Assembly: GCF_041053105.1 (NCBI RefSeq)
Contig: NZ_CP163444.1
Location: 558,001-622,000, forward strand
Length of the DNA: 64,000 bases
DNA from: Streptomyces sp. R44
GTDB taxonomy: Bacteria > Actinomycetota > Actinomycetes > Streptomycetales > Streptomycetaceae
Direction of reading: 5' to 3'
Both the position numbers and the translations under genes were made by a program. The notes beneath the pieces were generated by a model. The model saw only the letters and a list, made by a program, of their open reading frames with translations. It was not told where the DNA came from and did not search any database. Each line of letters opens with the position of its first letter. Positions within the stretch are counted from its first letter, which is position 1. This document shows positions 1 to 64,000 of this stretch, in pieces.

Positions 1-356
1 CCGTCCGAGACGCCAAGGCCCGGCACGGCGTGGTCCGTTCGCGTCGGATCCCAGGCCGGCCGGGCACCGCCGAGAGCCCGGGCGACCCGCGCCGTCAGCG
101 CCCGGCGTCCCACGGGGATCCCGTCGTGCCACCGCACCCGGACCACCGTCCGCCAGGGGCCGTCGAGAGGTGACGCGACGGCGGCCAGCGCCAGACGGCT
201 CTTCCCCGTCCCGGCGGCACCGGTCACGGTGACCAGCCGGTGCCCGGACAGGGCGCCCCGGAGCGCGGCGAGCTCCTCGTCGCGTCCGACCAGGGCGGGA
301 CCGTCCCGGAGGCAGTCCACGAACTGGGCATCGCGTCCCTCGCCCCGAGTCCACAT
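1..356 (-). CDS. LuxR/SARP-type regulator, ATPase domain (N-terminal fragment)
   Basis: This reverse-strand reading frame is open from an ATG at 356 to the window edge, so only about 118 residues are visible. It shows a Walker A loop, GAAGTGKS, preceded by RDEELAALRGALSG and a beta strand RLVTVTG. That is the usual entry into the AAA/NB-ARC-like ATPase of large Streptomyces LuxR or SARP-family regulators, where the ATPase is thought to gate DNA binding. A GTG nine bases upstream could also be the start; neither has a well-spaced Shine-Dalgarno. No DNA-binding domain is visible because the remainder lies outside the window, so the exact family is an inference. It is divergent from the terpene synthase. 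Confidence 0.6.
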   Translation of the reverse strand, partial: MWTRGEGRDAQFVDCLRDGPALVGRDEELAALRGALSGHRLVTVTGAAGTGKSRLALAAVASPLDGPWRTVVRVRWHDGIPVGRRALTARVARALGGARPAWDPTRTDHAVPGLGVSD

Positions 357-774
357 CTCCGGCACCGCGCACCATCCAGATCTTCGCTGTCGCCGCCGAC
401 CCGCCACGATCGGGAGTCGGCACAGAACCCGCAGGTCCCGGATGCAGAACCGTCACTGCACCGGTCGTCACGGCATTCCCAACGCGCTCCCCCGGCCACG
501 GGTGGCGCGCCCACGGGACGAACCACCCGCCGCAACGAACGAGAGAACGCGTGACCGACAAGAAGAACCACGCGATGTCCCGAGCGCGGAGCCACGCGAG
601 GACCGACGAAGACCCACGCGCCGCGACGCCCTCACCGACCCATCCGGACCCCCCTCTTCCGTTGGCTTGAAAGCGATCTGCTTGACGTTCCTGGCAGTTG
701 ATGATCAATTCAAGTACTCTTCGAACGCGCCGGGGGCGTCTTGGGATCACCCGGGATCAGAACCTGGGGGGCCA
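357..774. other. Intergenic region before the terpene synthase
   Basis: No convincing gene lies here; long open frames in all directions are GC artefacts. The 660-725 stretch is much richer in A and T than its surroundings and probably carries the terpene synthase promoter. TTGACG lies at 682-687, and a perfect 11-base palindrome, TTGATGATCAA, at 698-708 could be an operator. Confidence 0.4.
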
Positions 775-1728
775 GTGACCAACGCCACCACGCTCGACCT
801 GCCGTTTCCGCCGCGCGCGAATCCGAACCAGGCATCCGTCGCACCCCGCCACCGGGACTGGCTCCTCCATCACGAGGGCCTCGCGGCGTCCATAGCCCTG
901 CCGTCGTACGAGAAGTGGGACGTACCGCGACTCGCCGCTTTCACCAGCCCTGATTCCGCCGCCGACGACCTCGTCCTCGCCGCGGACCTGCTGGGCTTCT
1001 ATTTCCTCTTCGACGACGGCTTCGACTCGGACCTCGGTCGGGCGCCGGCGCAAGTGGCCGAGATATGCACCCGCCTGACGGCCCTTCTGTACGGGGACGG
1101 CCCCGCCCCCGAGGTCCGCACGCCCGTCGAGAAGGCCTTCGCCGATCTCTGGGAGCGGAGCGCCCGCGGCATGTCCGCACGGTGGCGGGCACGGTCCGCC
1201 TACAACTGGGAGTGGTACTTCGCGTGCCACCCCGCCGAGGCCGCCGGCCGGCTCTCCGGGCGGCTCCCGGACCGGGAGAGCTATCTGGCGCTGCGCCGTG
1301 GGACGGCGGCCATGGAGACCCTCTTCGACATGGTCGAGCGGCTCAACCGCTTCGAGCTGCCACAAGAGGTGCTGCACCACCCGACCCTCCGCCGGATGCG
1401 TCAACTGGCCGCCGACATACCGTCGTTCACCAATGACGTGCATTCGTACGCGCAGGAGCTCGCCCGCGGTGACGTCGCCAACCTGGTGATGATCGTCCGC
1501 GAGGAACGCGGTGGCACCCCCGAGGAGGCGGCGGTGCAGGTGATGCGCGAGGCCCAGGCGATGGTCGACCGCTTCGTGGCGCTGTCCTCCGAAGTCCCCG
1601 AGATCTGCGACCTGTTCGACCTCGCGCCGACCGCTCGCGAGGCGGCCCGCCGCTACGTCGACGGTCTCGCCTCCTGGATCGCCGGCTACCACCGCTGGGA
1701 GGTCGACACCGGCCGCTACGACCGCTGA
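775..1728 (+). CDS. class I terpene synthase (sesquiterpene cyclase-like)
   Basis: The enzyme should ionise and cyclise an isoprenyl diphosphate, most likely farnesyl diphosphate, in the cytoplasm. Of its 317 residues the key ones are visible: the Asp-rich Mg-binding motif DDGFD at about 80-84, the NSE triad NDVHSYAQE at about 220-228, and a C-terminal RY pair at about 314. The chosen start is GTG 775, preceded by GGGGGG at 766-771; the open frame continues upstream but its composition there is not coding. Length is near the 320-360 usual for bacterial sesquiterpene synthases. No prenyltransferase, P450 or other tailoring gene is adjacent, so the product cannot be named. Family call secure; substrate inferred. 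Confidence 0.9.
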   Translation: MTNATTLDLPFPPRANPNQASVAPRHRDWLLHHEGLAASIALPSYEKWDVPRLAAFTSPDSAADDLVLAADLLGFYFLFDDGFDSDLGRAPAQVAEICTRLTALLYGDGPAPEVRTPVEKAFADLWERSARGMSARWRARSAYNWEWYFACHPAEAAGRLSGRLPDRESYLALRRGTAAMETLFDMVERLNRFELPQEVLHHPTLRRMRQLAADIPSFTNDVHSYAQELARGDVANLVMIVREERGGTPEEAAVQVMREAQAMVDRFVALSSEVPEICDLFDLAPTAREAARRYVDGLASWIAGYHRWEVDTGRYDR

Positions 1729-1737
1729 GCCGCACGG

Positions 1738-1762
1738 CCCCTGACCCTTCAGGCCTCAGGGG
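1738..1762. terminator. hairpin between convergent genes
   Basis: CCCCTGA at 1738-1744 pairs with TCAGGGG at 1756-1762 across an 11-base loop. It lies between the convergent terpene synthase and oxidoreductase and overlaps the stop codon of the latter. Confidence 0.45.
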
Positions 1763-2679
1763 ACGAGGACGACCTTGCCGAGGTTCCGCCGGGACTCGAC
1801 GAGTTCATGGGCGCGCGCCGCTTCGGCGAGCGGGATCTCGGCGGCGACACGGGGGCGCAGCACCCGGTCGCGGTGGAGCTGCCACAGCTCCTCGCGCCAG
1901 CGCGCGTACACCTCCGGCTCGCCCCGGGCGATGGCCGCCATCTGGAAGCCGATCACCGACGCGCCCCGGACCAGCAGCTCGTACGCGTCGATCGTGCCGC
2001 CGCCCGAGCTGAAGGCGACCAGCCGGCCACCGGGGGCGAGCGCGCGCACGGCGGGTCCGAGGAGTTCGCCGCCGACCCCGTCGATGACGATGTCGACCGG
2101 ATCGCCCCAGGACTCGTCCTCGTACACCACGACCTCGTCGGCGCCGAGGGAACGCACGAACTCCGCCTTGTCCGCGCTGCTGACGGCCGCGACGACGCGG
2201 GAGGCGCCGCCCGCCCTGGCGTACTGGAGGGCGAGCGTGCCGACCGCGCTGGCCGCGGCGGTGACCATGACGGCGTCGCCGGGGCGGGGGCGGCCGGCCT
2301 CGTAGGCACCGCGCGCCACGAGGCCGCTGCGGACCAGGGCCACGGCGTCGACGGCGGTCGCCGCGTCGGGGATGCGGGAGGCCATCGCCTCGTGGACGAG
2401 GGCCAGTTCGGCGTAGGCGTGGGAGAAGCAGAGGCCGGTGACGCGGTCGCCCACGGAGAAGCCGGTGACGCCTTCGCCGACGGCGGCGACGGTGCCCGCC
2501 ACCTCGCCGCCGAGCGGCCCGGGTTCGGTCCCCTCGCGCACCTTCCGTACGGCGGGCAGGGTGACCCCGACCGCTTCGGACCGGACGAGGAGCTCACCCG
2601 GGCCGGGCTCCGGCACCGGGGCCTCCTCGACGAAGAGGACCTCGGGGCCGCCGGTCACTTCATGGCGGACACGACGCAT
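1756..2679 (-). CDS. zinc-binding-type alcohol dehydrogenase / quinone oxidoreductase (MDR family)
   Basis: A 307-residue medium-chain dehydrogenase/reductase. The GroES-like N-terminal half carries GGEVAGTVAAVGEGV, and the Rossmann half carries the nucleotide-binding stretch VTAAASAVGTLALQYA followed by SLGADEVV. Zinc-ligand cysteines are not evident, which favours the NADPH:quinone oxidoreductase branch. The start is ATG 2679 with GGAGG at 2685-2689; the much longer upstream open frame is antisense to the MarR gene and rejected. It is divergent from that MarR gene, with palindromes overlapping its likely promoter, so it is probably the regulator's target. Substrate unknown; likely an electrophile or quinone. 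Confidence 0.85.
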   Translation of the reverse strand: MRRVRHEVTGGPEVLFVEEAPVPEPGPGELLVRSEAVGVTLPAVRKVREGTEPGPLGGEVAGTVAAVGEGVTGFSVGDRVTGLCFSHAYAELALVHEAMASRIPDAATAVDAVALVRSGLVARGAYEAGRPRPGDAVMVTAAASAVGTLALQYARAGGASRVVAAVSSADKAEFVRSLGADEVVVYEDESWGDPVDIVIDGVGGELLGPAVRALAPGGRLVAFSSGGGTIDAYELLVRGASVIGFQMAAIARGEPEVYARWREELWQLHRDRVLRPRVAAEIPLAEAARAHELVESRRNLGKVVLVP

Positions 2680-2713
2680 GGACACCTCCAGGTGCGGGAC
2701 GAGTACAGAATCA

Positions 2714-2764
2714 TTGGGGATCCCAACGAGTTCCACCGTAGAGGCATACCGTTGGGAAGTCCAA
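2714..2764. promoter_or_regulatory. paired MarR-type operators in the divergent promoter
   Basis: Two similar inverted repeats are visible: TTGGG-GAT-CCCAA (perfect) at 2714-2726 and TTGGG-AAG-TCCAA at 2752-2764, about 38 bases centre to centre. On the reverse strand a -35 TTGGAC (2759-2764), an 18-base spacer and a -10 TACGGT (2735-2740) overlap both. This is the layout expected for MarR autoregulation and oxidoreductase repression. Binding is inferred. Confidence 0.55.
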
Positions 2765-2788
2765 TGAATTGGGGATAGCCTTCCGCTC

Positions 2789-3232
2789 ATGACTCCTACG
2801 GAAGCCCCGCGCGCCCTGGCGCACATCCAGTCCCTGCCGAGCTGGCTGCTCGGCCGCGTGGCGGCGCGCGGCCGGGACCTGGTCGCCGAGGCGATCGCCG
2901 AGGAGGGCCTGAAGCTCCCGCAGCACGCCGTGCTCGCGGCGGTGTCCGAGTACGGCCCGGTCGCCCAGGCCGATCTGGTGCGCCGACTGGGCTTCGACGC
3001 GAAGGACGTGGTCCTCCTGCTCAACCACCTGGAGGAGGCCGGGCTCGCGCGGCGGCAGCCCGATCCGCGCGACCGGCGCAAGAACGCGGTGACGGTGACA
3101 CCGGAGGGCGCGCGGGTCCTGGAACGGTGCGCGGAGCTGGCCGAGCGGGCCAACTCCGAGCTCTTCGCGCCGCTGGGCGCGGCGGAGGCCCGCCGCCTGA
3201 TGGAGCTGCTGACCCGGTTGTACGAGGGATAG
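2789..3232 (+). CDS. MarR family transcriptional regulator
   Basis: A 147-residue winged-helix protein with the MarR layout. An N-terminal helix is followed by the recognition region QADLVRRLGFDAKDVVLLLNHLEEAGL at about 57-83 and the wing RRQPDPRDRRKNAVTVTPEG. MarR proteins are dimeric cytoplasmic repressors released by small phenolic or electrophilic ligands. The ATG at 2789 has no good Shine-Dalgarno, so translation may be leaderless or weak. It diverges from the MDR oxidoreductase with two palindromes between them, the usual sensor/detoxifying-enzyme pair. The ligand cannot be read from sequence. Confidence 0.88.
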   Translation: MTPTEAPRALAHIQSLPSWLLGRVAARGRDLVAEAIAEEGLKLPQHAVLAAVSEYGPVAQADLVRRLGFDAKDVVLLLNHLEEAGLARRQPDPRDRRKNAVTVTPEGARVLERCAELAERANSELFAPLGAAEARRLMELLTRLYEG

Positions 3233-3297
3233 CGACGGCCCGCGCGAGGCCGTCGTCGGCGGAGAGAAATCCGTTGTCGTGGCGTCGCCGCGACCGC

Positions 3298-3843
3298 ATG
3301 CTTCGGTGCGTGAACACCCCGCAGAACATCCCGCAGAGCGCCCCGCACGACTTCCCGCAGACGGCCGTCACCCTGCCTGTCAGGGTGCGTGATCTCCTGC
3401 CCCGGGATCTGCCGGCGTGCACCTGGTCGGGCTCGGCCACCCATCTGCGCCACGTGGAACAGGAACTGGCGCGCGCCGCGCTGGGCGAGGTGGACTACCT
3501 GGCCGTGTGCACGCCCGCGGATCTGCCGGTCGCGATCGGCGGCGTCGACTACCGGGTCTCCGCGGGAGCCGGAACCCTCTGGCAGCTCGCCGTGCTGCCG
3601 GCGCTCCAGTCCTGCGGCCTGGGAACACTGCTCGTCCGGGCAGCCGAACGACGGATCCGGGACCGCGGGCTGCGCACGGCCGAGCTCGCCGTGGAGGAGG
3701 ACAATCCCCGGGCACGCGCCTTGTACGAGCGCCTCGGTTATGTCGCGTACGGCCGTGAGCCGGACGCCTGGGACGAGGGGGGGCCCGACGGCTCGGTCCG
3801 CCGCCACGAGACGATGTGCGTCCTCCTGCGCAAGTCCCTCTGA
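3298..3843 (+). CDS. GNAT family N-acetyltransferase
   Basis: About 181 residues with a single GNAT fold. The acetyl-CoA binding segment is LWQLAVLPALQSCGLGTLLV (a Q/RxxGxG/A-like loop), followed by the C-terminal motif EEDNPRARALYERLGY. These enzymes move acetyl from acetyl-CoA to an amine of a small molecule or protein; the substrate here is unknown. Start ATG 3298 or GTG 3310 is uncertain, since neither has a clear ribosome-binding site, and the longer frame upstream overlaps the MarR gene. It is convergent with another acetyltransferase, with a 14-base GC palindrome (3845-3858) between the stops. Confidence 0.75.
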   Translation: MLRCVNTPQNIPQSAPHDFPQTAVTLPVRVRDLLPRDLPACTWSGSATHLRHVEQELARAALGEVDYLAVCTPADLPVAIGGVDYRVSAGAGTLWQLAVLPALQSCGLGTLLVRAAERRIRDRGLRTAELAVEEDNPRARALYERLGYVAYGREPDAWDEGGPDGSVRRHETMCVLLRKSL

Positions 3844-3864
3844 AGCCGCCGCGGCGGCCTTGGC

Positions 3865-4413
3865 TCAACAGCCGTGGCCAGGGGGCTCCTCGCGCAGGAC
3901 CCGGATGTACCGGTCGAAGCGTGCTCCGGCGTTGCCGTGCGGCTGCCTGCCGGGACTGAATCCTGCGCGCCGCGCGACCGCGGCCGACGCGGGATTCTCG
4001 GGATCGACCTGGATCACCGCTTCCCGCGCGCCCTCGGCGGCCGCGTACCGGGATGCCAGGAAGACCGCGCGGGTGGCCAGGCCACGGCCCCTCCAGGACG
4101 GATAGAGGCCGTAGGCGACGTTCACCTGGCCGGGAGCCAAGCCCTCTCCTTCGAACCGCAGGTCGACCGTCCCCGCGAGCACCTCGTCGGCGCCCGCCCG
4201 GATGCCGAAGGCCCGGAGCGGCCCGGCCGTGTCCCACTGCTTCCGGCAGTACCGGACGTACGCCTCGACGCCCTCGCACGTACCGGGGCCTCCGTTGAGC
4301 CAGCGGACCAGCAGCTCGTCCTCCCCCGCGAGATGCGCCTCCACATCGTCCGGACACAGCGGCGACAACGTGATGATCCCGTCGGACAGCGCTGCTTCGG
4401 GCATTCCGCCCAT
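3865..4413 (-). CDS. GNAT family N-acetyltransferase (RimJ/RimL-like)
   Basis: A 182-residue acetyltransferase resembling the RimJ/RimL group and aminoglycoside 6'-acetyltransferase relatives. It opens with ITLSPLCPDDVEAHLAGEDE, has VAYGLYPSWRGRGLATRAV as the acetyl-CoA loop (RGRGLA), and ends with ENPASAAVARRAGFSPG. Possible starts are TTG 4419, ATG 4413 and ATG 4404; ATG 4413 is chosen, though no Shine-Dalgarno is decisive. It lies immediately downstream of the histidine phosphatase and probably shares its transcript. The substrate is not evident. Confidence 0.8.
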   Translation of the reverse strand: MGGMPEAALSDGIITLSPLCPDDVEAHLAGEDELLVRWLNGGPGTCEGVEAYVRYCRKQWDTAGPLRAFGIRAGADEVLAGTVDLRFEGEGLAPGQVNVAYGLYPSWRGRGLATRAVFLASRYAAAEGAREAVIQVDPENPASAAVARRAGFSPGRQPHGNAGARFDRYIRVLREEPPGHGC

Positions 4414-4431
4414 GGGCAAGTCGGCCCTGCC

Positions 4432-5019
4432 CTACGGGACGTTCCAGGCCGCGACGACGGGGTGACCGTCCTCGGTGGCCAGGAAGCCGAGAGTGCCCGG
4501 ATGCGGGTGGCCGAGCAGGTGGCTCGCGGACGCGTCGAGGCCGAGCCAGCGCACGGTGAGCACGCGCGCCAGGTGGCCGTGCGCGACCACCGCCACATCA
4601 CCCTCCGCCAGCAGCGGACGGATGCGGTCCAGCACCGCGTCCGTGCGCGCGGCGACCTGGGCGAGCTCCTCGCCGGGGTGCTCGGCGTCGCCGGGAACGA
4701 CGCCGTCGCGCCACAGGTCCCAGCCCGGCCTCGTGTCGCGAATCTGCTCGGCGGTCAGGCCCTCGTAGCCGCCGTAGTCCCACTCCAGCAGGTCGGGATC
4801 GGGCTTGGCGCCGGTGAGGCCTGCGAGTTCGGCCGTCCGCATGGCGCGGCTCAGCGGGCTGCTGAACACGGCGACCAGACGCCGACCGGCCAGTCTCGGA
4901 GCGAGAGCACGAGCCGCGGCCTCGCCCGATTCGGTCAGCGCCACGTCGGTCCGCCCGGCATGCCGGCCCGACAGGCTCCACTCGGTCTGACCGTGCCTGA
5001 TCACCATCAGTTCACCCAT
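4432..5019 (-). CDS. histidine phosphatase family protein
   Basis: A 195-residue member of the phosphoglycerate mutase-like superfamily. The catalytic RHGQTEW lies at residues 8-14, a Glu-bearing segment LLEWDYGGYEG at about 81-91, and the second histidine in VVAHGHLARV at about 144. These enzymes use a phosphohistidine intermediate. The length and YEGL motif match the broad-specificity or SixA/CobC-like phosphatases rather than glycolytic mutases, so the physiological substrate is unknown. The ATG at 5019 begins MGELMVIRHGQ, a standard family start. It is followed by the RimJ-like acetyltransferase. Confidence 0.85.
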   Translation of the reverse strand: MGELMVIRHGQTEWSLSGRHAGRTDVALTESGEAAARALAPRLAGRRLVAVFSSPLSRAMRTAELAGLTGAKPDPDLLEWDYGGYEGLTAEQIRDTRPGWDLWRDGVVPGDAEHPGEELAQVAARTDAVLDRIRPLLAEGDVAVVAHGHLARVLTVRWLGLDASASHLLGHPHPGTLGFLATEDGHPVVAAWNVP

Positions 5020-5121
5020 GGCCGGGCACGCTATCCGATCTTGACGCGCTCCGAGACGGATTCCCCGTCTTCACCGTCGTCGCCGGTCCTCACCGCCCGA
5101 CGCCGGGGCGCGGGGACCGCC

Positions 5122-5694
5122 CTACGCACGACCCGCGTCGATCAGGTACTCGGCGAGGTCGCGGGCCGCCGCCCCGGGTTCGCTGCCGGGGCGGGTCGCG
5201 CCGGCGGCGAGGAGGCCGTCGACGAGAAGGAGGAGCTGGTCGGCGGCGAAGCCGGGCCGGGGGTGCCCGAGGGCGGCGAACTCGTCCGTGAACAGGCCGT
5301 GGATGGTGTGCCGGTACGCCCTGGTGACCTCGTGACCGGGGTGGTCCGGGTCGGTGAGCGCGAGGTCGGCGGCGAGGTAGCGGCACCCGTGGAAGTCCGG
5401 GTCGGCCGCGATGCCGCCGAGCCGGTCGACGACCGCGAGGAGCCGGGCACGGGGGTCGTCCCCCGCGGCGTCCATCGTGGAGCGGTACCGCTCCACGTCC
5501 TCGGCGGTGCTGCGGCGCAGCACCTCGGCGATGAGGCCGTCCTTGCCGCCGAAGTGCTCGTACAGCGAGCGGCGGGCGACACCGGCCCCCTTGAGCAGGG
5601 CGTCCACGCCGATGCCGACACCCTGGGTGTACGTCAACTCCTGGGCGGCGAGCAGGAGTCGCTCGCGGGGGCCGGGCTTCACGGAAGTGCTCAT
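5122..5694 (-). CDS. TetR family transcriptional regulator
   Basis: A 190-residue TetR repressor. The N-terminal helix-turn-helix runs from RERLLLAAQELTYTQG to RRSLYEHFGGKDGLIAEVL (about 9-55), and the C-terminal ligand domain includes HGCRYLAADLALTDPDHPGHEV, typical of a widespread actinobacterial subgroup. Start ATG 5694 sits at the edge of the 91-base divergent region; longer frames run across the promoter and are rejected. Two palindromes in that region overlap a strong promoter for the SnoaL/oxidoreductase operon, so the protein likely represses both itself and that operon. Ligand unknown. Confidence 0.9.
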   Translation of the reverse strand: MSTSVKPGPRERLLLAAQELTYTQGVGIGVDALLKGAGVARRSLYEHFGGKDGLIAEVLRRSTAEDVERYRSTMDAAGDDPRARLLAVVDRLGGIAADPDFHGCRYLAADLALTDPDHPGHEVTRAYRHTIHGLFTDEFAALGHPRPGFAADQLLLLVDGLLAAGATRPGSEPGAAARDLAEYLIDAGRA

Positions 5695-5712
5695 GACTCG
5701 ATTCTGCAGCAC

Positions 5713-5741
5713 TTGACACGGTAGATCAACCGGTCTATCTA
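5713..5741 (+). promoter_or_regulatory. sigma-70-type promoter of the SnoaL/oxidoreductase operon
   Basis: TTGACA at 5713-5718 is separated by exactly 17 bases from TATCTA at 5736-5741, unusually close to consensus for this GC-rich genome. It reads toward the SnoaL gene. Confidence 0.75.
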
Positions 5742-5765
5742 TTGCCTCGTAGACCGAACGGTCTA
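5722..5765. promoter_or_regulatory. two TetR operators
   Basis: A perfect 16-base dyad, TAGACCG-AA-CGGTCTA, lies at 5750-5765. A degenerate copy, TAGATCAACCGGTCTA, lies at 5722-5737 between the -35 and -10 boxes. Both share the half site CGGTCTA. Their position would block RNA polymerase. Binding by the adjacent TetR protein is inferred. Confidence 0.7.
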
Positions 5766-5785
5766 TCTCTCCCGAGGAGGCGTCC

Positions 5786-6181
5786 ATGCCCGTACGCACC
5801 ACCGCCGAAGTCATCGACCGTTTCAACCGCGCGTTCACCGACCGCGAGGCCGGCCTCCTGACCGACCTGATCGCCGACGACTGCGTCATGGAGAGCGTCC
5901 AGCCCGCGCCGCGCGGGGAGCGGGTCTCCGGCCGCGAGGCCTGTACGCAGTGGTGGACGGCCCTGGTCGACGACCTCGGCGCTCAGTTCACCCCGCAGGA
6001 CGTCATCGTGGCGGGCGACCGCGCGACGATCGTGTGGACCTACCGCTTCGGCGACGGCGCCGACCAGTGGGTGCAGGGCGTCAACGTCATGCGGGTGACG
6101 GACGGCCGGATCGTCGAGGCGCTCGGCTTCAGCAAGACCGCGGGCGAGGTCCCTCTGGCCGCCGAGTCCGACGCCGAGTGA
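5786..6181 (+). CDS. SnoaL-like (NTF2-fold) protein
   Basis: A 131-residue alpha+beta-barrel protein. The family pattern is clear: VIDRFNRAFTDREAGLLTDLIADDCVMESVQP, then a charged loop RVSGREACTQWW and a closing sheet RATIVWTYRF and GVNVMRVTDGRIVEALGF. Members range from polyketide cyclases to isomerases and scavenging enzymes, so the reaction is open. The ATG at 5786 follows GAGGAGG. It is the first gene of a TetR-controlled operon with an MDR oxidoreductase starting 56 bases later, suggesting a joint detoxification or small-molecule conversion. Confidence 0.85.
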   Translation: MPVRTTAEVIDRFNRAFTDREAGLLTDLIADDCVMESVQPAPRGERVSGREACTQWWTALVDDLGAQFTPQDVIVAGDRATIVWTYRFGDGADQWVQGVNVMRVTDGRIVEALGFSKTAGEVPLAAESDAE

Positions 6182-6237
6182 CGCCCGAACCCGCACCCCC
6201 CACCGCCACCACCCACCTCGCACGAAGGGCACGAACG

Positions 6238-7248
6238 ATGCGGAGCTACCACCTGTCGCACACCGGGGCCGGGCTGTCCGGTCTCTCCGTCCGCGAGCAC
6301 GACGTCCCGGCGCCCGGCCCCGGTCAGGCCCTGGTGGCGGTACGTGCGACGTCCCTGAGCTTCCGTGAACTCATGGTGCTCGACGGGACCTACGTCCTGC
6401 CGGTCAAGCCGGACGTCGTCCCGGTCTCGGACGGGGCCGGCGAGGTCGTCGCGGTCGGCCCGGGAACCGACTCGGTACGCGTCGGGGACCGCGTGGCCGC
6501 CACGCTCTTCCCCTCCTGGCAGGACGGACCGTTCGCCGTCGAGCACGCCGCGCAGCGCGGCGGCTCGCTGGACGGCATGCTCACCGAGTTCGCCCTGGTC
6601 GACGCGGACGCGCTCGTGACCGTACCCGCGCACCTGACGTACACGGAGGCAGCCACCCTTCCCTGCGTGGCGGTCACCGCGTGGAACGCGCTGACCGGCG
6701 ACGCGGCCGGGGTCCGCCCCGGCGACACCGTCGTCGTGCAGGGCTCCGGCGGGGTCTCCCTCTTCGCGCTCCAGTTCGCGAAGGCGCTCGGCGCCCGCGT
6801 GATCGCCACGACCAGCAGTTCCGCCAAGGCCGCGCGCCTGCGCGAACTCGGCGCCGACGAGGTCGTCGACTACACGGCCACCCCCGACTGGGCCGGCGAG
6901 GTCCGCGCCCTCACCGGCGGCCGCGGCGCCGACCGCGTCGTCGACGTCGCGGGGCTCCTCCACGAGTCCGTCCGCGCCGTCACCCTGGCGGGCACCATCG
7001 CGCTGGTCGGCTTCACCGGCAGGACCGCCGCGCCGCTCGACCCGCACGCCCTGTTCGCGTCCGGTGCCACCGTCCGCAGCGTGGCGGTGGGCAGCCGCGC
7101 CCAGTTCACCGCCATGAACGCCTTCATCGAGAAGCACGGGCTGCGGCCCGTCGTCGACCGCGCCTTCCCCTTCGACGAGGCCGTCGACGCCTACCGCCAC
7201 TACGCCGGCGGAAGCTCCTTCGGCAAGGTCGTCATCGACCATTCCTGA
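6238..7248 (+). CDS. zinc-dependent-type alcohol dehydrogenase family protein (MDR)
   Basis: A 336-residue NAD(P)-dependent MDR protein. The GroES-like domain carries RELMVLDGTY and SDGAGEVVAVGPG, and the Rossmann loop is GDTVVVQGSGGVSLFALQFA followed by ELGADEVVDY. The QGSGGVSLFALQ pattern is typical of a group annotated as NAD(P)-dependent alcohol dehydrogenases without catalytic zinc. The start is ATG 6238; the longer frame overlaps the SnoaL gene. It is second in the TetR-regulated operon, and its stop lies four bases from the stop of the DUF4239 gene. Substrate unknown. Confidence 0.87.
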   Translation: MRSYHLSHTGAGLSGLSVREHDVPAPGPGQALVAVRATSLSFRELMVLDGTYVLPVKPDVVPVSDGAGEVVAVGPGTDSVRVGDRVAATLFPSWQDGPFAVEHAAQRGGSLDGMLTEFALVDADALVTVPAHLTYTEAATLPCVAVTAWNALTGDAAGVRPGDTVVVQGSGGVSLFALQFAKALGARVIATTSSSAKAARLRELGADEVVDYTATPDWAGEVRALTGGRGADRVVDVAGLLHESVRAVTLAGTIALVGFTGRTAAPLDPHALFASGATVRSVAVGSRAQFTAMNAFIEKHGLRPVVDRAFPFDEAVDAYRHYAGGSSFGKVVIDHS

Positions 7249-7252
7249 CCGC

Positions 7253-8044
7253 TCATTCGACCCAGTACCGGGCGAGCGCCCCCTCCCGGTACGGAGCGGG
7301 GCTCACGCTCAGATCGCCGGCGAACGGACGGTCGAGGACGAAGACGAGGAGCAGGCTGAAGCCGATGAGGGCGGCGACCGAGGCGACGAAGAGCAGCTGG
7401 ATCCGCAGCTTGCGCATGCCGTAGAGGAAGGTCAGCGGTACGAGGACGATCGCGCCGCCGAAGGCCAGGACCTGGAGCAGGGGCGGCAGTTCCTGCTGGG
7501 CCATGGTCAGCCGGGCGCGGCGCTGGGCGGCGACGTCGTTGAGGTGGGAGACGGCCTCCTCGTAGAACACCTCTTCGCGCGGGGACTTCGGGTCGTACGT
7601 CTGCAGGACGTCGAAGGCGGCCCGGAGGTGCCCCTCGGTGGCCCCGTAGCTCGCCTTCCCGGCGCGCATGCGTGGCCACTGGTCCTCGACGACCGCGTGG
7701 ACGTAGCCGCTGAGCGCGGTGTCGAGGTCGGCGCGGACGGCGGGCGGGAACGCGGCGGCGTCGCGGGCGATGAGCGCGGCGTCGGTGGCCTCGCTGGCGA
7801 CGATGGTCTGCGTGCTGTCCAGCTGGGTCCAGAGGGTGACGATGACGAAGGCGAGGATGATCCCGTAGATCGCGCCGAACATCCCCAAGGTCACCCCGAC
7901 CATGTCGTTGTGCTCCCCCCGGGCCAGCGACGGGTACCTGCGGCGGAGCAGCACGCTGCCGGCGACGGCCAGCACGACGGTCCCGCCGACGGTGACCACG
8001 GCCAGGGTGAAGGTGCTGAAGTGATTGAGGAGCCAGAGCGACAT
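7253..8044 (-). CDS. DUF4239-type (bestrophin-like) membrane protein
   Basis: A 263-residue integral membrane protein with two N-terminal segments (FSTFTLAVVTVGGTVVLAVAG and MFGAIYGIILAFVIVTLW) and two C-terminal segments (VLAFGGAIVLVPLTFLYG and LLFVASVAALIGFSLLLVF). Between them is a long soluble helical stretch with SEATDAALIARDAAAFP and LDTALSGYVHAVVEDQWP. This order matches the DUF4239 family, distantly bestrophin-like; its function is not established. Start ATG 8044 gives a membrane-first protein, and the longer frame adds a basic low-complexity leader with no support. It is convergent with the MDR gene. Confidence 0.8.
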   Translation of the reverse strand: MSLWLLNHFSTFTLAVVTVGGTVVLAVAGSVLLRRRYPSLARGEHNDMVGVTLGMFGAIYGIILAFVIVTLWTQLDSTQTIVASEATDAALIARDAAAFPPAVRADLDTALSGYVHAVVEDQWPRMRAGKASYGATEGHLRAAFDVLQTYDPKSPREEVFYEEAVSHLNDVAAQRRARLTMAQQELPPLLQVLAFGGAIVLVPLTFLYGMRKLRIQLLFVASVAALIGFSLLLVFVLDRPFAGDLSVSPAPYREGALARYWVE

Positions 8045-8567
8045 GTGCGGGGAGTCTAGGTGCGGCGCCAGGCCGTTCCCGGCCCACGGCGGCGATCGCC
8101 GTGAATGATCACTCGCCCGTGTCGGCGATGGAACACGATGTCGCCCTGCCGGGCCCGTGACCTTGTCGCCCGAGGGGCGGAACGGGCGGATGCGCGCCCC
8201 GGATGTCCTGCTTGGCGTGGTGCGCATGGCCGAAGACCCGCAGTGGCCTCCGCTTCGCGAACGGGACGACGGGAACCGGGCGTCCGGTTCCGCGGACCCG
8301 GCTGAACGTCTTCTGCGTGGTGACGGCCGGACCGCGACTCGCTCCCGACCACCACTGAGCGACGGGCCCCTGCGGTGGCGGACCCGCCCTCCGTCACGGA
8401 GGCTGGTCGGGGTCGGCGTGGCCGGTGGGCCGCGCCGTTCGTCCGACCGCATGACCGCGCACTCGGGGTTCGGGAGTCCTCACCATGCTGAACGCGCGTA
8501 TCGGGCGCCGGACGGTGGACGAACGACGTGATGGCGGACTCCGCCCGCGAGACCGTCCTCGACCTTC
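8045..8567. other. 523-base region without an intact gene
   Basis: No frame here has coding character. The last 40 bases, read in a different frame from the S53 remnant that follows, give VMADSARETVLDL, which may be a degraded piece of the same peptidase. The rest shows nothing I can assign. Confidence 0.4.
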
Positions 8568-9197
8568 GTGGCCTCCTCCGGTGACGACGGCGTCCACGAC
8601 AATGGTGACGCCCCGAACGCGGCCACGTCCTCCGTCCGTACGGTCGACTGGCCCGGCAGCGACCCGAACGTGACCGCCGTCGGCGGCACCCTCGTCACCC
8701 TCGACGACCAGGGCGGACGTCTGCGGCCGGACGTGGTGTGGAACGACAACGGCGCCGCGTCGGGCGGCGGCGTCTCCGGCGTCTTCACCCGCCCCGCCTT
8801 CCAGCACGGCGTCGCACCCGTCACCGGCGCCGGCCGCGGCCTGCCCGACATCTCGCTCACCGCATCCGAGGACATGAGCACGGTGATCCGCTTCACCGAC
8901 GACGTGCGGGCAGCCTGGGTCGGCATCGGCGGTACGAGCCTGGCCGCACCGCTCTTCGCCGGCTTCGTCGCCCTCGCGGACCAGCAGGCCGGCGGGCGCC
9001 TCGGCAACGTCAACACCAGGCTCTACGCCCTCGCCCGCACGCCCGAGGAGGCCAGGAAGGCCGGCATCGTCGACATCACCAGCGGCGTCAACGGCCAGGA
9101 CGGCTACCGCGCCGCCCCCGGCTACGACCTGGCCAGCGGCCTCGGCACCGTCGACGCCTCGGCCCTCGTCCCGGCCCTCGCGGCGAGGACCGGCTGA
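8568..9197 (+). pseudogene. S53 family peptidase (sedolisin) C-terminal remnant
   Basis: The 209 residues match only the C-terminal half of a sedolisin catalytic domain. Visible are the oxyanion-site region ASSGDDG at the start, VDWPGSDPNVTAVGGT, the Ser nucleophile motif GGTSLAAPLFAG, and the Ca-binding tail VDITSGVNGQDGY...GYDLASGLG. The propeptide, signal peptide and catalytic Glu/Asp helix are missing: a stop (8529-8531) closes this frame just upstream and no S53 sequence is found before it. A GTG at 8568 could nominally start translation. I infer a 5'-deleted pseudogene; an intact enzyme would be a secreted acid peptidase. Confidence 0.8.
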
Positions 9198-9237
9198 CGA
9201 GGCCGAGTCCTCCCCCGCCGCCGGAACGGCGACGCCC

Positions 9238-9273
9238 GTCGTCGGCCGCGGGGTCCGCCCCGGGGCCGACGAC
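9238..9273. terminator. strong hairpin, bidirectional terminator
   Basis: GTCGTCGGCC at 9238-9247 pairs perfectly with GGCCGACGAC at 9264-9273, with a further CGGGG/CCCCG inner stem. It separates the S53 remnant from the convergent gene at 9279. Confidence 0.65.
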
Positions 9274-9278
9274 CTGCC

Positions 9279-10181
9279 TCAGAATCCGCCGCCGCAGCTG
9301 AACCCGCCGGTGAAGCCGCCCGTGCCTCCGGTGGCGGTGCCGCCCGACGGATTGCCCCGGCCGTATGAGGAACTCCGGGGCGGGGGCGGGGAGGTGACGG
9401 TGCGGTAGTCCTCGTGGAACAGGTCACGCCACCAGAGCCCGAAGTCGATGCCCGCCAGCTCGCGCTCCGTCTCGGCGAGCGCCGTCGCGTCCCACCGCAC
9501 GTCGGGCAGACCGAGCTCCGTGAGCGCCCGGCGCAGGCCCCGCAGATCGACCTGGGGGCTCTCTCCCGGCACGGCCCCCGGGACGTCGTGTCGGAAGACG
9601 TACACGGCGCGTCCGCCTTCGTCGGTCACCTCCGACCAGCCCCAGACGGGCCGCGCGGCGAGCACCGACCGGCCGCGCCGGACCTCTTCCGCCCGCCGGG
9701 TCCGTTCGTACGCCTCCTCCGCGGCCCTCTCCTCCGCCTCCTGGACGGCCTGCCGGATCTCCCTGCCTACGGGTTCGTACGCCTCGGCGGCCTCCCGCAT
9801 CACCCGCTCGTAACGCCTCCGGATCTCCTCCCAGTCGACGAGGGCGCGGCGTACGGCGAGGTGCCGCCACCACGGGAGGGAGGCGGCGCGCCGGTGCGCG
9901 GCGGACAGTTCGGCGGAGACCTCGTCCACGGCTGCCGCGTAGTCGATGACGGCCTGTACCCAGCGCTGGCATGCCTCCGGCGTGCACGTGACGAGGACTC
10001 CCGCGGGATGCGTCGGTCTCGGGGTCCACACGAAGAAGACGGCGGGCGCCCGTACTCCTTCGAGCAGCCGGTGGAAGACGTGTTCGTGGACACGGACCTC
10101 GTCGTTCCGCGGCTCGACCTCCTCCTGTCTGGGGTTCAGCTTGCCTTGGTTGGTGAGATCCGGCAGTTTCCGGCGACTCAT
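9279..10181 (-). CDS. uncharacterised protein with helical core and Gly-rich tail
   Basis: A 300-residue protein I do not recognise. It begins MSRRKLPDLTNQGKLNPRQEE, has a mixed hydrophobic domain (APAVFFVWTPRPTHPAGVLVTCTPEACQRW) and a long Glu/Arg-rich helix suggestive of a coiled coil (about residues 95-165). A second globular part includes WGWSEVTDEGGRAVYVFRHD, and the low-complexity tail is rich in Gly with one Cys (GGFTGGFSCGGGF). No signal peptide or membrane segment is evident. Start ATG 10181 has GGGGGTGGAG a few bases upstream. It stands alone between hairpins. Its codon use is normal for the window, so it is probably a real but uncharacterised gene. Confidence 0.7.
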   Translation of the reverse strand: MSRRKLPDLTNQGKLNPRQEEVEPRNDEVRVHEHVFHRLLEGVRAPAVFFVWTPRPTHPAGVLVTCTPEACQRWVQAVIDYAAAVDEVSAELSAAHRRAASLPWWRHLAVRRALVDWEEIRRRYERVMREAAEAYEPVGREIRQAVQEAEERAAEEAYERTRRAEEVRRGRSVLAARPVWGWSEVTDEGGRAVYVFRHDVPGAVPGESPQVDLRGLRRALTELGLPDVRWDATALAETERELAGIDFGLWWRDLFHEDYRTVTSPPPPRSSSYGRGNPSGGTATGGTGGFTGGFSCGGGF

Positions 10182-10285
10182 CGGCTCCACCCCCGCGATC
10201 CGTCCCCTTGAGGCTTCCCCGGCCGCCCGGTGCCGAAGCCCGGGCGCCGGCCCCACCCGTCTCGGCGCCCGGTCGGAGGCAGGAG

Positions 10286-11794
10286 CTACAGGACCGGCCC
10301 GTTGTACGCGCCGCGGTGCGGCTTCGTGGTCGCGCTCACCGGGTTCGCCCAGTAGTCGCGGCCTCCGTTGCCGCTGATGACGGAGCCGTTGTTCAGGGCG
10401 GGGGACGTGGCGCGCAGCTTGTAGCCGTCGACGGAGTGGATGCTGTCACCGCCCGTGCCGGGGTTCACGAACTGCGGGTCGCCGACGATGCCGTTGGCGG
10501 TCGGCCGGGGCACGCCCTGGAAGACGTTCCACAGCCAGGAGATGCCGGCGCCCGTGGGCAGCCGGGAGTCGGTGGTCCCCACCCAGATGTTGTTCTCGAC
10601 GACGCTCTCGTCGGGGAGCGTGATGCTGAACTTCTTGTCGGTGCAGTAGAGGACGTTGTTGTACATGTGCAGCGCCGAGCGTCCGGCACTGACGCTGCTC
10701 ATGCGGCAGTCGTTCTCGGAGATGTTGTAGCGGATGAGCTGCTGAGCGCCGCCGATGGTGCCGCAGCCGTCGCAGTCGAGGAAGAAGCCGCCGATGTTGT
10801 CGCGGCTGAAGTTGTACTGGATGGTGCAGGTGCCGGTGTTGCCCCAGTCGCAGTCGAAGGCCTGGCTGTCGGCGACGGACATGCGCGTGATGCCGTACAC
10901 GGCGTTCTTCTGGATGGTCGGGTTGTGGTCGCCGAGCACCCAGATGCCGGCGAAGTTGCCGCCGGAGAAGGGGTAGACGCCGTTGCCGACACCGGAGGCG
11001 TTGTTGTACTGGATCAGGGGCGCGTCGGCGTAGCTGGTGATGATGCCGTCGCCGCCGACGTCCTTGATCGTGTTGTTCTCGATGAGGACCCCGGTGCCCT
11101 TGACGGCCATGGCGCCGACGCGGATCTTGAGGCCGCCGCCGCCCGTGTTGCTGATCTGGTTGTCGTGGACGTGGACGTCGTCGAGGGTCGAGTTCGTGCC
11201 GCTCGCGCCGGTGACGATGCCGGCGGACTGGACGAAGTCCTCGGTGGTCGGGCTGTTCTTGTTCGTCTGGCCGGCCACCCGGTCGATGACGAGGTCGCCT
11301 ATGTCGAACCCGCGGTGCGCCGTGCCGTCGGTGGCGGAGATCCGCAGTCCGGTGCGGCGGGCGAGTGTGGAGGCGGGGTTGGTGAGCTTGAGGCCGGTGA
11401 TCCTCCAGTGGTCCTGGTTGGTCAGGGAGACGGCGTTCGGGGCGCCACCGCCGTCGATCACGGGCAGGGCGCCCGTGCCGTAGCCGGTGAGGACGATGGG
11501 GGCGGCGGCGGTGCCGCTGCCCTGCGGGGCGAGGGCGCCGGTGCAGGTGGTGCCGGCGGCGAAGGCGAGCGTGTCGCCGGGCCCGTACGTCTTCCCGTTG
11601 GCCTGTCCGACGCTGTTGAACGGCGCCCCCTGGCTGCCGTCCCCGGCGGTCGCCCGCGAGCAGTCCACGTAGGTGACGCTCCCCGCGGCCGCGGCGGGCG
11701 TGCCGGTGAGGGCGGTGGTTCCGCCGAACGCGAGGGCGGCGGCGACGAGTCCGCGGCCGAGCAACTGTCGTGCGGGCACAGCTCTGTTGGTCAT
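10286..11794 (-). CDS. secreted right-handed parallel beta-helix protein
   Basis: A 502-residue exported protein. A signal peptide of about 37 residues (RR near the start, hydrophobic LVAAALAFGG, cleavage near AAAAG) is followed by the opening TYVDCSRATAGDGSQGAPF typical of pectate-lyase-like beta-helix proteins. Repeated coils run through the rest (ITGLKLTN, VLIENNTIKDVGGDGI, LIQYNNASGVGNGVY, TIQYNFSRDNIGGFFLDC, HMYNNVLYC). Such proteins are often polysaccharide lyases, hydrolases or epimerases. No catalytic set can be fixed by eye, so substrate and activity are open. It has a single-gene transcription unit with a good promoter and an upstream palindrome. Confidence 0.85.
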   Translation of the reverse strand: MTNRAVPARQLLGRGLVAAALAFGGTTALTGTPAAAAGSVTYVDCSRATAGDGSQGAPFNSVGQANGKTYGPGDTLAFAAGTTCTGALAPQGSGTAAAPIVLTGYGTGALPVIDGGGAPNAVSLTNQDHWRITGLKLTNPASTLARRTGLRISATDGTAHRGFDIGDLVIDRVAGQTNKNSPTTEDFVQSAGIVTGASGTNSTLDDVHVHDNQISNTGGGGLKIRVGAMAVKGTGVLIENNTIKDVGGDGIITSYADAPLIQYNNASGVGNGVYPFSGGNFAGIWVLGDHNPTIQKNAVYGITRMSVADSQAFDCDWGNTGTCTIQYNFSRDNIGGFFLDCDGCGTIGGAQQLIRYNISENDCRMSSVSAGRSALHMYNNVLYCTDKKFSITLPDESVVENNIWVGTTDSRLPTGAGISWLWNVFQGVPRPTANGIVGDPQFVNPGTGGDSIHSVDGYKLRATSPALNNGSVISGNGGRDYWANPVSATTKPHRGAYNGPVL

Positions 11795-11830
11795 GACGCA
11801 ACAACCTTTCTGACGGTCGGGTGCGGCCAG

Positions 11831-11859
11831 AAGTTAGGTGCGTCCGGTGATCGAGTCAA
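11831..11859 (-). promoter_or_regulatory. promoter of the beta-helix gene
   Basis: On the reverse strand TTGACT (11854-11859) and TAACTT (11831-11836) are 17 bases apart, pointing at the beta-helix gene with a leader of about 30 bases and AAAGG upstream of its ATG. Confidence 0.65.
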
Positions 11860-11874
11860 TGCGTTCTTGTCGAT

Positions 11875-11891
11875 TGATCGAATTTCGATCA
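11875..11891. promoter_or_regulatory. 17-base palindrome upstream of the -35 box
   Basis: TGATCGAA-T-TTCGATCA is a perfect inverted repeat centred about 26 bases upstream of the -35 box, a position suited to an activator or upstream repressor. The neighbouring bases (CGATTGATCGA) add a partial half site. No regulator gene is adjacent. Confidence 0.5.
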
Positions 11892-12061
11892 GGGGGTGGG
11901 CGATTGGTCGATCCCGTGGCCCTGGGTGTCGACGCGTCCCCGTCCGAGCCCGTCGACGGACGGACTGCTCGGCGCGGTCGACCGCGTGTCCCGCCGGTGC
12001 TCCGGGGCCCTGCGCCGAGTCGCAGTTCCCCGGCCCCGGTCGCGCCTCCGGGCCCCGCCCG

Positions 12062-12469
12062 TCAGAACCCGGCCGCCGCCGGCACCAGGCGGAGGCGGCA
12101 GGCATCCAGTGCGCTGTCGACATGAACGTCGAGGCGTGGGTCGGGGGCAAGTACGGAAAGACGGTGCATCGTCAGCATCGCGTCCCATGCCGCGGTCCCG
12201 GCCAGGGGTGACGGGCTCCAGGCGGCGTCTTCGAGATGGGTCCAGAGATGGCCCCCGAAGCCCAGATGAATCGTTCCTGCCCGGGATTCCTCCTCATCGA
12301 GGGCTCGACGGGCCGCCGCCAGGAAGGTCATGGCGTGCTCGGGCCCGAGCGCCGAGACGACGACCCGGAGGTGAGCGGCGATCAGGGACGTGACCTCGGC
12401 CCAGTCGGCCACGTCACCGAAACGCTCGCACAGACGTACGTTCAACAGGTGTTCCATGTCAGTGGTCAT
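12062..12469 (-). CDS. hypothetical protein, 135 aa
   Basis: A small soluble protein beginning MTTDMEHLLNVRLCERFGDVADWAEVTSLIAAHLRVVVSALG. The helical N-terminal half is followed by GPEHAMTFLAAARRALDEEESRAGTIHLGFGGHLW and a closing LDVHVDSALDACRLRLVPAAAGF. No signal, membrane segment or recognised motif is present, and the family is unknown to me. Frame statistics (third-position GC, balanced composition) support a real gene. An in-frame ATG four codons later is an alternative start. It is read in the same direction as the permease upstream, but a strong hairpin separates the two. Confidence 0.6.
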   Translation of the reverse strand: MTTDMEHLLNVRLCERFGDVADWAEVTSLIAAHLRVVVSALGPEHAMTFLAAARRALDEEESRAGTIHLGFGGHLWTHLEDAAWSPSPLAGTAAWDAMLTMHRLSVLAPDPRLDVHVDSALDACRLRLVPAAAGF

Positions 12470-12582
12470 GCATGCACAGATACGTTTCCGCCCCCCATGG
12501 CGGCCGTCACGACACGCGGGAGCCGGGGTCCACCCCCCGTACGGAGTGATCGTCCGACATGCCGGCGCCGGCCGGGCGTACG

Positions 12583-12621
12583 CCCGAGGGCCGGGGCGCA
12601 GGAAGCGCCCCGGCCCTCGGG
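12583..12621 (-). terminator. terminator of the amino-acid permease
   Basis: A perfect 16-base stem (arms 12583-12598 and 12606-12621, beginning CCCGAGGGCC) closes a 7-base loop 20 bases beyond the permease stop. Confidence 0.8.
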
Positions 12622-12640
12622 TCGGACGGTGCCGGCAGGA

Positions 12641-14038
12641 TCAGACCTGCTCGTCCTCCGGAATGCTGACCAGCCAGCGGGTGTCCTTGCGCGGCCGCAG
12701 GTACAGCGCCCAGTAGAGGGTGGCCACCGCCGTGATGCCGCCGGTCCACAGCAGGTACTCGACGTCCTGCATGTAGAGGACGTACGCGAGGACGGCGATG
12801 AGGACCACCGGGATGGCCGGCCACAGCGGCATGCGCCACGCGGGGACCTCGCGGTGCGCGCCCCGGCGGCTGAACAGGGCGGCCACGGCGACGAGCAGGT
12901 ACATGCCGGTCACGGAGACGCCGGTGACGCCGTAGAGGGTGTCGAGGTTGACGAAGCACAGGCCCGCGCCCGGGACGCCGACGAGCAGGGTGGCCACCCA
13001 CGGGGAGCCGAAGCGGCCGAGGCGGGACAGGGCGTTGTTGACGGGCTCCGGCCAGGCCTTGTCACGGGCGGAGGCGAACAGCACACGGGAGTTCTGGATG
13101 ACCATCACGATGCCGGCGTTGATGATCGCGAGGGCGACGCAGAGGCTGATGAAGGTGCCGACGGCCGAGTTGGACCAGGCCACGATCATGCCGCTGATGT
13201 CACCGCCGGTGAGGGTCTCCAGGTCGCCGGCGCCGAGGGTGATGGCGACGACGGGCACCAGGATGACGGCGGTCGAGATGGCGAGGGTGGCGAGCACGGT
13301 GCGGGCCACGGACTTGCGCGGGTTCTCCAGCTCCTCGGAGAGGTAGACGGCCGTGGAGAAGCCCTGGGTGATGAAGAGGGCGATGGCGAGGCCGGAGACG
13401 ACCATGGCGCCGGTGACGAGCGAGTGCGTGCCGCCCTCGGCGGCGACCTGGCCGTGGACGAGGGAGCCGAGGCCCCGCTCCGAGTGGGAGAAGCCGAGGA
13501 CCGCGACGATGCCCGCGGCGATCACCTCGAGGACGAGGAAGATGCCGGTGATCCAGGCGTTGGCGCGCAGGTCGAGGAGGCCCGCGAGGGTCGCGAGGAG
13601 CATGACGCCGGCGCCGGCGATCGGGGCGGGGATGTGCACCAGGGGCGCGAGGTAGTCGGCGGTCCCCATGGCGATCACCGGTGGCACGATCATCACCACC
13701 AGCAGGGACAGGACGAACACCAGCCAGCCGGCGAGACGGCCCGAGAGGGTGGAGACGATGGCGTACTCGCCACCCGCGCTGGGGATCAGGGTGCCCAGCT
13801 CGGAGTAACAGAACGCCACGCCGATACAGAGCAGCGAGCCGATGGCGATGGTGAGGGCGGCGTACGTGCCGACGCCGTCGAACAGGTCGGGTACGACCAC
13901 GAAGAGGGTGGAGGCGGGCGTCACGCACGACAGCGTGAGCAAGGTGCCGCCCACGACACCGATGGAACGCTTGAGCTTCTGCGGCACGGGGCCGGTCTGG
14001 GGGGCCAACGCGTGCGGTGCGCTGAGGGTGTCGGTCAT
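12641..14038 (-). CDS. APC family amino acid permease
   Basis: A 465-residue transporter with about 12 predicted membrane segments. It begins in the APC manner, LKRSIGVVGGTLLTLSCVTPASTLFVVVPDLF, followed by GVAFCYSELGTLIPSAGGEYAIV, the conserved region just before TM3. Later segments include QGFSTAVYLSEELENPRKSVART, the signature cytoplasmic loop. APC members import amino acids or polyamines by cation or antiport coupling; the substrate cannot be read here. Length is typical (450-500). It stands alone, with a strong terminator behind it. A charged C-terminus (SIPEDEQV) faces the cytoplasm. Confidence 0.9.
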   Translation of the reverse strand: MTDTLSAPHALAPQTGPVPQKLKRSIGVVGGTLLTLSCVTPASTLFVVVPDLFDGVGTYAALTIAIGSLLCIGVAFCYSELGTLIPSAGGEYAIVSTLSGRLAGWLVFVLSLLVVMIVPPVIAMGTADYLAPLVHIPAPIAGAGVMLLATLAGLLDLRANAWITGIFLVLEVIAAGIVAVLGFSHSERGLGSLVHGQVAAEGGTHSLVTGAMVVSGLAIALFITQGFSTAVYLSEELENPRKSVARTVLATLAISTAVILVPVVAITLGAGDLETLTGGDISGMIVAWSNSAVGTFISLCVALAIINAGIVMVIQNSRVLFASARDKAWPEPVNNALSRLGRFGSPWVATLLVGVPGAGLCFVNLDTLYGVTGVSVTGMYLLVAVAALFSRRGAHREVPAWRMPLWPAIPVVLIAVLAYVLYMQDVEYLLWTGGITAVATLYWALYLRPRKDTRWLVSIPEDEQV

Positions 14039-14423
14039 CAGGCGGTTCCGATCGATGCGAGCGGTGGTTCTGAGCGGGAGCGGTATCGCCTCCGAGGCGG
14101 CTGGTGATCAAGTGGTTCCGGGGCTCCCGGGCTGAATGGAAGCGTGAGCAGAACCGCAGGTCAATGGCCTCTTCACTGCGGAATCCGTTGCTGCGACACG
14201 CCCGAGCGGGGTCACGGGGCGCCAAGAACGCGTCAAGACGGCGGAATCGCTCCGTGCGGGAACCGCAGGTCACCGGCCAGGACTTTTCCCGCGCTTTACC
14301 GCCGCTCCACATTCCGGACCGCCCAGCGACCCCGGCGACACACGGACGCGCCGTGTCACATTCCCGGCCGCCGTGTCGTCCCAGGGGCGAAACGACCTGC
14401 CCTGACCGAGAAGGAGGCTCCGC
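14039..14423. other. 385-base divergent intergenic region
   Basis: This holds the promoters of the permease and the SnoaL-like gene. A 13-base direct repeat, GAACCGCAGGTCA, occurs at 14151-14163 and 14260-14272. The first copy also forms a small hairpin, CCGCAG with CTGCGG 17 bases later. No gene or clear -10/-35 pair is evident. Confidence 0.4.
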
Positions 14424-14858
14424 ATGCCGGCAGCCGAGGCAATGAGCAACATCGCGGTGATCCAACGCTTCCACACGGCCACGAACAGCGGCGACCCGGC
14501 CCTCGTCGCGCAGGCCGTCAACGAGCTCACCGCACCGGACCTGGTGTTCCACGCGCCGGTGGCGCTGGGCGCGACCGGTCCGGAGGCCCTGAAGCGGGTC
14601 TGGGAGGTGCTGCTGCGCGCGTTCCCCGACCTCCACGTCACCGTGGAGGAGACGATCGCGGAGGGCGACAAGGTGGTCTCGCGGAACACCGTGACCGGGA
14701 CGCACCTGGGCGAGTACCGGGGCATGCCGCCCACCGGGAAGTCCGTCGGCTACGGCGAGATCTTCGTCTTCCGCTTCGCGGACGGACGGATCGCCGAGAT
14801 CCGGGGCGTCGTGGACGTCCTCACCCAGCTGCGACAGCTCGGCGCCCTCCCGTCCTGA
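14424..14858 (+). CDS. SnoaL-like ester cyclase family protein
   Basis: A 144-residue NTF2-fold protein of the ester-cyclase/SnoaL group. It shows NIAVIQRFHTATNSGDPALVAQAVNELTAPDLVFHAP, the family segment GPEALKRVWEVLLRAFPDLHVTVEETIAEGDKVVSR, and THLGEYRGMPPTGKSVGYGEIFVFRFADGRIAEIRGVVD. The last part contains the G-x-PPTGK stretch characteristic of the family. The ATG at 14424 has GAAGGAG at good spacing. It lies just upstream of a MarR gene in the same direction and may be part of that stress unit. Substrate unknown. Confidence 0.87.
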   Translation: MPAAEAMSNIAVIQRFHTATNSGDPALVAQAVNELTAPDLVFHAPVALGATGPEALKRVWEVLLRAFPDLHVTVEETIAEGDKVVSRNTVTGTHLGEYRGMPPTGKSVGYGEIFVFRFADGRIAEIRGVVDVLTQLRQLGALPS

Positions 14859-14888
14859 CCGAGGCCAGGAGCGCGGGTGGCGCCGAAA

Positions 14889-14915
14889 ATAGTAGCCATG
14901 GACATAGTAGCCATG
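14889..14915. repeat. 12-base direct repeat before the MarR gene
   Basis: ATAGTAGCCATG occurs at 14889-14900 and 14904-14915, a 15-base period, in an AT-rich promoter ending at the ATG at 14929. TACTGT (14916-14921) could be a -10 for a leaderless message. The repeats are plausible MarR sites. Confidence 0.45.
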
Positions 14916-14928
14916 TACTGTATCTCTC

Positions 14929-15411
14929 ATGAGTTCAGCGAACGAGAGGGCCACAGCAGGCTTCCTGGTCTGGCGCCTGTCCATGAAGTGGCGGGTGGCC
15001 GTCGACCGGGCGGTCGCACCGCTGGGCCTGACCCATGCGCAGTACGCCTTGATGGGGTCCCTGTACGGCATGGCGCGCTCCGGCCTCGAACCGAGCCAGC
15101 GGCAGCTCGCCGACCACACCGGGCTCGAAGCGCTGTACGTCTCCAAGCTCGCCCGCGCGCTGGAGGCGGCCGGACTCGTCGCCCGCACCCGGGACCCGAA
15201 CGACCCGCGCGCCATGCGGCTCTCGCTCACCGAGCAGGGGCGCGACGTCACACACCGTGCCATCACGGTGGTCCAGGGCCTCCTGGACCGGATGCTGGAA
15301 CCGCTCGGGGGGCAGAACAGCCCGCGCGCCGAGCAGTTCACCCGCGACCTGGCGACCCTGCTCGACACACCGCTCGATCCGCACACCGAGAACGACGAGG
15401 AGCAGTCATGA
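14929..15411 (+). CDS. MarR family transcriptional regulator
   Basis: A 160-residue winged-helix regulator. VWRLSMKWRVAVDRAVAPLGLTHAQYALMGSLYG opens the fold, the recognition helix region is SQRQLADHTGLEALYVSKLARALEAAGLV, and the wing is RTRDPNDPRAMRLSLTEQG. There is no Shine-Dalgarno before ATG 14929, and a -10-like TACTGT ends eight bases upstream, so leaderless translation is possible. Its stop overlaps the next start in ATGA, implying co-translation with a second winged-helix protein. Two direct repeats precede it. The target is probably its own operon; the ABC exporter downstream is another candidate. Confidence 0.88.
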   Translation: MSSANERATAGFLVWRLSMKWRVAVDRAVAPLGLTHAQYALMGSLYGMARSGLEPSQRQLADHTGLEALYVSKLARALEAAGLVARTRDPNDPRAMRLSLTEQGRDVTHRAITVVQGLLDRMLEPLGGQNSPRAEQFTRDLATLLDTPLDPHTENDEEQS

Positions 15412-15854
15412 CCACCACCGCACCCACGACCAACGGCCGGGTCATCGCCCTGGCGCACTACTCCGCACGCGCCCTCCTGGAGGGCGTCCTGACCCGCCAC
15501 GGCGCCACGTTCGAGCAGAGCGTGACGCTCCGGGCCGTCGCCGTCGCGGGCGACTCCATCGGCCGGGACGAGCTCGTCACCGACGTCATCGGCTCACTGA
15601 AGGCCGAGGAGTCGGTCGTGCGCGGAGTGATCGACGACATGACGGCCACGAAGCTGCTGGAGCAGGACCCGGCGGCCGACTCCCGGCTACGGCTCACGGA
15701 CGCCGGACGGGAGCTGTACCAGTCCACCACCGCCGAGACCGCCGAGATCTCCGCCCGGCTGTACGCCGGCATCCCGGCCGAGGACCTCGCGGTCGCGGGC
15801 CGCGTACTGACCCTCCTCACGCAGCGCGCGAACGCCGAGCTGGCGGGGTCCTGA
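15408..15854 (+). CDS. winged-helix regulator-like protein co-translated with MarR
   Basis: A 148-residue protein that shares its start codon with the MarR stop (ATGA). The arrangement is MarR-like: an N-terminal helix (IALAHYSARALLEGVLTRHGATFEQSVTLRAV), then DSIGRDELVTDVIGSLKAEESVVRGVIDDMTATKLL, a wing RLRLTDAGRELYQ, and a dimer helix to the end. The basic residues of a typical MarR wing are fewer, and RDPxDxR is absent. I therefore read it as a divergent MarR paralogue or an accessory partner that may form heterodimers. The two genes probably act as a unit. Confidence 0.72.
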   Translation: MTTTAPTTNGRVIALAHYSARALLEGVLTRHGATFEQSVTLRAVAVAGDSIGRDELVTDVIGSLKAEESVVRGVIDDMTATKLLEQDPAADSRLRLTDAGRELYQSTTAETAEISARLYAGIPAEDLAVAGRVLTLLTQRANAELAGS

Positions 15855-16160
15855 GTCGCCGCCGGGGCCGCGGCAGCGCCGGGGAGGCGCTGTCGCGGCG
15901 TTTCGGCCACGCCCCGGCGAGGCGACGACCCACCTCCCGCAAGGGTCGATGCATCCCGCACGAACGCGCATTCGCTCTGTCCCGGGGTTCGGGCACCGTC
16001 CGAAACACATGTGTTCGACCCGGCCGACCTTGTCGTTGAGCTCTCCGACAGCAAAGACCCCGGCCCCGGAGAACGCCATGTGCCCCTTTCCCGACCGTCC
16101 TCACCTCCCCCTTCCCTCAGAACACCGCCGTGCGCGCGGCCGGGATGCGAGGTGGGCGGC
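15855..16160. other. 306-base region before the ABC exporter
   Basis: A perfect 12-base palindrome, AACACATGTGTT, lies at 16004-16015. From GTG 16011 a frame in phase with the exporter stays open for 50 codons (VFDPADLVVELSDSKDPG and onward, ending with two cysteines). It has no clear ribosome-binding site, so I treat it as non-coding or as a possible short leader, not a gene. Nothing else is recognised. Confidence 0.4.
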
Positions 16161-18143
16161 ATGACGACCACCACCGACGACGCATCGTCCACGGCCCCCA
16201 CCGAGACCGTCTCGGCCTCCGAGCGGCTCCTGTTCGGCGGCGAGCTCGCCTACGACCAGGGCTGGAGCCAGCACCGCGGCACCTGGGTGAAGCTCGGCAT
16301 GTGGCGCATGGCCGTGACCTTCCCCCGCCAGGTCGGGATCGCCGTACGCCTCGCCCGGCAGGCCGACCGGCGCGCCCTGTACACGGTGGCGGTCAGCGAG
16401 ATCGGCCGCGGCGTCGCGCAGGCGTTCTCCCTCGTGGCGGTGAACGCTCTGCTGACCGAGCTCCTCGCGTCGGGAATCCTCGTCGACCGGCTGAGGGCCG
16501 CCCTCCCCTCACTGGTGTTCGTCTCCGTGATGGCGGTCGTCTCCTCCCTCCTCAAGTCGGCGTCGACCGCCTCCACGGGCATCCTGGAACCCAAGGTCCA
16601 ACGGGTCGCCACCGAGCGGTACCTCGGCCTCGTCGCCCGGGTCGAGATGGACGCGATCGAGGACGACGCCTTCCACAAACTGATGGACTCGGCGCAGTGG
16701 GGCGCCGACGGGGCCCGGCGCATGGTCGGCTACTGCACGGCCGTCGTCGCCTCGGCGATCTCCCTGATCGCCGCCGCGAGCGTGCTGACGGTCCTGCACC
16801 CGGCGCTCCTTCCGCTCCTGGTGGCGATGGCACTGCCGAGCGCATGGGGATCCCTGACGATGGCCCGGGCCCGGTACGAGAGCTGGCACCGGTTCGTCCA
16901 GCACGCGCGCGCCGCGCAGCTGCTCAGCCGGCTCCTGATCGACCAGCAGGCGGCCGGCGAGGTCCGGGTCCACGACGTGGGGCCGTTCCTCCTCGAACAC
17001 TTCCGGGGCATGGCGGAGACGAGCGAGCGGGAACAGACCCGGCTCGCGTGGATCGGGGCCCGCACGGGACTGCTCGCCGACGGCGCCCGCGGTGTGGCCA
17101 CGGTCGCCGCGTACGCGGTACTCGGCCTCCTCCTCTGGAACGGGCAGATGGCGCTCGCCGTCGGCGGCACGGCGGTGCTCGCGATCCGGGCCGGGTCGGC
17201 GAGCATCACCGACCTGGTGCTGCGCGTCGCCGACCTCCAGGAGGAGTCCCTCTTCGTCGCCGACCTGGAACGGCTCTGTACCGAGGCCGAGCGGCGGGCG
17301 ATCCCGGAGGCGGGCCTGGACCTGCCCGAGGACTTCGACGCGATCCGTTTCGAGAAGGTCACCTTCTCCTACCAGGGGGCCGAGGAGCCGTCGCTGCGGG
17401 AGGTGGACCTGGTCATCCCCCGCGGCAGGACCGTGGCCCTCGTCGGGGCGAACGGGTCCGGCAAGACCACGGTGTCCAAGCTGCTGTGCGGTCTGCACAT
17501 GCCCGCGACCGGCCGGGTGATGTGGGGCGAGGTCGACGCGGCGGAAGCCTGCCGGGCCCGGCTCTTCTCCCGCGTCGCGATGGTCGCCCAGAACTTCCAT
17601 CGATGGCCGTTCACCGCCCGGGTCAACATCGGGATCGGCCGGCCCGGCGGCGCGATCGACGACCGCGACGTCGAGGCCGCGGCCGCCTACGCGGGCGCCG
17701 ACGACGTCGTGGCGAAGCTCCCCCGCGGCCTGGACACGCTCCTCGCCCGCGGCTATCAGGGCGGTCAGGAGATCTCCGGCGGACAGTGGCAGAAGATGGG
17801 GCTCGCCCGCGCGCGGTACCGGAACGGACAGGTCCTGGTCGTCGACGAGCCGACCAGCGCCCTGGACCCGGTCGCCGAGCAGCGGGTGTTCGACCAGCTC
17901 CACCGGCTCGCCGGTACGGGCCAGACCACCGTCCTGATCACCCACCGGCTCCACAGCGTCCGCCACGCCGACCTGATCTACGTCCTGGAGCGGGGCCGGG
18001 TCGTCGAGCACGGCACGTTCGAAGAGCTCATGGACCCGGCCGGCGGCACCGGAGCCTTCCGGGAGGCGTACAACCTGCAGGCCCGCCAGTTCCTGGCGCC
18101 CACCGTCCCCGAACAGACCGGGCCGGAGACAGCTCCCCGATGA
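16161..18143 (+). CDS. ABC exporter, fused membrane and ATPase domains
   Basis: A 660-residue half-transporter that should dimerise. A helical membrane domain (about 20-350, including IGRGVAQAFSLVAVNALLTEL and LISLIAAASVLTVLHPALLPLL-type segments) precedes an ATPase. The ATPase has Walker A GANGSGKTT at about 429, signature EISGGQWQKMGLAR at about 536 and Walker B VLVVDEPTSALD near 558, with an H-loop ITHRLHS. The GGQWQ signature is common among exporters next to lanthipeptide or antibiotic genes. The membrane half is less hydrophobic than usual. ATG 16161 follows GAGGTGGG. It lies behind a MarR pair and ends four bases before the convergent serine hydrolase. Confidence 0.87.
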   Translation: MTTTTDDASSTAPTETVSASERLLFGGELAYDQGWSQHRGTWVKLGMWRMAVTFPRQVGIAVRLARQADRRALYTVAVSEIGRGVAQAFSLVAVNALLTELLASGILVDRLRAALPSLVFVSVMAVVSSLLKSASTASTGILEPKVQRVATERYLGLVARVEMDAIEDDAFHKLMDSAQWGADGARRMVGYCTAVVASAISLIAAASVLTVLHPALLPLLVAMALPSAWGSLTMARARYESWHRFVQHARAAQLLSRLLIDQQAAGEVRVHDVGPFLLEHFRGMAETSEREQTRLAWIGARTGLLADGARGVATVAAYAVLGLLLWNGQMALAVGGTAVLAIRAGSASITDLVLRVADLQEESLFVADLERLCTEAERRAIPEAGLDLPEDFDAIRFEKVTFSYQGAEEPSLREVDLVIPRGRTVALVGANGSGKTTVSKLLCGLHMPATGRVMWGEVDAAEACRARLFSRVAMVAQNFHRWPFTARVNIGIGRPGGAIDDRDVEAAAAYAGADDVVAKLPRGLDTLLARGYQGGQEISGGQWQKMGLARARYRNGQVLVVDEPTSALDPVAEQRVFDQLHRLAGTGQTTVLITHRLHSVRHADLIYVLERGRVVEHGTFEELMDPAGGTGAFREAYNLQARQFLAPTVPEQTGPETAPR

Positions 18144-18147
18144 CGCG

Positions 18148-19461
18148 CTAGCGACCCTGCCCCTGCACACGCGGGGGCGCGGTCACGTCGGTCACGTCGG
18201 TCACGTCGGTCACACCAGCGAACGCGGCGCCGGCCACGGCCTGTATGTAGTCGCCGTACTGGCGCCCCGTCCCGGTGCCGTTGGGGTTGAAGGAGTAGAC
18301 GAGGCGGCGTTGGAGGTCACGGGTGGCGAACATCCCGTTCTCCCAGCCGGGGCGGGACCCCGTCTTGCCCCAGACGGTGACGCCGTTGTTCAGGGTGATC
18401 CGCATCATCCCTCCGGGGCCGAAGCACGCGGTGCCGGCCTTGAGGCAGTTCTTGTTCGCCGGGGCGTTGGGCACCTCGGGGACCGAGAACGCCACCTTCT
18501 GCTCGGCCGGCGGGAGCAGCCGGCCCCGGAAGAGGGCCGTCATGAAGCGGTCCAGGTCGGCGGCCGTGGATATCATCCCGCCCTCCGCCCACGGGTAGGG
18601 GTTCTGCTCGGTGACATCGTCGCCGTCGACGTACACACGGGTGTGCGGGCTGGGGAGGCTGATGTCGTCGGCAGCGGGCAGGCTGGTGTCCCGCAGCTGA
18701 AGGGGGCGGAGGATGCGCCGGTCGAGCTCGTGCCCGAAGGTGTGTCCGGTGGCCTTCTCCACGAGCAGGCCGACGATCACGGTGTTGATCCCGTTGTACT
18801 GCTGGACCGTGCCGGGGGCGGGCCGGTGTGCGTTCCACTCGTGGTCCCACGCGGCGAGCGCGAAGGTGTCCCGGACTCCGTCCGAGGGCGTCACGCCCTT
18901 CAGCCACCACCCCGGGTCGCCGCCGGGGCTCGGCGGCGGGCCGGGGGTGGGGGCGGGCTTCGGAAGCCCGCTGGTGTGGTCGAGCAACTGCCGCACCGTG
19001 ACCGTGCCGTAGTCCGCCGGAATCAGCTCCGGGAGGTGGAGCCGCACCGGGTCGTCGAGACCGATCCGGTGCTCGGCGACCAGCTGCAGGGCCACCGTGT
19101 GGGTGAAGACCTTCGTGACACTGCCGATGCGGAAGTGGTCGTCCGCGGTGACGGGACCGGCGGTCCCCGTCCACAGCGGCCCGCGGCCCGGTCCGTCGAC
19201 TCTGACGAGTACACCGGCCTGGTGACCCGGCAGGGGCGTGACCAGTCTCCGCACGGGCTCGGGGTCGAAGGCGGACGCGGTGCCCGCCGTGCGCGGTTCC
19301 CCCGGAGCGAGGGCCGTCGCGGCGGGGACGCCGGCTCCGATCGTGAGGACCGAGGCGGCGAGGCCGGCCACGGCGAGGCGGCGGAGAGTGGTCGGACGGG
19401 CGCGCACGGGCTGCTCCGTTCTGCTGAGGCGGTGGGGCTCACTGCGCCCCCCTGACACCAT
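18148..19461 (-). CDS. secreted serine hydrolase (beta-lactamase/DD-peptidase family, S12)
   Basis: A 437-residue exported protein with a long Arg-rich n-region and the hydrophobic stretch RRLAVAGLAASVLTIGAG, cleaved near ATA. The penicillin-binding fold motifs are present: SVTK (SxxK), YNG in place of the usual YxN, and WGKTGS. Streptomyces homologues are D-Ala-D-Ala carboxypeptidases or esterases. The domain spans about 60-415. The C-terminus carries a short repeat, VTDVTDVTDVT, encoded by a 9-base tandem repeat (about 18182-18213), probably slippage. Start ATG 19461 has GGGAGAG upstream. The exact substrate is uncertain. Confidence 0.85.
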   Translation of the reverse strand: MVSGGRSEPHRLSRTEQPVRARPTTLRRLAVAGLAASVLTIGAGVPAATALAPGEPRTAGTASAFDPEPVRRLVTPLPGHQAGVLVRVDGPGRGPLWTGTAGPVTADDHFRIGSVTKVFTHTVALQLVAEHRIGLDDPVRLHLPELIPADYGTVTVRQLLDHTSGLPKPAPTPGPPPSPGGDPGWWLKGVTPSDGVRDTFALAAWDHEWNAHRPAPGTVQQYNGINTVIVGLLVEKATGHTFGHELDRRILRPLQLRDTSLPAADDISLPSPHTRVYVDGDDVTEQNPYPWAEGGMISTAADLDRFMTALFRGRLLPPAEQKVAFSVPEVPNAPANKNCLKAGTACFGPGGMMRITLNNGVTVWGKTGSRPGWENGMFATRDLQRRLVYSFNPNGTGTGRQYGDYIQAVAGAAFAGVTDVTDVTDVTAPPRVQGQGR

Positions 19462-19506
19462 CAACTCTCCCGTCCGCGCAGCCCGGTGACCATCCGTGAT
19501 CACCCG

Positions 19507-19625
19507 GAGTCGACCCCGAATCCCCCGGACCGGGCCCTGAGAGTCGACCCCGAATCCCCCGGACCGGGCCCCTGAGAGTCGACCCCGAATCCCCTGTACC
19601 GGCCTCCTGGGAGCCGACCCCGAGA
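19507..19625. repeat. four tandem 34-35 base repeats
   Basis: Units starting at 19507, 19541, 19576 and 19611 share GAGTCGACCCCGAATCCCC, with GGACCGGGCCC in the first two. The last copy is partial. They lie between the nucleotidyltransferase stop and the serine hydrolase start and do not look coding. Spacers are absent, so this is not a CRISPR array. Confidence 0.85.
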
Positions 19626-19639
19626 ACCGCCCCGTACAC

Positions 19640-20377
19640 CTACCGTCCGCGCATCAGCTCCAGGTCCTCGCCCCACGCGTCGAGCACCCCTCCGTGCCCG
19701 TGGCGTCGGGCCGCTTCCTCCACGCGGGCGAAGAGCCCGCGTTGGGCGGGCACGTCGCTCGTCCCCGCGATGCGACCCAGGATGTCGAGCAGCGCGTCGG
19801 TGTCCCAGCCGGGCAGGGGGTACCGGACGAGCTCCCACTCCAGGTACTTGTTGTAGGGCCGAGGGCGACGGTCGAGCGCGAAGAGCAGTTCCAGCAGGTG
19901 GCCGATGCTGTCGGTGGCGTCGAGCCGGGCGGCGAGGCCGTGTCCGTCCCTGTCGTTCTTCAGGGAGCGGTAGAGGGAGTTGGCGTAGGCGTCGAGCCAC
20001 GTGGCGGCTGCGCGGGACGCCTCGTCGGCGGTGAGGCGCGCCTTGGCGGCCAGGATCCGGCCGATGTCGCCGTCGAGCCGGTCCAGCACGACCCGGGCGC
20101 GGGAGAGGGCGTACCGCTCGAAACCCGGCATCCCCACGGCCCGGAAGGCGTCGAGGGAGAGGAGGACGAGGTCGAGCTCTCGGGTGCGGTGCCCCGTGTA
20201 CCCGGTGAGCGGCGTCGGCACGCCTTCGGCGAGGACGACGTACAGGTCGTGGTCGGAGTGTTCGGTGGTCATGCCCTCGTGTGCCCGGGACCCTTTCAGG
20301 ACGAGGCCGAGGACCGCCGGGTCGGTGGCGGCGCGTTCGACGAACGCGTCGTAGGCGAGGGGCTGTTGAGCGGTCAT
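19640..20377 (-). CDS. nucleotidyltransferase domain protein
   Basis: A 245-residue protein with the nucleotidyltransferase signature GSRAHEGMTTEHSDHDLYVV at about residues 29-48: the GS motif and the SDxD metal pair. The rest is helical (ARLTADEASRAAATWLDAYANSLYRS and DSIGHLLELLFALDRRPRPYNKYLEWEL), resembling aminoglycoside adenylyltransferase-like and DUF4037-like proteins. It would transfer a nucleotide to a small molecule or protein; no substrate can be named. Its ATG (20377) overlaps the HAD gene stop in ATGA, so the pair is co-translated. Confidence 0.8.
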   Translation of the reverse strand: MTAQQPLAYDAFVERAATDPAVLGLVLKGSRAHEGMTTEHSDHDLYVVLAEGVPTPLTGYTGHRTRELDLVLLSLDAFRAVGMPGFERYALSRARVVLDRLDGDIGRILAAKARLTADEASRAAATWLDAYANSLYRSLKNDRDGHGLAARLDATDSIGHLLELLFALDRRPRPYNKYLEWELVRYPLPGWDTDALLDILGRIAGTSDVPAQRGLFARVEEAARRHGHGGVLDAWGEDLELMRGR

Positions 20378-21063
20378 CGGGAGAGCCCGCAGGCGCCGAG
20401 CACCAGGTGCAGCCGTTCCTCGGTGGTCCGGGTCAGGGGCGGGAGGAGGAGGGTCGCGAGGCCGGCTTCGACGGCTCCGCCGTCGGGGGCGGATCGGTCG
20501 CCGACCATCAGGGCCTCGTCGGGGCGCACCCCGAGCCGGTCCAGGGCCAGGTCGAAGAAGGCGGGGTCGGGTTTGCACAGACCGTGTTCGAAGGAGAGGG
20601 CGTAGCTGTCGACGTACGCGTCCAGGCCGGTCGCCTCGAAGGCGGGCCGGAGGTCGAAGTGGATGTCGCTGATGACGGCCACCTTGAGGCCCGCGGCCTT
20701 CAGCGCCGCCAGGGTGGGTGCGACATCGGTCGCGAACGGGTTGCCGGCGGGGTCGGAGAGGGTCGTGTAGAGGGCGTCGGCCAGGTCGGGGTCGATCGCC
20801 GCGGCCCGCACCCAGGTGTCGTATCCCTCGCGGTGCGCGGCGGCAGACACGTCGGACCAGCGCCCTGCCACCTCCGGCCGCTTACTCGCCTCGCTCAGGG
20901 CCTCGCTGATCCGCCGTATCTCCGTCTCCGAGGCGTCACGGCCGATCCGGAGCAGGGTCCGTGCGATCCACGGGGCCCCCTTAGGCCGCTCGGGCACCGG
21001 GCCCCACTTGGGCACGACGAGCGTTCCGACCCAGTCGAACAGCACTGCTTCGAAGTAGGGCAT
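20374..21063 (-). CDS. HAD family hydrolase
   Basis: A 229-residue haloacid dehalogenase-like protein. Motif I is FDWVGTLV (nucleophile Asp at residue 10), motif II VISDIH, the conserved Lys lies in CKPDPAFF, and motif IV is VGDRSAPDGG. The second Asp of the usual DxDGT is replaced by Val. That residue is the general acid in phosphatases, so the protein may be closer to dehalogenases or to phosphonatase, which has DWAGT. The cap domain lies between about residues 20 and 95. It is followed by and co-translated with a nucleotidyltransferase. Confidence 0.85.
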   Translation of the reverse strand: MPYFEAVLFDWVGTLVVPKWGPVPERPKGAPWIARTLLRIGRDASETEIRRISEALSEASKRPEVAGRWSDVSAAAHREGYDTWVRAAAIDPDLADALYTTLSDPAGNPFATDVAPTLAALKAAGLKVAVISDIHFDLRPAFEATGLDAYVDSYALSFEHGLCKPDPAFFDLALDRLGVRPDEALMVGDRSAPDGGAVEAGLATLLLPPLTRTTEERLHLVLGACGLSR

Positions 21064-21150
21064 GTCTCCCCCGAGACCGTCAGTTCATGATCGCAGGCAG
21101 ATTCTCAGGCGCGTACGGAGGCGTCAACGCCTCCTCCTCGCCCAGGGTGT

Positions 21151-22179
21151 TCAGTCGTCGAGCAGGCGCCAGGTGGTGAGGGCCAGGCGGGCGCGGGTCA
21201 GGCCCGTGGGGGTGGTGAGGTCCAGGGTGAGGGTCTTACCGATGTGGTCGAGGCGGCGGGCGATGCTGCTGTGGTGGAGGTGGAGGACGTCGGCCGCGCG
21301 CCGGACGGAGGCGGTGGCGCAGTAGGTGTCCAGGGTCTCCAGGTCCTCCGGGGACAGCCGGGCGATCGCGGTCACGTCGGGGTTGTCCCGTACGGCTTCC
21401 GCGGGGATGTCCGCGAGGAGGGCGAGCGCGCCCAGCTCGGCGTGGTGGACGACGGGTTCGCGCGCGGAGGTGAAGCGGAGCGCCGTGCGGGCCTGACGCC
21501 ACGCGCGGTCGGGGCTGTCGGTGGCGCCGATACCCGCTCGTACGCCTGCGGGGAAGCCCGTACGGTCCAGGGTGGTGGCCAGGATGACGCCCACGTCGGC
21601 GAGCGGGGCCGCTTTCACCGGGCGGGCCGGGCAGACCAGGGTGCCGACACGGTCGAGCGGCAGGCAGGTGCGTACGGCGACGACGTGGACGGGCAGGTCG
21701 GGGGCGAAGCCCAGGAGGCGGAGCGCCCGGGCCCGGGCGGCGTCGTCGCTCTCGGCGCTGACGGCCAGTTCGACGAGGGCGGGGTCGGCCATGGTGGTGC
21801 GGGCGGGGCCGTAGCGTTCGGCGGCGGCCGCGGCGGCGATGGCGAAGCGGTCGAGGAGGACTTCGTCGAGCGGGTTGGGCGGGCCGGGGCGCTCCAGCCA
21901 GACCGTGCCGATCTCCTCCTCGTCGAGGGTGATCGGCGCCTCGGTGGACGCGGGCGCTGGCGGTGTGGACGCCTGGGTGCCGTGCGGCGAGACGCGGGTC
22001 GAACGGCCGGTGCCGTGGAGCCGGATCCCGGCGACGCATTCGGCCAGGCCCGCCGAGGCGCGGGCGAGCGCCGCGAGGTCGACACGGCGGCGCATCAGGG
22101 TGTCGTAGAACGCGACGATGCGCATCGCGCCGTCGACGTACGGATCGAGTCCCGACAGCCGTACGGCCAGTGCCTCCAT
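21151..22179 (-). CDS. PucR/CdaR-type transcriptional regulator
   Basis: A 342-residue regulator of the PucR family. A variable sensory N-terminal half (LAALARASAGLAECVAGIRLHG, then ITLDEEEIGTVWLERPG) is followed by a GGDEF-like middle region (PVHVVAVRTCLPLDRVGTLV and GIGATDSPDRAWRQARTALR). The C-terminal PucR helix-turn-helix is TLDTYCATASVRRAADVLHLHHSSIARRLDHI. PucR proteins typically activate catabolic genes for purines, proline or similar nitrogen sources; B. subtilis PutR for proline belongs here. It is divergent from the esterase at 22297 and is the nearest regulator to the collagen/hydroxyproline block, but any link to that block is only inference. Confidence 0.85.
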   Translation of the reverse strand: MEALAVRLSGLDPYVDGAMRIVAFYDTLMRRRVDLAALARASAGLAECVAGIRLHGTGRSTRVSPHGTQASTPPAPASTEAPITLDEEEIGTVWLERPGPPNPLDEVLLDRFAIAAAAAAERYGPARTTMADPALVELAVSAESDDAARARALRLLGFAPDLPVHVVAVRTCLPLDRVGTLVCPARPVKAAPLADVGVILATTLDRTGFPAGVRAGIGATDSPDRAWRQARTALRFTSAREPVVHHAELGALALLADIPAEAVRDNPDVTAIARLSPEDLETLDTYCATASVRRAADVLHLHHSSIARRLDHIGKTLTLDLTTPTGLTRARLALTTWRLLDD

Positions 22180-22296
22180 GGCAGAAGGATCGCAGAAGGA
22201 CGGGCGGACGGGGCGCGCCGATCGGTGCGTGATCGGGGCGGGACGCGCGACGGATGGCGGGTGACCTCGCGGACGCCCGCACGGAGGATGGTCGTC

Positions 22297-23193
22297 ATGG
22301 ATCCCGAACTCGAAGCGTTCATCCCCTTCTTCCCGCGCAACGACCTGTCCGACCCCGTCGCGTCCCGCCTGCACTTCGCCTGCCTGGCGGCCGCCGTGCC
22401 CGCGCCGGACACGGCGGAGATGGAGGTCGAGGACCGTGTCGTGCCCGCCGATCCGGACGTGGTGGTGCGGATCTACCGGCCGCGCGAGGCACAGGGCGCC
22501 GTGGTCTGGCTGCACGGTGGCGGATTCGTCATGGGCGACGTGGACACCGAGCACCCGTGGGCGACCCGCATCGCGGAGAGTTCCGGCGCGGTGGTGATCT
22601 CGGTCGGCTACCGGCTGGCACCCGAGCACCCCTTCCCGGCCGCCCTGGACGACGCCTACGCCGTACTGAACTGGACCTCCGAGCACGCCGCCGAACTCGG
22701 CGTCGCCCCGGCGCGGATCGCGGTCGGCGGCCACAGCGCGGGCGGCGGGCTCGCGGCCGCGGTGGCGCTGCGGGCACGTGACGAGCAGGGGCCGCCGATC
22801 CGTTTCCAGCTGCTCAACCAGGCGGGGCTCGACGACCGGCTCGACACGTGGTCGGCACGGAACTTCACGGACACGCCGTGGTTCCACCGGGGCAAGGCGA
22901 TCGCCGGGTGGCGCCACTACCTGGGCTCCCGGCCGGCCACGCCGTACGCCGCCCCCGCTCGGGCCGCCGATCTGTCCGGTCTCCCGCCGGCCTACATCGC
23001 CTCGGCCGAGTTCTGCCCGAACCGCGACGAGGACCTCGCCTACGCCCTCCGGCTGCTCCAGGCGGGTGTCTCCGTCGAGATCCACCAGTGGCCCGGCACG
23101 TTCCACGGCTCGCAGGCGATCCTCTCCGCCGAGGTCTCGCAGCGGCAGAACGCCGAACTCGGCGCCGTGCTGCGCCGTGCCCTCGCTTCCTAA
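22297..23193 (+). CDS. alpha/beta hydrolase, HSL (hormone-sensitive lipase) family
   Basis: A 298-residue esterase with the HSL hallmark HGGGFVMGD forming the oxyanion hole, the nucleophile elbow GGHSAGGGLA and the catalytic His in WPGTFHGS. The acid is probably in ASAEFCPNRDED. No signal peptide is present, so it is intracellular. Of the in-frame ATGs at 22288 and 22297, the second is chosen because GGAGG (22283-22287) is correctly spaced from it. It is divergent from the PucR regulator, with about 117 bases between them, suggesting control by it. The IS110 element begins just after its stop. Confidence 0.88.
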   Translation: MDPELEAFIPFFPRNDLSDPVASRLHFACLAAAVPAPDTAEMEVEDRVVPADPDVVVRIYRPREAQGAVVWLHGGGFVMGDVDTEHPWATRIAESSGAVVISVGYRLAPEHPFPAALDDAYAVLNWTSEHAAELGVAPARIAVGGHSAGGGLAAAVALRARDEQGPPIRFQLLNQAGLDDRLDTWSARNFTDTPWFHRGKAIAGWRHYLGSRPATPYAAPARAADLSGLPPAYIASAEFCPNRDEDLAYALRLLQAGVSVEIHQWPGTFHGSQAILSAEVSQRQNAELGAVLRRALAS

Positions 23194-23201
23194 TGCTGTT
23201 G

Positions 23202-24398
23202 TCAAGCGTCCGTCGTGACCGGCGGTGTCACTTCGTAGCACCGTCGGTCACGGATCAGGGCCCAGATGACGTTGACGCGTCGGCGGGCGAGGGCGAGCAC
23301 GGCCTGGACGTGTTTCTTCCCCTCGGCGCGTTTACGGTCGTAGAACTTCCGCGAGTTCGGGTCGTAGCGGACGCTGACGAGGGCGGAGGTGTAGAAGACC
23401 CGCTGGAGTCTTCGGTGGTAGGTGATCGGCCGGTGGAGATTGCCGCTGACCTTGCCCGAGTCACGCGGTGCTGGGGCGACGCCGGCGAAGGCCGCCAGGG
23501 CGTCGGGGGAGTCGAACTCGGCCAGGTCGCCGCCGACGGCGGCGAGGAACTCGGCACCGAGGGTCGATCCGATGCCGGGGACGCTCAGGAGTGTGTCGGC
23601 GAGCTCGTGCTCGCGAAACCGGCCCTCGATGAGCTTGTCCATCTCGGAAACCTGCGCGTTGAGGGCCATCACCTCCTCGGCCAGGGTGTGGACCAGCTTC
23701 GCGATGGTCTTCTCCCCGGGGACGGAGGTGTGCTGCCGCTCGGCAGCCTCGACCGCCGTCTCGGCCAGAACTCTCGCGTTGCGGACCTTGCGGTGGGCCA
23801 GCCACTTCGTCAGCCGGGCGATGCCGGCGCGGCGGATCAAGGCCGGGGTCTGGTAGCCCGTCAGCAGCCTGAGCGGGCCGGTGTTGGTCACGTCCAGGGC
23901 CCGTTCCAGGGCCGGGAACATGCTCAGCAGTGTGCCGCGCAAGCGGTTGACGACACGGGTGCGGTCCTCGACCAGGTCGGACCGGCGGCCGGTCAGCAGC
24001 TTGAGTTCGATGGCGGCTTCGTCACCGGGCCGGATGGGCCGCAGATCGCGGCGCATCCTGGCCTGATCGGCGATGACGTAGGCGTCGCGGGCATCGGTCT
24101 TGCCCTCGCCGCGGTAACCGTCGGAAGCCCGGTTCACCAGACGACCGGGCATGTAGAGGATCTCCTGACCATGGCCGACGAGGAGGGCCAGCAGCAGCGC
24201 CGGCTCACCGCCGGTCATGTCAATCGCCCATGTGACCTCGCGGCCGTCGGCCTCGTCCAGGACGTCACCTATCAGCTTCAGCAGCTCCGGCTCGTCGTTG
24301 GCGACCCGCCGCGACAGCAGCGTCTTGCCTTCCGCGTCCAGGACGAGGCCGTGATGGTGGCCCTTGCCGCTGTCGATCCCCGCCCATATCCGGCTCAT
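23202..24398 (-). CDS. IS110 family transposase
   Basis: A 398-residue transposase. The RuvC-like N-terminal domain shows GIDSGKGHH with Asp 9, WAIDMTGGEPALL with an acidic residue at 60, and KTDARDAYVIA with Asp 102 and 105, giving the DEDD-type set (Asp rather than Glu at 60). A coiled-coil linker follows, then the C-terminal Transposase_20 domain with LSVPGIGSTLGAEFLA, AFAGVAPAPRDSGKVSGNLH and the closing RKFYDRKRAEGKKHVQAVLALARRRVNVIWALI. Length and motifs are complete, so it may be active. IS110 enzymes are now known to be guided by a bridge RNA encoded in the element's non-coding end. Confidence 0.93.
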   Translation of the reverse strand: MSRIWAGIDSGKGHHHGLVLDAEGKTLLSRRVANDEPELLKLIGDVLDEADGREVTWAIDMTGGEPALLLALLVGHGQEILYMPGRLVNRASDGYRGEGKTDARDAYVIADQARMRRDLRPIRPGDEAAIELKLLTGRRSDLVEDRTRVVNRLRGTLLSMFPALERALDVTNTGPLRLLTGYQTPALIRRAGIARLTKWLAHRKVRNARVLAETAVEAAERQHTSVPGEKTIAKLVHTLAEEVMALNAQVSEMDKLIEGRFREHELADTLLSVPGIGSTLGAEFLAAVGGDLAEFDSPDALAAFAGVAPAPRDSGKVSGNLHRPITYHRRLQRVFYTSALVSVRYDPNSRKFYDRKRAEGKKHVQAVLALARRRVNVIWALIRDRRCYEVTPPVTTDA

Positions 24399-24626
24399 CG
24401 CGCTCCTGACGTGCTCGCTCGTACGGTTCGTGCCACGGACGACCTCGCCGGCATTGCTCTACACAGCGACTTGTTCGCACTTCCTCATCGGCGGCCGAGT
24501 CGTCGTGGGGCGCTGGGCGGCGAAGCGAGGACAGCCACGAGTCGGCAGCCGACTGATAGCCACACCCAGCACCCCTGGGCGACCCAACCCTACGAATGGC
24601 TCGATCAACCCGATCAAGACGGTAGA
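24399..24626 (-). ncRNA. candidate bridge-RNA region of the IS110 element
   Basis: This non-coding stretch upstream of the transposase is where IS110-group elements encode their bridge RNA. It is less GC-rich than its surroundings and contains a small hairpin, AGTCGG/CCGACT, at 24540-24554. The assignment rests on family knowledge and position; no guide or target loop was identified. Confidence 0.35.
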
Positions 24627-24730
24627 GCCGACTGAACCCGCGGCACAGCGGTCGGTCAGGCCCGGCCCGCCGCCAGCTCGCCGACTGAGTCCGCGGCACA
24701 CCGGGTCGGTCAGGCCCGGCCCGCCGCCAT
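24627..24730. repeat. tandem duplication of a gene tail
   Basis: Two copies of about 50 bases, starting at 24627 and 24680, both begin GCCGACTGA and both contain GGTCGGTCAGGCCCGGCCCG. The second copy includes the last codons and stop of the S33 hydrolase. The first repeats the same LAAGRA-stop coding outside the gene, next to the IS element. Confidence 0.8.
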
Positions 24731-25975
24731 GTCCATCAGACGGGCGAGGACGCGGCCGCCCGAGGCCGAGAGGCCGTCGTGCTCCCACTCGTTGGTGACC
24801 CAGACGCGCGTGGCGCCGACCTCACGGGCCGTGCGCAGGGAGAGGCCCGCGTCGACGTACATGTCGTCGTGGTAGACGACCGCGGCGAGCGGCACCTCGT
24901 TGGCCGCGAGGCGGCGCGGGTCGTACAGGGGCGGCCAGTCGGTGCGCGCGGCGAGGAGGTCGGCGGCGTCCGCGAACGGGCGCAGGCCGCGGATCTCGCG
25001 GACCATCCAGGGGTACATCATCTCCCCGGTGAGCAGGAGCGGGTCGGCGTCGTCGGCGAACTCGGGAAAGTCCGCGAGGGCGCGGGCGGCCGCCCATGCG
25101 GTGGGGCCGTCGCCCTGCCCGTACAGGCTCTCCTGCAGGACGGCGAAGAGCGGGTTGTCGGCGAAGCCGGTCAGGGTCATCACCTGGTGCAGGAAGGTGT
25201 CGGTCAACTCGCCGTCGGGATCGAGGGCTTCGTCGAGCAGCCAGTGGAGGCGTTCGAAGCCGTCCCCCATGCCGAGGGCGAGTCCCAGCGTGCGCAGCCG
25301 GCGCGGGGTGAGCCGGTCCCCGTCCGGCAGGCGGACGTCCTCGGCTCCGAGGAGGTCGGCGATCTTCCGCAGCCGGGGAGCGTCCTGCGGGTACCGCCGG
25401 TAGAAGTCGAGGACCCGGTCGCGGACCCGGGGGTAGGTGCGGGCGTACACGTCGTCGGCGGCGGCGGTGAGACCGGGCAGTCCTCCCGTGACATAGCAGG
25501 CGCGCAATCCGGCAGGGGCCTGGGAGAGGTAGGTGAGGGTGAGGAAACCGCCGTAGCTCTGCCCGAGGGTCTCCCAGGGGGTGTCGCCGCAGAGTGCGCG
25601 GCGTATCAGCTCCGCGTCGGCCACGATCGAGTCGGCGCGGAAGTGCGCCAGGTGGTCGGCGAGGCGCTCCGCGGACGCGAAGCGGGCGGCGGAGCGCGCG
25701 GTGACCGGGCTGGAGCGGCCGGTGCCTCGCTGGTCGAGGAGCAGCACCCGGTGGGTCTTCAGGGCGTGGGGCAGCCAGCCGGGTGAACCGGTGGACGGAC
25801 GGGGCGATCTACCGCCGGGTCCGCCCTGGAGGTAGAGCAGCCAGGGCAGTTCCTCGCTCGCGCGGGCGGGGTCGGTGACCTCGCGGGCGAAGACCTGGAG
25901 GGTGGGGCCGTCGGGGGCCCGGTGGTCCAGGGGGACGGTGAAGGTGTGGTCGGTGGTCGCGTACGCGGGATTCAT
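24710..25975 (-). CDS. alpha/beta hydrolase, proline iminopeptidase-like (S33)
   Basis: A 421-residue cytoplasmic hydrolase. The oxyanion-hole motif LQGGPGGRS, LLLDQRGTGRSSPV and the nucleophile elbow GQSYGGFLTLTYL mark the prolyl aminopeptidase (S33) family; the catalytic His is probably in NEWEHDGL. Such enzymes remove N-terminal proline from peptides, which fits a cluster with a collagenase, peptide importer and hydroxyproline enzymes. It is last in the direction dehydrogenase/lyase, but a 14-base hairpin separates it from the aldehyde dehydrogenase. Its stop lies inside a tandem duplication next to the IS110 element. Family secure; substrate inferred from context. Confidence 0.87.
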   Translation of the reverse strand: MNPAYATTDHTFTVPLDHRAPDGPTLQVFAREVTDPARASEELPWLLYLQGGPGGRSPRPSTGSPGWLPHALKTHRVLLLDQRGTGRSSPVTARSAARFASAERLADHLAHFRADSIVADAELIRRALCGDTPWETLGQSYGGFLTLTYLSQAPAGLRACYVTGGLPGLTAAADDVYARTYPRVRDRVLDFYRRYPQDAPRLRKIADLLGAEDVRLPDGDRLTPRRLRTLGLALGMGDGFERLHWLLDEALDPDGELTDTFLHQVMTLTGFADNPLFAVLQESLYGQGDGPTAWAAARALADFPEFADDADPLLLTGEMMYPWMVREIRGLRPFADAADLLAARTDWPPLYDPRRLAANEVPLAAVVYHDDMYVDAGLSLRTAREVGATRVWVTNEWEHDGLSASGGRVLARLMDMAAGRA

Positions 25976-26017
25976 GGGTCTTCTCGCTCTGTGGGCGGGG
26001 CGGGTTGTCCCTTGGTG

Positions 26018-26058
26018 CGTACGGTGGTGAGCCTTCGGGCCGGACTCACCACCGTACG
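26018..26058 (-). terminator. hairpin after the semialdehyde dehydrogenase gene
   Basis: CGTACGGTGGTGAG (26018-26031) pairs perfectly with CTCACCACCGTACG (26045-26058) around a 13-base loop, just past the dehydrogenase stop. Confidence 0.75.
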
Positions 26059-26061
26059 AGG

Positions 26062-27447
26062 TCAGGCCGCCGGCCCCGCCGGCGCCAGGGTGTACGTCCG
26101 GCCGGACGTGTAGAACTCCAGGCCCGCTCTGCCCTGCTCGCGCGGCCCGTGGCTGGAGGCCTTGGAGCCGCCGAACGGCAGATGGAAGTCGACGCCGGTG
26201 GAGGGGGCGTTGATCCGGATCATGCCGGTGTCGAGCAGGTCGAGGCCGTGCAGGGCCGTGTTCAGGTCGGCGGTGTGGACCGAGGTCACCAGGCCGTACG
26301 GAACGGAGTTGGCGATCCGGATCGCGTGGGCGAGGTCGTCGGCGGCGAGCAGGGCCGCGACGGGCCCGAACACCTCCTCGCGCAGCAGCTTGTGTCCGGG
26401 CGAGACCTTCTCGACGAGGGTCGGTGCCGCGTACCAGCCGGGCCTGTCGAGCGCGGTGCCGCCGGCGAGCGTGCTCAGCCCGCGGCAGGCCTCGACCATC
26501 CGGTCGCGGGCGCCTTCCTGGATGAGCGGCCCGCACACGGTGGCCGGGTCGGCGGGGTCGCCGACGGGGAGGGCCTTCAGCGCCTCGGAGAGTGCCTCGC
26601 GCAGCGGGTCGAGAGCGGCACCGACCGCGATGACGCGGCTGGTGGCGGTGCACTTCTGGCCCGCGTATCCGGCGATGGAGGCGGCGATGTGGCCGGCCGC
26701 CTGTTCGATGTCCGCGTCGGGCAGGACGAGCGCCGCGTTCAGTCCGCCCATCTCGGCCTGCGCCGGGATGCCCCGGGCGGTCGCGGCCCGGGCGACGGCC
26801 TGGCCGACGGGGGTGGAGCCGGTGAAGGAGACGACGTCCGCGGCCGAGACGAGCGCGTTGCCCTCGGTGGCGCCGCCGGGGAGGACGGTGAACACCGCTT
26901 CCGGGACGGCCTTCCGGACGATCTCGGCGAGGCGCTGGGCGCACGCGGTGGCCTCGGGCGCGGGCTTGAGGACGACCGTGTTCCCGGCCGCGAGCGCGGG
27001 GGCGGCCTTCCAGGTGGGGATGGCGAAGGGGAAGTTCCAGGGGGTGATGAGCCCGGCCACGCCGTGCGGGCGGCGCCGGGTCAGGAGCAGTCCGGCCCCC
27101 GCCGCCGTCTCGTGGACGGCGCCGGTGGGTTCGTACGGGGCCTGGGCGTAGTAGCGCCAGATCGCGGCGGTCCTGGCCACCTCGGCTCTGGCTTCGGAGA
27201 GCGGTTTGCCGACCTCGCGCACGGCGAGCTCGGCGAGTTCGCCGGCCGCGGCCTCGACGGCGGTGGCGATCGCGCCCAGGGCGACGGACCGCGCGGCGGC
27301 TCCGGCGAGCAGCCAGCCGGGCTGCGCGGCACGGGCCCGCTCGACGGTGTCGACGGCGGCGAAGGCACCGGGCGCGGCCATCTGCAGGAGTACGTCGGCG
27401 GGGTCGGCCGGGTTGCGGGAGACGAGGGTGGGAAGTGCGTCGGTCAC
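26062..27447 (-). CDS. aldehyde dehydrogenase, probable 2-oxoglutarate semialdehyde dehydrogenase
   Basis: A 461-residue NAD(P)-dependent dehydrogenase with GVAGLITPWNFPFAIPTWK, the cofactor loop SFTGSTPVGQ, general base Glu 232 in EMGGLNAALVL and nucleophile Cys 266 in GQKCTATS. The end shows PFGGSKASSHGPREQG. In hydroxyproline catabolism the last enzyme oxidises 2-oxoglutarate semialdehyde to 2-oxoglutarate; its placement beside the DapA-family lyase and D-hydroxyproline-type dehydrogenase supports that role. The family alone would not decide the substrate. GTG 27447 follows GGAGG. Hairpins lie on both sides. Confidence 0.87.
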   Translation of the reverse strand: MTDALPTLVSRNPADPADVLLQMAAPGAFAAVDTVERARAAQPGWLLAGAAARSVALGAIATAVEAAAGELAELAVREVGKPLSEARAEVARTAAIWRYYAQAPYEPTGAVHETAAGAGLLLTRRRPHGVAGLITPWNFPFAIPTWKAAPALAAGNTVVLKPAPEATACAQRLAEIVRKAVPEAVFTVLPGGATEGNALVSAADVVSFTGSTPVGQAVARAATARGIPAQAEMGGLNAALVLPDADIEQAAGHIAASIAGYAGQKCTATSRVIAVGAALDPLREALSEALKALPVGDPADPATVCGPLIQEGARDRMVEACRGLSTLAGGTALDRPGWYAAPTLVEKVSPGHKLLREEVFGPVAALLAADDLAHAIRIANSVPYGLVTSVHTADLNTALHGLDLLDTGMIRINAPSTGVDFHLPFGGSKASSHGPREQGRAGLEFYTSGRTYTLAPAGPAA

Positions 27448-27496
27448 GGGGGGAGGCCTCCAGGGAAGGGGTCGTCCGGGAAGGTGCCGCGCGGCG

Positions 27497-27526
27497 CCGA
27501 CGGCGGGTGTCGGCCACCGCCGTCGG
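27497..27526 (-). terminator. hairpin after the DapA-family gene
   Basis: CCGACGGCGG (27497-27506) pairs with CCGCCGTCGG (27517-27526) over a 10-base loop, between the lyase and the dehydrogenase. It could terminate or merely attenuate. Confidence 0.6.
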
Positions 27527-27549
27527 TGAGCCGCTTCAGCGGGGGCGCG

Positions 27550-28458
27550 TCAGTGGTGGCCCTCCGCGACGGCCTTCTCGGTCGCCGTCCGCACCGCGGC
27601 CTCGATGGCGCCCGTCAGAGGGTGGCGCGGCGGGCGGGTGGGGCCGCCGGGGCGGCCGGCGATGTCCATGGACAGCTTGATGGACTGGACGAACTCCGTC
27701 TTCGAGTCCCAGCGCAGCAAGGAGTGCAGGGACTTGTAGAGCGGCAGCGCGGTCGCCAGGTCGCCCGCGACGGCTGCGTGGTAGAGCGTGGCGCAGCTGG
27801 CCGGGAAGGCGTTGGGGTAGCCGGCGATCCACCCGACGGCGCCCGCCACGGCCAGCTCCAGGAGGACGTCGTCCGCCCCGATCAGCAGATCCAGCTCCGG
27901 GGCGAGTTCGGCGATCTCGTACGCCCGCCGGACGTCGCCGCTGAACTCCTTCACCGCGACGATGCTGCCGTCGCCGTGGAGCCGCGCGAGCAGATCGGGG
28001 GTGAGGTCGACCTTCGTGTCGAAGGGGTTGTTGTACGCGACGACCGGGATGCCCACGCCGGCCACCTCGGTGTAGTGGGCACGTACGGCGGCGGCGTCGG
28101 CGCGGTAGGTGTTGGGCGGCAGGAGGAGGACCGAGCCGCAGCCGGCCTCCGCGGCCTGCTCGGCCCAGCGGCGGGACTCGGCGCTGCCGTAGGCGGCGAC
28201 GCCCGGCATGACCCGGGCTCCGTCGCCGGCCGCTTCGACGGCGGTACGGACGACCTGGGCGCGCTCGGCGTCGGTGAGGGTCTGGTACTCGCCGAGGGAG
28301 CCGTTCGGGACGACGCCGTCGCAGCCGTTGGCGATCAGCCAGGCGACGTGCTCGGCGTAGGCGTCGTGGTCGACGGAGAGGTCCTCGCGGAAGGGGAGGG
28401 TGGTGGCGACCATGATGCCGCGCCAGGGGCGGTCGGTGTTCCAGGTGGTGGCGGTCAT
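27550..28458 (-). CDS. DapA-family lyase, probable pyrroline-4-hydroxy-2-carboxylate deaminase
   Basis: A 302-residue (beta/alpha)8 aldolase of the dihydrodipicolinate synthase family. It has NGSLGEYQTLT near residue 52, the catalytic Tyr in VVAYNNP (142) and Schiff-base Lys 170 in IVAVKEFSGD. In bacterial trans-4-hydroxyproline catabolism such an enzyme converts 1-pyrroline-4-hydroxy-2-carboxylate to 2-oxoglutarate semialdehyde with loss of ammonia. Upstream lies a D-hydroxyproline-type dehydrogenase and downstream a semialdehyde dehydrogenase, which makes this role much more likely than lysine biosynthesis. ATG 28458 has AAAGG upstream, and a regulon box lies 14-36 bases before it. Confidence 0.88.
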   Translation of the reverse strand: MTATTWNTDRPWRGIMVATTLPFREDLSVDHDAYAEHVAWLIANGCDGVVPNGSLGEYQTLTDAERAQVVRTAVEAAGDGARVMPGVAAYGSAESRRWAEQAAEAGCGSVLLLPPNTYRADAAAVRAHYTEVAGVGIPVVAYNNPFDTKVDLTPDLLARLHGDGSIVAVKEFSGDVRRAYEIAELAPELDLLIGADDVLLELAVAGAVGWIAGYPNAFPASCATLYHAAVAGDLATALPLYKSLHSLLRWDSKTEFVQSIKLSMDIAGRPGGPTRPPRHPLTGAIEAAVRTATEKAVAEGHH

Positions 28459-28471
28459 GTCGATGACCTTT

Positions 28472-28494
28472 CTATAGTGTGTGACATTTTATAG
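28472..28494. promoter_or_regulatory. regulon box C, upstream of the DapA-family gene
   Basis: A 23-base dyad: CTATA (28472-28476) and TATAG (28490-28494) flank a central TGT-G-ACA. The core GTGTGACAT (28479-28487) matches ATGTGAAAT of the importer and collagenase promoters at seven of nine positions. Confidence 0.6.
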
Positions 28495-28506
28495 AGGGGC
28501 GAAAGC

Positions 28507-28530
28507 GGAGAGGCCCGCACAGGCCTCTCC
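28507..28530 (-). terminator. terminator of the hydroxyproline dehydrogenase operon
   Basis: GGAGAGGCC (28507-28515) and GGCCTCTCC (28522-28530) form a perfect 9-base stem with a 6-base loop right after the last dehydrogenase subunit, so the lyase gene is transcribed separately. Confidence 0.8.
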
Positions 28531-28538
28531 TCGGGGCT

Positions 28539-29987
28539 CTAGGAAGCGTCGGGTTCCGGGTCCTCGTCCAGGTCGGCGAGCACCGAGAGCCGGACCGGGA
28601 CGGCGAACGGGCGTCGCTCCGCGGGCGGTTCGGCGGCACCGTCGCGCGCGGCGAGGCAGGCGACGGCCGTCCCGCACATCCGCCCCTGGCACCAGCCCAT
28701 GCCGGCCCGGGTGAGGAGTTTGACGGTGCGCGCGTCCCGTGCGCCGAGCTCGGTGACGGCCTCGCGGACGCGGCCGGCACTGACCTCCTCGCAGCGGCAC
28801 ACGTCCGTCTCGTCGGTGAGCCAGCCCTGCCATCCGGGGCCCGGTGCGTGAGCGGCGGCCATGACGTCGGCGAAGGCGCGCATCCGGTTCCGCCGGCGCC
28901 GGAGCTCGGCGACCCGGCCCGCGCCGGCGCGGCGGCCGAGGAGTCGCGCGGCGACGGCCCGGGCCGCCAACTCACCCTCGGTCCTGGCGAGTTCCGCGCC
29001 TCCCACGCCTCCGGTCTCGCCCGCTGCCCACAGGCCGGGCTCCGAGGTCTCCTGGAGGTCGTCCAGGACGAGGCCGAGGGTGCCGTCGGGGAGGGGCCGG
29101 GTGGCGCAGCCCACGGTCGTGGCCAGTTCGATCTGCGGGACCAGGCCGTGGCCGACGGCCAGGGCGTCGCAGGCGATCCGACGGCCCGTCCCCGCTACGG
29201 GGCGCCAGTCGGCGTCCAGGCGGCTGACGGTGACACCCTCGACCCGGTCGGTGCCGTGCACTTCGGTGACGGCGCTGCGCAGCCGGACGGGGACCCGGTG
29301 CCGGAGCAGTCCGGTTCCGTGCAGCAGGGCCTCGGCCGCCTTTCCCGGGTTGGCCAGGAGCGCGCGGGGGCTGCGGGCGTACCGGAGATATCCGGCGGCC
29401 TCGACCACGGCCGGTACCTGCGCGCCGGCGGCGGCGAGGGACGTGGCGACGGCGAGCAGCAGGGGGCCGCTGCCGGCCACGACGATGCGGCGGCCGGGCA
29501 GTACGAGGCCGGACTTGAGCATGGCCTGGGCTCCTCCGGCGCCGACGACGCCGGGCAGGGTCCAGCCGGGGAAGGGGAGTTGGCGTTCGTACGCGCCGGT
29601 GGCGAGCAGCAGCGCCCGGGCGCGGACGCGTACCGGCCGTTCCCCGTCGCCGTCGGCTCCGGTGACCGCGTGGACGGTCCAGGTCCCGTCGCCCTCCCGC
29701 ACGGTGGACCACACGTGGTGTCCGGCGAGGTGGGCGGCGCCGCTTGCCGCGAGGCGTCGGCGGAGGTCGGTGAAGGCGGACCAGTCGTGGTGCAGCGCCT
29801 CGGGCCGTACGGCGCCGAGCGCGGGCGCGGGGTGCCGGTAGTACTGCCCGCCGGTCTGGGTGGAGGTGTCGAGGAGGGCGACGGAGAGGCCGAGTTCGGA
29901 GGCGGTGACGGCGCCGGAGAGTCCCGCGGAGCCGGCTCCCACGACCGCCAGGTCGTATGTCTGCGGCTCAGACGGTGAGGCGGTCAT
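28539..29987 (-). CDS. FAD-dependent oxidoreductase, D-hydroxyproline dehydrogenase alpha-type subunit
   Basis: A 482-residue flavoprotein of the HcnB/sarcosine oxidase-alpha type. The N-terminal FAD motif is DLAVVGAGSAGLSGAVTASELG. A second nucleotide loop, RRIVVAGSGPLLLAVAT, lies near the middle, with GLWAAGETGGVGGAE before the end. The C-terminal Cys cluster CRCEEVSAGRVREAV...GMGWCQGRMCG is a BFD-like Fe-S site. Subunits of this type join a small 2Fe-2S protein and a DadA-like flavoprotein to oxidise D-hydroxyproline with a respiratory acceptor. All three are present here in one operon. ATG 29987 overlaps the 2Fe-2S gene by 20 bases. Confidence 0.88.
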   Translation of the reverse strand: MTASPSEPQTYDLAVVGAGSAGLSGAVTASELGLSVALLDTSTQTGGQYYRHPAPALGAVRPEALHHDWSAFTDLRRRLAASGAAHLAGHHVWSTVREGDGTWTVHAVTGADGDGERPVRVRARALLLATGAYERQLPFPGWTLPGVVGAGGAQAMLKSGLVLPGRRIVVAGSGPLLLAVATSLAAAGAQVPAVVEAAGYLRYARSPRALLANPGKAAEALLHGTGLLRHRVPVRLRSAVTEVHGTDRVEGVTVSRLDADWRPVAGTGRRIACDALAVGHGLVPQIELATTVGCATRPLPDGTLGLVLDDLQETSEPGLWAAGETGGVGGAELARTEGELAARAVAARLLGRRAGAGRVAELRRRRNRMRAFADVMAAAHAPGPGWQGWLTDETDVCRCEEVSAGRVREAVTELGARDARTVKLLTRAGMGWCQGRMCGTAVACLAARDGAAEPPAERRPFAVPVRLSVLADLDEDPEPDAS

Positions 29988-30282
29988 GGCCGTGTCCCTC
30001 CTGGGTGGTGATCGCGTCGCCGGGGCGGGCCGGGACCAGGCAGGCGCGCCGGTTGGGTTCGCCGTTGACGGTGGCGAGGCAGTCGTAGCACTGGCCGATG
30101 CCGCAGAAGGCGCCGCGCGGCCGGCCGCCGTCCCGGGTGGTGCGCCAGGCCAGGATGCCGGCGCCCCAGAGGGCGGCGGCGACGGTCTGGCCCGGCAGGG
30201 CGGTGACGCGACGGCCGTCGAAGGTGATCTCGAACGGCGGATCGGGCTGTGCGCCGACGAGGTCGGCGGGGGTGCGGGCCAC
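29968..30282 (-). CDS. (2Fe-2S)-binding protein, dehydrogenase gamma-type subunit
   Basis: A 104-residue ferredoxin-like protein. FEITFDGRRVTALPGQTVAAALWGAGILAWR is the beta-grasp opening of HcnA-like subunits. The four cysteines are at 60, 65, 68 and 81 in CGIGQCYDC and RRAC, binding one 2Fe-2S cluster. It would carry electrons between the two flavoprotein subunits. It begins at GTG 30282 and overlaps the alpha-type gene by 20 bases, so stoichiometric translation is likely. The same trio occurs in glycine/cyanide and D-hydroxyproline oxidation systems; context favours hydroxyproline. Confidence 0.9.
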   Translation of the reverse strand: MARTPADLVGAQPDPPFEITFDGRRVTALPGQTVAAALWGAGILAWRTTRDGGRPRGAFCGIGQCYDCLATVNGEPNRRACLVPARPGDAITTQEGHGHDRLTV

Positions 30283-30313
30283 GGGCCCTCCTCTCGTGAC
30301 GGTGGGTGCGCGG

Positions 30314-31471
30314 TCAGGCCGCGGGCTCGGCGAACCGGTCCGGTCTGAACGGGTGGATGTCGAGCGGTGGTTCGGCGCCGGTGAGGCAGGCGGCGACGAT
30401 CCGCCCCGTCACGGGGGCCAGTCCGATGCCCGCTCCTTCGTGGCCGCAGGCGTGGAGCAGTCCGGGGACGCGGGGGTCGGGGCCGATCGCGGGCAGGTGG
30501 TCCGGCAGGTAGGGGCGGAAGCCGAGGTAGGTGCGGACGGCCCGTACGGTCCCGAGGACCGGGAACAGCGCGGTGGCCCCGACGGCGAGCCGGCGCAGGA
30601 CCTCGGTGGAGAGCGTGCGGTCGAAGCCGACCCGTTCGCGGCTGGCGCCGATCAGGACCGGGCCCGCCGGGGTGCCCTCGACGACGGCCGAGGTCTGGAG
30701 CGCGGCGGAGCCGCTGGCGACGTCGGCGACGTAGTCGGCGGCGTACACCTTGTGGCGCACCACGCGCGGGAGGGGTTCGGTGACGAGGACGAAGCCCCGG
30801 CGGGGCAGTACGGGCAGGTGTACGCCCGCGAGTTCGGCGAGGGCGCCGCCCCAGGTTCCGGCGGCGTTGACCACGTACGGGGCGTGGAGCTCGCCGCGTG
30901 TGGTCCGTACGCCGCGGACCTCTCCGGCCGCGCCGGTGAGCAGGGCGGTGACCTCCTCCCCCAGGCGCAGCCGGATCCGGTCGCCTTCCGTGCGCAGCAG
31001 CAGGGCCGCGGCCTGGGCGGGCATCACCTGGGCGTCCTGGGGATAGTGGAAGCCGCCCGCCAGGGTGGGTGCGAGGTGGGGCTCCAGGTCGTGGAGCCGG
31101 TCCGCGGGGACCTCCTGGCTGGTGACGCCCGCCTTCTCCTGGCGGGCCGCGAAGTCGCGCAGGGCGCGCATCCCGGACTCGTCCGAGGCGACGACGAGGC
31201 CGCCTTTCGCCTCGTACTCGACCTGCGGCGGGAGCAGTTCGGCCAGCTCCCGCCACAACGCGGTGGCGATCAGGGCGAGTTCGAGTTCGGGCCCTGGTTC
31301 CTTGTCGGAGACCAGGAGGTTTCCCTCGCCCGCCCCGGTCGTTCCGCCGGCGACGGAACCGCGGTCGACGACGGTGACGGAGAGGCCGGCTCGGGCGGCG
31401 TAGTGGGCGCAGGCGGCGCCGACGACGCCGGCGCCGACGACGATGAGATCCGAGGTGTTTCTCGTGGGCAC
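30314..31471 (-). CDS. FAD-dependent D-amino acid oxidase family protein, D-hydroxyproline dehydrogenase beta-type subunit
   Basis: A 385-residue DadA/HcnC-like flavoprotein. The N-terminal DLIVVGAGVVGAACAHYAARAGLSVTVVD binds FAD, GGTTGAGEGNLL follows, and the C-terminus has YLGFRPYLPDHLPAIGPD and LLHACGHEGAGIGLAPVTGRIVA, which close the FAD site. It should hold the active site that oxidises cis-4-hydroxy-D-proline to the pyrroline. It is first in the three-subunit operon. GTG 31471 has no Shine-Dalgarno; a -10-like TATTAC (reverse strand, 31476-31481) ends five bases before it, suggesting a leaderless message. A regulon box overlaps that promoter. Confidence 0.88.
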   Translation of the reverse strand: MPTRNTSDLIVVGAGVVGAACAHYAARAGLSVTVVDRGSVAGGTTGAGEGNLLVSDKEPGPELELALIATALWRELAELLPPQVEYEAKGGLVVASDESGMRALRDFAARQEKAGVTSQEVPADRLHDLEPHLAPTLAGGFHYPQDAQVMPAQAAALLLRTEGDRIRLRLGEEVTALLTGAAGEVRGVRTTRGELHAPYVVNAAGTWGGALAELAGVHLPVLPRRGFVLVTEPLPRVVRHKVYAADYVADVASGSAALQTSAVVEGTPAGPVLIGASRERVGFDRTLSTEVLRRLAVGATALFPVLGTVRAVRTYLGFRPYLPDHLPAIGPDPRVPGLLHACGHEGAGIGLAPVTGRIVAACLTGAEPPLDIHPFRPDRFAEPAA

Positions 31472-31475
31472 GGCA

Positions 31476-31489
31476 GTAATATTTCACAT
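31476..31489. promoter_or_regulatory. regulon box D at the dehydrogenase operon start
   Basis: The reverse-strand sequence ATGTGAAATATTAC holds the core ATGTGAAAT found exactly in the importer and collagenase promoters. It overlaps the presumed -10 (TATTAC) and ends five bases from the GTG start. Confidence 0.65.
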
Positions 31490-31588
31490 GGCACTGGAGT
31501 TGCCAAGACCCGCGGGGAGCTTCTCAGTTGGCGCGTCGCCGCCGCTCCCGCCGCCGGGACACGGATGAGTAACGGAGCTCCCGACACC

Positions 31589-31617
31589 TTGTCAGTACAA
31601 TTTCACATTACTATGTT
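31589..31617 (+). promoter_or_regulatory. promoter and regulon box A, peptide importer operon
   Basis: TTGTCA (31589-31594) and TATGTT (31612-31617) are 17 bases apart, and the spacer contains the box ATTTCACAT (31600-31608). The same promoter with one spacer difference precedes the collagenase gene. The predicted leader to the ATG at 31690 is about 66 bases. Confidence 0.8.
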
Positions 31618-31689
31618 ACCGGTCACATTCCAGCCGCTCGCCTCGTCGACGCCGGCTGTCCGCCTGCTGCTCTCTCGGAGTGACCACCC

Positions 31690-33432
31690 ATGAACCAGCG
31701 CACCCGCACCTTGGCCACCGCCCTGGTGACGACCCTCGCCCTCGGCGTGACCGGCTGTACCGGCGGCGGGAAGTCCGGCGGCTCCCCGGACCGCAAGAAC
31801 CCCGCCACCTCCACCAACGGCGCGATCGTCGGCGGGACCCCGCAGAAGGGCGGCACGCTCACCGTCCTGTCCAACCAGGACTTCACCCATCTCGACCCGG
31901 CCCGCAACTGGGTCATGAGCGACATGGACTTCGGAACCCGGCTGCTCTACCGCACCCTCGTGGCGTACCAGGCGGAGCCCGGCGCCAAGGGCGGGCGGCT
32001 GACCCCCGACCTCGCCGAGGACCTCGGCACCTCCTCCAACGGCGCCAAGACCTGGACCTTCAGGCTCAAGCCGGGCCTGAAGTACGAGGACGGGACTCCG
32101 ATCACCGCCCAGGACGTCAAGTACAACGTGGAGCGGTCCTTCTCCCCGGACCTGCCCGGCGGCCCCGACTACGCGGCCCGCTACCTCGTGGGCGCCGAGG
32201 GCTACCAGGGCCCCGCGAAGGGCAGGCACCTCGACTCCGTGAAGACGCCCGACGCCCGCACCATCGTCTTCGAACTCCGCAAGCCCTTCGCCGAGTTCCC
32301 CTACGCGACCGTGCTGCCCACGTTCGCGCCCGTCCCCAAGGCCCAGGACAAGGGACCCCAGTACGACAACCGTCCCTTCTCCTCCGGCCCGTACAAGATC
32401 GACTCGTACGCCCGGGACAAGCAGCTCGTCCTCGTCCGCAACACCCACTGGGACCCGAAGACCGACACGGTCCGCAAGGCGTACCCGGACCGGATCGTCG
32501 TCACCATGGGCCTGAAGGCCAACCAGATCGACGACCGGCTGATCGCCGCCGCCGGCGCCGACGCCTCCGCGGTCTCCTGGGACAAGCTCCGCCCCGAGTC
32601 CACCCCCAAGGTCCTCACCAGGCCCGAGGTCAGGGCTCGACTCCTCGCCGAATCGACCAGCTGCACCGAGATGGTCCAGATGCACACCGGCCGGGCGCCC
32701 TTCGCCGACGTCAAGGTCCGGCAGGCGGTGCAGTACGCGCTGGACCGCGAGGCGATCCTGACCGCCTCCGGCGGACCCGCGCTCAACGACCCGGCCACCG
32801 CGCTCATGCCCGCCTCCCTCTTCGGCGGCAAGCAGCCCGACACCCTGAAGATCCCGCTCACCGGCGACGTGGAGAAGGCGAAGCAGCTCCTCAAGGAGGC
32901 GGGGAAGGCCGACGGCTTCTCGACGAGCATCACCGTCTCCAACGGCGACAAGTCGGTGGGCGAGGCGATCCAGCAGTCCCTGGGCCGCGCCGGGATCAAG
33001 GTCACCATCGAGACCGTCGACCCCTCCGCCTTCTACGACACCATCGGCGACACCAAGAACCGCACGGACCTCGTCTACACCGGCTGGTGCCCCGACTTCC
33101 CCTCCGGGTCGACCTTCCTGCCCTTCGTCTTCGACGGCCGCTACATCAAGGAGAAGGGCAACTCCGGCAACCACTCCCTCTTCCGCGACGACGCCACCAT
33201 GCGGCGGATGGACGCGATCGCCGCGATGACCGACGCCGCGCAGGCCGACAAGGCGTGGCGAGAGCTCGACGGCGAGATCCTCGCCAAGGCCCCGACCGCG
33301 CCCGTCGTCGTCGAGCGCAGGCCCCTGCTGCTCGGCACGAACATCGCCGGCGCCTTCGGCCACACCTCCTTCGGCGGACAGGTCGACTTCGCGACGGTCG
33401 GCCTCAAGGACCCGTCGAAGAGCGCGAGCTGA
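31690..33432 (+). CDS. peptide ABC transporter substrate-binding lipoprotein
   Basis: A 580-residue family 5 extracellular solute-binding protein. The signal ends in LALGVTGC, with lipidated Cys 23, and a Gly/Ser-rich tether follows. Then come GGTLTVLSNQDFTHLDPARNW, SSNGAKTWTFRLKPGLKYEDGTPITAQDV and the ligand-domain segment FADVKVRQAVQYALDREAIL. The family binds di- and oligopeptides outside the membrane and passes them to the permeases. It is the first gene of a complete importer and shares its promoter sequence with the secreted collagenase, so collagen-derived peptides are the likely ligand. That specificity is inferred. Confidence 0.92.
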   Translation: MNQRTRTLATALVTTLALGVTGCTGGGKSGGSPDRKNPATSTNGAIVGGTPQKGGTLTVLSNQDFTHLDPARNWVMSDMDFGTRLLYRTLVAYQAEPGAKGGRLTPDLAEDLGTSSNGAKTWTFRLKPGLKYEDGTPITAQDVKYNVERSFSPDLPGGPDYAARYLVGAEGYQGPAKGRHLDSVKTPDARTIVFELRKPFAEFPYATVLPTFAPVPKAQDKGPQYDNRPFSSGPYKIDSYARDKQLVLVRNTHWDPKTDTVRKAYPDRIVVTMGLKANQIDDRLIAAAGADASAVSWDKLRPESTPKVLTRPEVRARLLAESTSCTEMVQMHTGRAPFADVKVRQAVQYALDREAILTASGGPALNDPATALMPASLFGGKQPDTLKIPLTGDVEKAKQLLKEAGKADGFSTSITVSNGDKSVGEAIQQSLGRAGIKVTIETVDPSAFYDTIGDTKNRTDLVYTGWCPDFPSGSTFLPFVFDGRYIKEKGNSGNHSLFRDDATMRRMDAIAAMTDAAQADKAWRELDGEILAKAPTAPVVVERRPLLLGTNIAGAFGHTSFGGQVDFATVGLKDPSKSAS

Positions 33433-33440
33433 CGGCAGCC

Positions 33441-34373
33441 ATGACCACCACCTCGACCTCCCCGCCCATGACGCGGGGCAGCGGGCCCTGGCAGCTCGCC
33501 AGGACCGAGCTGCGCCGCCGCACCTCCGTGAAGCTCTCGCTCGCCGTCGTCGTCTTCTTCGCGCTCCTGACCGTGGCCGCCCCGCTGATCGGCTCGCTGG
33601 GCGGCTGGGGCCCGGAGGAGTTCGACAAGAGCGCCGTCGATCCGTACCTGGGCGGCCAGCCCATCGGGCCGCTCGGCGGCGTCTCGGCGGAGCACTGGCT
33701 CGGCGTCGAACCCGTCACCGGCCGCGACCTGTTCGCCCGGGTCGTGCACGGCGCCCAGGTCTCCCTGCTCATCGCCTTCTCGGCGACGGCGATCGTCGTC
33801 GTCGCCGGAACGGCGGCCGGCATCGCCGCGGGCTACTTCGGCGGCCGCACCGACACCGTGCTCTCCCGGCTGATGGACCTCACCATGTCCTTCCCCTCCC
33901 TCATCTTCATGATCGCGATGATGTCGGTGGCCAGGGACGTCAACCGGATCGTCCTCATGACCGCCGTCATCGGCCTCTTCGGCTGGCCCGGCATCGCCCG
34001 CGTCGTCCGCGGCCAGACCCTGTCGCTCAAACACCGCGAGTACGTCGACGCCGCACGCGTCGGCGGCTCGGGACCCTGGCGGATCCTCGCCCGCGACATC
34101 CTCCCGGGCGTCGCCGGACCCGTCATCGCGTACACCACCCTGATCGTCCCCGGGATGATCGCCACCGAGGCGGCCCTCAGCTATCTCGGCGTCGGCGTCC
34201 GCCCGCCCACCCCGTCCTGGGGCCAGATGATCGCCGAGAGCGTCGCCTACTACGACACGGATCCCATGTACTTCGTCGTCCCGAGCCTCTGCCTCTTCCT
34301 CACCGTGCTCGCGTTCACCCTCCTCGGCGACGCGCTGCGCGACGTCCTCGACCCGCGCGGGAGCGGCACGTGA
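33441..34373 (+). CDS. peptide ABC transporter permease (DppC/OppC type)
   Basis: A 310-residue inner-membrane protein. An N-terminal cytoplasmic tail ([24 protein letters not shown]) leads into six segments. The domain has [26 protein letters not shown], typical of DppC, and the EAA loop [25 protein letters not shown], which contacts the ATPases. The C-terminus [12 protein letters not shown] is the standard DppC ending. ATG 33441 follows the binding-protein gene after 8 bases. The DppC-type gene precedes the DppB-type gene here, the reverse of the common order. Its stop overlaps the next start (GTGA). Confidence 0.92.
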
Positions 34374-35356
34374 TCCTCTACCTCGGGCGCCGGCTCCTGG
34401 GCGTGCTCGGCGTCCTCGTCGCCATCGCCGCCGTCACCTTCACCATCTTCTACGTCCTGCCGTCCGATCCGGCGGCCGCGGCCTGCGGCAAGTCGTGCAG
34501 CGCCGAACGCCTGGAGGCGATCCGCGCCCACATGGGCCTGGACGCCCCGCTGTGGCGGCAGTTCACCGACTTCGTCACGGGCATCTTCACGGGCCGCACG
34601 ATGGGCAGCGGCCAGTACGCCCTGCACTGCGGCTTCCCGTGCCTGGGCTACTCGTACGAGAACAGCCAGGGCGTGTGGGACCTGCTCGTGGACCGGCTGC
34701 CGGTCTCCGCCTCCCTCGCCCTGGGCGCGGCCGCGATCTGGCTGCTGCTCGGGCTCTCCGCGGGCGTCACCGCCGCCCTGCACAAGGACACGCTCACCGA
34801 CCGGGCCCTGATGGTCGGCGCGGTCGCCGCCGCCTCGCTGCCCGTCTACTTCACCTCGGTGCTGCTGATCTACGGGCTGATCCGGGTCTCCGGACTGTTC
34901 CCCTACCCGCAGTACGTGCCCTTCGGCTCCGACCCGCTGTCCTGGGCCACCAACCTGCTGCTCCCCTGGCTGGCGCTCGCGATCCTGTACGCCGCGATGT
35001 ACGCCCGCCAGAGCCGCAGCTCGATGATCGAGTCCATGGCGGAGCCGTACATCCGGACCGCACGCGCCAAGGGGCTGCCGCGCCGGACGGTGGTCGTCAA
35101 GCACGGGCTGCGCGCGGGCATGACACCGATCCTGACCATCTTCGGGATGGACCTGGGCGGACTGCTCGCCGGCGCGGTGATCACCGAGTCCATCTTCGGA
35201 CTGCCCGGCATCGGGCGCCTCTTCTACGGGGCCCTGTCCACCGGCGACCAGCCCGTCATCCTCGGGGTGACCCTGCTCGCCGCCACCTTCATCGTCGTCG
35301 CCAACCTGGCCGTCGACCTGCTGTACGCCGTCGTCGACCCGCGAGTGAGGTACTGA
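34370..35356 (+). CDS. peptide ABC transporter permease (DppB/OppB type)
   Basis: A 328-residue permease starting [34 protein letters not shown], the canonical DppB opening. It has six membrane segments, [26 protein letters not shown] before the core, the EAA loop [26 protein letters not shown] and the ending [15 protein letters not shown] periplasmic insert with two Cys pairs (AACGKSCS and [10 protein letters not shown]) is characteristic of many actinobacterial homologues. The GTG start overlaps the DppC-type stop, and its own stop shares one base with the following ATG, so the genes are translationally coupled. Confidence 0.92.
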
Positions 35357-36360
35357 TGGGCGACCTGGCCCCCCTGCTGTCGGTACGGGACCTCACGGTC
35401 ACGTTCCCGACCAAGCGCGGCCCCGTCCGTGCGGTCGACTCCCTCTCCTTCGACGTCCCGCCCGGGCGCACCCTCGGCATCGTCGGCGAGTCCGGCTCCG
35501 GAAAGTCGGTCACCTCGCTGGCCGTGATGGGCCTGCACACCGGCGCCGAGGTCACCGGCTCCGTCGCCCTGGCCGGCCGCGAACTTGTCGGCCTGCCGGA
35601 GCGCGAGCTCAACCGGCTGCGCGGCCGGAGGATGGCGATGATCTTCCAGGACCCGCTGTCCAGCCTGCACCCGTACTACACGGTCGGCGAGCAGATCGCC
35701 GAGCACCACCGGGTCCACTTCGGGTCCCGTCGCGCGGCCGCCCGCGAGCGGGCCGTCGAGGCGCTCGGCGAGGTCGGCATCCCCGAGCCGCGTCGCCGGG
35801 CCGGTGAGTACCCCCACCAGTTCTCGGGCGGCATGCGGCAGCGCGTGATGATCGCGATGGCGCTCGCCTGCGAGCCCGACCTGCTGATCGCCGACGAGCC
35901 GACGACGGCGCTCGACGTCACCGTCCAGGCGCAGATCCTGGAGCTGATCGCCCGCCTCCAGCAGGACCGGGGCCTCTCCGTCGTCATGATCACGCACAAT
36001 CTGGGCGTGGTGGCCCGGGTCGCGCACGACGTCCTGGTGATGTACGGCGGCCGGGCCGCCGAACGCGCCCCGGTGGACGCCCTGTTCGCGACCCCGGCCC
36101 ATCCGTACACCCGGGGACTGCTCGACTCGCTGCCCCGGCTCGACGACCACGACGACGCGCCGCTCCGGGCGATCCCCGGCAGCCCGCCGTCCCTGCTCGA
36201 CCCGGCACCGGGATGCGCGTTCGCGCCCCGCTGCTCCCGCGCGGCCGCCGGCTCCGAGGAGGAACGGGCCCGCTGCACGGGCGAACGCCCGCCGCTCGGC
36301 GGCCCGGACGGACACCCGGCCGCCTGCCACTTCCCCGCGTACGAAGGCGTTCCCTCATGA
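35356..36360 (+). CDS. peptide ABC transporter ATP-binding protein (DppD/OppD type)
   Basis: A 334-residue ATPase with Walker [10 protein letters not shown], the Q-loop in [19 protein letters not shown], signature [15 protein letters not shown], Walker [15 protein letters not shown] and the H-loop MITHNLG. The C-terminal oligopeptide extension has [11 protein letters not shown] and the Cys-bearing [11 protein letters not shown]...CHFP, which in this family may hold an Fe-S cluster. It energises peptide import with the partner ATPase that follows. It overlaps that gene by four bases (ATGA). Confidence 0.92.
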
Positions 36361-37346
36361 CCAGCACAGCCCGATCCCTGTTGAGCGTCCGGGACCTGAC
36401 CATGACGTTCCCCGGCCGCCGGGCCCGCTCGGCGCCCGTCCGGGCCGTCGACGGCGTCTCCTTCGACGTGGCGGCGGGCGAGACCCTCGGTCTCGTCGGC
36501 GAGTCCGGCTGCGGCAAGTCGACCACCGGCCGCATGATCGTGCGGCTCCTGGAGCCGACCGCGGGCTCCGTCTCGTACGACGGACGCGACATCAGCCGTC
36601 TGTCCCAGCGCGAGCTGAAACCGCTGCGGCGCGAACTCCAGATGGTCTTCCAGGATCCGCACTCCTCCCTCAACCCCCGGCAGACCGTCGCCCGGATCAT
36701 CTCCGACCCGCTGCTCGTCCAGGGGACTCCGGCCGCCGAGGCGCGCAAGCGGGCCGTGGAGCTGATGGAGCTCGTCGGGCTCATCCCGGAGCACGTCGAC
36801 CGCTACCCGCACGAGTTCTCCGGCGGGCAGGCCCAGCGCATCGGCATCGCCCGCGCACTGGCCACCGGCCCCCGCCTCGTCGTCGCCGACGAACCCGTCT
36901 CCGCCCTCGACGTCTCCGTGCAGGCGCAGATCGTCAACCTCATGGAACGGCTCCAGCACGAACTCGGCCTCGCCTACCTCTTCATCGCACACGACCTCTC
37001 CGTCGTGAAGCGGGTCTGCGACCGGGTCGCCGTGATGTACCTCGGCCGCATCGTGGAGATCGGCGCGAAGGAGCGGGTGTACGCGGCGCCCGCCCACCCC
37101 TACACCCGGGCGCTGCTCTCCGCCGTCCCCCTGCCCGACCCGGCGGCCGAGCGGGCCCGGGAGCGGATCACGCTGCTCGGCGATCCTCCGAGCCCCGCCG
37201 CTCCCCCGCCGGGCTGCACCTTCCACCCGCGCTGCCCGAAGGCCCGGGAGATCTGCCGCACCGAGGCGCCGCTGCTGCGGATCGCCGTCCCGGGCGAGGC
37301 CCGGCAGGTGGCCTGTCACTTCCCCGAGGGTCAGGAGGAAACGTGA
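36357..37346 (+). CDS. peptide ABC transporter ATP-binding protein (DppF/OppF type)
   Basis: A 329-residue ATPase completing the importer. Walker A is [11 protein letters not shown], the Q-loop [16 protein letters not shown], the signature [15 protein letters not shown] and Walker [16 protein letters not shown], with [11 protein letters not shown] as H-loop. The C-terminal Cys motif is [20 protein letters not shown]...ACHFP. All catalytic residues are present. It is the last of five genes read without a gap larger than 8 bases. The following FAD monooxygenase has its own upstream region, so the operon probably ends here, although no strong hairpin is visible. Confidence 0.92.
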
Positions 37347-37362
37347 AGGCGTACCCGCACTC

Positions 37363-37411
37363 TTGACAACTGCTCATGTTCCTCGTCCTCATGTTCCTGA
37401 CAGAAGTGTCA
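37363..37411. promoter_or_regulatory. candidate control region of the FAD monooxygenase gene
   Basis: TTGACA lies at 37363-37368. A direct repeat CTCATGTTCCT occurs at 37373-37383 and 37388-37398, and a perfect inverted repeat TGACA-GAAG-TGTCA at 37398-37411. No consensus -10 is at the right distance. Confidence 0.4.
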
Positions 37412-37437
37412 CCAGACCACGGGGGGACGATCAGAGC

Positions 37438-38682
37438 ATGACCAAGCCCGAGAGCGCCGGACCCGACTACGACGTCGTCATCAGCGGGGCCGGCCTCGCC
37501 GGCTGCGCCGCGGCGATCCTGCTCGCCCGGCGCGGTGCCCGCGTCGCGCTGCTCGAACGCCGTTCGCGCCCCGGGGCGTACAAGGCGCTGTGCACCCACT
37601 CCATCACCGCCAACGCCACCCCGGTGCTCGACGAACTCGGCCTCATACCGGCGCTGGAGAAGGCCGGAGCCGTGCGCAACGAGGCGCGCTGGTACACCCG
37701 TTGGGGATGGATCGAGCCCGGCGCCGCGCCCGGCCCCGAGCTGCCGTACGGCTACAACGTCCGGCGCAGCACCCTCGACCCGCTGATCAGGTCCCGTGCG
37801 GCCGAGACCCTCGGCGTCGACGTGCTCCTCGGCCACAAGGTGACCGGGCTGATCCGGGAGGCCGGGCGCACGGTCGGGGTGCGTGCGTCGACGCCCGAGG
37901 GGGAGCGCGAGATCCGGGCCCGCCTGGTGGTCGGCGCCGACGGCAAGGACTCGGCCGTGGCCGGGTTCGCCGGGGTGCCGACCCGACGGCACGAGAACGC
38001 GCGCTTCGGCTATCTCGCGCACTTCCGGAACCTGCCCCTGCGGGACGGGATCAGTCACGCCTGGTTCCTGGTGCCGGACATGGCGTACGCGTTCCCGAAC
38101 GACGACGGGGTGACGGTCGTCGCGGTGCTCCCGGACAAGAAGCGGCTTCCGGCCTTCCGGGAGGATCTGGAGGGCAGCTTCCTGGAGTTCGTCCGCTCCC
38201 TGCCGGACGCGCCGGCCATCGATGCCGCCGAGCGCGTCACGAAGATCACCGGCACGGTCGACTACCCGCTCCACACGCGCAAGGCGGCCGCACCGGGGCT
38301 CGCGCTCATCGGCGACGCGGCCCTGACCGGGGATCCGCTGTGGGGCGTGGGATGCGGGTGGGCGCTGCAGTCCGCGCGGTGGCTGGCGGAGGCGGTCGCC
38401 CCGGCCCTGACCGGCACGGGCGACCTCGACAAGTCGCTCGCGGCCTACGCGCGCACGCACCGGCTCCGGCTCGGCGGGCACCAGTACCTGGCGGCCGACT
38501 TCGCCAAGGGCAGGCCGTTCAATCCCCTGGAGCGGCTGATGTTCTCGGCGGCGGCGCGCGACGGGGCCGTGGCCCGGCACATGCACATGTTCGCGTCGCG
38601 GCTGATGGGTCCGCTGGGCTTCCTGAACCCCCTGATGGTGACCAGGGCGGCGGTCGTGAACCTCAGGCATCGCGGGGCGTGA
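37438..38682 (+). CDS. FAD-dependent oxidoreductase/monooxygenase (PHBH fold)
   Basis: A 414-residue flavoprotein of the group A monooxygenase/geranylgeranyl reductase fold. It shows YDVVISGAGLAGCAAAILLARRGARVALLER for the FAD ADP moiety, RSTLDPLIRSRAAE in the middle, ARLVVGADGKDSAV as the DG motif and LALIGDAALTGDPLWGVGCGWALQSA as the third FAD motif. The C-terminal stretch (LMFSAAARDGAVARHMHMFASRLMGP) resembles actinobacterial FAD oxidoreductases rather than phenol hydroxylases. It sits inside the collagen/hydroxyproline block between importer and reductase, but no step of that pathway needs it. Its role is unknown. Confidence 0.83.
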   Translation: MTKPESAGPDYDVVISGAGLAGCAAAILLARRGARVALLERRSRPGAYKALCTHSITANATPVLDELGLIPALEKAGAVRNEARWYTRWGWIEPGAAPGPELPYGYNVRRSTLDPLIRSRAAETLGVDVLLGHKVTGLIREAGRTVGVRASTPEGEREIRARLVVGADGKDSAVAGFAGVPTRRHENARFGYLAHFRNLPLRDGISHAWFLVPDMAYAFPNDDGVTVVAVLPDKKRLPAFREDLEGSFLEFVRSLPDAPAIDAAERVTKITGTVDYPLHTRKAAAPGLALIGDAALTGDPLWGVGCGWALQSARWLAEAVAPALTGTGDLDKSLAAYARTHRLRLGGHQYLAADFAKGRPFNPLERLMFSAAARDGAVARHMHMFASRLMGPLGFLNPLMVTRAAVVNLRHRGA

Positions 38683-38710
38683 CCCTGTCCGGGTCCTCCG
38701 TCCGGGCAGC

Positions 38711-38751
38711 CCGACGCCGGCACCGCTTCGGGCGAGCGGTGCCGGCGTCGG
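38711..38751. terminator. bidirectional terminator
   Basis: A perfect 17-base stem (arms 38711-38727 and 38735-38751, starting CCGACGCCGG) with a 7-base loop lies between the convergent monooxygenase and reductase genes. Confidence 0.85.
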
Positions 38752-38756
38752 TGTGT

Positions 38757-39698
38757 TCAGGCGGCCTCGCGGGCCGCGCGGTACAGGGCGCCCGCGACGG
38801 CGAGGTCCTCCCAGGCCATGCCGACGCTCTTGAAGAGACGCGGACGCCCGGAGGGGACCCGGCCGTGCACCAGGTCGGCGAGGGTGCCCGCGATGTGGTC
38901 CTCGCCGATCGCCCCCTCGGCCAGGGGGACGAGCAGGTCGCCCGCCTCACGGAGCGCCGCCGAGCGGGCCTCGACGTGGACCTCGGCGCGGGCCACGAGG
39001 GCGGTGTCGGTCTCCCGGGCCGCCGGCTCGTGCGAGCCGACCGCGACGACGGTGGCGCCGTCGGCGACCAGCGTGCCGTCGAAGAGGGGTTCGCGGGCCG
39101 TGGTGCAGCAGACGACCAGGTCGGCTCCGGCCACGTCGTCGGCCGTGCCGGCACGGGCGGGCACGTCGAGGGTCCGCGCGTATCCGGCGAGGGCGCGGGC
39201 ACCGACCGCGTTGCGTCCGACGACGACGGCCTCGGCGACCCCGCGCACGGCGAGGACGGCCTCCAGGTGGCCGTACGCCTGGGGCCCGGTGCCGAAGAGC
39301 ACGAGCCGCAGGGGACGGTCGTCGGGCGTCAGATGCCGTACGGCGAGGGCCGAGACGGCCGGGGTGCGCAGCTCGGTGAGCGCCGCGCCGTCGAGCAGGG
39401 CGAGCGGCTGGAGGCTGCTGCCGTCGAGGAGCAGGTACGAGCCGGTGATGCGGGGCAGCCCGAGGGCCGGGTTGCCGGGGGCCACGCCCGCGATCTTCAC
39501 CCCGGCGTATCTGTGATCGGCGGCGGGCATGAGGAGGAGCTCGCCGGCCGGGACCGGCACGACGGTGCGGGGCGGGGCGGTCTCGGGGTCGAATCCGGCG
39601 CGCAGGACGTCGGCGAGGACGTCGACGGCCGCGGCCGGGGTCAGGAGGCGGGTCATGGCGGGGGCGTCGATAGGGAGCAGGCCGGTCGTGGGCGTCAT
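38757..39698 (-). CDS. ornithine cyclodeaminase/mu-crystallin family, probable 1-pyrroline-2-carboxylate reductase
   Basis: A 313-residue NAD(P)-dependent protein. The family pattern includes LTPAAAVDVLADVLRAGF, a substrate-side lysine in YAGVKIAGVAPGN, the Rossmann loop LVLFGTGPQAYGHLEAVLAVRGV and DLVVCCTTAREPLF. Relatives in hydroxyproline clusters reduce 1-pyrroline-2-carboxylate to L-proline after trans-3-hydroxyproline dehydration. The adjacent, coupled proline racemase-family gene supports this. True ornithine cyclodeaminase activity cannot be ruled out. ATG 39698 is used; GTG 39707 overlaps the upstream stop as GTGA and is an equally good start. Confidence 0.85.
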   Translation of the reverse strand: MTPTTGLLPIDAPAMTRLLTPAAAVDVLADVLRAGFDPETAPPRTVVPVPAGELLLMPAADHRYAGVKIAGVAPGNPALGLPRITGSYLLLDGSSLQPLALLDGAALTELRTPAVSALAVRHLTPDDRPLRLVLFGTGPQAYGHLEAVLAVRGVAEAVVVGRNAVGARALAGYARTLDVPARAGTADDVAGADLVVCCTTAREPLFDGTLVADGATVVAVGSHEPAARETDTALVARAEVHVEARSAALREAGDLLVPLAEGAIGEDHIAGTLADLVHGRVPSGRPRLFKSVGMAWEDLAVAGALYRAAREAA

Positions 39699-39703
39699 GG
39701 TGG

Positions 39704-40663
39704 TCACAGCAGGAATCCCGTGCCCAGCTCGTCGTGGGGGTCGAGGACGAAGGTGTGGGTGCCGGTGCGGTGCGTGGATCCGGTCACCTCCGTGATCCCG
39801 CCGGGCAGCAGTCGGCCGGTGAACACGGTGTCCGCCACGGACTCGTGCGTGAGGGTGTCCCCGGGGGCGAGCAGCCCGTCCTCGCCGAGCAGGGCGAGCC
39901 GTGCGGAGGTGCCGGAGCCGCAGGGTGAGCGGTCGATCTGCCCGTCGGCGAAGACGGTGACGTTGCGCTGGTGCGGCCCGTGGGGAGTGCGGGGCAGGTC
40001 CTCGTACAGGATGACTCCGTACACGTCGTGCTCGGGGAGCGCGGCGCGGATCTCCCGTCCGGCCCGGACGAGCGCGGGCAGGGAGCCGCGCGTGGTGTCC
40101 AGGGCGAGGGCGGAGGCGGGGACGGAGACGTAGCAGGCGCCGGAGTCGGCGAGGTCGACCTCGACGGTGCCGGAGGGGATGGTCACCGGGACCTTGCGCG
40201 CGACGACCCGCGTCGGGACGTTGCGGAAGGTGACGCCGGTGGTGCGGCCGGCCGCGCGGTGCACGGTCGCGGTGACGCGCCCGGAGGGCACGTCGATGCG
40301 GACGGGGACGTCGCCGTCGTCGGGTGCGGGGACGCGCCCGGTGTCGACGGCCCAGGCGCCGAGCGCCATCGTGCCGTGCCCGCAGGCGGTGGAGTAGCCG
40401 TCCTTGTGCCAGAACAGCACGCCGAAGTGGGCGCCGTCGTCGTCGGGCGGGACGATGAAGCCGCCGTACATGCCGGAGTGTCCGCGTGGTTCCCGGACGA
40501 GGAGGCGGCGGAGCTCGTCGAGGGGGCCGAGCCGGAGTGCGAGGGCGCGGCGTTCGGCGACGGTGTCGCCGGGGATCGGCGGCAGGTCCTCGTCGACGAT
40601 CCTGAAGGGTTCGCCTGCGGTGTGGTAGTCGGTGGTGCGGACCGAGTGCGGGGTGGTGCTCAC
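39704..40663 (-). CDS. proline racemase family, probable 4-hydroxyproline 2-epimerase
   Basis: A 319-residue enzyme of the proline racemase superfamily. It has YHTAGEPFRIV, RGHSGMYGG, and both catalytic cysteines: Cys 94 in STACGHGTMALG and Cys 248 in DRSPCGSGTSARLA. Two cysteines indicate a two-base racemase or epimerase, since trans-3-hydroxyproline dehydratases usually replace the second by Thr or Ser. The likely reaction is trans-4-hydroxy-L-proline to cis-4-hydroxy-D-proline, supplying the dehydrogenase encoded at 28539-31471. GTG 40663 follows GGAGG. It is coupled to the downstream reductase. Confidence 0.9.
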   Translation of the reverse strand: MSTTPHSVRTTDYHTAGEPFRIVDEDLPPIPGDTVAERRALALRLGPLDELRRLLVREPRGHSGMYGGFIVPPDDDGAHFGVLFWHKDGYSTACGHGTMALGAWAVDTGRVPAPDDGDVPVRIDVPSGRVTATVHRAAGRTTGVTFRNVPTRVVARKVPVTIPSGTVEVDLADSGACYVSVPASALALDTTRGSLPALVRAGREIRAALPEHDVYGVILYEDLPRTPHGPHQRNVTVFADGQIDRSPCGSGTSARLALLGEDGLLAPGDTLTHESVADTVFTGRLLPGGITEVTGSTHRTGTHTFVLDPHDELGTGFLL

Positions 40664-40695
40664 GTGGTACGGCCTCCGGAGGAAGGGGGGCGGTG

Positions 40696-40733
40696 CCGGG
40701 CCGGCCCCTCCCCCCGTGGAAGGACCGGCCCGG
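40696..40733 (-). terminator. hairpin after the collagenase gene
   Basis: CCGGGCCGG (40696-40704) pairs with CCGGCCCGG (40725-40733), with a loop of 20 bases, between the collagenase stop and the epimerase start. The loop is long, so readthrough into the epimerase is possible. Confidence 0.5.
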
Positions 40734-40750
40734 ACGGGTGTGTGGTGCGG

Positions 40751-43099
40751 TCAGCTGCGGAGGGGGCCCTCGCAGCTGTAGCTCGACGTGCCCGCGACCT
40801 TGGTGGACCAGATGTCGATCGGTCCGAAGCTGCAGTTCATGTCGGCCAGGTTGTTCGACGCGGCGCCGGCGCGGTCGAGGAGGAAGTAGTCGACGGTCTC
40901 GGACATGTCCTTGAAGTTCTGGTCGGCGCTGGCCCAGTTGGACAGGTTGGCGGTGATCCGGCCGGTGCAGAGGAAGCGGCGCTTGCCGGGCTCGCCGTTC
41001 TCCACGCAGTCGGGGTTGCTGGCGGTGGCGGCGTAGAAGGAGGACTTCACGGATGCGAGGTCCGCGTCGCGCAGCTGGGCGTTGGGCGTGTACGTGGTGT
41101 TCGGGACGTACAGCTGGTCGACCTTGGCGATCTGCGTGTCGAGGAAGCGGTCGTAGTCGCGCTGGAGGGCGGCGTCGGAGCTCAGCCGGTCGCGCCAGGC
41201 GTCGTACGCCGTCACGTCGTTCGCCCGCAGGTGGGTGTACATCTCGCGGAGCAGCGAGGGCTTCTCGGTCCAGAGGAACTCGAAGAACGTGCCCGCGTAG
41301 TTGTAGAAGCGGAAGCCGTCGCCGTCGTAGGTGGCGTGGAGGATCTGGCGGACGTTCATCCGGGGGCCGCCGCCGGCGGTGTCGTTGATGATGCCGCGGA
41401 CGAGGGACTTGCGGACGGCGATGCCATTGTCGCGGGTGGCCCCGTCGAAGAACTCGGCGGTGCCCTCGTCCATGGCGGTGGTGCGGTCGCCCTGGTACCA
41501 GGGGCCTTCGCCGAAGAAGCCGGGGACGGCCCAGCGGCCGTTGAGGTAGTGGGTGTACTCGTGGCGGAAGAGCTCTTCCAGCGTCAGCGAGGAGTCCTGG
41601 GGGACGCGCCGCTGGTACGTGTAGAAGGTGGCGCCGCGCTCGATGTAGATGCCGCCGTTGTTGGTGCCCATGCCGGTGAGGATGGGGTGGTAGTTCTCGT
41701 AGTCCGCGCGGGAGGCGTAGAGCACGATGTTCAGGGTGGTGTTGTTGTCGCCCGCGAGCGGCTGCTCGGTGCCGAGGACGCGGTGGTACTGCGCCTTGAC
41801 CTGCTTGCTCGCGTAGTAGAGCTGGTCGACGGTGGCCCGGTCGAGGGCGGTGCGGACCTTGATGGCGCCGTTGTCGTAGGTGTACGTGTACGGGAAGAGC
41901 TGCTTCTCGATGTCCTCCTTGCACACGCCGTACGGCTTGCAGGCCTCGTAGAGGTTGAGCCAGGAGACGATCTTCGCCCAGGGCTCGCTGCCGCGGCCGA
42001 AGGTGCCGACGACGGTGGTGAGCATGGTGCCGAGGTCGGCGACGGTCGCGTCCCTGAGGCCGTCGACCTGGCCGAAGCGTCCGTACTCGCTGACGGCGTC
42101 GCGGGCGACCCAGGCGTTGACGGTCCCCTTCAGGTGTCCGTAGCCGGCGAAGGCCTTGAAGACCGCGCGGTACGCCGGGTCGGCGGCGACGGCCGCGTGG
42201 AAGGCGCTGTCCTGGTTGCCGGGGTAGACGCCGAGGTAGTTCACGGAGAGACCGGCGAGCGCGGCACCGGCCCAGGCCGGGTCGAGGTTCGTGGCGGTGT
42301 GCGACGGGTCCATGGTGGCCAGGACCCGCTTGATCAGGGCGAGTTGGTACTGGCGGAGGCCCGGCGCGCTGGCCGCGTAGAGGGCCTCGCGGAGGGTGTT
42401 CGCGTTCGTCTTCGTGACGTCGAAGGTGCGGGCGGCGGCGCCGAAGTCGGCGACGGCCTGCCGGATCGCGTTCACCGTGGGCGCGTCGGTGATGTCGATC
42501 TCGTCGCGCGAGTAGTCGTGGTAAGCGACGGCGTGCAGGTACGTGAACATCTCCTCCAGGTGGGAGGAGTTCCGTCCGTCGTGGGCGGCGGACAGGCTCG
42601 ATATGCGGCGGGCGACGGCCTGGACGTGGGCGTCGGACATCACCGGTGCGAGCCGCGCGTCCCAGGTCCATATGAGGCCGCGCAGACAGCCGTCGGCGGT
42701 GACCGCGGGGTCGGCGAGGAAGTCGGCGAACTGTTCGGGGGCGAGGCCGGTGATCCCGTCGAGGGTGCAGGGGACGCCGGTGGTCGTGGTGGCGGCCGCC
42801 GCGAAGGAGCGTGCGGTCGTGCCGGACGGGGCCCGGCCGGGAACGCGGCCCGTGGCGTGGCCGCCGGGGGCGGGCGCGGGTCCGAAGGTGGTGCGCGGGG
42901 CGGAGGCCCGGTGCTCGACCTCGTCGAAGGGGTTGGCTCCCGGCTGTGCCTGCGGGGCCGGCGCGCCGAGCACGGGGGCCGGGGCCGACTGGTCGTCCGT
43001 GCTCGCCGCGGAGGCACCGGCCTGGCCGACGGAGGCGAGGAGGGTGACCGCGATGGCGGAGGCGAGCAGGGACGAGCGCACACGTCTGTGGAGGGACAA
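40751..43099 (-). CDS. secreted microbial collagenase (peptidase M9)
   Basis: A metalloprotease of 782 residues from TTG 43099. A signal peptide (RRVRSSLLASAIAVTLLASVGQAGASA) and a Pro/Ala-rich spacer precede the M9 N-terminal activator domain (about 100-370) and the catalytic domain. The zinc site is HEYTH at 513-517, with the third ligand Glu at about 545 in DEGTAEFFDG; the spacing of 28 residues is as in clostridial collagenase. No PKD or collagen-binding repeats follow. TTG is preferred because AGGAG sits five bases upstream; ATG 43201 would give 816 residues but has no Shine-Dalgarno. It digests collagen or gelatin outside the cell and shares its promoter with the peptide importer. Confidence 0.9.
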   Translation of the reverse strand: MSLHRRVRSSLLASAIAVTLLASVGQAGASAASTDDQSAPAPVLGAPAPQAQPGANPFDEVEHRASAPRTTFGPAPAPGGHATGRVPGRAPSGTTARSFAAAATTTTGVPCTLDGITGLAPEQFADFLADPAVTADGCLRGLIWTWDARLAPVMSDAHVQAVARRISSLSAAHDGRNSSHLEEMFTYLHAVAYHDYSRDEIDITDAPTVNAIRQAVADFGAAARTFDVTKTNANTLREALYAASAPGLRQYQLALIKRVLATMDPSHTATNLDPAWAGAALAGLSVNYLGVYPGNQDSAFHAAVAADPAYRAVFKAFAGYGHLKGTVNAWVARDAVSEYGRFGQVDGLRDATVADLGTMLTTVVGTFGRGSEPWAKIVSWLNLYEACKPYGVCKEDIEKQLFPYTYTYDNGAIKVRTALDRATVDQLYYASKQVKAQYHRVLGTEQPLAGDNNTTLNIVLYASRADYENYHPILTGMGTNNGGIYIERGATFYTYQRRVPQDSSLTLEELFRHEYTHYLNGRWAVPGFFGEGPWYQGDRTTAMDEGTAEFFDGATRDNGIAVRKSLVRGIINDTAGGGPRMNVRQILHATYDGDGFRFYNYAGTFFEFLWTEKPSLLREMYTHLRANDVTAYDAWRDRLSSDAALQRDYDRFLDTQIAKVDQLYVPNTTYTPNAQLRDADLASVKSSFYAATASNPDCVENGEPGKRRFLCTGRITANLSNWASADQNFKDMSETVDYFLLDRAGAASNNLADMNCSFGPIDIWSTKVAGTSSYSCEGPLRS

Positions 43100-43218
43100 C
43101 AGAACTCCTGCTGGTGAGGGGGGTTGGTGCGGGGATGGGTTCGCGGCACTGGTCAGGTGCGCGAACTGGTCGCTTTCGCACGGCGTATGACGGACGTTCA
43201 TCAGACCGTGTGCGCTGT

Positions 43219-43247
43219 AACATAGTAATGTGAAATTGCACTGACAA
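43219..43247 (-). promoter_or_regulatory. promoter and regulon box B, collagenase gene
   Basis: On the reverse strand TTGTCA (43242-43247), a 17-base spacer and TATGTT (43219-43224) repeat the importer promoter, differing by one base in the spacer. The shared core ATGTGAAAT lies at 43228-43236 on the forward strand. The leader to TTG 43099 would be about 113 bases. Confidence 0.8.
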
Positions 43248-43271
43248 CCCCTGTGGCGGCATCACTTCCCC

Positions 43272-43293
43272 GCGGAGGCCCGCGGGCCTCCGC
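43272..43293 (-). terminator. palindromic terminator of the Sel1-repeat gene
   Basis: A perfect 22-base palindrome centred on CCCGCGGG (outer arms GCGGAGG and CCTCCGC) lies about 30 bases past the Sel1-repeat stop, in front of the collagenase promoter. Confidence 0.65.
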
Positions 43294-43321
43294 CGAAGAG
43301 GGTCAATCCGTCACACAAGCC

Positions 43322-44257
43322 TCAGGATTCGGCGGCCTTCCTGCGCCACGCCCGCGCCTGGCGGGTGTGGCCCTGCTCCTCCGAGAGCCGGGCCAGCTGG
43401 ATCATCGCCCCGACGTGGCCCGCCTTCGCCGCCTTCTCGTACCAGCCCTGCGCCGCGTACAGATCGCCGCTCAGCTCCCTGGACCGCCCGAGCGCGACGC
43501 ACGCGTCGACCTCCCCCTTCCGGGCGCGCTCGGTCAGCCGGTCCTCGAGCTCGGCGAGCGTCTCGGCGCGGGTGAGCAGCCCCGCGAGCAGGCGGCTCCC
43601 CTCGCCGTCACCGGCCGCCATCGACTTGCGGTACCAGGCCTTCGCGGCCTCCCGGTCCCCCTTGTCCTGCGCGAGGATCCCGAGGGTGTTCATCGCGGCG
43701 GTGCTACCGCCGTCCGCCGCCCGGCGGGCCCACCGCTCGGCCTCGGCGGTCTCGCCCCGCTCGTGCAGCAGCGTCCCGAGGGCGTACGCGGCATCGGCGA
43801 GGCCCGCTTCGGCTGCCCGCCGGTACCAGTCCTCGGCCTCGGACAGGGCGTCCCGCTCGCGGCTCAGCTCGCCGAGGACCGCCATCGCGTGCGGGTTGCC
43901 GCCCTCGGCCGAACGCCGGTACCAGAGAACGGATTCGGCGTGCTCGCCGCGCTGCCGCAGGAGGTAGCCGACGATCTCCATCGCCCGCACGTGTCCGGCC
44001 CCGGCCGCCGCCCGCAGCAGCGGCTCCGCCTCGGCGTGCCGTCGCCACCCGTGGAGCAGCACGCCGAGGGTCACGCCGGCCTCGGGATGCCCCGCCGCGG
44101 CGGCCCGGCGCAGCCACCGCTCGCCGCCCTCCCGGTCGTCGTTCGTCCCGAGATGCAGGCCGTACCGGAACATCGCCGTGACGTCCCCGGTCTCGGCGGC
44201 CTCGCGAAGACGCGCCACCTCGTCACCACGCCCGCCGCTCCCTCTGCTCGCCCGCAC
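43322..44257 (-). CDS. Sel1/tetratricopeptide repeat protein
   Basis: A 311-residue all-helical repeat protein. About eight Sel1-like units follow one another, for example GHPEAGVTLGVLLHGWRRHAEAEPLLRAAAGAGHVRAMEIVGYLL, GNPHAMAVLGELSRERDALSEAEDWYRRAAEAG and GSTAAMNTLGILAQDKGDREAAKAWYRKSMAAG. Such arrays are protein-interaction scaffolds without enzymatic activity, usually cytoplasmic in actinomycetes. No signal peptide is visible. GTG 44257 follows GGGGGA. It is divergent from the secreted lipase and reads toward the collagenase promoter, from which a palindromic terminator separates it. Partners are unknown. Confidence 0.87.
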   Translation of the reverse strand: MRASRGSGGRGDEVARLREAAETGDVTAMFRYGLHLGTNDDREGGERWLRRAAAAGHPEAGVTLGVLLHGWRRHAEAEPLLRAAAGAGHVRAMEIVGYLLRQRGEHAESVLWYRRSAEGGNPHAMAVLGELSRERDALSEAEDWYRRAAEAGLADAAYALGTLLHERGETAEAERWARRAADGGSTAAMNTLGILAQDKGDREAAKAWYRKSMAAGDGEGSRLLAGLLTRAETLAELEDRLTERARKGEVDACVALGRSRELSGDLYAAQGWYEKAAKAGHVGAMIQLARLSEEQGHTRQARAWRRKAAES

Positions 44258-44385
44258 GCGCGTCCCCCTTCGCGATCACCTGACGGACCCGGGGGCCGAC
44301 GAGGCCGTACAGGGGCTGGCCTTCCGCCCCCTCAACCCCCACCATGCTCGTGACTACTCGTGCGTAACTCATCTTAGGGGAGAGC

Positions 44386-45075
44386 GTGTTGAGACTCCGT
44401 GGCCGGACCGCCGTTGCTCTGCTCGCCGTCGCCGCGTCCCTGTTCCTGCCGACGGCACCTGCCCACGCCGAGGCGTCCGCCCGTATCCCCGTCGTCCTCG
44501 TCCACGGCTACAACGCCGATCCCGGCGTCTGGGGCGGGCTGCGTGCGGACCTCAAGGCCGACGGGTACACCGACGCGGAGCTGTTCTCCTTCGGCTACGA
44601 CACGCACAGGTCCGTCAACGAGGTCCTGTCCGGCGAACTCGCCGCCTACGTCGAAGGCGTGAAGCGGCAGACCGGGGCGAGCCGGGTCGATCTCGTCGCC
44701 CACTCCTTCGGCAGCCTCGTCACCCGCTGGTACGTGAAGTTCGACGCCGCCGGCCAGTCCTCCGTCGCCCACTGGGTCTCCCTCGCCGGCCCCAACCACG
44801 GCACGAGCACCGCATGGGCCTGCGCGCTCTGGGACCAGGCCTGCCGCGACATGACCCCCGGCTCCTACGTCCAGAAGCGGCTCGCGGAGGGCGACGAGAC
44901 GCCCGGGGCCGTGCGGTACGCGACCTGGTGGTCGAACTGCGACGAGGTCATCAACCCGGACAGCAGCGTGCCGTTGACCGGCGCCGTCAACAACGGCGCC
45001 GGCTGTCTCGACCACAACGAACTCCTCGGCGACGACGCGGTGTCGCAGGGGGTCCGCGCCTTCCTCCGCTCCTAG
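44386..45075 (+). CDS. secreted lipase/esterase (alpha/beta hydrolase)
   Basis: A 229-residue exported lipase. The signal peptide RGRTAVALLAVAASLFLPTAPAHA is cut near residue 27. The oxyanion segment is VVLVHGYNADPGVWGG and the nucleophile elbow VAHSFGS, where Ala replaces the usual first Gly. LAGPNHGTSTA is typical of class I lipases, and the acid and base are probably in DSSVPLTGA and CLDHNELLGD. Several cysteines likely form disulfides. GTG 44386 follows GGGGAGAG. It ends on a stop that overlaps that of the convergent MFS gene. Substrates are probably acyl esters. Confidence 0.87.
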   Translation: MLRLRGRTAVALLAVAASLFLPTAPAHAEASARIPVVLVHGYNADPGVWGGLRADLKADGYTDAELFSFGYDTHRSVNEVLSGELAAYVEGVKRQTGASRVDLVAHSFGSLVTRWYVKFDAAGQSSVAHWVSLAGPNHGTSTAWACALWDQACRDMTPGSYVQKRLAEGDETPGAVRYATWWSNCDEVINPDSSVPLTGAVNNGAGCLDHNELLGDDAVSQGVRAFLRS

Positions 45076-46403
45076 ACGGGCACCCGGTCGGCGGCGGGGG
45101 CCGTGGCCGGTGCGCCGAGCCGGGCCGTCGGGGTCCGGTAGGTCTCCCGCAGGCCCCAGGCGCACAGCACGAGGACGAGGGCCGCCGCGCCGGAGTAGAG
45201 GCCGACGCCGATCGGGTCGTTGTCGTAGGCGAGGAACAGGGCGGTCGCGGCGGTCGCCGCCGTGCCGCCGCCCAGGGCGGCCCCGGTCTGGTAGGTGGCG
45301 GAGATCGACGAGTAGCGGGTGGCCGCGGAGAACTGCTCGCCCAGGAAGGCCGGGATGCAGCCCTGCGGGGCGGCCATCAGCACGTTCACCAGGACGCAGG
45401 CGAGCGTGGCCAGGACGAGGACGTGGCCGTCCACCAGGGGGAAGTACAGGAAGAAGAAGGCCGCGTAGGCGAGGGTGCCGAGGATGACGACCGGCTTGCG
45501 GCCCCTGCGGTCGGAGAGGAGGGCCATCACCGGCACGGCGATCGTGAAGGCGAGGGAACCCGCCACCTGGAGCAGCAGGGACTCGGTGGAGGTGTAGCCG
45601 CGCTCCTCGGCGTACGTGACGGTGAAGATCGTGCCGATGTACGCGAGGGTGTTGTAGCCGAAGGCCACGCCGATGGCGAGGAGCATCTGGCGCGGGTGGC
45701 GCCTGATGGAGTCCAGGATGGGGACGCGGGGCGCGCTCTCGGTACGGCGCTCCTCCTGGGGCATGCGGCCGCGGGCGACGACGCCGACCAGGACGAGGAG
45801 CCCGCCCAGCCAGAACGGCACGCGCCAGGCCCAGGCCTCCAGCTGGTCCTCCGGCAGCAGGGTGATCAGGGTGAAGACGCCCGTGCCGAGGAGGCTGCCG
45901 ATGCCGATGCCGGCACTGGTGAAGCTGCCCCACAGGCCGCGCCGGTCCTCGGGGGCGTTCTCGATGCCGAAGAGGGAGGCGCCGCCCCACTCCCCGCCGG
46001 CCGCGAAGCCCTGGACGAGGCGCAGGGCGACGAGCAGGACCGGTGCGGCGATGCCCAGGGTGCCGTACGAGGGCAGGCAGCCGATGAGGAAGGTGCTGCC
46101 GCCCATGATCAGCAGTGTGAGGATCAGCATGGACCTGCGGCCGATCCGGTCGCCGAAGTGTCCGATGACGATGCCGCCGAGCGGGCGGGCGACGAAGCCG
46201 CTGCCGAACGCGGCGAAGGCGACCAGGGTGCCCACCGTGCGGTCGAAGCCGGGGAAGAAGACGGTGGGGAAGACGATCGCGGCGGCGAGGCCGTAGATGA
46301 TGAAGTCGTAGAACTCCAGCGCCGTTCCGAATCCGGAGATGAGGAAGGTGCGGGAGCCTCTGGCCGCACGGGCCTTGAGGGCGGGCCGGACGGTGTCCGT
46401 CAT
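45072..46403 (-). CDS. MFS transporter, metabolite:H+ symporter (MHS) type
   Basis: A 443-residue membrane protein with 12 segments. The MHS subfamily is recognised from ISGFGTALEFYDFIIYGLAAAIVF at the start, GSGFVARPLGGIVIGHFGDRIGRRSML as the loop 2-3 motif and LRLVQGFAAGGEWGGASLF in the fourth segment, followed by NAPEDRRGLWGS. Members import carboxylates, shikimate, proline betaine or similar solutes with protons. It lies 46 bases behind a C45-type acyltransferase gene under a divergent LacI regulator, so it may take up the substrate of that enzyme. Its stop overlaps the lipase stop. Confidence 0.9.
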   Translation of the reverse strand: MTDTVRPALKARAARGSRTFLISGFGTALEFYDFIIYGLAAAIVFPTVFFPGFDRTVGTLVAFAAFGSGFVARPLGGIVIGHFGDRIGRRSMLILTLLIMGGSTFLIGCLPSYGTLGIAAPVLLVALRLVQGFAAGGEWGGASLFGIENAPEDRRGLWGSFTSAGIGIGSLLGTGVFTLITLLPEDQLEAWAWRVPFWLGGLLVLVGVVARGRMPQEERRTESAPRVPILDSIRRHPRQMLLAIGVAFGYNTLAYIGTIFTVTYAEERGYTSTESLLLQVAGSLAFTIAVPVMALLSDRRGRKPVVILGTLAYAAFFFLYFPLVDGHVLVLATLACVLVNVLMAAPQGCIPAFLGEQFSAATRYSSISATYQTGAALGGGTAATAATALFLAYDNDPIGVGLYSGAAALVLVLCAWGLRETYRTPTARLGAPATAPAADRVPV

Positions 46404-46449
46404 GGCGGTTCCTTCGGGGGTGGGGAGGGAGCGGTGAGCGGGGGGAGGG

Positions 46450-47511
46450 TCAGAAGCGCGCGAGGCCGGCCGCCGGGGCTTCGTGCGGGGCGCCGGCCAG
46501 GTAGTCGATCGCGCAGCGGGTGACGTCGAGGCCGACGGTGAGCAGGGTCCCCCACTGCTCGTGCCGCGGCTTGTTCTCGTCGGGCCGCATGCAGACGACG
46601 GCGTCGGCCCCGCCGTCGCCGCAGAAGGCCCGCGCCCGCTCGGCGGGCGAGAGGTCCGGCATCGCGGCGCGCACCTCGCGCAGATGAGCGAGCCGCTCGG
46701 TGGTCATCGAGTCGGCCGGTCCGGTGTCCGCGGCCGCGAGTCCGGGGTCGAGGAAGTGGTTGGTGTGGAGCAGCCAGCCGTCCTCGGCCGCCGGGACCAC
46801 CGCGAGGCCGGCCGGGGACAGCTCCAGGCTCGCGGCGGAGGAGGCGGTGACCACGGTCAGCGAGGTGGACGCGCTGACACGTGCCGTCGAGGCGATCTCG
46901 ACGGCCTGGTCGAGGGTGTCCGCCTCGTCGAGGATGCGGCGGGCGACCGCGTGCACGGGGACGCCGCCGCTCGCGGAGTCGGACGCGTGGAAGAGGATGT
47001 TCAAGTGGACGCCGAGGCCCGCGCTGTTGACGCCGATCTTGCCGGGGGCGCCGAACTCGGTGAAGAGCTTGACCGTGCGTCCCTCGCTCGGCGTCAGCTC
47101 GTGCAGCAGCGCGTCGGGCACGAGCAGGTCGTGCCAGTCCCAGGTCTGTAGGGTCTGGGGCGCGGCTCCGGCGGGTGCGAACACCGCGGTCGAGCACTCG
47201 CCCTTCCCGGGCTGCGGGCAGCCGGCGAGGATCTCGGTGCGGGCGCCGACGGCGGCCACCGTCCACCGCTCGGCACCGGCCGCGTCGGCGCAGGCGTCGG
47301 ACTCCTCGGCCAGGTGCGGCGCCCAGGCCCGCAGGGCCTCGTGGCTGCGGGTGGCGAGGGAGCGGACCTGGTCGGCGGGCATGCCGAGGAGGGCGAAGTG
47401 CTCCCGGTAGAGCTCGGCGACGCGACGGACCCGGGCGCCGAATCGGGTGCCGAGCAGGGTTCCGCGCTCGCGGGGGTCGGTCGTCTCGGTGATGAGGGTG
47501 TGCAGTTCCAC
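46450..47511 (-). CDS. C45 autoproteolytic acyltransferase/hydrolase family protein
   Basis: A 353-residue protein related to isopenicillin N acyltransferase. The nucleophile is expected to be Cys in GKGECSTAVFAP, followed by QTWDWHDLLVP, which parallels the NWDW region, then TEFGAPGKIGVNSAGLGVHLNIL and a closing part with LHTNHFLDP. In this family the chain cleaves itself before the Cys to give an Ntn hydrolase. It may hydrolyse or transfer acyl groups on an amide imported by the adjacent MHS transporter. GTG 47511 has AAGGAA upstream. A LacI-type operator lies between it and the regulator. Confidence 0.83.
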   Translation of the reverse strand: MELHTLITETTDPRERGTLLGTRFGARVRRVAELYREHFALLGMPADQVRSLATRSHEALRAWAPHLAEESDACADAAGAERWTVAAVGARTEILAGCPQPGKGECSTAVFAPAGAAPQTLQTWDWHDLLVPDALLHELTPSEGRTVKLFTEFGAPGKIGVNSAGLGVHLNILFHASDSASGGVPVHAVARRILDEADTLDQAVEIASTARVSASTSLTVVTASSAASLELSPAGLAVVPAAEDGWLLHTNHFLDPGLAAADTGPADSMTTERLAHLREVRAAMPDLSPAERARAFCGDGGADAVVCMRPDENKPRHEQWGTLLTVGLDVTRCAIDYLAGAPHEAPAAGLARF

Positions 47512-47575
47512 GCGGGTTCCTTCGACGCTGGTGTGGCCGCATGCCAAGGGGGCGGCGCGCATCAAGCTAGGAACG

Positions 47576-47587
47576 TAAAACGTTTTA
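47576..47587. promoter_or_regulatory. LacI-family operator
   Basis: TAAAAC-GTTTTA is a perfect palindrome with the central CG typical of LacI operators. It lies in the 128-base divergent region between the acyltransferase and the LacI gene. A tandem GGAAGTATTC (47601-47620) follows it. Confidence 0.7.
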
Positions 47588-47639
47588 TGCAATGCTTCGG
47601 GGAAGTATTCGGAAGTATTCGTTCGGAACGGGCGGCACG

Positions 47640-48653
47640 ATGGCACGGACGCGGGGCATCACGATCAAGGACGTGGCGCGCAGGGCGGGGGTCTCCATCA
47701 CCGCCGTCTCGCACGCGCTCAACGACAAGGGCACCCTCAGCGAGGCCACCCGCGCGCACATCCGGACCGTCGCCGACGAGATGGGGTACGAGGCGGACGC
47801 CCTGGCCCGCGGCCTCCGCCGCTCCACGATGGGGGCCGTAGGTCTCGTCCTGCGTTCGCTGGACGCCCTGGGCGACTACGCGCCGGCGGGCGTGGACGTC
47901 TTCGAGCGGTTCGTGGGCGCGGCCGCCTCACAGGCCCTGGCCCGCGGCCTCAGCCTCATGCTGGTGCCGGACCTGACCCGGGCGCCGGTCCCGCCGCTCG
48001 CCTTCTCCCTGGACGGCTACATCGTCACCAACCCGCACGTGGACGACCCGGTCATCGCCCGCCTGGAGGAGCGCGGCATCCCGTACGTGACCTACGGACG
48101 CCCGCCGGGGCGCCCGGACTTCACGCACTGGGCCTCGGAGGACGACGAGGTCGCGGCCCGGCTGGTCCTGGACCACCTGGCGGCCGCCGGGGCCCGCTCC
48201 GTCGCCTTCGTACGGGGCACCGACCCGAACGCCTGGAACCTCGAACACCAGGACATCTACCTCGGCTGGTGCGAGGAGCGGGGCAGTACGCCACGGCTGT
48301 ACGAGCTCCCCGAGCGGGCGGGCGTCGAGGGCGGCGTGGCCCTCGCGCAGCGGCTCGTCGAGGACGGGCCGCCGGACGCCGTCTTCTGCCTCACCGGGCG
48401 GCACGCGGCCGGCGTGCAACGGGGGCTCATGGCCCGGGGCGTACGGGTGCCGGCCGACACGATGGTGGTCGCCGGGTCCGACTCCGAGCACGCGCGCAAC
48501 AGCCGCCCCGCCATCTCCGCCCTGGAACTGAACCCGGTCGACAGCTCGGCCGCCCTCCTCGACCTCCTCCAGTCGCTGATCGCCGGCCGCCCGGCCGACT
48601 CCCCCCGCCTCACGCAGGCCCGGTTCCGCCCGAGGGCGTCGACCCGGCGGTAG
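47640..48653 (+). CDS. LacI family transcriptional regulator
   Basis: A 337-residue repressor. The N-terminal helix-turn-helix ITIKDVARRAGVSITAVSHALNDKGTLSEATR and hinge GYEADALARGLRRS are followed by the periplasmic-binding-like sensor (VGLVLRSLDALGDYAP, DGYIVTNPHVDDPVIARLEERGIPYVTYGRPPG and VVAGSDSEHARNSRPAISALELNP). It most likely represses the divergent acyltransferase/MHS operon and itself through the palindrome at 47576. The effector is unknown and need not be a sugar. The ATG start is at 47640. It is convergent with the ferredoxin reductase after 10 bases. Confidence 0.9.
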   Translation: MARTRGITIKDVARRAGVSITAVSHALNDKGTLSEATRAHIRTVADEMGYEADALARGLRRSTMGAVGLVLRSLDALGDYAPAGVDVFERFVGAAASQALARGLSLMLVPDLTRAPVPPLAFSLDGYIVTNPHVDDPVIARLEERGIPYVTYGRPPGRPDFTHWASEDDEVAARLVLDHLAAAGARSVAFVRGTDPNAWNLEHQDIYLGWCEERGSTPRLYELPERAGVEGGVALAQRLVEDGPPDAVFCLTGRHAAGVQRGLMARGVRVPADTMVVAGSDSEHARNSRPAISALELNPVDSSAALLDLLQSLIAGRPADSPRLTQARFRPRASTRR

Positions 48654-48663
48654 TCCGGCGGGG

Positions 48664-50277
48664 TCAGCGAGTCGAGCGGGAGAAGAGCCGGCCGGCGGGC
48701 CGGGAAGCGGGGCCGGAGCGGGCCGCGGCGAGCAGGGCCTCCCTGTCGACGATCTTGACGCGGGGGCGGCCCTGGAGCCGGCCTTCGGCCCGCTCCTGCT
48801 CGTCGATCGCCCGCCAGCCGCCGAGGTCGACGGCGTCCGGGTGGGCGCCGGGCGCCGGGTCACCGCCGGCGGGGGCGGTGAGGAGCCCGGCTTCGAGATC
48901 GTCGAGGAGCGCCGAAACGGTCTCCTGGGCACAGGACTTGTTGGTGCCGATGAATCCGCTGGGGCCGCGTTTGATCCAGCCCGCCACGTACACGCCCGGC
49001 CGGACCCTGCCCCGGTCGTGGGGCACGGTGCCGGTGGTCCCGTCGAACGGCAGGCCCGGGACGGGCCAGGCGCGGTAGCCGATCGCGCGCAGGACGAGCG
49101 AGGTGTCGATGGTCTCGACGCTCCGGGTGTCGTGTGCCGTCCCCTCGACGGTCAGACCCGTCACCCGGTCGTCGCCGACGATCCGCACCGGCCTCGTCCG
49201 GAAGCGCAGGACGATGCGGCGCCGCCCCGGTACGGGGGTCCGCGCGGCGAGCCCGGCGAGGATCTCGGTCTTCGGCGTGGCGTCCGCGGGCAGGTCCGCC
49301 GGCCACCCCTCGACGAGGACGTCGACGCCGTCGAGGGCGGCGAGGGCGAGCAGTTCGGGCAGGGTGAAGGCGGCCTCGGCGGGTCCGCGGCGGCCGAGCA
49401 CGACGACCTCCCGGATACGGCTCGTGCGCAGCGCGGCGAGTGCCCGGTCGGAGATGTCGGTGCGGGAGAGGCTGTCGGGGTCCGCGGTGAGGACGCGGGC
49501 CACGTCGAGGGCCACGTTGCCGTTGCCGATGACGACGGCCCGTTCGCCGTCCAGGGCGTAGCGGGTGGCGCTGTGGTCGGGGTGGCCGTTGTACCAGGCG
49601 ACGAAGTCGGTGGCGGAGGCGCTGCCGGGCAGTTCCTCGCCGTCGATGCCGAGCCGCCGGTCCGTCGCCGCGCCGACGGCGTAGATCACGGCGTGGTGGT
49701 CGCGGAGCAGGTCCTCGTGGCGCAGGTCGCGGCCGATCTCCGTGTTGAGCCGGTACGAGAAGCCGGGCTGGCTCTCGACGGCCCGGAAGAGGCGGGCGAC
49801 CTGCTTGGTGTCCTGGTGGTCGGGCGCGACTCCCGCGCGGGCGAGCCCGTACGGGGTGGGGAGCCGGTCGTGGACGGTCACCGTCACGCCGGGATACCGG
49901 AGGAGCTCGTCGGCGGCGAAGAGGCCGGCGGGCCCGGCGCCGACGACGGCGACCCGCAACCCCTGCGCGGAGGTGCGGCGTTGCGGGGGCACGACGGCCA
50001 TCGGCGCCCGGTCCTCGTGCGGATGGTCGTCGTAGTAGCCGCGGTTGAGTTCGAGGAACGGCAGCTCCGCGTCGGTGAGCTTGGTGTGCGGCTTGAGCGC
50101 GTCCACCGGGCAGGCGGTCGTGCAGGCGCCGCAGTCGACGCAGGTGCGGGGGTCGACGTACAGCATCTCGGTCTGCCCGAAGTCCGGTTCGCCCGGGGCG
50201 GGGTGGATGCAGTTGACCGGGCAGGCGAGGACGCAGGAGGCGTCGACGCAGCACGACCGGGTGACGACGTAGGGCAT
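48664..50277 (-). CDS. ferredoxin-ferredoxin:NADP+ reductase fusion (FprB-like)
   Basis: A 537-residue electron-transfer protein. The N-terminal ferredoxin-type domain (about 1-85) has two cysteine groups, CCVDASCVLACPVNCIHP and CVDCGACTTACPVDAL. The reductase has an FAD loop RVAVVGAGPAGLFAADELL, TPYGLARAGVAPDHQDTK as in adrenodoxin reductase, an NADP loop VVIGNGNVALDVARVL and the ending GYRAWPVPGLPFD...GWIKRGPSGFIGTNK. It should reduce a ferredoxin or oxygenase with NADPH. It precedes a diiron oxygenase and is probably the last gene of that operon. ATG 50277 has GGAGAG upstream. Confidence 0.92.
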   Translation of the reverse strand: MPYVVTRSCCVDASCVLACPVNCIHPAPGEPDFGQTEMLYVDPRTCVDCGACTTACPVDALKPHTKLTDAELPFLELNRGYYDDHPHEDRAPMAVVPPQRRTSAQGLRVAVVGAGPAGLFAADELLRYPGVTVTVHDRLPTPYGLARAGVAPDHQDTKQVARLFRAVESQPGFSYRLNTEIGRDLRHEDLLRDHHAVIYAVGAATDRRLGIDGEELPGSASATDFVAWYNGHPDHSATRYALDGERAVVIGNGNVALDVARVLTADPDSLSRTDISDRALAALRTSRIREVVVLGRRGPAEAAFTLPELLALAALDGVDVLVEGWPADLPADATPKTEILAGLAARTPVPGRRRIVLRFRTRPVRIVGDDRVTGLTVEGTAHDTRSVETIDTSLVLRAIGYRAWPVPGLPFDGTTGTVPHDRGRVRPGVYVAGWIKRGPSGFIGTNKSCAQETVSALLDDLEAGLLTAPAGGDPAPGAHPDAVDLGGWRAIDEQERAEGRLQGRPRVKIVDREALLAAARSGPASRPAGRLFSRSTR

Positions 50278-50295
50278 GGCTCTCCGTTCCAGGGA

Positions 50296-50379
50296 CCTGC
50301 GGGCCGCGTCGGGCGGCGTGCGAGGCGGGTCAGGCGGCCTGCGGGCCGCGTCAGGCGGCGTGCGGGGCGGGTTCGCCGC
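50296..50379. repeat. 42-base tandem duplication
   Basis: CCTGCGGGCCGCGTC recurs at 50296 and 50338 with further near-identity. The second unit covers the stop and last codons of the diiron oxygenase gene (stop at 50351), so the gene's end was duplicated downstream. Confidence 0.75.
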
Positions 50380-51310
50380 GGTGGCGGGACGGGCGGCCGT
50401 CGATGCGCAGCGCCTTCCACACCCGCCGTGCGGTCCTGTTCATCAGGCCGATGTCCTCGGCGAGCATCCGTACGTCGGAGAAGAGGTCGCGGAGCATCTT
50501 CTCGCCGTCGGGCGACTTCCAGAAGATGTCCTTGATCACCCAGTGGGGCACGCCGATCGTCTCGGCGGTCTTCCGGTCGGGAACCATGATGACGTCGCCG
50601 AGCACCCGCATGATCACCGGGAAGGCGACCGACAGCGCGCCCCTGCGTGCCCTGCCGTAGCCGGGGACCTTGGCGCGCAGGAACTCGTGGGCGAAGGAGA
50701 TGTGCCGGGCCTCCTCGGCGACGTGGATCTGCATCAGCCGCCGCATCAGCGGATGGATGTCCTCGCCGCCGCGCAGGATCGCCTTCTGGAGGTGGTCGAT
50801 GGGCTCCTCGCCGGCGAGGACGCCGGTGAAGAAGGACTCCGGGATCAGGGAGCCGGCCAGCGGCAGGAAGCGGCTGAGGACGCGGAAGGAGCGTCGCCCG
50901 CCGGGCACGTCGGCGCCCGCGCGGTTCACGAACTCCTGGAACATCTGGGTGTGGTGGCACTCCTCCGTGACCTCGTGGGTGAGGTAGCGGAACTCCGGGT
51001 CCTGGTTGCGCAGCGAGAAGAGGTAGTCCATCACGCCGCGTATGAGCACGTTCTCGAACTGCATGCCCACCTTGACGATGTTGGCGTACCGCCACAGTCC
51101 GATGCGGGTCCGGACCTCCAGCGGCTGCTCCTGGTACCACGGGTGGCCGCCCAGGGGGTCGGCCGCGGGGAGGACCCAGCGGGGGTCCGCCGGGTCGATG
51201 GCGAAGTCGGGGTGGTCCCAGTCGATGTCGGTGAACGCGTCGAAGTGGATGTGCACCGATGCCTCGGACAGGGTCCGGAGCCGCTCGTGATAGCTCTGCA
51301 CGCTGGTCAT
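50351..51310 (-). CDS. AurF-like diiron oxygenase
   Basis: A 319-residue helical protein with the carboxylate-bridged diiron ligands of the AurF (p-aminobenzoate N-oxygenase) family: a first Glu in QFENVLIRGVM, EExxH in VTEECHHTQ, a later Glu, and a second EExxH in HVAEEARHISFAHE. AurF relatives use O2 and external electrons for N-oxygenation or hydroxylation; the substrate here is unknown. The ferredoxin-reductase fusion downstream is a natural electron donor and the flavin monooxygenase upstream overlaps its start (ATGA). The ATG at 51310 has GGAGGA upstream. Confidence 0.88.
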   Translation of the reverse strand: MTSVQSYHERLRTLSEASVHIHFDAFTDIDWDHPDFAIDPADPRWVLPAADPLGGHPWYQEQPLEVRTRIGLWRYANIVKVGMQFENVLIRGVMDYLFSLRNQDPEFRYLTHEVTEECHHTQMFQEFVNRAGADVPGGRRSFRVLSRFLPLAGSLIPESFFTGVLAGEEPIDHLQKAILRGGEDIHPLMRRLMQIHVAEEARHISFAHEFLRAKVPGYGRARRGALSVAFPVIMRVLGDVIMVPDRKTAETIGVPHWVIKDIFWKSPDGEKMLRDLFSDVRMLAEDIGLMNRTARRVWKALRIDGRPSRHRGEPAPHAA

Positions 51311-52791
51311 GGTCGTCCTCCTTCGGTGGGCGCGGGGTCGAAGCGGAGTGCGGGGTCCTCGATCGGGGACCGCCGCAGGGCGCGGCGGTCGCGGTAGTAG
51401 TTGTTCCGGATCCGCCACGGGTCGCGGGTGCCCTGGCGGGGCATGATCGCGTCGCCGCGTGCGATGTAGCCGGAGGTCAGCGACTCGCCCATGACGGAGA
51501 CGGAGGAGCGGTCGGCCTCGGCGGCGAAGGGGGTGACGGCGCCGAGCCCGTGCCGGTCCATGTGGGCGACGAGCCGGCTGATGTAGTCGGCGGCGAGGTC
51601 GGCCTTGAGGGTCCAGGAGGCGTTGGTGTAGCCGATGATCATCGCCAGGTTGGGGACGCCGTCCAGCATCACGCCCTTGTAGAGCAGGTGGTCGCGGGTG
51701 ACGACGGGCTTGCCGTCGACGGCGAGTTCCATGGCGCCGGCGAGCTGCATGCGCAGGCCGGTGGCCGTGACGACGATGTCGGCGGGGATCTCCTCGCCGG
51801 ACCCGACCTTGACGCCGGTCTCGGTGAACGTCTCGATGTGGTCGGTGACGACGGAGGCCCGGCCGCTCTTCAGCGTCGTGAAGAGGTCGCCGCCGGGGAC
51901 GACGCAGAGCCGCTGGTCCCAGGGCTTGTAGACCGGGGTGAAGTGGCGCATGTCGACGCTCTTGCCGAGCCGGGCCCGTACCGCCCCGAGGAGCACCTTG
52001 CGCATGAGGCGGGGGGCCTTGCGGCACAGGGCGTAGAGGCCGCGCTGCATCGCGATGTTGCGGGTCCGGCCGACCCGGTGGACGACTGCGGCCGGGACGC
52101 GCAGCCTGCGCAGGAGGACCGAGAGGGGGTCGTCGGCGGGGAGGGCCAGGATGTACGTGGGCGAGCGCTGGACCATGGTGACGTGCGCGGCTTCGGGGGC
52201 CATCGCGGGGACGAGGGTGATGGCGGTGGCGCCGCTGCCGATGACGACGACACGCTTGCCGGTGTGGTCGAGGTCCCGCGGCCAGTGCTGCGGGTGCACG
52301 AGGGTCCCCCGGAAGCGCTCCTCGCCGGGGAACTCGGGGCGGTGGCCCGCGTCGTAGTCGTAGTAGCCGGTGGCGCCGACGAGGAAGCGGGCCGTGAGGA
52401 CGTGGGTCTCGCCGGTGGCCTCGTCGAGGGTCTCGACGGTCCAGCGCGCCTCCTCGCTCGACCAGTCGGCCCGGACGGCCCTGCGGCCGAAGCGGATGTG
52501 GTCGGTGACGCCGTGCTCCTCGGCGGTGGCCCGGATGTAGCGGCGGATGTCCGTGCCGCCGGCGAGGACCTTGGTGCCGTGCCAGGCCCGGAAGCCGTAG
52601 CCGAAGGTGTACATGTCCGAGTCCGAGCGGATGCCGGGGTAGCGGAACAGGTCCCAGGTGCCGCCGATCGCGGAGCGCCGCTCGATGAGGGCGTACGTGG
52701 TTCCGGGGTTCCCGGCGAGCAGGTGGCAGGCGGCACTGATGCCGGACAGCCCCGCGCCGATGATCAGCACGTCGACGTGCCGGTTCTCCAT
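51307..52791 (-). CDS. flavin-containing / Baeyer-Villiger-type monooxygenase
   Basis: A 494-residue class B monooxygenase. The FAD loop DVLIIGAGLSGISAACHL and ERRSAIGGTWDLFRYPGIRSDSDMY are followed by the fingerprint FRGTLVHPQHWP (FxGxxxHxxxWP/D), the NADPH loop VVVIGSGATAITLVPAM and the C-terminal ATG motif VVTATGLRMQLAG. Its closest pattern is the EthA/AlmA-like group, which oxidises ketones, sulfides or long-chain compounds. ATG 52791 is chosen because GAGGGG precedes it at good spacing; ATG 52797 is possible. It heads an operon with the AurF-like enzyme and reductase and is divergent from a TetR gene, like EthA/EthR. Confidence 0.9.
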   Translation of the reverse strand: MENRHVDVLIIGAGLSGISAACHLLAGNPGTTYALIERRSAIGGTWDLFRYPGIRSDSDMYTFGYGFRAWHGTKVLAGGTDIRRYIRATAEEHGVTDHIRFGRRAVRADWSSEEARWTVETLDEATGETHVLTARFLVGATGYYDYDAGHRPEFPGEERFRGTLVHPQHWPRDLDHTGKRVVVIGSGATAITLVPAMAPEAAHVTMVQRSPTYILALPADDPLSVLLRRLRVPAAVVHRVGRTRNIAMQRGLYALCRKAPRLMRKVLLGAVRARLGKSVDMRHFTPVYKPWDQRLCVVPGGDLFTTLKSGRASVVTDHIETFTETGVKVGSGEEIPADIVVTATGLRMQLAGAMELAVDGKPVVTRDHLLYKGVMLDGVPNLAMIIGYTNASWTLKADLAADYISRLVAHMDRHGLGAVTPFAAEADRSSVSVMGESLTSGYIARGDAIMPRQGTRDPWRIRNNYYRDRRALRRSPIEDPALRFDPAPTEGGRP

Positions 52792-52881
52792 GTCCATCCC
52801 CTCTGCGGCCGGTGGTGGCGGTGCATTCTCCCCCGGCACTCACCCAGGCACCGGAATTTACCTGCGTCACCGCGTCCAGGA

Positions 52882-52892
52882 TACCGGCGGTA
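52882..52892. promoter_or_regulatory. candidate TetR operator
   Basis: TACC-GGC-GGTA is a short dyad in the 162-base divergent region between the monooxygenase and TetR genes. TTACC and GGTAA half sites occur on either side. The TetR link is inferred from position. Confidence 0.4.
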
Positions 52893-52953
52893 ACGTGACG
52901 TGCGCCACCCCCGAAGCGCCGCTCCTTCTTGATCGCCGGGTACCATCCACGCC

Positions 52954-53634
52954 GTGGCCGAGGACAGACACACACGCAACGACGGGCGCCCCGACGGCCG
53001 CGACACCCGCTGGACCGGCCACCGGGCCGAGCGCCGGGACCAGGTCCTCACCGCGGCCCTCACCGTCATCGGGCGCGAGGGAACGACGGTCAGCGTGGCG
53101 GCGATCGGCGCCGAGGCCGGCATGCCCCGCTCCGTCGTGTACCGGATCTTCCGCAGCCGCGAGGACCTCGACGAGCAGATCCGCGCACGGATCACCGACG
53201 AGCTGATGGCCGCCCTCTCCCCCGCACTCGACCCCCGGGGCACCATCCGGGAGGCGATCGAGCTCGCCGCCGCCACGTACGTGGGCTGGGTGGCACTGCA
53301 CCCCGAGCTGTACCGGTTCCTGGGCGCAGGCTCCCCCGCCGTCACGGGCACCCGCACCGCCGTCGCCCTCCACCTCGCGCGGCTCCTGGACTCGTACGCC
53401 GATCGGTTCCTCGACGGCGAACCGGCGCCCACCGGCTTCCACCTCAACCTGGCGTTCGGCATGGTGGGCCTGGTGGACGGCGTGGTGAACCAGTGGGCCG
53501 CCCGCCCCGAGTCGAGGAGCTCCCTCGACGACCTGACCCTCTTCCTGAGCGACGCCCTCTGGGGCCTCCTCGCGAGTGCCACCGCCCGCCTGGGCATCAA
53601 GCTCGACCCGGACCAGCCGATCGGGCCGACCTGA
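52954..53634 (+). CDS. TetR family transcriptional regulator
   Basis: A 226-residue regulator with an unusually charged N-terminal extension (RHTRNDGRPDGRDTRWTGH) before the helix-turn-helix QVLTAALTVIGREGTTVSVAAIGAEAGMPRSVVYRIFRSREDL. The C-terminal ligand domain includes ATYVGWVALHPELYRFLG and FHLNLAFGMVGLVDGVVNQW, as in TetR_C regulators of monooxygenases. The start is GTG 52954; a better-spaced site is not seen. It likely controls the divergent monooxygenase operon and possibly the MMPL exporter downstream. Ligand unknown, perhaps the monooxygenase substrate. Confidence 0.88.
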   Translation: MAEDRHTRNDGRPDGRDTRWTGHRAERRDQVLTAALTVIGREGTTVSVAAIGAEAGMPRSVVYRIFRSREDLDEQIRARITDELMAALSPALDPRGTIREAIELAAATYVGWVALHPELYRFLGAGSPAVTGTRTAVALHLARLLDSYADRFLDGEPAPTGFHLNLAFGMVGLVDGVVNQWAARPESRSSLDDLTLFLSDALWGLLASATARLGIKLDPDQPIGPT

Positions 53635-53648
53635 CCCGAGTCGGCGGT

Positions 53649-53676
53649 CCGGTGTCAACCGACCGGTGGACACCGG
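53649..53676. terminator. inverted repeat between TetR and MMPL genes
   Basis: CCGGTGTC (53649-53656) and GACACCGG (53669-53676) form an 8-base stem over a 12-base loop. It could be a terminator of the TetR gene or an operator for the MMPL gene; a CAACCG motif repeats around it. Confidence 0.45.
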
Positions 53677-53729
53677 GTTCAACCGGCCGATCCTGTCGGC
53701 CGCGGCCCTCCGCCGACGAGTCTGGGCGC

Positions 53730-55928
53730 ATGACGAACCCGACCGTACGCATGGCCCGTCACAGCGCCCGGCACCCCTGGCGCGCGCTGATCGGCTGGCT
53801 CCTCTTCGTGGCCCTCTGCCTGGGCGCGGGCATCGCCCTCGGATCCCGCCCCGCGACCACGGAGGACTTCCGCATCGGCGAGGCCGGCCGGGCCGAGGCC
53901 CTGGCCGCCGAGGGCGGGCTCCAGCAGAAGCCCCTCGAACGCGTCCTCGTCCAGGCCGCACCCGGCACCGGCCCCGTCGACCGGGCCGAGGCCGAGGCCG
54001 CCGCGCGCGAGATCGCCTCCCGCATGCGGCAGTTGCCCGAGGTGCTGTCCGTGGCCGGCCCGGTCGCCGACGCGCACCACACCACCCTGCGCGTCGACGT
54101 CACCATGAAGGGCGCCGAGTTCGACGGGAAGAAGCACGTGGACGCGCTCCTCGCGCAGACCGCCGAGGTGCGGGCCGCCCACCCGCGGCTGCTCGTCGAG
54201 GAGGTCGGCAGCCCCTCCATCGGCAAGGGCGTCGACAAGCTCCGCGGCGACGACCTCTCCCGTACGGAGGTCATCGCGCTGCCGGTCACCCTGATCACCC
54301 TGCTGATCGTCTTCGGCTCCGTGGTGATGGCCGTCGTCCCGCTGCTGCTCGCGCTCTCCTCGATCGTGGCCGCCGTCGGCCTGTCGATGATCGCCTCCCA
54401 CGTCTTCCCCGACGCCGGGGTCGGCACCAACGTCATCCTGCTCATCGGCCTCGCCGTCGGCGTCGACTACACCCTCTTCTACTTGAAGCGGGAGGGCGAG
54501 GAGCGGGCCCGCGCCGCGGACGGACGCCTCTCCACGCAGGCCGTCGTGGAACTCGCCGCGGCGACCTCGGGCAGGGCCGTGGTGGTGTCCGGCCTCGCCG
54601 TGGCCGTCTCCAGCGCCACCCTCTACCTCGCGGACGACGTCATCTTCTCCTCCATCGCCACCGGGGCCGTCGTCGTCACCCTGGTCGCCGTCCTCAGCTC
54701 ACTGACCGTCCTGCCCGCGCTCCTCGCCCTCCTCGGCGAGCACGCCGAACGCCGCAGGGCCCGCAGGAAGCCCGGACCGGACCGCGCCCCCCGTACACGA
54801 CGCACCGGCGGCCGGCTCACCGCCGCGGTCCTCCGTCCCGTCGCCAAGCACCCCGCCGTGACGCTCGCCGTCTCCACCCTCGCGCTCCTCGCGCTCGCCC
54901 TGCCCGTCCTGCACATCAACATCACCGAGATGAGCCGCGAGACGCACTCCCGCGCCATCCCCGCCATGCGGACCTACGACCGGCTCATGGCCGCCTATCC
55001 CGAGCTGAAGGCCATGCACCAGGTGGTCGTACGAGCGGACGCGCAGCGGGCCGACGAGGTCGCCGGCGCCCTGCGCACGCTCGCGGACCGGGCGGGCGCC
55101 GAGGACCCGGCCATCGGCGGCACTCCCGTCCTGCGGACCTCCGCCGACCGCCGCACGACCCTGCTCGAACTGGCCGTCCCGCGCTCCGTGAACAGCCCCG
55201 AGGCCAGGGCCTCGCTCGACCTGCTCCGCACCGATCTCGTCCCCGGAACCGTCGGCGCGCTCGCCGGAACCGAGGTCGCCGTCACCGGCGAGGTCGCCCG
55301 CTACGCCGACTACCCCGACCACCAGAAGCGGAAGCTGCCGCTCATCATCGGGGCACTGCTCCTCGTCACCTTCGTGATGACGGTCTGGGCCTTCCGGTCC
55401 GTGGTCCTCGGGCTCGTCGGCGTCCTCCTCAACCTGCTGTCGGCGTTCGCCTCCCTCGGCGTCCTCGTCCTGGTCTTCCAGCACCGGTGGGCCGAAGGGA
55501 TCCTCGACTTCACCTCCACGGGCTCGATCGGATCCCGCGTCCCCCTCTTCCTGTTCGTGATCCTCTTCGGGCTCTCCATGGACTACCAGGTCTTCGTGAT
55601 CAGCCGGATCCGTGAGGCCCGCATGGACGGCGTCCCCACCCGGCAGGCGGTCCTCCAGGGGCTCTCCTCGTCCGCCGGGGTCGTCACCAGCGCGGCCGTG
55701 GTGATGGTGACGGTCTTCGCGAGCTTCGCCGCGCTCCACCTCATCGAGATGAAGCAGATCGGCTTCAGCCTGGCGGTCGCGGTCCTCCTCGACGCCTTCG
55801 TGATCCGCGTCCTCGTGCTGCCGTCCCTGATGCTGCTGCTCGGCGAGGCGAACTGGTGGCCCGCGCGCGGCATGAGCCGGTCCGCGGAGCCCGAGCCGGC
55901 CGGGACAGCGCCGCTGTCCGTAGGCTGA
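53730..55928 (+). CDS. MMPL family transporter
   Basis: A 732-residue RND-type exporter with the MMPL layout: one N-terminal segment (HPWRALIGWLLFVALCLGAGIALG), an external loop with VDKLRGDDLSRTEVIALPVTLITLLIVFG, five segments, a second external domain after LALALPVLHINITEMS, and a final set. The proton-relay-like motifs GLAVGVDYTLFYLKRE and FGLSMDYQVFVISRIREAR are the paired GVDY/SMDY signatures. MMPL proteins export lipids, siderophores or drugs. ATG 53730 gives the standard start. Its stop is four bases before the histidine kinase gene, so the three genes are probably one operon. Confidence 0.92.
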   Translation: MTNPTVRMARHSARHPWRALIGWLLFVALCLGAGIALGSRPATTEDFRIGEAGRAEALAAEGGLQQKPLERVLVQAAPGTGPVDRAEAEAAAREIASRMRQLPEVLSVAGPVADAHHTTLRVDVTMKGAEFDGKKHVDALLAQTAEVRAAHPRLLVEEVGSPSIGKGVDKLRGDDLSRTEVIALPVTLITLLIVFGSVVMAVVPLLLALSSIVAAVGLSMIASHVFPDAGVGTNVILLIGLAVGVDYTLFYLKREGEERARAADGRLSTQAVVELAAATSGRAVVVSGLAVAVSSATLYLADDVIFSSIATGAVVVTLVAVLSSLTVLPALLALLGEHAERRRARRKPGPDRAPRTRRTGGRLTAAVLRPVAKHPAVTLAVSTLALLALALPVLHINITEMSRETHSRAIPAMRTYDRLMAAYPELKAMHQVVVRADAQRADEVAGALRTLADRAGAEDPAIGGTPVLRTSADRRTTLLELAVPRSVNSPEARASLDLLRTDLVPGTVGALAGTEVAVTGEVARYADYPDHQKRKLPLIIGALLLVTFVMTVWAFRSVVLGLVGVLLNLLSAFASLGVLVLVFQHRWAEGILDFTSTGSIGSRVPLFLFVILFGLSMDYQVFVISRIREARMDGVPTRQAVLQGLSSSAGVVTSAAVVMVTVFASFAALHLIEMKQIGFSLAVAVLLDAFVIRVLVLPSLMLLLGEANWWPARGMSRSAEPEPAGTAPLSVG

Positions 55929-55932
55929 CCGC

Positions 55933-57129
55933 ATGACTGACGGGACACCAGACGCGGTGACGGAGCGGCCTGCCCTCACCGCCCTCCGCCGCTGGTACAC
56001 GGCCGCCTGGCTGCTCCTCGGCCTGGTCCCCTCCGTCATCGGCGTCGGCAACGACTCGGGACCCGTCAAATGGGCCTCACTGGCCCTGGTGGCGGCGGCC
56101 CTCGCGTACACCGCCGTCCACCGGGCCCGCCACCACTCGCCGGTCTACCTGGTGGCCCTGGCCGCCGGGCTCGGGGTGATGGCGGCCCTCCCAGGCGGCG
56201 GCGCGGCCCTTATGATCGCCGCCCTCCCCCAGTTCTGGTTCCAGAACCGCGGCCCCCGGACCGCCGTGCTGCTCAGCGGCTGCGCGGCGGCCGCGACGGC
56301 GGCGGGGAGCATCTGGCGCGACTCGCCGGGGAACGCGGCCGCCGCCCTGACCGGATACGCCGTGTCCGTCCTGGCCGGGCTCCTGCTGCACCGGCTCGTC
56401 GCCGACGGCGATGCCCGCGCCACTGCCCTGGCTGGCGAACTCGCCCTCACCCAGGAGCAGTTGGCGGCGGCCCATCGCGCCCAGGGCGCGGCGGCCGAGC
56501 GGGAGCGGATGGCCCGCGAGATCCACGACACCCTCGCCCAGGGCTTCGCCTCCATCATCGTCCTCGCCGAAGCCGCCCGATCCGGTCTGGACGCAGAACC
56601 GGAGCACACGGCCCGGCAGCTGCGCGCCATCGAGGCGACCGCCCGCGAGAACTTCGCCGAGGCCCGGGTCCTGGTGGGGGCGGCCCCGCACAGCGGCCTC
56701 TCCCCCGGCTCCGTCGTCCCGACCCTGCGGCGCACCCTGGAGCGGTTCGCCCAGGACACGGGGATCACGGTCGACGCGGAGCTGGCCGAGGACGTCGACT
56801 GCGACCAGCAGACCCGGATCGCGCTCCTCCGCTGCACCCAGGAGTCGCTCGCCAACGTGCGCAAGCACGCCGACGCGAGCACCGTCGGCGTGGTCCTCAC
56901 CCAGGGTCCGTACGCCATCGAGCTGGAGATCACCGACGACGGGCGCGGCTTCGTGGTCGAGGAGTCACGCGGCTTCGGCCTGGACGGCATGCGCAAGCGG
57001 CTCGCCGAGCTCGACGGCGATCTGACGGTGACCAGTTCGGTCGGGGACGGCACACGCGTCCTCGCGAGCTTCCCCACGACGCTCCCCACGACCTTCCCCA
57101 CGACCTTCCCCACGAACGGACGGCCCTGA
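55933..57129 (+). CDS. two-component sensor histidine kinase (NarL-partner type)
   Basis: A 398-residue kinase. Five to six N-terminal hydrophobic segments (about 20-155) act as a membrane sensor with almost no extracellular domain. The dimerisation box EREIHDTLAQGF-type motif ERMAREIHDTLAQGFASIIV carries the phospho-accepting His near 197, and the ATPase has LANVRKHADAS (N box) and EITDDGRGF (G box). The C-terminus ends in a small Thr/Pro repeat, FPTTLPTTFPTTFPTN, encoded by 12-base repeats. It is followed after one base by its response regulator and preceded by an MMPL exporter that it may control. Confidence 0.92.
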   Translation: MTDGTPDAVTERPALTALRRWYTAAWLLLGLVPSVIGVGNDSGPVKWASLALVAAALAYTAVHRARHHSPVYLVALAAGLGVMAALPGGGAALMIAALPQFWFQNRGPRTAVLLSGCAAAATAAGSIWRDSPGNAAAALTGYAVSVLAGLLLHRLVADGDARATALAGELALTQEQLAAAHRAQGAAAERERMAREIHDTLAQGFASIIVLAEAARSGLDAEPEHTARQLRAIEATARENFAEARVLVGAAPHSGLSPGSVVPTLRRTLERFAQDTGITVDAELAEDVDCDQQTRIALLRCTQESLANVRKHADASTVGVVLTQGPYAIELEITDDGRGFVVEESRGFGLDGMRKRLAELDGDLTVTSSVGDGTRVLASFPTTLPTTFPTTFPTNGRP

Positions 57130-57130
57130 C

Positions 57131-57778
57131 ATGCCCGAAGCGCACGCGCCCCTCCGGGTCGTGGTCGTCGACGACCACACCGTGATGCGCGCCGGAGTGG
57201 TCGCCCTCCTGGCGCCGGTCCCGGACATCACCGTCGTCGGCGAGGCGGCCGACGGCCGCGAGGCTCTCGGTCTCGTCGAGCGGCTGACGCCCGACGTCGC
57301 GCTGGTCGACCTGCGGATGCCGGTCATGGACGGGGTCGAGGCCACCGCCGCGATCACCGCGGGATCCGCCCCGACCCGGGTGCTCATCCTCACCACGTAC
57401 GACACGGACGTGGAGATCGAGCGTGCGGTCGAGGCCGGCGCCATCGGCTACCTCCTGAAGGACACCACCGCCCACCAGCTCGCCGAGGCCGTCCGCTCCG
57501 CGGCCCGCGGCGAGACCGTCCTCGCGCCCCGCGTCGCCGAACGCCTGGTCGCCCTCATGCGCCGGCCCGCGCCGGTCGTCCTGACCGCGCGTGAACAGGA
57601 CGTCCTCGGCGCGGTGGCCGACGGCCTCTCCAACGCCGAGATCGGCCGCCGTCTCGTCATCGCGGAGGCCACGGTCAAGACCCATCTCCTGCGCGTCTTC
57701 GCGAAGCTGGACGTCAGCGACCGCACCCACGCCGTGGTCGTGGCCCTGGAGCGGGGCCTGCTGCCCGGCAGGGGCTGA
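57131..57778 (+). CDS. LuxR/NarL family response regulator
   Basis: A 215-residue regulator. The receiver domain starts RVVVVDDHTVMRAGVVALL, with phospho-acceptor Asp 60 in VALVDLRMPVMDGVEA, conserved Thr in LILTTYDTD and Lys in YLLKDTTAHQL. The LuxR-type helix-turn-helix is LTAREQDVLGAVADGLSNAEIGRRLVIAEATVKTHLLRVFAKLDVSDRT. It is the partner of the kinase one base upstream. Targets may include the MMPL exporter of the same operon. A strong terminator follows the stop. Confidence 0.94.
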   Translation: MPEAHAPLRVVVVDDHTVMRAGVVALLAPVPDITVVGEAADGREALGLVERLTPDVALVDLRMPVMDGVEATAAITAGSAPTRVLILTTYDTDVEIERAVEAGAIGYLLKDTTAHQLAEAVRSAARGETVLAPRVAERLVALMRRPAPVVLTAREQDVLGAVADGLSNAEIGRRLVIAEATVKTHLLRVFAKLDVSDRTHAVVVALERGLLPGRG

Positions 57779-57781
57779 GGA

Positions 57782-57812
57782 CGGGCCCGCCGGATCTCGT
57801 CCGGCGGGCCCG
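57782..57812. terminator. bidirectional terminator
   Basis: A perfect 13-base stem with a 5-base loop (arms 57782-57794 and 57800-57812, starting CGGGCCCGCC) lies between the convergent response regulator and delta-60 genes. Confidence 0.85.
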
Positions 57813-57840
57813 CTCGTCGGGAAGACCCGGCAGCGTGGGG

Positions 57841-59880
57841 TCAGGGGCAGCTGATGCGGGAGTCGCCCGGGTCGGTGGTGCAGGTGTCGGTGCCGGAGCC
57901 GCCGTTGGCGATGTCGTTGCCGGAGACGCCGTCGGTGGTGGTGAGGCGGTCGTTGCCGTAGTAGCCGGTCAGGGTGTCGTTGCCCGGGCCGCCGTTGAGG
58001 GTGTCGTCGCCGAAGCCGCCGTCGATGTCGTCGTTGCCGAAGCCGCCGTACGCGGTGTCGTTGCCGTAGCCGGCGCGGATGGTGTCGTTGCCGCCGAGGC
58101 CGCAGATGACGTCGTTGGAGAAGCCTCCGTTCAGGGTGTCCGCGCCGCTGGTGCCGATGACGGTGCAGCCGCGGGAGTTGTTGACCGCGGTGGTCGCGGT
58201 GGCCGTGTTGTTGGGGGTCGCCGGGTCCGGCTGGGTGGCGCTGACGCCCGCGGTGTCGGTGAGCGTGCCGGTGGCGCGGGGTTCGGCCGTCACCGTGACG
58301 GTGGCGGCGGCGCCGGGGGCGAGGGAGCCGAGGGCACAGGTGGCGCCCGTCGCGGTGGTCGTGCACGTCCCCTGCGAGGGGACCGCGGAGACGAGGGTCG
58401 CGCCGGCTCCGGAGAGCGTGTCCGTGAGCGTGACGCCGGTCGCGGTGGCGGTGGAGGACGCCGCGTTGGAGACCGTCACCGTGTAGGTGGCGCGGTCGCC
58501 GATGCTCACCGTGGTCGTACCGGACTTCGTCACCGAGAGGTCCGCGTACGGCGTGGGCGGAGGCGTACCGTCGCCGCCCTGGTAGCGGGCGAGGGTGAAG
58601 GCGAAGCCCGCCCCGTAGCCGGCCGCGACGACGGTGCCGTCCGGCTGGACGAGCACTCCGCGGGCCTCGTCGAAGTCGCCGAAGCCGGTGACCACGAAGC
58701 CGTCGCCGCCGAAGCCGGTGTCGACGGTGCCGTTCGTGGTGAAGCGGACCAGGCCGAAGTCGTTGGCCTCGGAGCTGTTCGGGTCGGTGGCCCGGCCGGC
58801 GAGCACGATCTTGCCGTTCTGCTGGAGCGCCATGGCGTACGCGATGCCGCCGTCGCCCGGGGCGTTGACCGAAGTGCGCCCGGCCGTGCCGAAGCCCGTG
58901 TCGGGGGTGCCGTTGCCGTTGTAGCGGAGCAGGGCGTAGCCGGCGCCGCCGGAGCCCGCGGCGAGGATCTTGCCGTCGGGCTGTACGGCCACGGCGTTGC
59001 CGAACTCGGTGCCGCCGAAGTCCGCGGTGACCATGCCGTCGCCGCTGAAGCCGGTGTCGAGCGTGCCGTTGCTGGTGTAGCGGGCGACGCCGATGTCGAA
59101 GGCGGTGCTGCCCACATAGCCGACCGCGACGATCTTGCCGTCCGGCTGCAGGGCCATGCTCTTGGCGATGCCGCCGGCGTCCTGGGGCGAGGTGGGCGTG
59201 AACCCGGCGACCACGGTCCCGTCGCCGCCGAGGCTGGGATCGAAGTTCCCGCTGGTGTCGAGGCGCACGAGCGCGAAGCCGCTGCCACCGGGCTTCCCCG
59301 CGGCGATGATCTTGCCGTCCGGCTGCACGGCGATGTCGGCGCCGTCCGCGGAGCCGCCGAACTCGTCGACGCGGACCAGGCCGCCGTTGCCGAAGCCCGT
59401 GTCCAGGGTGCCGTCGGTGTTGTAGCGGGCCACCGAGAAGAAGCAGCAGCCTCCGCCCTCCTCGGCGATCACCTCGGTGGTGCCCGCCACGACGATCTTG
59501 CCGTCCGAGGGCTGGATCGCGACGGCGTTGGCCGACGCGGCCCCGCCGTCGAAGCTGCTGGTCGTCGTGCCGCCGGTGCCGAAGGTGGAGTCGAGGCCAC
59601 CGCCGGTGTTGTAGCGGGCGAGCGTGAAGCCGGCCTCGCTCGTCCCCACCACGACCAGCTTTCCGTCGGCCTGCCGCACGATGTCGTGGCCCTCCGCGTA
59701 CCCGGTGATGGGCGTCGTCACGCGGCCGCCGGTCCCGAAGGTCGGGTCCAGGTCGCCCGGGGCGGCGAGGGCGGTGCCGGGCAGGGCGAGGACGAGCGCG
59801 AGCCCGAGCGCCAGCGGCGCCGCGGCCCTCCCGCCCGGTCTGCGCCGCCGTGCCGCGGCTCTGAGAAGTGCGTGGGTCAT
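57841..59880 (-). CDS. secreted delta-60 repeat / DUF11 / RTX-repeat protein
   Basis: A 679-residue exported protein built of three modules. The signal peptide (LLRAAARRRRPGGRAAAPLALGLALVLALPGTALA) is followed by about seven delta-60 repeats (about 40-440) with recurring VQPDGKI, GFALVRL and DTGFG elements forming a propeller-like array. A DUF11 domain (ADLSVTKSGTTTVSIGDRATYTVTVSN) follows. The C-terminal block of Ca-binding nonapeptides (GLGGNDTIRAGYGND, GGFGDDTLNGGPGNDTL) is about 90 residues. No sorting signal is seen, so it is probably released or cell-associated by folding. Function unknown; an adhesive or surface role is plausible. ATG 59880 has GGAGG 11 bases upstream. Confidence 0.88.
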   Translation of the reverse strand: MTHALLRAAARRRRPGGRAAAPLALGLALVLALPGTALAAPGDLDPTFGTGGRVTTPITGYAEGHDIVRQADGKLVVVGTSEAGFTLARYNTGGGLDSTFGTGGTTTSSFDGGAASANAVAIQPSDGKIVVAGTTEVIAEEGGGCCFFSVARYNTDGTLDTGFGNGGLVRVDEFGGSADGADIAVQPDGKIIAAGKPGGSGFALVRLDTSGNFDPSLGGDGTVVAGFTPTSPQDAGGIAKSMALQPDGKIVAVGYVGSTAFDIGVARYTSNGTLDTGFSGDGMVTADFGGTEFGNAVAVQPDGKILAAGSGGAGYALLRYNGNGTPDTGFGTAGRTSVNAPGDGGIAYAMALQQNGKIVLAGRATDPNSSEANDFGLVRFTTNGTVDTGFGGDGFVVTGFGDFDEARGVLVQPDGTVVAAGYGAGFAFTLARYQGGDGTPPPTPYADLSVTKSGTTTVSIGDRATYTVTVSNAASSTATATGVTLTDTLSGAGATLVSAVPSQGTCTTTATGATCALGSLAPGAAATVTVTAEPRATGTLTDTAGVSATQPDPATPNNTATATTAVNNSRGCTVIGTSGADTLNGGFSNDVICGLGGNDTIRAGYGNDTAYGGFGNDDIDGGFGDDTLNGGPGNDTLTGYYGNDRLTTTDGVSGNDIANGGSGTDTCTTDPGDSRISCP

Positions 59881-60184
59881 GGGTGGACGAACCTCCGTCT
59901 GCGCAGGTGAACAGTGTTCGAAGGTGGACAGGGGCAGCGGACAGCTTCGACCCGGAGCGCTCCGCGTCCGTGCGGACCGTGCCGCACTGCGCCCCACTGG
60001 CCCTCGGGGAACCACCCCCGCGGGGGAGCGCGAGGGAGCGTGCGGGGTCGGTGGGCGCCCCTGACGCGGAGTCGGGGGAGGTTCAGGGGGCGATCGGGGA
60101 GATCCCCGGCGCAGGTGATGGCCGGGGCACCGCGTACCCTCGCCTGCGAAGGCTGTGGGACAGACGGTGGGCAGGGTACGGAAG
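59881..60184. other. 304-base divergent intergenic region
   Basis: This contains the leaders of the delta-60 gene and the phosphodiesterase gene. GTTCGAA lies at about 59915. No clear -10/-35 pair or gene is seen. Confidence 0.35.
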
Positions 60185-60802
60185 ATGGCTGAGGCGCCCG
60201 GGCGGGGTACGGAGTCCGGCGACGGGGACAGCGCGCGGACCGCGACGGTGCGGGTGTTCGTCGCGCTCGCTCCGCCGGACGACGCGAAGAACGAGCTGGC
60301 GAGCGAGCTGGGCCCGGCGTACGAGACGTACCCGCGGATGCGGTGGAACCGGATCGAGGACTGGCACATCACGCTGGCGTTCCTCGGGGAGCTCCCGGTG
60401 GAGACCGTCCCTCTGCTGCGGCAACCACTGGCGGAGATCGCGGCGGCGCACCGGCCGTTGGAACTGGCGCTGCGCGGCGGGGGGCACTTCGACGACCGGG
60501 TGCTGTGGAGCGGGATCGACGGCGACCTCGACGGACTGCACCGGATCGCGACCGAGGTGCGGACGGTCGTCAAGGAGTGCGGCATCCCCTTCGAGGACCG
60601 TCCGCTGCGTCCCCACCTGACGCTCGCCCGTGCCCGCCGCGACGATCCGACGTCCGTACTGGAGGTGGCCGCCGGGCTGGCCGGGTTCACCGGCCGCCGC
60701 TGGCCGGCCGAGCGCCTCCACCTGGTCGGCAGCGACTACGGCCGGGGCCCTGGTCCGATCCGCTATCGCGACATCGAGTCCTGGGCCTTCGCCCGGCGGT
60801 AG
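60185..60802 (+). CDS. thpR: RNA 2',3'-cyclic phosphodiesterase
   Basis: A 205-residue member of the 2H phosphoesterase family (LigT/ThpR). RVFVALAPPDDAKNELASEL opens the fold. The two catalytic H-x-T/S-x motifs are HITLAFLG and HLTLARAR, roughly 80 residues apart, and the ending is LHLVGSDYGRGPGPIRYRDIESWAF. It hydrolyses 2',3'-cyclic phosphate ends of RNA and was first described as an RNA ligase of tRNA halves. The start is ATG 60185 or GTG 60155; neither has a well-spaced Shine-Dalgarno. Its 3' end overlaps the convergent acetyltransferase gene by 40 bases. Confidence 0.9.
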   Translation: MAEAPGRGTESGDGDSARTATVRVFVALAPPDDAKNELASELGPAYETYPRMRWNRIEDWHITLAFLGELPVETVPLLRQPLAEIAAAHRPLELALRGGGHFDDRVLWSGIDGDLDGLHRIATEVRTVVKECGIPFEDRPLRPHLTLARARRDDPTSVLEVAAGLAGFTGRRWPAERLHLVGSDYGRGPGPIRYRDIESWAFARR

Positions 60803-61683
60803 CCGTGGGTGCGGCACTCGAGGGTGAAGCCGAGTGAGCCGTACAGCCTCGCGGCGGCCAGATTCTCGGCGTCGTGGTTGACCGTGACCCGCCGGAGGCC
60901 GAGCTCCGCCATGCGCCGCATGGACTCGGCCATCACCGCCCGTGCCAGGCCGAGGCGGCGGAAGGCCTCGTGGGTGCCGACCGGCTCGAAGTGCCCCAGA
61001 CCGTTGCGGGTGTCGACCCAGTGGACGGTGTAGGCGCCGATGCGTCCGTCCGGGGCCTCGGCCACGATCTCGCGGGCCGGGTCGTATCCGGGCCGGGTCA
61101 TCATTCCGTCCCGGTAGGCGGCGCCCGTCCAGTCGGAGCCGAAGGAGGCGTTGCGCGCGTCGGCGAGGGCCTCGGCGTCGTCGAGGGTGGCCGCCCGGAC
61201 CGTGAATCCCTCGGGCACCTCGGCAGAGGGGAGATCGGTCAGGTCGCGGGTGTTCACGTCGTCCCAGACCCGGAAGCGGGTGAAGCCCAGTTCGTTCAGC
61301 AGACGACCGCGGACCGTGTCGGTCTCGAAGAGGTCGGTGAGGACGTACTCCTCGTCGTCCGCCATGTGCCGCGTGGTGGTGTCGGCGGCGAACGCCAGCA
61401 TCACGCGCTCGGTGTCGGTGCCGCGCAGTTCCGGCGCGCAGAAGGCGTCGAACGCCGCGCCGAACCGGAGGCCGATCGTGACACCGCCGATCCGGCCGTC
61501 GTGCTCGTCCTCCCAGACGTGCACCAGGTCACCGACGGGTAGACCGCGCAGGTTGTCGTACACGCGGTGCGGGAGCTCGCCCACGTGGTCGTAGGCGTCG
61601 CGGCCGGCGGTCGCGATCCACTCCGCCACGGCCTCCTGGAGAAGGGGCATGTCGGAGTCGAGGAAGGGGCGCGGTCTGATCAT
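60763..61683 (-). CDS. tandem GNAT-domain acetyltransferase
   Basis: A 306-residue protein with two GNAT folds, as in the MshD-like and related duplicated enzymes. The first (about 1-150) is degenerate: RPFLDSDMPLLQEAVAEW, then GVTIGLRFGAAFD without a clear RxxGxG loop. The second (about 155-300) is complete, with FTVRAATLDDAEALADARNASF, HFEPVGTHEAFRRLGLARAVMAESMRRM and NLAAARLYGSLGFTLE. The acetyl group acceptor is unknown. ATG 61683 is used; the longer frame upstream runs through the lipoprotein remnant in another phase. It overlaps the phosphodiesterase gene tail to tail by 40 bases. Confidence 0.85.
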   Translation of the reverse strand: MIRPRPFLDSDMPLLQEAVAEWIATAGRDAYDHVGELPHRVYDNLRGLPVGDLVHVWEDEHDGRIGGVTIGLRFGAAFDAFCAPELRGTDTERVMLAFAADTTTRHMADDEEYVLTDLFETDTVRGRLLNELGFTRFRVWDDVNTRDLTDLPSAEVPEGFTVRAATLDDAEALADARNASFGSDWTGAAYRDGMMTRPGYDPAREIVAEAPDGRIGAYTVHWVDTRNGLGHFEPVGTHEAFRRLGLARAVMAESMRRMAELGLRRVTVNHDAENLAAARLYGSLGFTLECRTHGYRRAKAQDSMSR

Positions 61684-61754
61684 GATCGTCTTATAGCCGG
61701 GCCTATCGGAGCGGTTCAACCGAGTTTCCGCCCGGCGCGGACGAACGGCCGAGG

Positions 61755-62298
61755 TCAGCGGCCGTACAGGTCGCGGCAGAGATCGGCCGCGCCCATGGGG
61801 GCCTGGATGGACTCGGCCTGGCCGCAGAGGTGCCGCATCTCGGGCGGCCGCGCATCCGTCGGGCGGTGCGGGCGGGCGGGGCCGGGCCGGTGGTTCTGCG
61901 GGGAGCGGGGGACGGTCCTCGTGACGGGCTTGCTGTTGGCAGGCTTCCTCGGTTCGTTCGGCTTGTTCGGGGTGGTGTGCGGGGGCTTCGGGGCTGCCCT
62001 GTGCGCGGGTGGGCGGCGGGCGGTGTGGGCCTCGGTGGCCCTGCCGGCGGTCTTCGGTCGGGGGCCTTCGTCGGCTGGGAAGCCGTGGGGCGGGGGTCCG
62101 TGGTGGTGAGGGCCTCGCGAGGGGCGGGCTCGGTGGGGACGGGCCAGGTGGGGAGGGGCGCGGGGGGACGATCGGCGGCGGGGGCGAGTCCACCGGGGGG
62201 CGGGGCGGTGGGGCCGGGGCGGGCCCGTGCGGGACGGCCACGCATCCGGTGGTGAGGAGCGCGATGAGCAGGAGGAACGTGGTGCGGCGGGCGTGCAT
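61755..62298 (-). pseudogene. Pro-rich lipoprotein gene with apparent frameshifts
   Basis: From ATG 62298 the reverse strand encodes a clear lipoprotein signal, RRTTFLLLIALLTTGC (Cys 19), and a Pro-rich linker. Coding character then passes to a second frame (PTWPVPTEPAPREALTTTDP) and, near 62060, to a third (TTPNKPNEPRKPANSKPV). The third frame ends in a convincing C-terminus, EMRHLCGQAESIQAPMGAADL, with stop at 61755-61757. No single frame joins signal and end. The changes fall near C/G runs, so either true decay or sequence errors are possible. If intact it would be an exported lipoprotein of about 180 residues, function unknown. Confidence 0.65.
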
Positions 62299-62492
62299 GG
62301 GAGTCACGGTGCCCGAGCCTCTGCGGGCGGGGGCGGCGGCTCGGCCCGAGTCCACCGTGACGAGTGAACCGCGGCCGTGGGTGGACGGAGCCGTACCGCC
62401 GTGTGCGCCCCGGATCACGCTCGCGGCCTCGTCGGCCGTGCTCGGAACAATTTCCCTGGCGGGCCGGGGGCCTCGCGCACGAGGATGGGCCC

Positions 62493-63047
62493 ATGAATGA
62501 TCATCCCGAGCGATGGACCCAGGCGACCGTCTACCCCGACATGTGGGCCGACCCCGCCGACGACCCCCGTGACAACGGCGAGGCTCCGGAGGGCGAGCTC
62601 GCGACGCTCCAGGACTTCCTCTCCGGTTACCGTCTGACCCTGCGGATGAAGTGCGAGGGTCTGGATCCGGAACAGCTGGCCCGCCGTTCCGTTCCGCCGT
62701 CGACGATGTCCCTGCTCGGCCTGGTCCGGCACCTTGCCGAGGTGGAACGGGACTGGATCACCTGGATCACCGGTGAACCGCTTCCGAAGGTGTACGGCGA
62801 GCGGGACGCCGACTTCCACGAGGCCGTCGCCGACCAGGCGGTGGTCGACGCCTCGTACGCCGATCTGGAGCGCGAGCAGGCCGCGGCCGACGCCGCCCTC
62901 GCCGCACACACCGACCTGGGCGAGCGTCTCCCGAAGGACGGGATCGCGGTGCGGGAGCTGATGGTGCACCGGATCGAGGAGTACGCCCGTCACTGCGGGC
63001 ACGCCGACCTGTTGCGCGAGTGCGTCGACGGGCGCGTCGGCCAGTAG
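62493..63047 (+). CDS. DinB family protein (DUF664-like)
   Basis: A 184-residue four-helix-bundle protein. ATLQDFLSGYRLTLRMKCEGLDPEQLARRSVPPSTMSLLGLVRHLAEVERDWITW is the typical DUF664/DinB region, with a metal-site His in VRHLAEVE. The second His pair is in LMVHRIEEYARHCGHADLLRE. Related proteins are bacillithiol or mycothiol-dependent transferases or stress proteins, but no specific reaction can be assigned. ATG 62493 has GAGGA upstream. It is convergent with the edge gene at 63072 after 24 bases. Confidence 0.88.
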   Translation: MNDHPERWTQATVYPDMWADPADDPRDNGEAPEGELATLQDFLSGYRLTLRMKCEGLDPEQLARRSVPPSTMSLLGLVRHLAEVERDWITWITGEPLPKVYGERDADFHEAVADQAVVDASYADLEREQAAADAALAAHTDLGERLPKDGIAVRELMVHRIEEYARHCGHADLLRECVDGRVGQ

Positions 63048-63071
63048 CCGGGCATCGGACAGCCCTCTTCG

Positions 63072-64000
63072 TCATCGGGCCGTGAGGAGCTCCGCCAGTG
63101 CCTCGCTCGTGGCCGGGTGGGTGGCGAGGAGGACCGCGCCCGCCTCCGCCGGGGCGTTCGTCGTGGTCCATCCCTCCGTGGTGCCGAGGAGCCCCGCGAG
63201 GGCGTCGCAGGTCGCCGGGTGGGCGGGAAGGAGCGCCGCTCCCCGAGGGGCCGTGCGCGCGGGAAGGGCGCGTGGGGCGGCCGGCTGGACGTGCCAGGGC
63301 GGGACCCAGGTGTCCAGGGCCGCCAGCCGGGCCGGGAAGATCCGGCCGGCCTCCCGGATGAGCAGCGGGGCCAGTTCCGACGCGTTCGACCGGAGGGTCG
63401 TGATGAGGACCGGAAGCCACGGGAGCAGCACGGTGTCCGGCAGGCGGCCGAAGGCGTTCGACACGGCCTCCACCACCACGTCCGCGAGACCCGGCACCGG
63501 CTCCAGGGCGTGCACGAAGCCGCTCAGGTAGCGCGGGTAGGACGGCACCACCAGCGGGTTGGCGAGGAGTTCGTCGCAGCGTGCGCGCAGCTCGCCCCGG
63601 GAGAGCGTGCCCAGCTGCACCTGCGCCGCCCACAGCAGGGCCGTCTTCGCGGGGTCCTCGGGGTGTGCCTGGGCGACGGCCAGTTCCAGTTGTGTCCGGT
63701 CGCAGCCCAGGGAGAGCGCCAGGCTCTCCATGCTGAACAGGAAGCCGAGCATCGCCGCGACCTGTCCCACCGTCGCGTCCTCGTCGCGGAACGCCGTCGG
63801 CAGCAGCGTGCAGTAGTGCGCGTAACCGGTTCTGACGAAGGATTCGATCCACTGCGGCAGCGCCGGTTCGCTGGTGCGGTAGTAGGCGAGGAGTCCGCGC
63901 ACCCGGCGCAGGACCTGCGGTGCCCCGTCGACCGTGCGCTCGCCCGCCAGGACGTCGAGGGCGCGGGTGCCGAGCTCCTCGGCGAGGCGCCGGCCGCCCA
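63072..64000 (-). CDS. C-terminal part of a large uncharacterised protein (DUF5682-like)
   Basis: The reverse frame is open from the window edge to the stop at 63072, about 309 residues. It is helical and soluble: LAEELGTRALDVLAGERTVDGAPQVLRRVRGLLAYYR, then WIESFVRTGYAHYCTLLPTAFRDEDATVGQVAAMLGFLFSMESLALSLG and LPWLPVLITTLRSNASELAPLLIREAGRIFP. The pattern recalls DUF5682 proteins, which in actinomycetes accompany MoxR-AAA and VWA genes; I hold this loosely. The last 90 residues contain two similar stretches (LLPAHPATCDALAGLL and LLATHPATSEALAELL). The GTG at 63902 is internal, since coding continues upstream of it. Confidence 0.6.
   Translation of the reverse strand, partial: GGRRLAEELGTRALDVLAGERTVDGAPQVLRRVRGLLAYYRTSEPALPQWIESFVRTGYAHYCTLLPTAFRDEDATVGQVAAMLGFLFSMESLALSLGCDRTQLELAVAQAHPEDPAKTALLWAAQVQLGTLSRGELRARCDELLANPLVVPSYPRYLSGFVHALEPVPGLADVVVEAVSNAFGRLPDTVLLPWLPVLITTLRSNASELAPLLIREAGRIFPARLAALDTWVPPWHVQPAAPRALPARTAPRGAALLPAHPATCDALAGLLGTTEGWTTTNAPAEAGAVLLATHPATSEALAELLTAR

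Follow-up and report, generated by a model that had tools for sequence, protein, structure and literature searches.

The region at 24710-43247 of the analysed window (64,000 nt of the chromosome of the soil Streptomyces sp. R44, NZ_CP163444.1, 558,001-622,000; all coordinates are relative to this window) contains genes for a collagenase, a peptide importer and hydroxyproline catabolism. This block is probably a collagen-utilisation island whose three transcription units answer to a single HypR-type repressor; it would serve two hydroxyprolines and leave the start of 4-hydroxyproline degradation to the epimerase HypE encoded at 6.44 Mb. As PRS2, the racemase-family protein of the island, is most likely not the 4-hydroxyproline epimerase, and as hypE was deleted from the island and is found at 6.44 Mb, the island would cater for two hydroxyprolines but is incomplete on its own.

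The gene list of the original prediction was borne out in all its positions and families by Pfam and residue inspection, and its view of the block as one collagen-to-hydroxyproline unit is backed by synteny, a common promoter/operator element and the HypR regulon described for Streptomyces coelicolor (PMC6608401). The claim of full catabolism in one locus is not supported, since the island hypE has been deleted and the resident racemase-family enzyme is a paralogue. Two genes had been left out, for an ornithine cyclodeaminase/mu-crystallin family protein and a geranylgeranyl-reductase-like FAD oxidoreductase, and the common promoter element and the absence of an epimerase gene had also been overlooked.

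According to the proposed scheme, one unit would supply the secreted M9 collagenase together with PRS2 and an ornithine-cyclodeaminase-family reductase, and another the dipeptide/oligopeptide ABC importer taking up the released Gly-Pro-Hyp-type peptides. 4-Hydroxyproline would be converted to 2-oxoglutarate, the first step being performed by HypE from 6.44 Mb, and trans-3-hydroxyproline would pass through PRS2, as a dehydratase, and the reductase to proline. The chances seem evenly balanced for a broader reading, in which an almost Streptomyces-only promoter element of about 40 nt couples the collagenase and the collagen-peptide importer, as one switch, to two hydroxyproline pathways, the Cys-Cys PRS2 branch is a 3-hydroxyproline dehydratase against the Cys-Thr rule, and the pathway became split where a lineage with a second hydroxyproline operon lost hypE from the island. 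If this is true, the loose regulon of a collagenase and a hydroxyproline operon becomes a complete collagen-scavenging programme of soil Streptomyces with the importer and operator named, substrates are predicted for one peptide importer and one enzyme subfamily, and a clear example is provided of a pathway split through gene deletion, with the fossil still legible.

Collagenase, peptidase and importer genes

The secreted M9 collagenase (40751-43201, minus strand) has a Peptidase_M9 domain scoring above the cut-off (155 bits), an M9_N domain (39 bits), the HEXXH motif in the form HEYTH at 547 and a signal-peptide-like N-terminus. Its peptidase domain matches ColT (4ar8, 204 bits), and translation may in fact begin with GTG, at codon 33. 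On the plus strand, Pfam matches reveal a complete importer of SBP family 5 in the order SBP_5/BPD/BPD/ABC/ABC, which includes a peptide-binding lipoprotein (SBP_bac_5, 247 bits, with a lipobox-like VTGC; 31690-33432), permeases of the OppC/DppC (33441-34373) and OppB/DppB (34370-35356) types, and two oligo_HPY ATPases of the DppD (35356-36360) and DppF (36357-37346) types. This importer would take up Pro/Hyp peptides released from collagen.

The S33-like alpha/beta hydrolase (24710-25975, minus strand; Abhydrolase_1, 57 bits) is a probable prolyl aminopeptidase with the nucleophile motif GQSYGG, and a phmmer search gave 368 bits to PDB entry 8jgn, labelled AT3g61540. Among 35 loci with ALDH that span 18 kb or more, 16 have its gene; in the 80 named loci that were the best of 584 it is present in only 17, which weighs against the single-unit explanation. 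None of the ten proteins scanned reached an NCBIfam cut-off, which weighs against it too.

The original prediction called the arrangement possibly undescribed for an actinomycete. The HypR regulon had already been published, as had a one-locus cluster of genes for collagen use in Colwellia BB5 (PMC7883544), so the principle is known and the R44 island is a variant of it, while the one-locus form in Streptomyces was not found in the literature. Compared at the cluster level, the Colwellia system belongs to a different phylum, has different regulators and relies on MFS/TonB uptake where R44 has a peptide ABC importer. The literature search found no importer in the HypR regulon, no conserved promoter element, no PRS2 pair in such an island and no split pathway.

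The 4-hydroxyproline branch and the distant epimerase gene

Genes of this branch lie on the minus strand. The D-hydroxyproline dehydrogenase is represented by the DAO subunit (30314-31471), the small Fer2_4 subunit (29968-30282) and the NOX subunit with Pyr_redox_2 and BFD [2Fe-2S] domains (28539-29987), as identified by Pfam and, for NOX, by residues. They are followed by dapA of the DHDPS family (27550-28458; 164 bits; motifs VKEFSG and YNNPF), in the place homologous to that of SCO6292 of S. coelicolor (PMC6608401), and by aldH (26062-27447; Aldedh, 416 bits; GQKCTA motif). The latter encodes a probable 2-oxoglutarate semialdehyde dehydrogenase, its best NCBIfam model being alpha-ketoglutaric semialdehyde dehydrogenase (359 bits, below the cut-off of 770).

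The order DAO-Fer2-NOX(BFD)-DapA is kept in the island, and the HypE gene that would complete it is absent. Deletion of this 4-hydroxyproline 2-epimerase gene has left a scar between dapA and aldH (27448-27549, minus strand), exactly where hypE is situated in relatives. The final hypE codons persist there and supply the GGAGG ahead of aldH. A blastn comparison with the corresponding stretch of a related locus (L085) showed 86% identity over 94 nt, about 30 nt of which belong to the hypE end and the remainder to the aldH start. The scar translation ends in PDDPFPGGLPP, for which the 6.44-Mb hypE has PEDPFPAGFLL; the tail was also set beside the tails of six hypE-bearing loci.

Two PRS matches were found in the R44 genome, PRS2 of the island and the hypE at 6.44 Mb, where a second dapA, the epimerase gene and the regulator gene are placed together (dapA2-hypE-hypR). 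Because the island hypE was deleted, the first step of 4-hydroxyproline degradation would be left to this HypE. All five named genomes without an island hypE carry a copy elsewhere, that of G151 having an interrupted reading frame. S. coelicolor can no longer grow on L-Hyp once its epimerase gene SCO6293 is deleted (PMC6608401).

PRS2 and its probable reductase partner

PRS2 (39704-40663, minus strand), characterised by Pfam, NCBIfam and PDB matches and by pocket residues, has a Pro_racemase domain with both cysteines, as had been predicted. Its designation as a 4-hydroxyproline epimerase was not borne out: the protein shares about 40% identity with R44's own epimerase and has a different pocket signature. 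PRS2 does have the Cys-Cys pair of 4-hydroxyproline 2-epimerases, but these carry Ser/Val at site 1 with Cys/Tyr at site 5 (PMC4364671), and PRS2 has Tyr and Phe there. Since the HypE of R44, with Ser at site 1, carries Ile at site 5, the latter site alone is not a strict mark of epimerases. Two cysteines in a racemase-family protein are insufficient to call it a hydroxyproline epimerase.

The adjoining gene (38757-39698, minus strand; 161 bits to the ornithine cyclodeaminase/mu-crystallin family) encodes a probable pyrroline-2-carboxylate reductase. Its best PDB match is 6t3e, a Delta1-pyrroline-2-carboxylate reductase, and its best NCBIfam model is the Pyr2C/Pip2C reductase (215 bits, below the cut-off of 322). 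The reductase gene lies immediately 3' of PRS2 in 28 of 29 named PRS2 loci, and the Cys-Cys pair is present in all 29 parsed copies of the 30 found in the genus. Most likely, PRS2 and its partner form a route from trans-3-hydroxyproline to proline, as suggested by the highest PDB scores of PRS2, 6r76 (208 bits) and 7qpo (190 bits), both trans-3-hydroxyproline dehydratases; 6r76 was deposited as a proline racemase and is called a dehydratase in PMC9309405. Assays as trans-3-hydroxyproline dehydratase are published for a Bacilli cluster that has ornithine-cyclodeaminase neighbours (PMC4113996), and a B. cereus protein sharing the Tyr-Cys-Phe-Cys signature of PRS2 contains both peptides encoded by the published BC0905 primers. 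The presence of Thr in solved trans-3-hydroxyproline dehydratases at the second position, where PRS2 has Cys (PMC4364671), counts against this assignment.

It is unlikely that PRS2 is a broad Cys-Cys epimerase of 4-hydroxyproline, 3-hydroxyproline and proline, which would make the island self-sufficient and the distant epimerase redundant. Thermococcus TlProR, also a Cys-Cys protein, does epimerise all three and is encoded near a pyrroline-2-carboxylate reductase gene (PMC4364671). However, PRS2 and hypE are often both retained (PRS2 is near a listed 4HypE-type gene within 1.6 kb in at least 17 of 30 cases and within 15 kb in at least 23 of 30), the genomes lacking the island hypE have it elsewhere, and the Tyr/Phe pocket differs both from Ser/Ile of the HypE of R44 and from Ser/Tyr encoded by the S. 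meliloti pSymB gene beside DAO (presumed HypRE). Somewhat less probable still is that PRS2 is a proline racemase working with an ornithine cyclodeaminase or a D-proline recycling reductase to recover D-proline, with no role in 3-hydroxyproline use. The Phe at site 5 is shared with proline racemases (PMC4364671), the PDB matches include the proline racemases 1w61 (173 bits) and 7pb3 (162 bits), and the partner gives 180 bits with the model 'ornithine cyclodeaminase family protein'; the dehydratases nevertheless score higher with PRS2, and the ornithine cyclodeaminase model itself gives the partner 74 bits against 215 with the Pyr2C/Pip2C reductase model. Of six NCBIfam models, the best gave PRS2 235 bits, below its cut-off of 540, and the proline racemase model came second with 184 bits.

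The dehydratase and reductase assignment has known kin in the paired 4HypE and t3HypD loci of PMC4113996, where two proline racemase superfamily genes are close together, one with DAAO/DHDPS/ALDH genes and the other with an ornithine-cyclodeaminase-family pyrroline-2-carboxylate reductase gene. The available part of that paper names no collagenase, HypR element or Streptomyces PRS2-type protein for these pairs.

Shared promoter element, HypR and conservation

A scan of 18.8 kb gave three promoter-like sites, with 0.4 expected, one for each transcription unit and each with a HypR-like box. Ahead of the DAO operon, the sigma-70-like promoter (TTGGCA-17-AATATT; 31478-31506, minus strand) contains the box TGCCATGTGAA (31483-31493) in its spacer, the final base of the box being the first of the second hexamer; akin sequences precede DAO in two other loci (L036 and L038). 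Promoter search and element comparison revealed promoter/operators of identical hexamers, TTGTCA-17-TATGTT, ahead of the importer (31589-31619, plus strand; TACAATTTCACATTACTATGTTAC) and of the M9-PRS2-OCD unit (43217-43247, minus strand; TGCAATTTCACATTACTATGTTAC).

With up to 3 mismatches, the 24-mer of this element occurs twice in the 8.9-Mb genome of R44, at these two promoters. In 150 genomes of the genus, R44 included, it was found at 77 sites in 51 genomes, with no control matches. Forty sites lie within 2.6 kb upstream of a same-strand M9 domain, a further 32 have a PRS gene no more than 15 kb away, and five are elsewhere. The flanks, which were outside the search selection, are likewise conserved over 82 sites. 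In G143, with no M9 gene on that contig, the element directly precedes PRS2.

In S. coelicolor, the HypR regulon comprises hypR, SCO6289-93, SCO5281 and the M9 collagenase gene SCO5912, and HypR represses SCO6289-93 and SCO5912 (PMC6608401). The operon order DAO-Fer2-NOX-DapA-HypE, the GntR/FCD regulator, the M9 collagenase in the regulon and the box before hypR, TACAATGTCAC, are shared with R44, whose own hypR (L033:10813-11496, GntR and FCD) has this exact published box upstream. In S. coelicolor the genes for the collagenase and the semialdehyde dehydrogenase lie apart from each other and from the Hyp operon, whereas in R44 they form one island with hypE and hypR outside it and with the variant box CAATTTCAC; neither a peptide importer nor an S33 enzyme or PRS2-reductase pair appears in the regulon table for S. 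coelicolor. Counting against HypR control, the published box TGCMATGTCAC has no exact match in the window, where allowing up to 2 mismatches gives no more than chance (15, with 15.1 expected). The island promoters hold variants of it, and exact TGCAATGTCAC is present inside the element at five of the 77 genus sites. HypR did not bind two one-mismatch variants and did bind another, TGCAATGTGAC (PMC6608401). One HypR-type repressor may control all three units; HypR binding and the transcript extents are predicted from sequence.

The synteny survey covered named genomes and used the best 80 of 584 confirmed loci anchored on DapA, with every locus cut at 10 kb. Among these 80, hypE was present in 75, NOX in 73, hypR in 72, DAO in 71, Fer2 in 70, the importer binding protein in 42 and M9 in 37. 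Because relatives keep the block, it is not a chance assembly. The modest count of M9, together with the presence of hydroxyproline in plant and algal walls (PMC6608401) and in peptide antibiotics (PMC5144071), would fit a cluster directed not at collagen but at hydroxyproline-rich proteins of plants or algae, or at antibiotics that contain hydroxyproline. This is improbable, as the element precedes M9 in 16 of 30 loci fetched from the 77 sites (the peptide-binding protein in 13, one being at a contig end), and 25 of 42 M9 genes of the window's score class have a PRS gene at a distance of up to 20 kb. The geranylgeranyl-reductase-like FAD oxidoreductase gene (37438-38682, plus strand; profile matches) was found in three of the best 80 loci and is a lineage-specific accessory.

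Gene content and conservation of the island

The 8.89-Mb genome lies in a single contig, of which the window covers 558001-622000. Its close protein matches, where named, belong to Streptomyces. Three gene sets make up positions 24710-43247 of the window. The first, on the minus strand, consists of the M9 collagenase, a member of the proline racemase superfamily (PRS2, 39704-40663) and an ornithine-cyclodeaminase-family gene (OCD, 38757-39698), a probable pyrroline-2-carboxylate reductase. The second, on the plus strand, includes a binding lipoprotein, two permeases, two ATPases and an FAD oxidoreductase. The third, again on the minus strand, includes DAO, Fer2 and Pyr_redox/BFD (NOX) subunits, a DHDPS-family protein (DapA), an aldehyde dehydrogenase and an S33-like hydrolase (24710-25975). 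This hydrolase matches PDB 8jgn, labelled AT3g61540, which is presumably a prolyl aminopeptidase, although a search of open-licence papers gave no confirmation of that activity. The families were assigned with Pfam and NCBIfam models and PDB sequence matches, and none of the ten island proteins scanned reached an NCBIfam cut-off. The genes named in the original prediction were borne out by these matches, but its list had left out the ornithine-cyclodeaminase-family gene and the FAD oxidoreductase. A gene of an IS110-family transposase (23202-24398) borders the island on its S33 side.

The same gene set was sought in other genomes, and the island proved to be conserved. As was found by tblastn with the window genes against fetched relatives, the block is also present in genomes G004 and G015 as well as, though lacking M9, in G143 (77-98% identity). 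It is rearranged in G034, G074, G054, G098 and G012, and more distant blocks were found in G149, G127 and G003; G075, G045 and G007 possess PRS2 without the catabolic operon. In a survey of named loci around the DapA gene, comprising the best 80 of 584 confirmed and therefore biased towards close relatives, the catabolic genes were frequent (DapA 80/80, hypE, the 4-hydroxyproline 2-epimerase gene, 75/80, NOX 73/80, DAO 71/80, Fer2 70/80), as were the GntR/FCD repressor gene hypR (72/80) and the promoter element described below (62/80). Counts for the remaining genes in the same best 80 were lower (binding protein 42/80, ALDH 39/80, OCD 39/80, M9 37/80, PRS2 29/80, S33 17/80, FAD oxidoreductase 3/80), and genes far from DapA are under-counted, since each locus spans only 10 kb on either side of it. 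One locus, L161, contains a fuller operon than dapA-hypE-hypR, including M9, DAO, Fer2 and NOX.

The absence of S33 near the blocks of G004, G015 and G143 had suggested that this hydrolase is not a member of the island; the idea was withdrawn because S33 occurs in 17 of these 80 best loci, mostly beside hypR or aldH. The FAD oxidoreductase (37438-38682) is geranylgeranyl-reductase-like. It is present in loci L083, L084, L123, L172 and L173; close relatives have it adjoining OCD or the importer, and the more distant L123 has it adjoining S33; the gene may therefore have entered such islands on two separate occasions.

PRS2 and the epimerase outside the island

Trans-3-hydroxyproline is the minor hydroxyproline of collagen, and the candidate functions of PRS2 share one common fold. 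PRS2 scored 235 bits with the trans-3-hydroxyproline dehydratase model, 184 with proline racemase and 158 with 4-hydroxyproline epimerase, all below cut-off. Its signature Tyr-Cys-Phe-Cys was found in the 29 parsed of 30 genus copies and in 119 of 120 protein relatives, one being partly parsed. A PRS2 copy at 89% is present in S. venezuelae ATCC 10712. The signature is Ser-Cys-Ile-Cys in the epimerase of the own genome and Ser-Cys-Tyr-Cys in a gene of S. meliloti pSymB that adjoins a DAO gene and that we take to be HypRE. In alignments with PRS2, solved trans-3-hydroxyproline dehydratases have the Tyr and Phe, with Thr replacing the second Cys. At the compared positions, PRS2 thus has the pocket of a dehydratase, altered by a single catalytic change.

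The reductase gene directly follows PRS2 in 28 of the 29 PRS2 loci among the best 80 of 584 confirmed, and it directly follows a PRS2-type gene in an Arthrobacter and a Bacillus badius plasmid as well. In the B. badius plasmid pPM400 (L176), PRS2-like, ornithine-cyclodeaminase and D-amino-acid-dehydrogenase-like genes occur together. The two peptides for which the BC0905 primers of PMC4113996 code (FADGQV and LSVTAV) both occur in a B. cereus protein with the Tyr-Cys-Phe-Cys signature. The same paper reports trans-3-hydroxyproline dehydration for a Bacilli cluster with ornithine-cyclodeaminase-family neighbours, the partner reducing the dehydratase product to proline (PMC4113996). By our reading, BC0905 belongs to that cluster because of its single tested neighbour, BC0906 (PMC4113996). 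The pocket, the adjoining reductase, the BC0905 match and the Bacilli assays together lead to the prediction that PRS2 and its partner convert trans-3-hydroxyproline to proline.

The view of the island racemase-family gene as the epimerase was rejected: its pocket signature differs, and the epimerase orthologue lies elsewhere. The genome contains two PRS matches, and the second (G000:C1:6441728-6442732; 84% to the G143 copy) is orthologous to the epimerase whose gene relatives have retained in the interval from dapA to aldH. It sits at 6.44 Mb in a short dapA2-hypE-hypR set, with the published box TACAATGTCAC upstream of hypR. Full catabolism in one locus, as originally proposed, is therefore not supported, hypE being gone from the island.

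The island dapA-aldH gap of 102 nt retains the end of hypE, translated as PDDPFPGGLPP versus PEDPFPAGFLL in the 6.44-Mb gene, and the remnant also bears GGAGG ahead of aldH. The tail is detectable at the DNA level; a protein-level search for hypE and hypR remnants in 24001-32000 gave chance-level matches only (E 0.12 or more). About 25 codons of the tail are retained in S. gardneri (L087). Among the best 80 of 584 confirmed loci, hypE is absent from five (L083, L084, L087, L094 and L110), and all five genomes have a copy elsewhere, four beside dapA and hypR and the fifth separated by an OCD gene. One of these copies (L170) has an interrupted reading frame. The simplest account of the missing hypE is that the pathway was duplicated and the gene then lost.

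Promoter element and HypR-like boxes

The M9 promoter (43217-43247, minus strand) and the importer promoter (31589-31619, plus strand) have a 24-nt sequence in common, TRCAATTTCACATTACTATGTTAC. When up to 3 mismatches are allowed, the whole own genome has two sites, both in the island. In 150 genus genomes, 77 sites were found in 51 genomes, versus none for the reversed control. Forty of the 77 precede an M9 domain by at most 2.6 kb, a further 32 are no more than 15 kb from a PRS gene and 5 lie elsewhere, sites without a fetched locus being classed from coordinates alone. The sites elsewhere, other than those of G054 and G105, comprise two before a binding protein and a third at a contig end. 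The 30 fetched loci place the element before M9 (16/30), before a binding protein (13/30) or at a contig end (1/30). Of 394 genomes drawn from the class, 16 have the element (genus 15/40, others 1/354). In 82 aligned sites (2 from the window and 80 from named loci) conservation reaches TTGTCAG upstream and GSTCACA downstream; within the 24-mer it is partly due to the search that chose the sites, which is not the case for the flanks. The single-strand foldback of the element showed nothing unusual (z -0.70).

A promoter scan found 3 sites in 18.8 kb versus 0.4 expected: TTGTCA-17-TATGTT before each of the M9 and importer genes, and TTGGCA-17-AATATT before DAO (31478-31506, minus strand). Each 17-nt spacer holds a HypR-like box (TGCAATTTCAC, TACAATTTCAC and TGCCATGTGAA), the last extending one base into the second hexamer. 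In S. coelicolor the Hyp operon and an M9 gene are repressed by HypR, which binds TGCAATGTCAC and TACAATGTCAC (PMC6608401). Five of the 77 genus sites contain an exact TGCAATGTCAC inside the element. HypR is likely to be the regulator of the three island promoters, but its identity is one that we infer, because the exact published box is absent from the window, a scan of the window with 2 mismatches gave matches at chance level, and two one-mismatch variants were unbound by HypR, another being bound (PMC6608401).

The arrangement had been called possibly undescribed. The regulon principle (Hyp operon and M9 under HypR) is already known in Streptomyces (PMC6608401), as are one-locus collagen clusters in Colwellia (PMC7883544) and neighbouring epimerase and dehydratase genes (PMC4113996); the importer as a HypR-regulon member, the conserved promoter element, the PRS2-reductase pair within a collagen island and the separation of hypE from that island were not found in the open-licence papers searched.

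Collagenase distribution and neighbouring genes

M9 is present in 87 of 150 genus genomes, the own included. When matches were divided by bit score into strong (68 rows) and weak (42 rows) classes, a division of our own, M9 of the window's class lay no more than 20 kb from a PRS gene in 25 of 42 cases (of the rest, 11 were on a different contig and 6 were distant or lacked a PRS), compared with 14 of 68 for the other class. The own genome has a second M9 gene of the strong class (G000:C1:3671503-3672243), seemingly shortened (profile 41-289, open frame of 356 aa), and short frames of this kind are also present in G030 and G046. In G143 the element (G143:C4:155396-155419; L038 6397) stands directly before PRS2, with no M9 on that contig, as if the collagenase gene alone had been lost from behind its promoter.

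Elsewhere in the window, positions 46450-47646 encode a C45-family autoproteolytic acyltransferase/hydrolase, above its NCBIfam cut-off, and the adjoining genes are those of an MFS transporter and a LacI regulator. At 57841-60690 lies the gene for a protein of 949 aa that combines DUF5122 propeller repeats with DUF11 and with calcium repeats of the RTX type.
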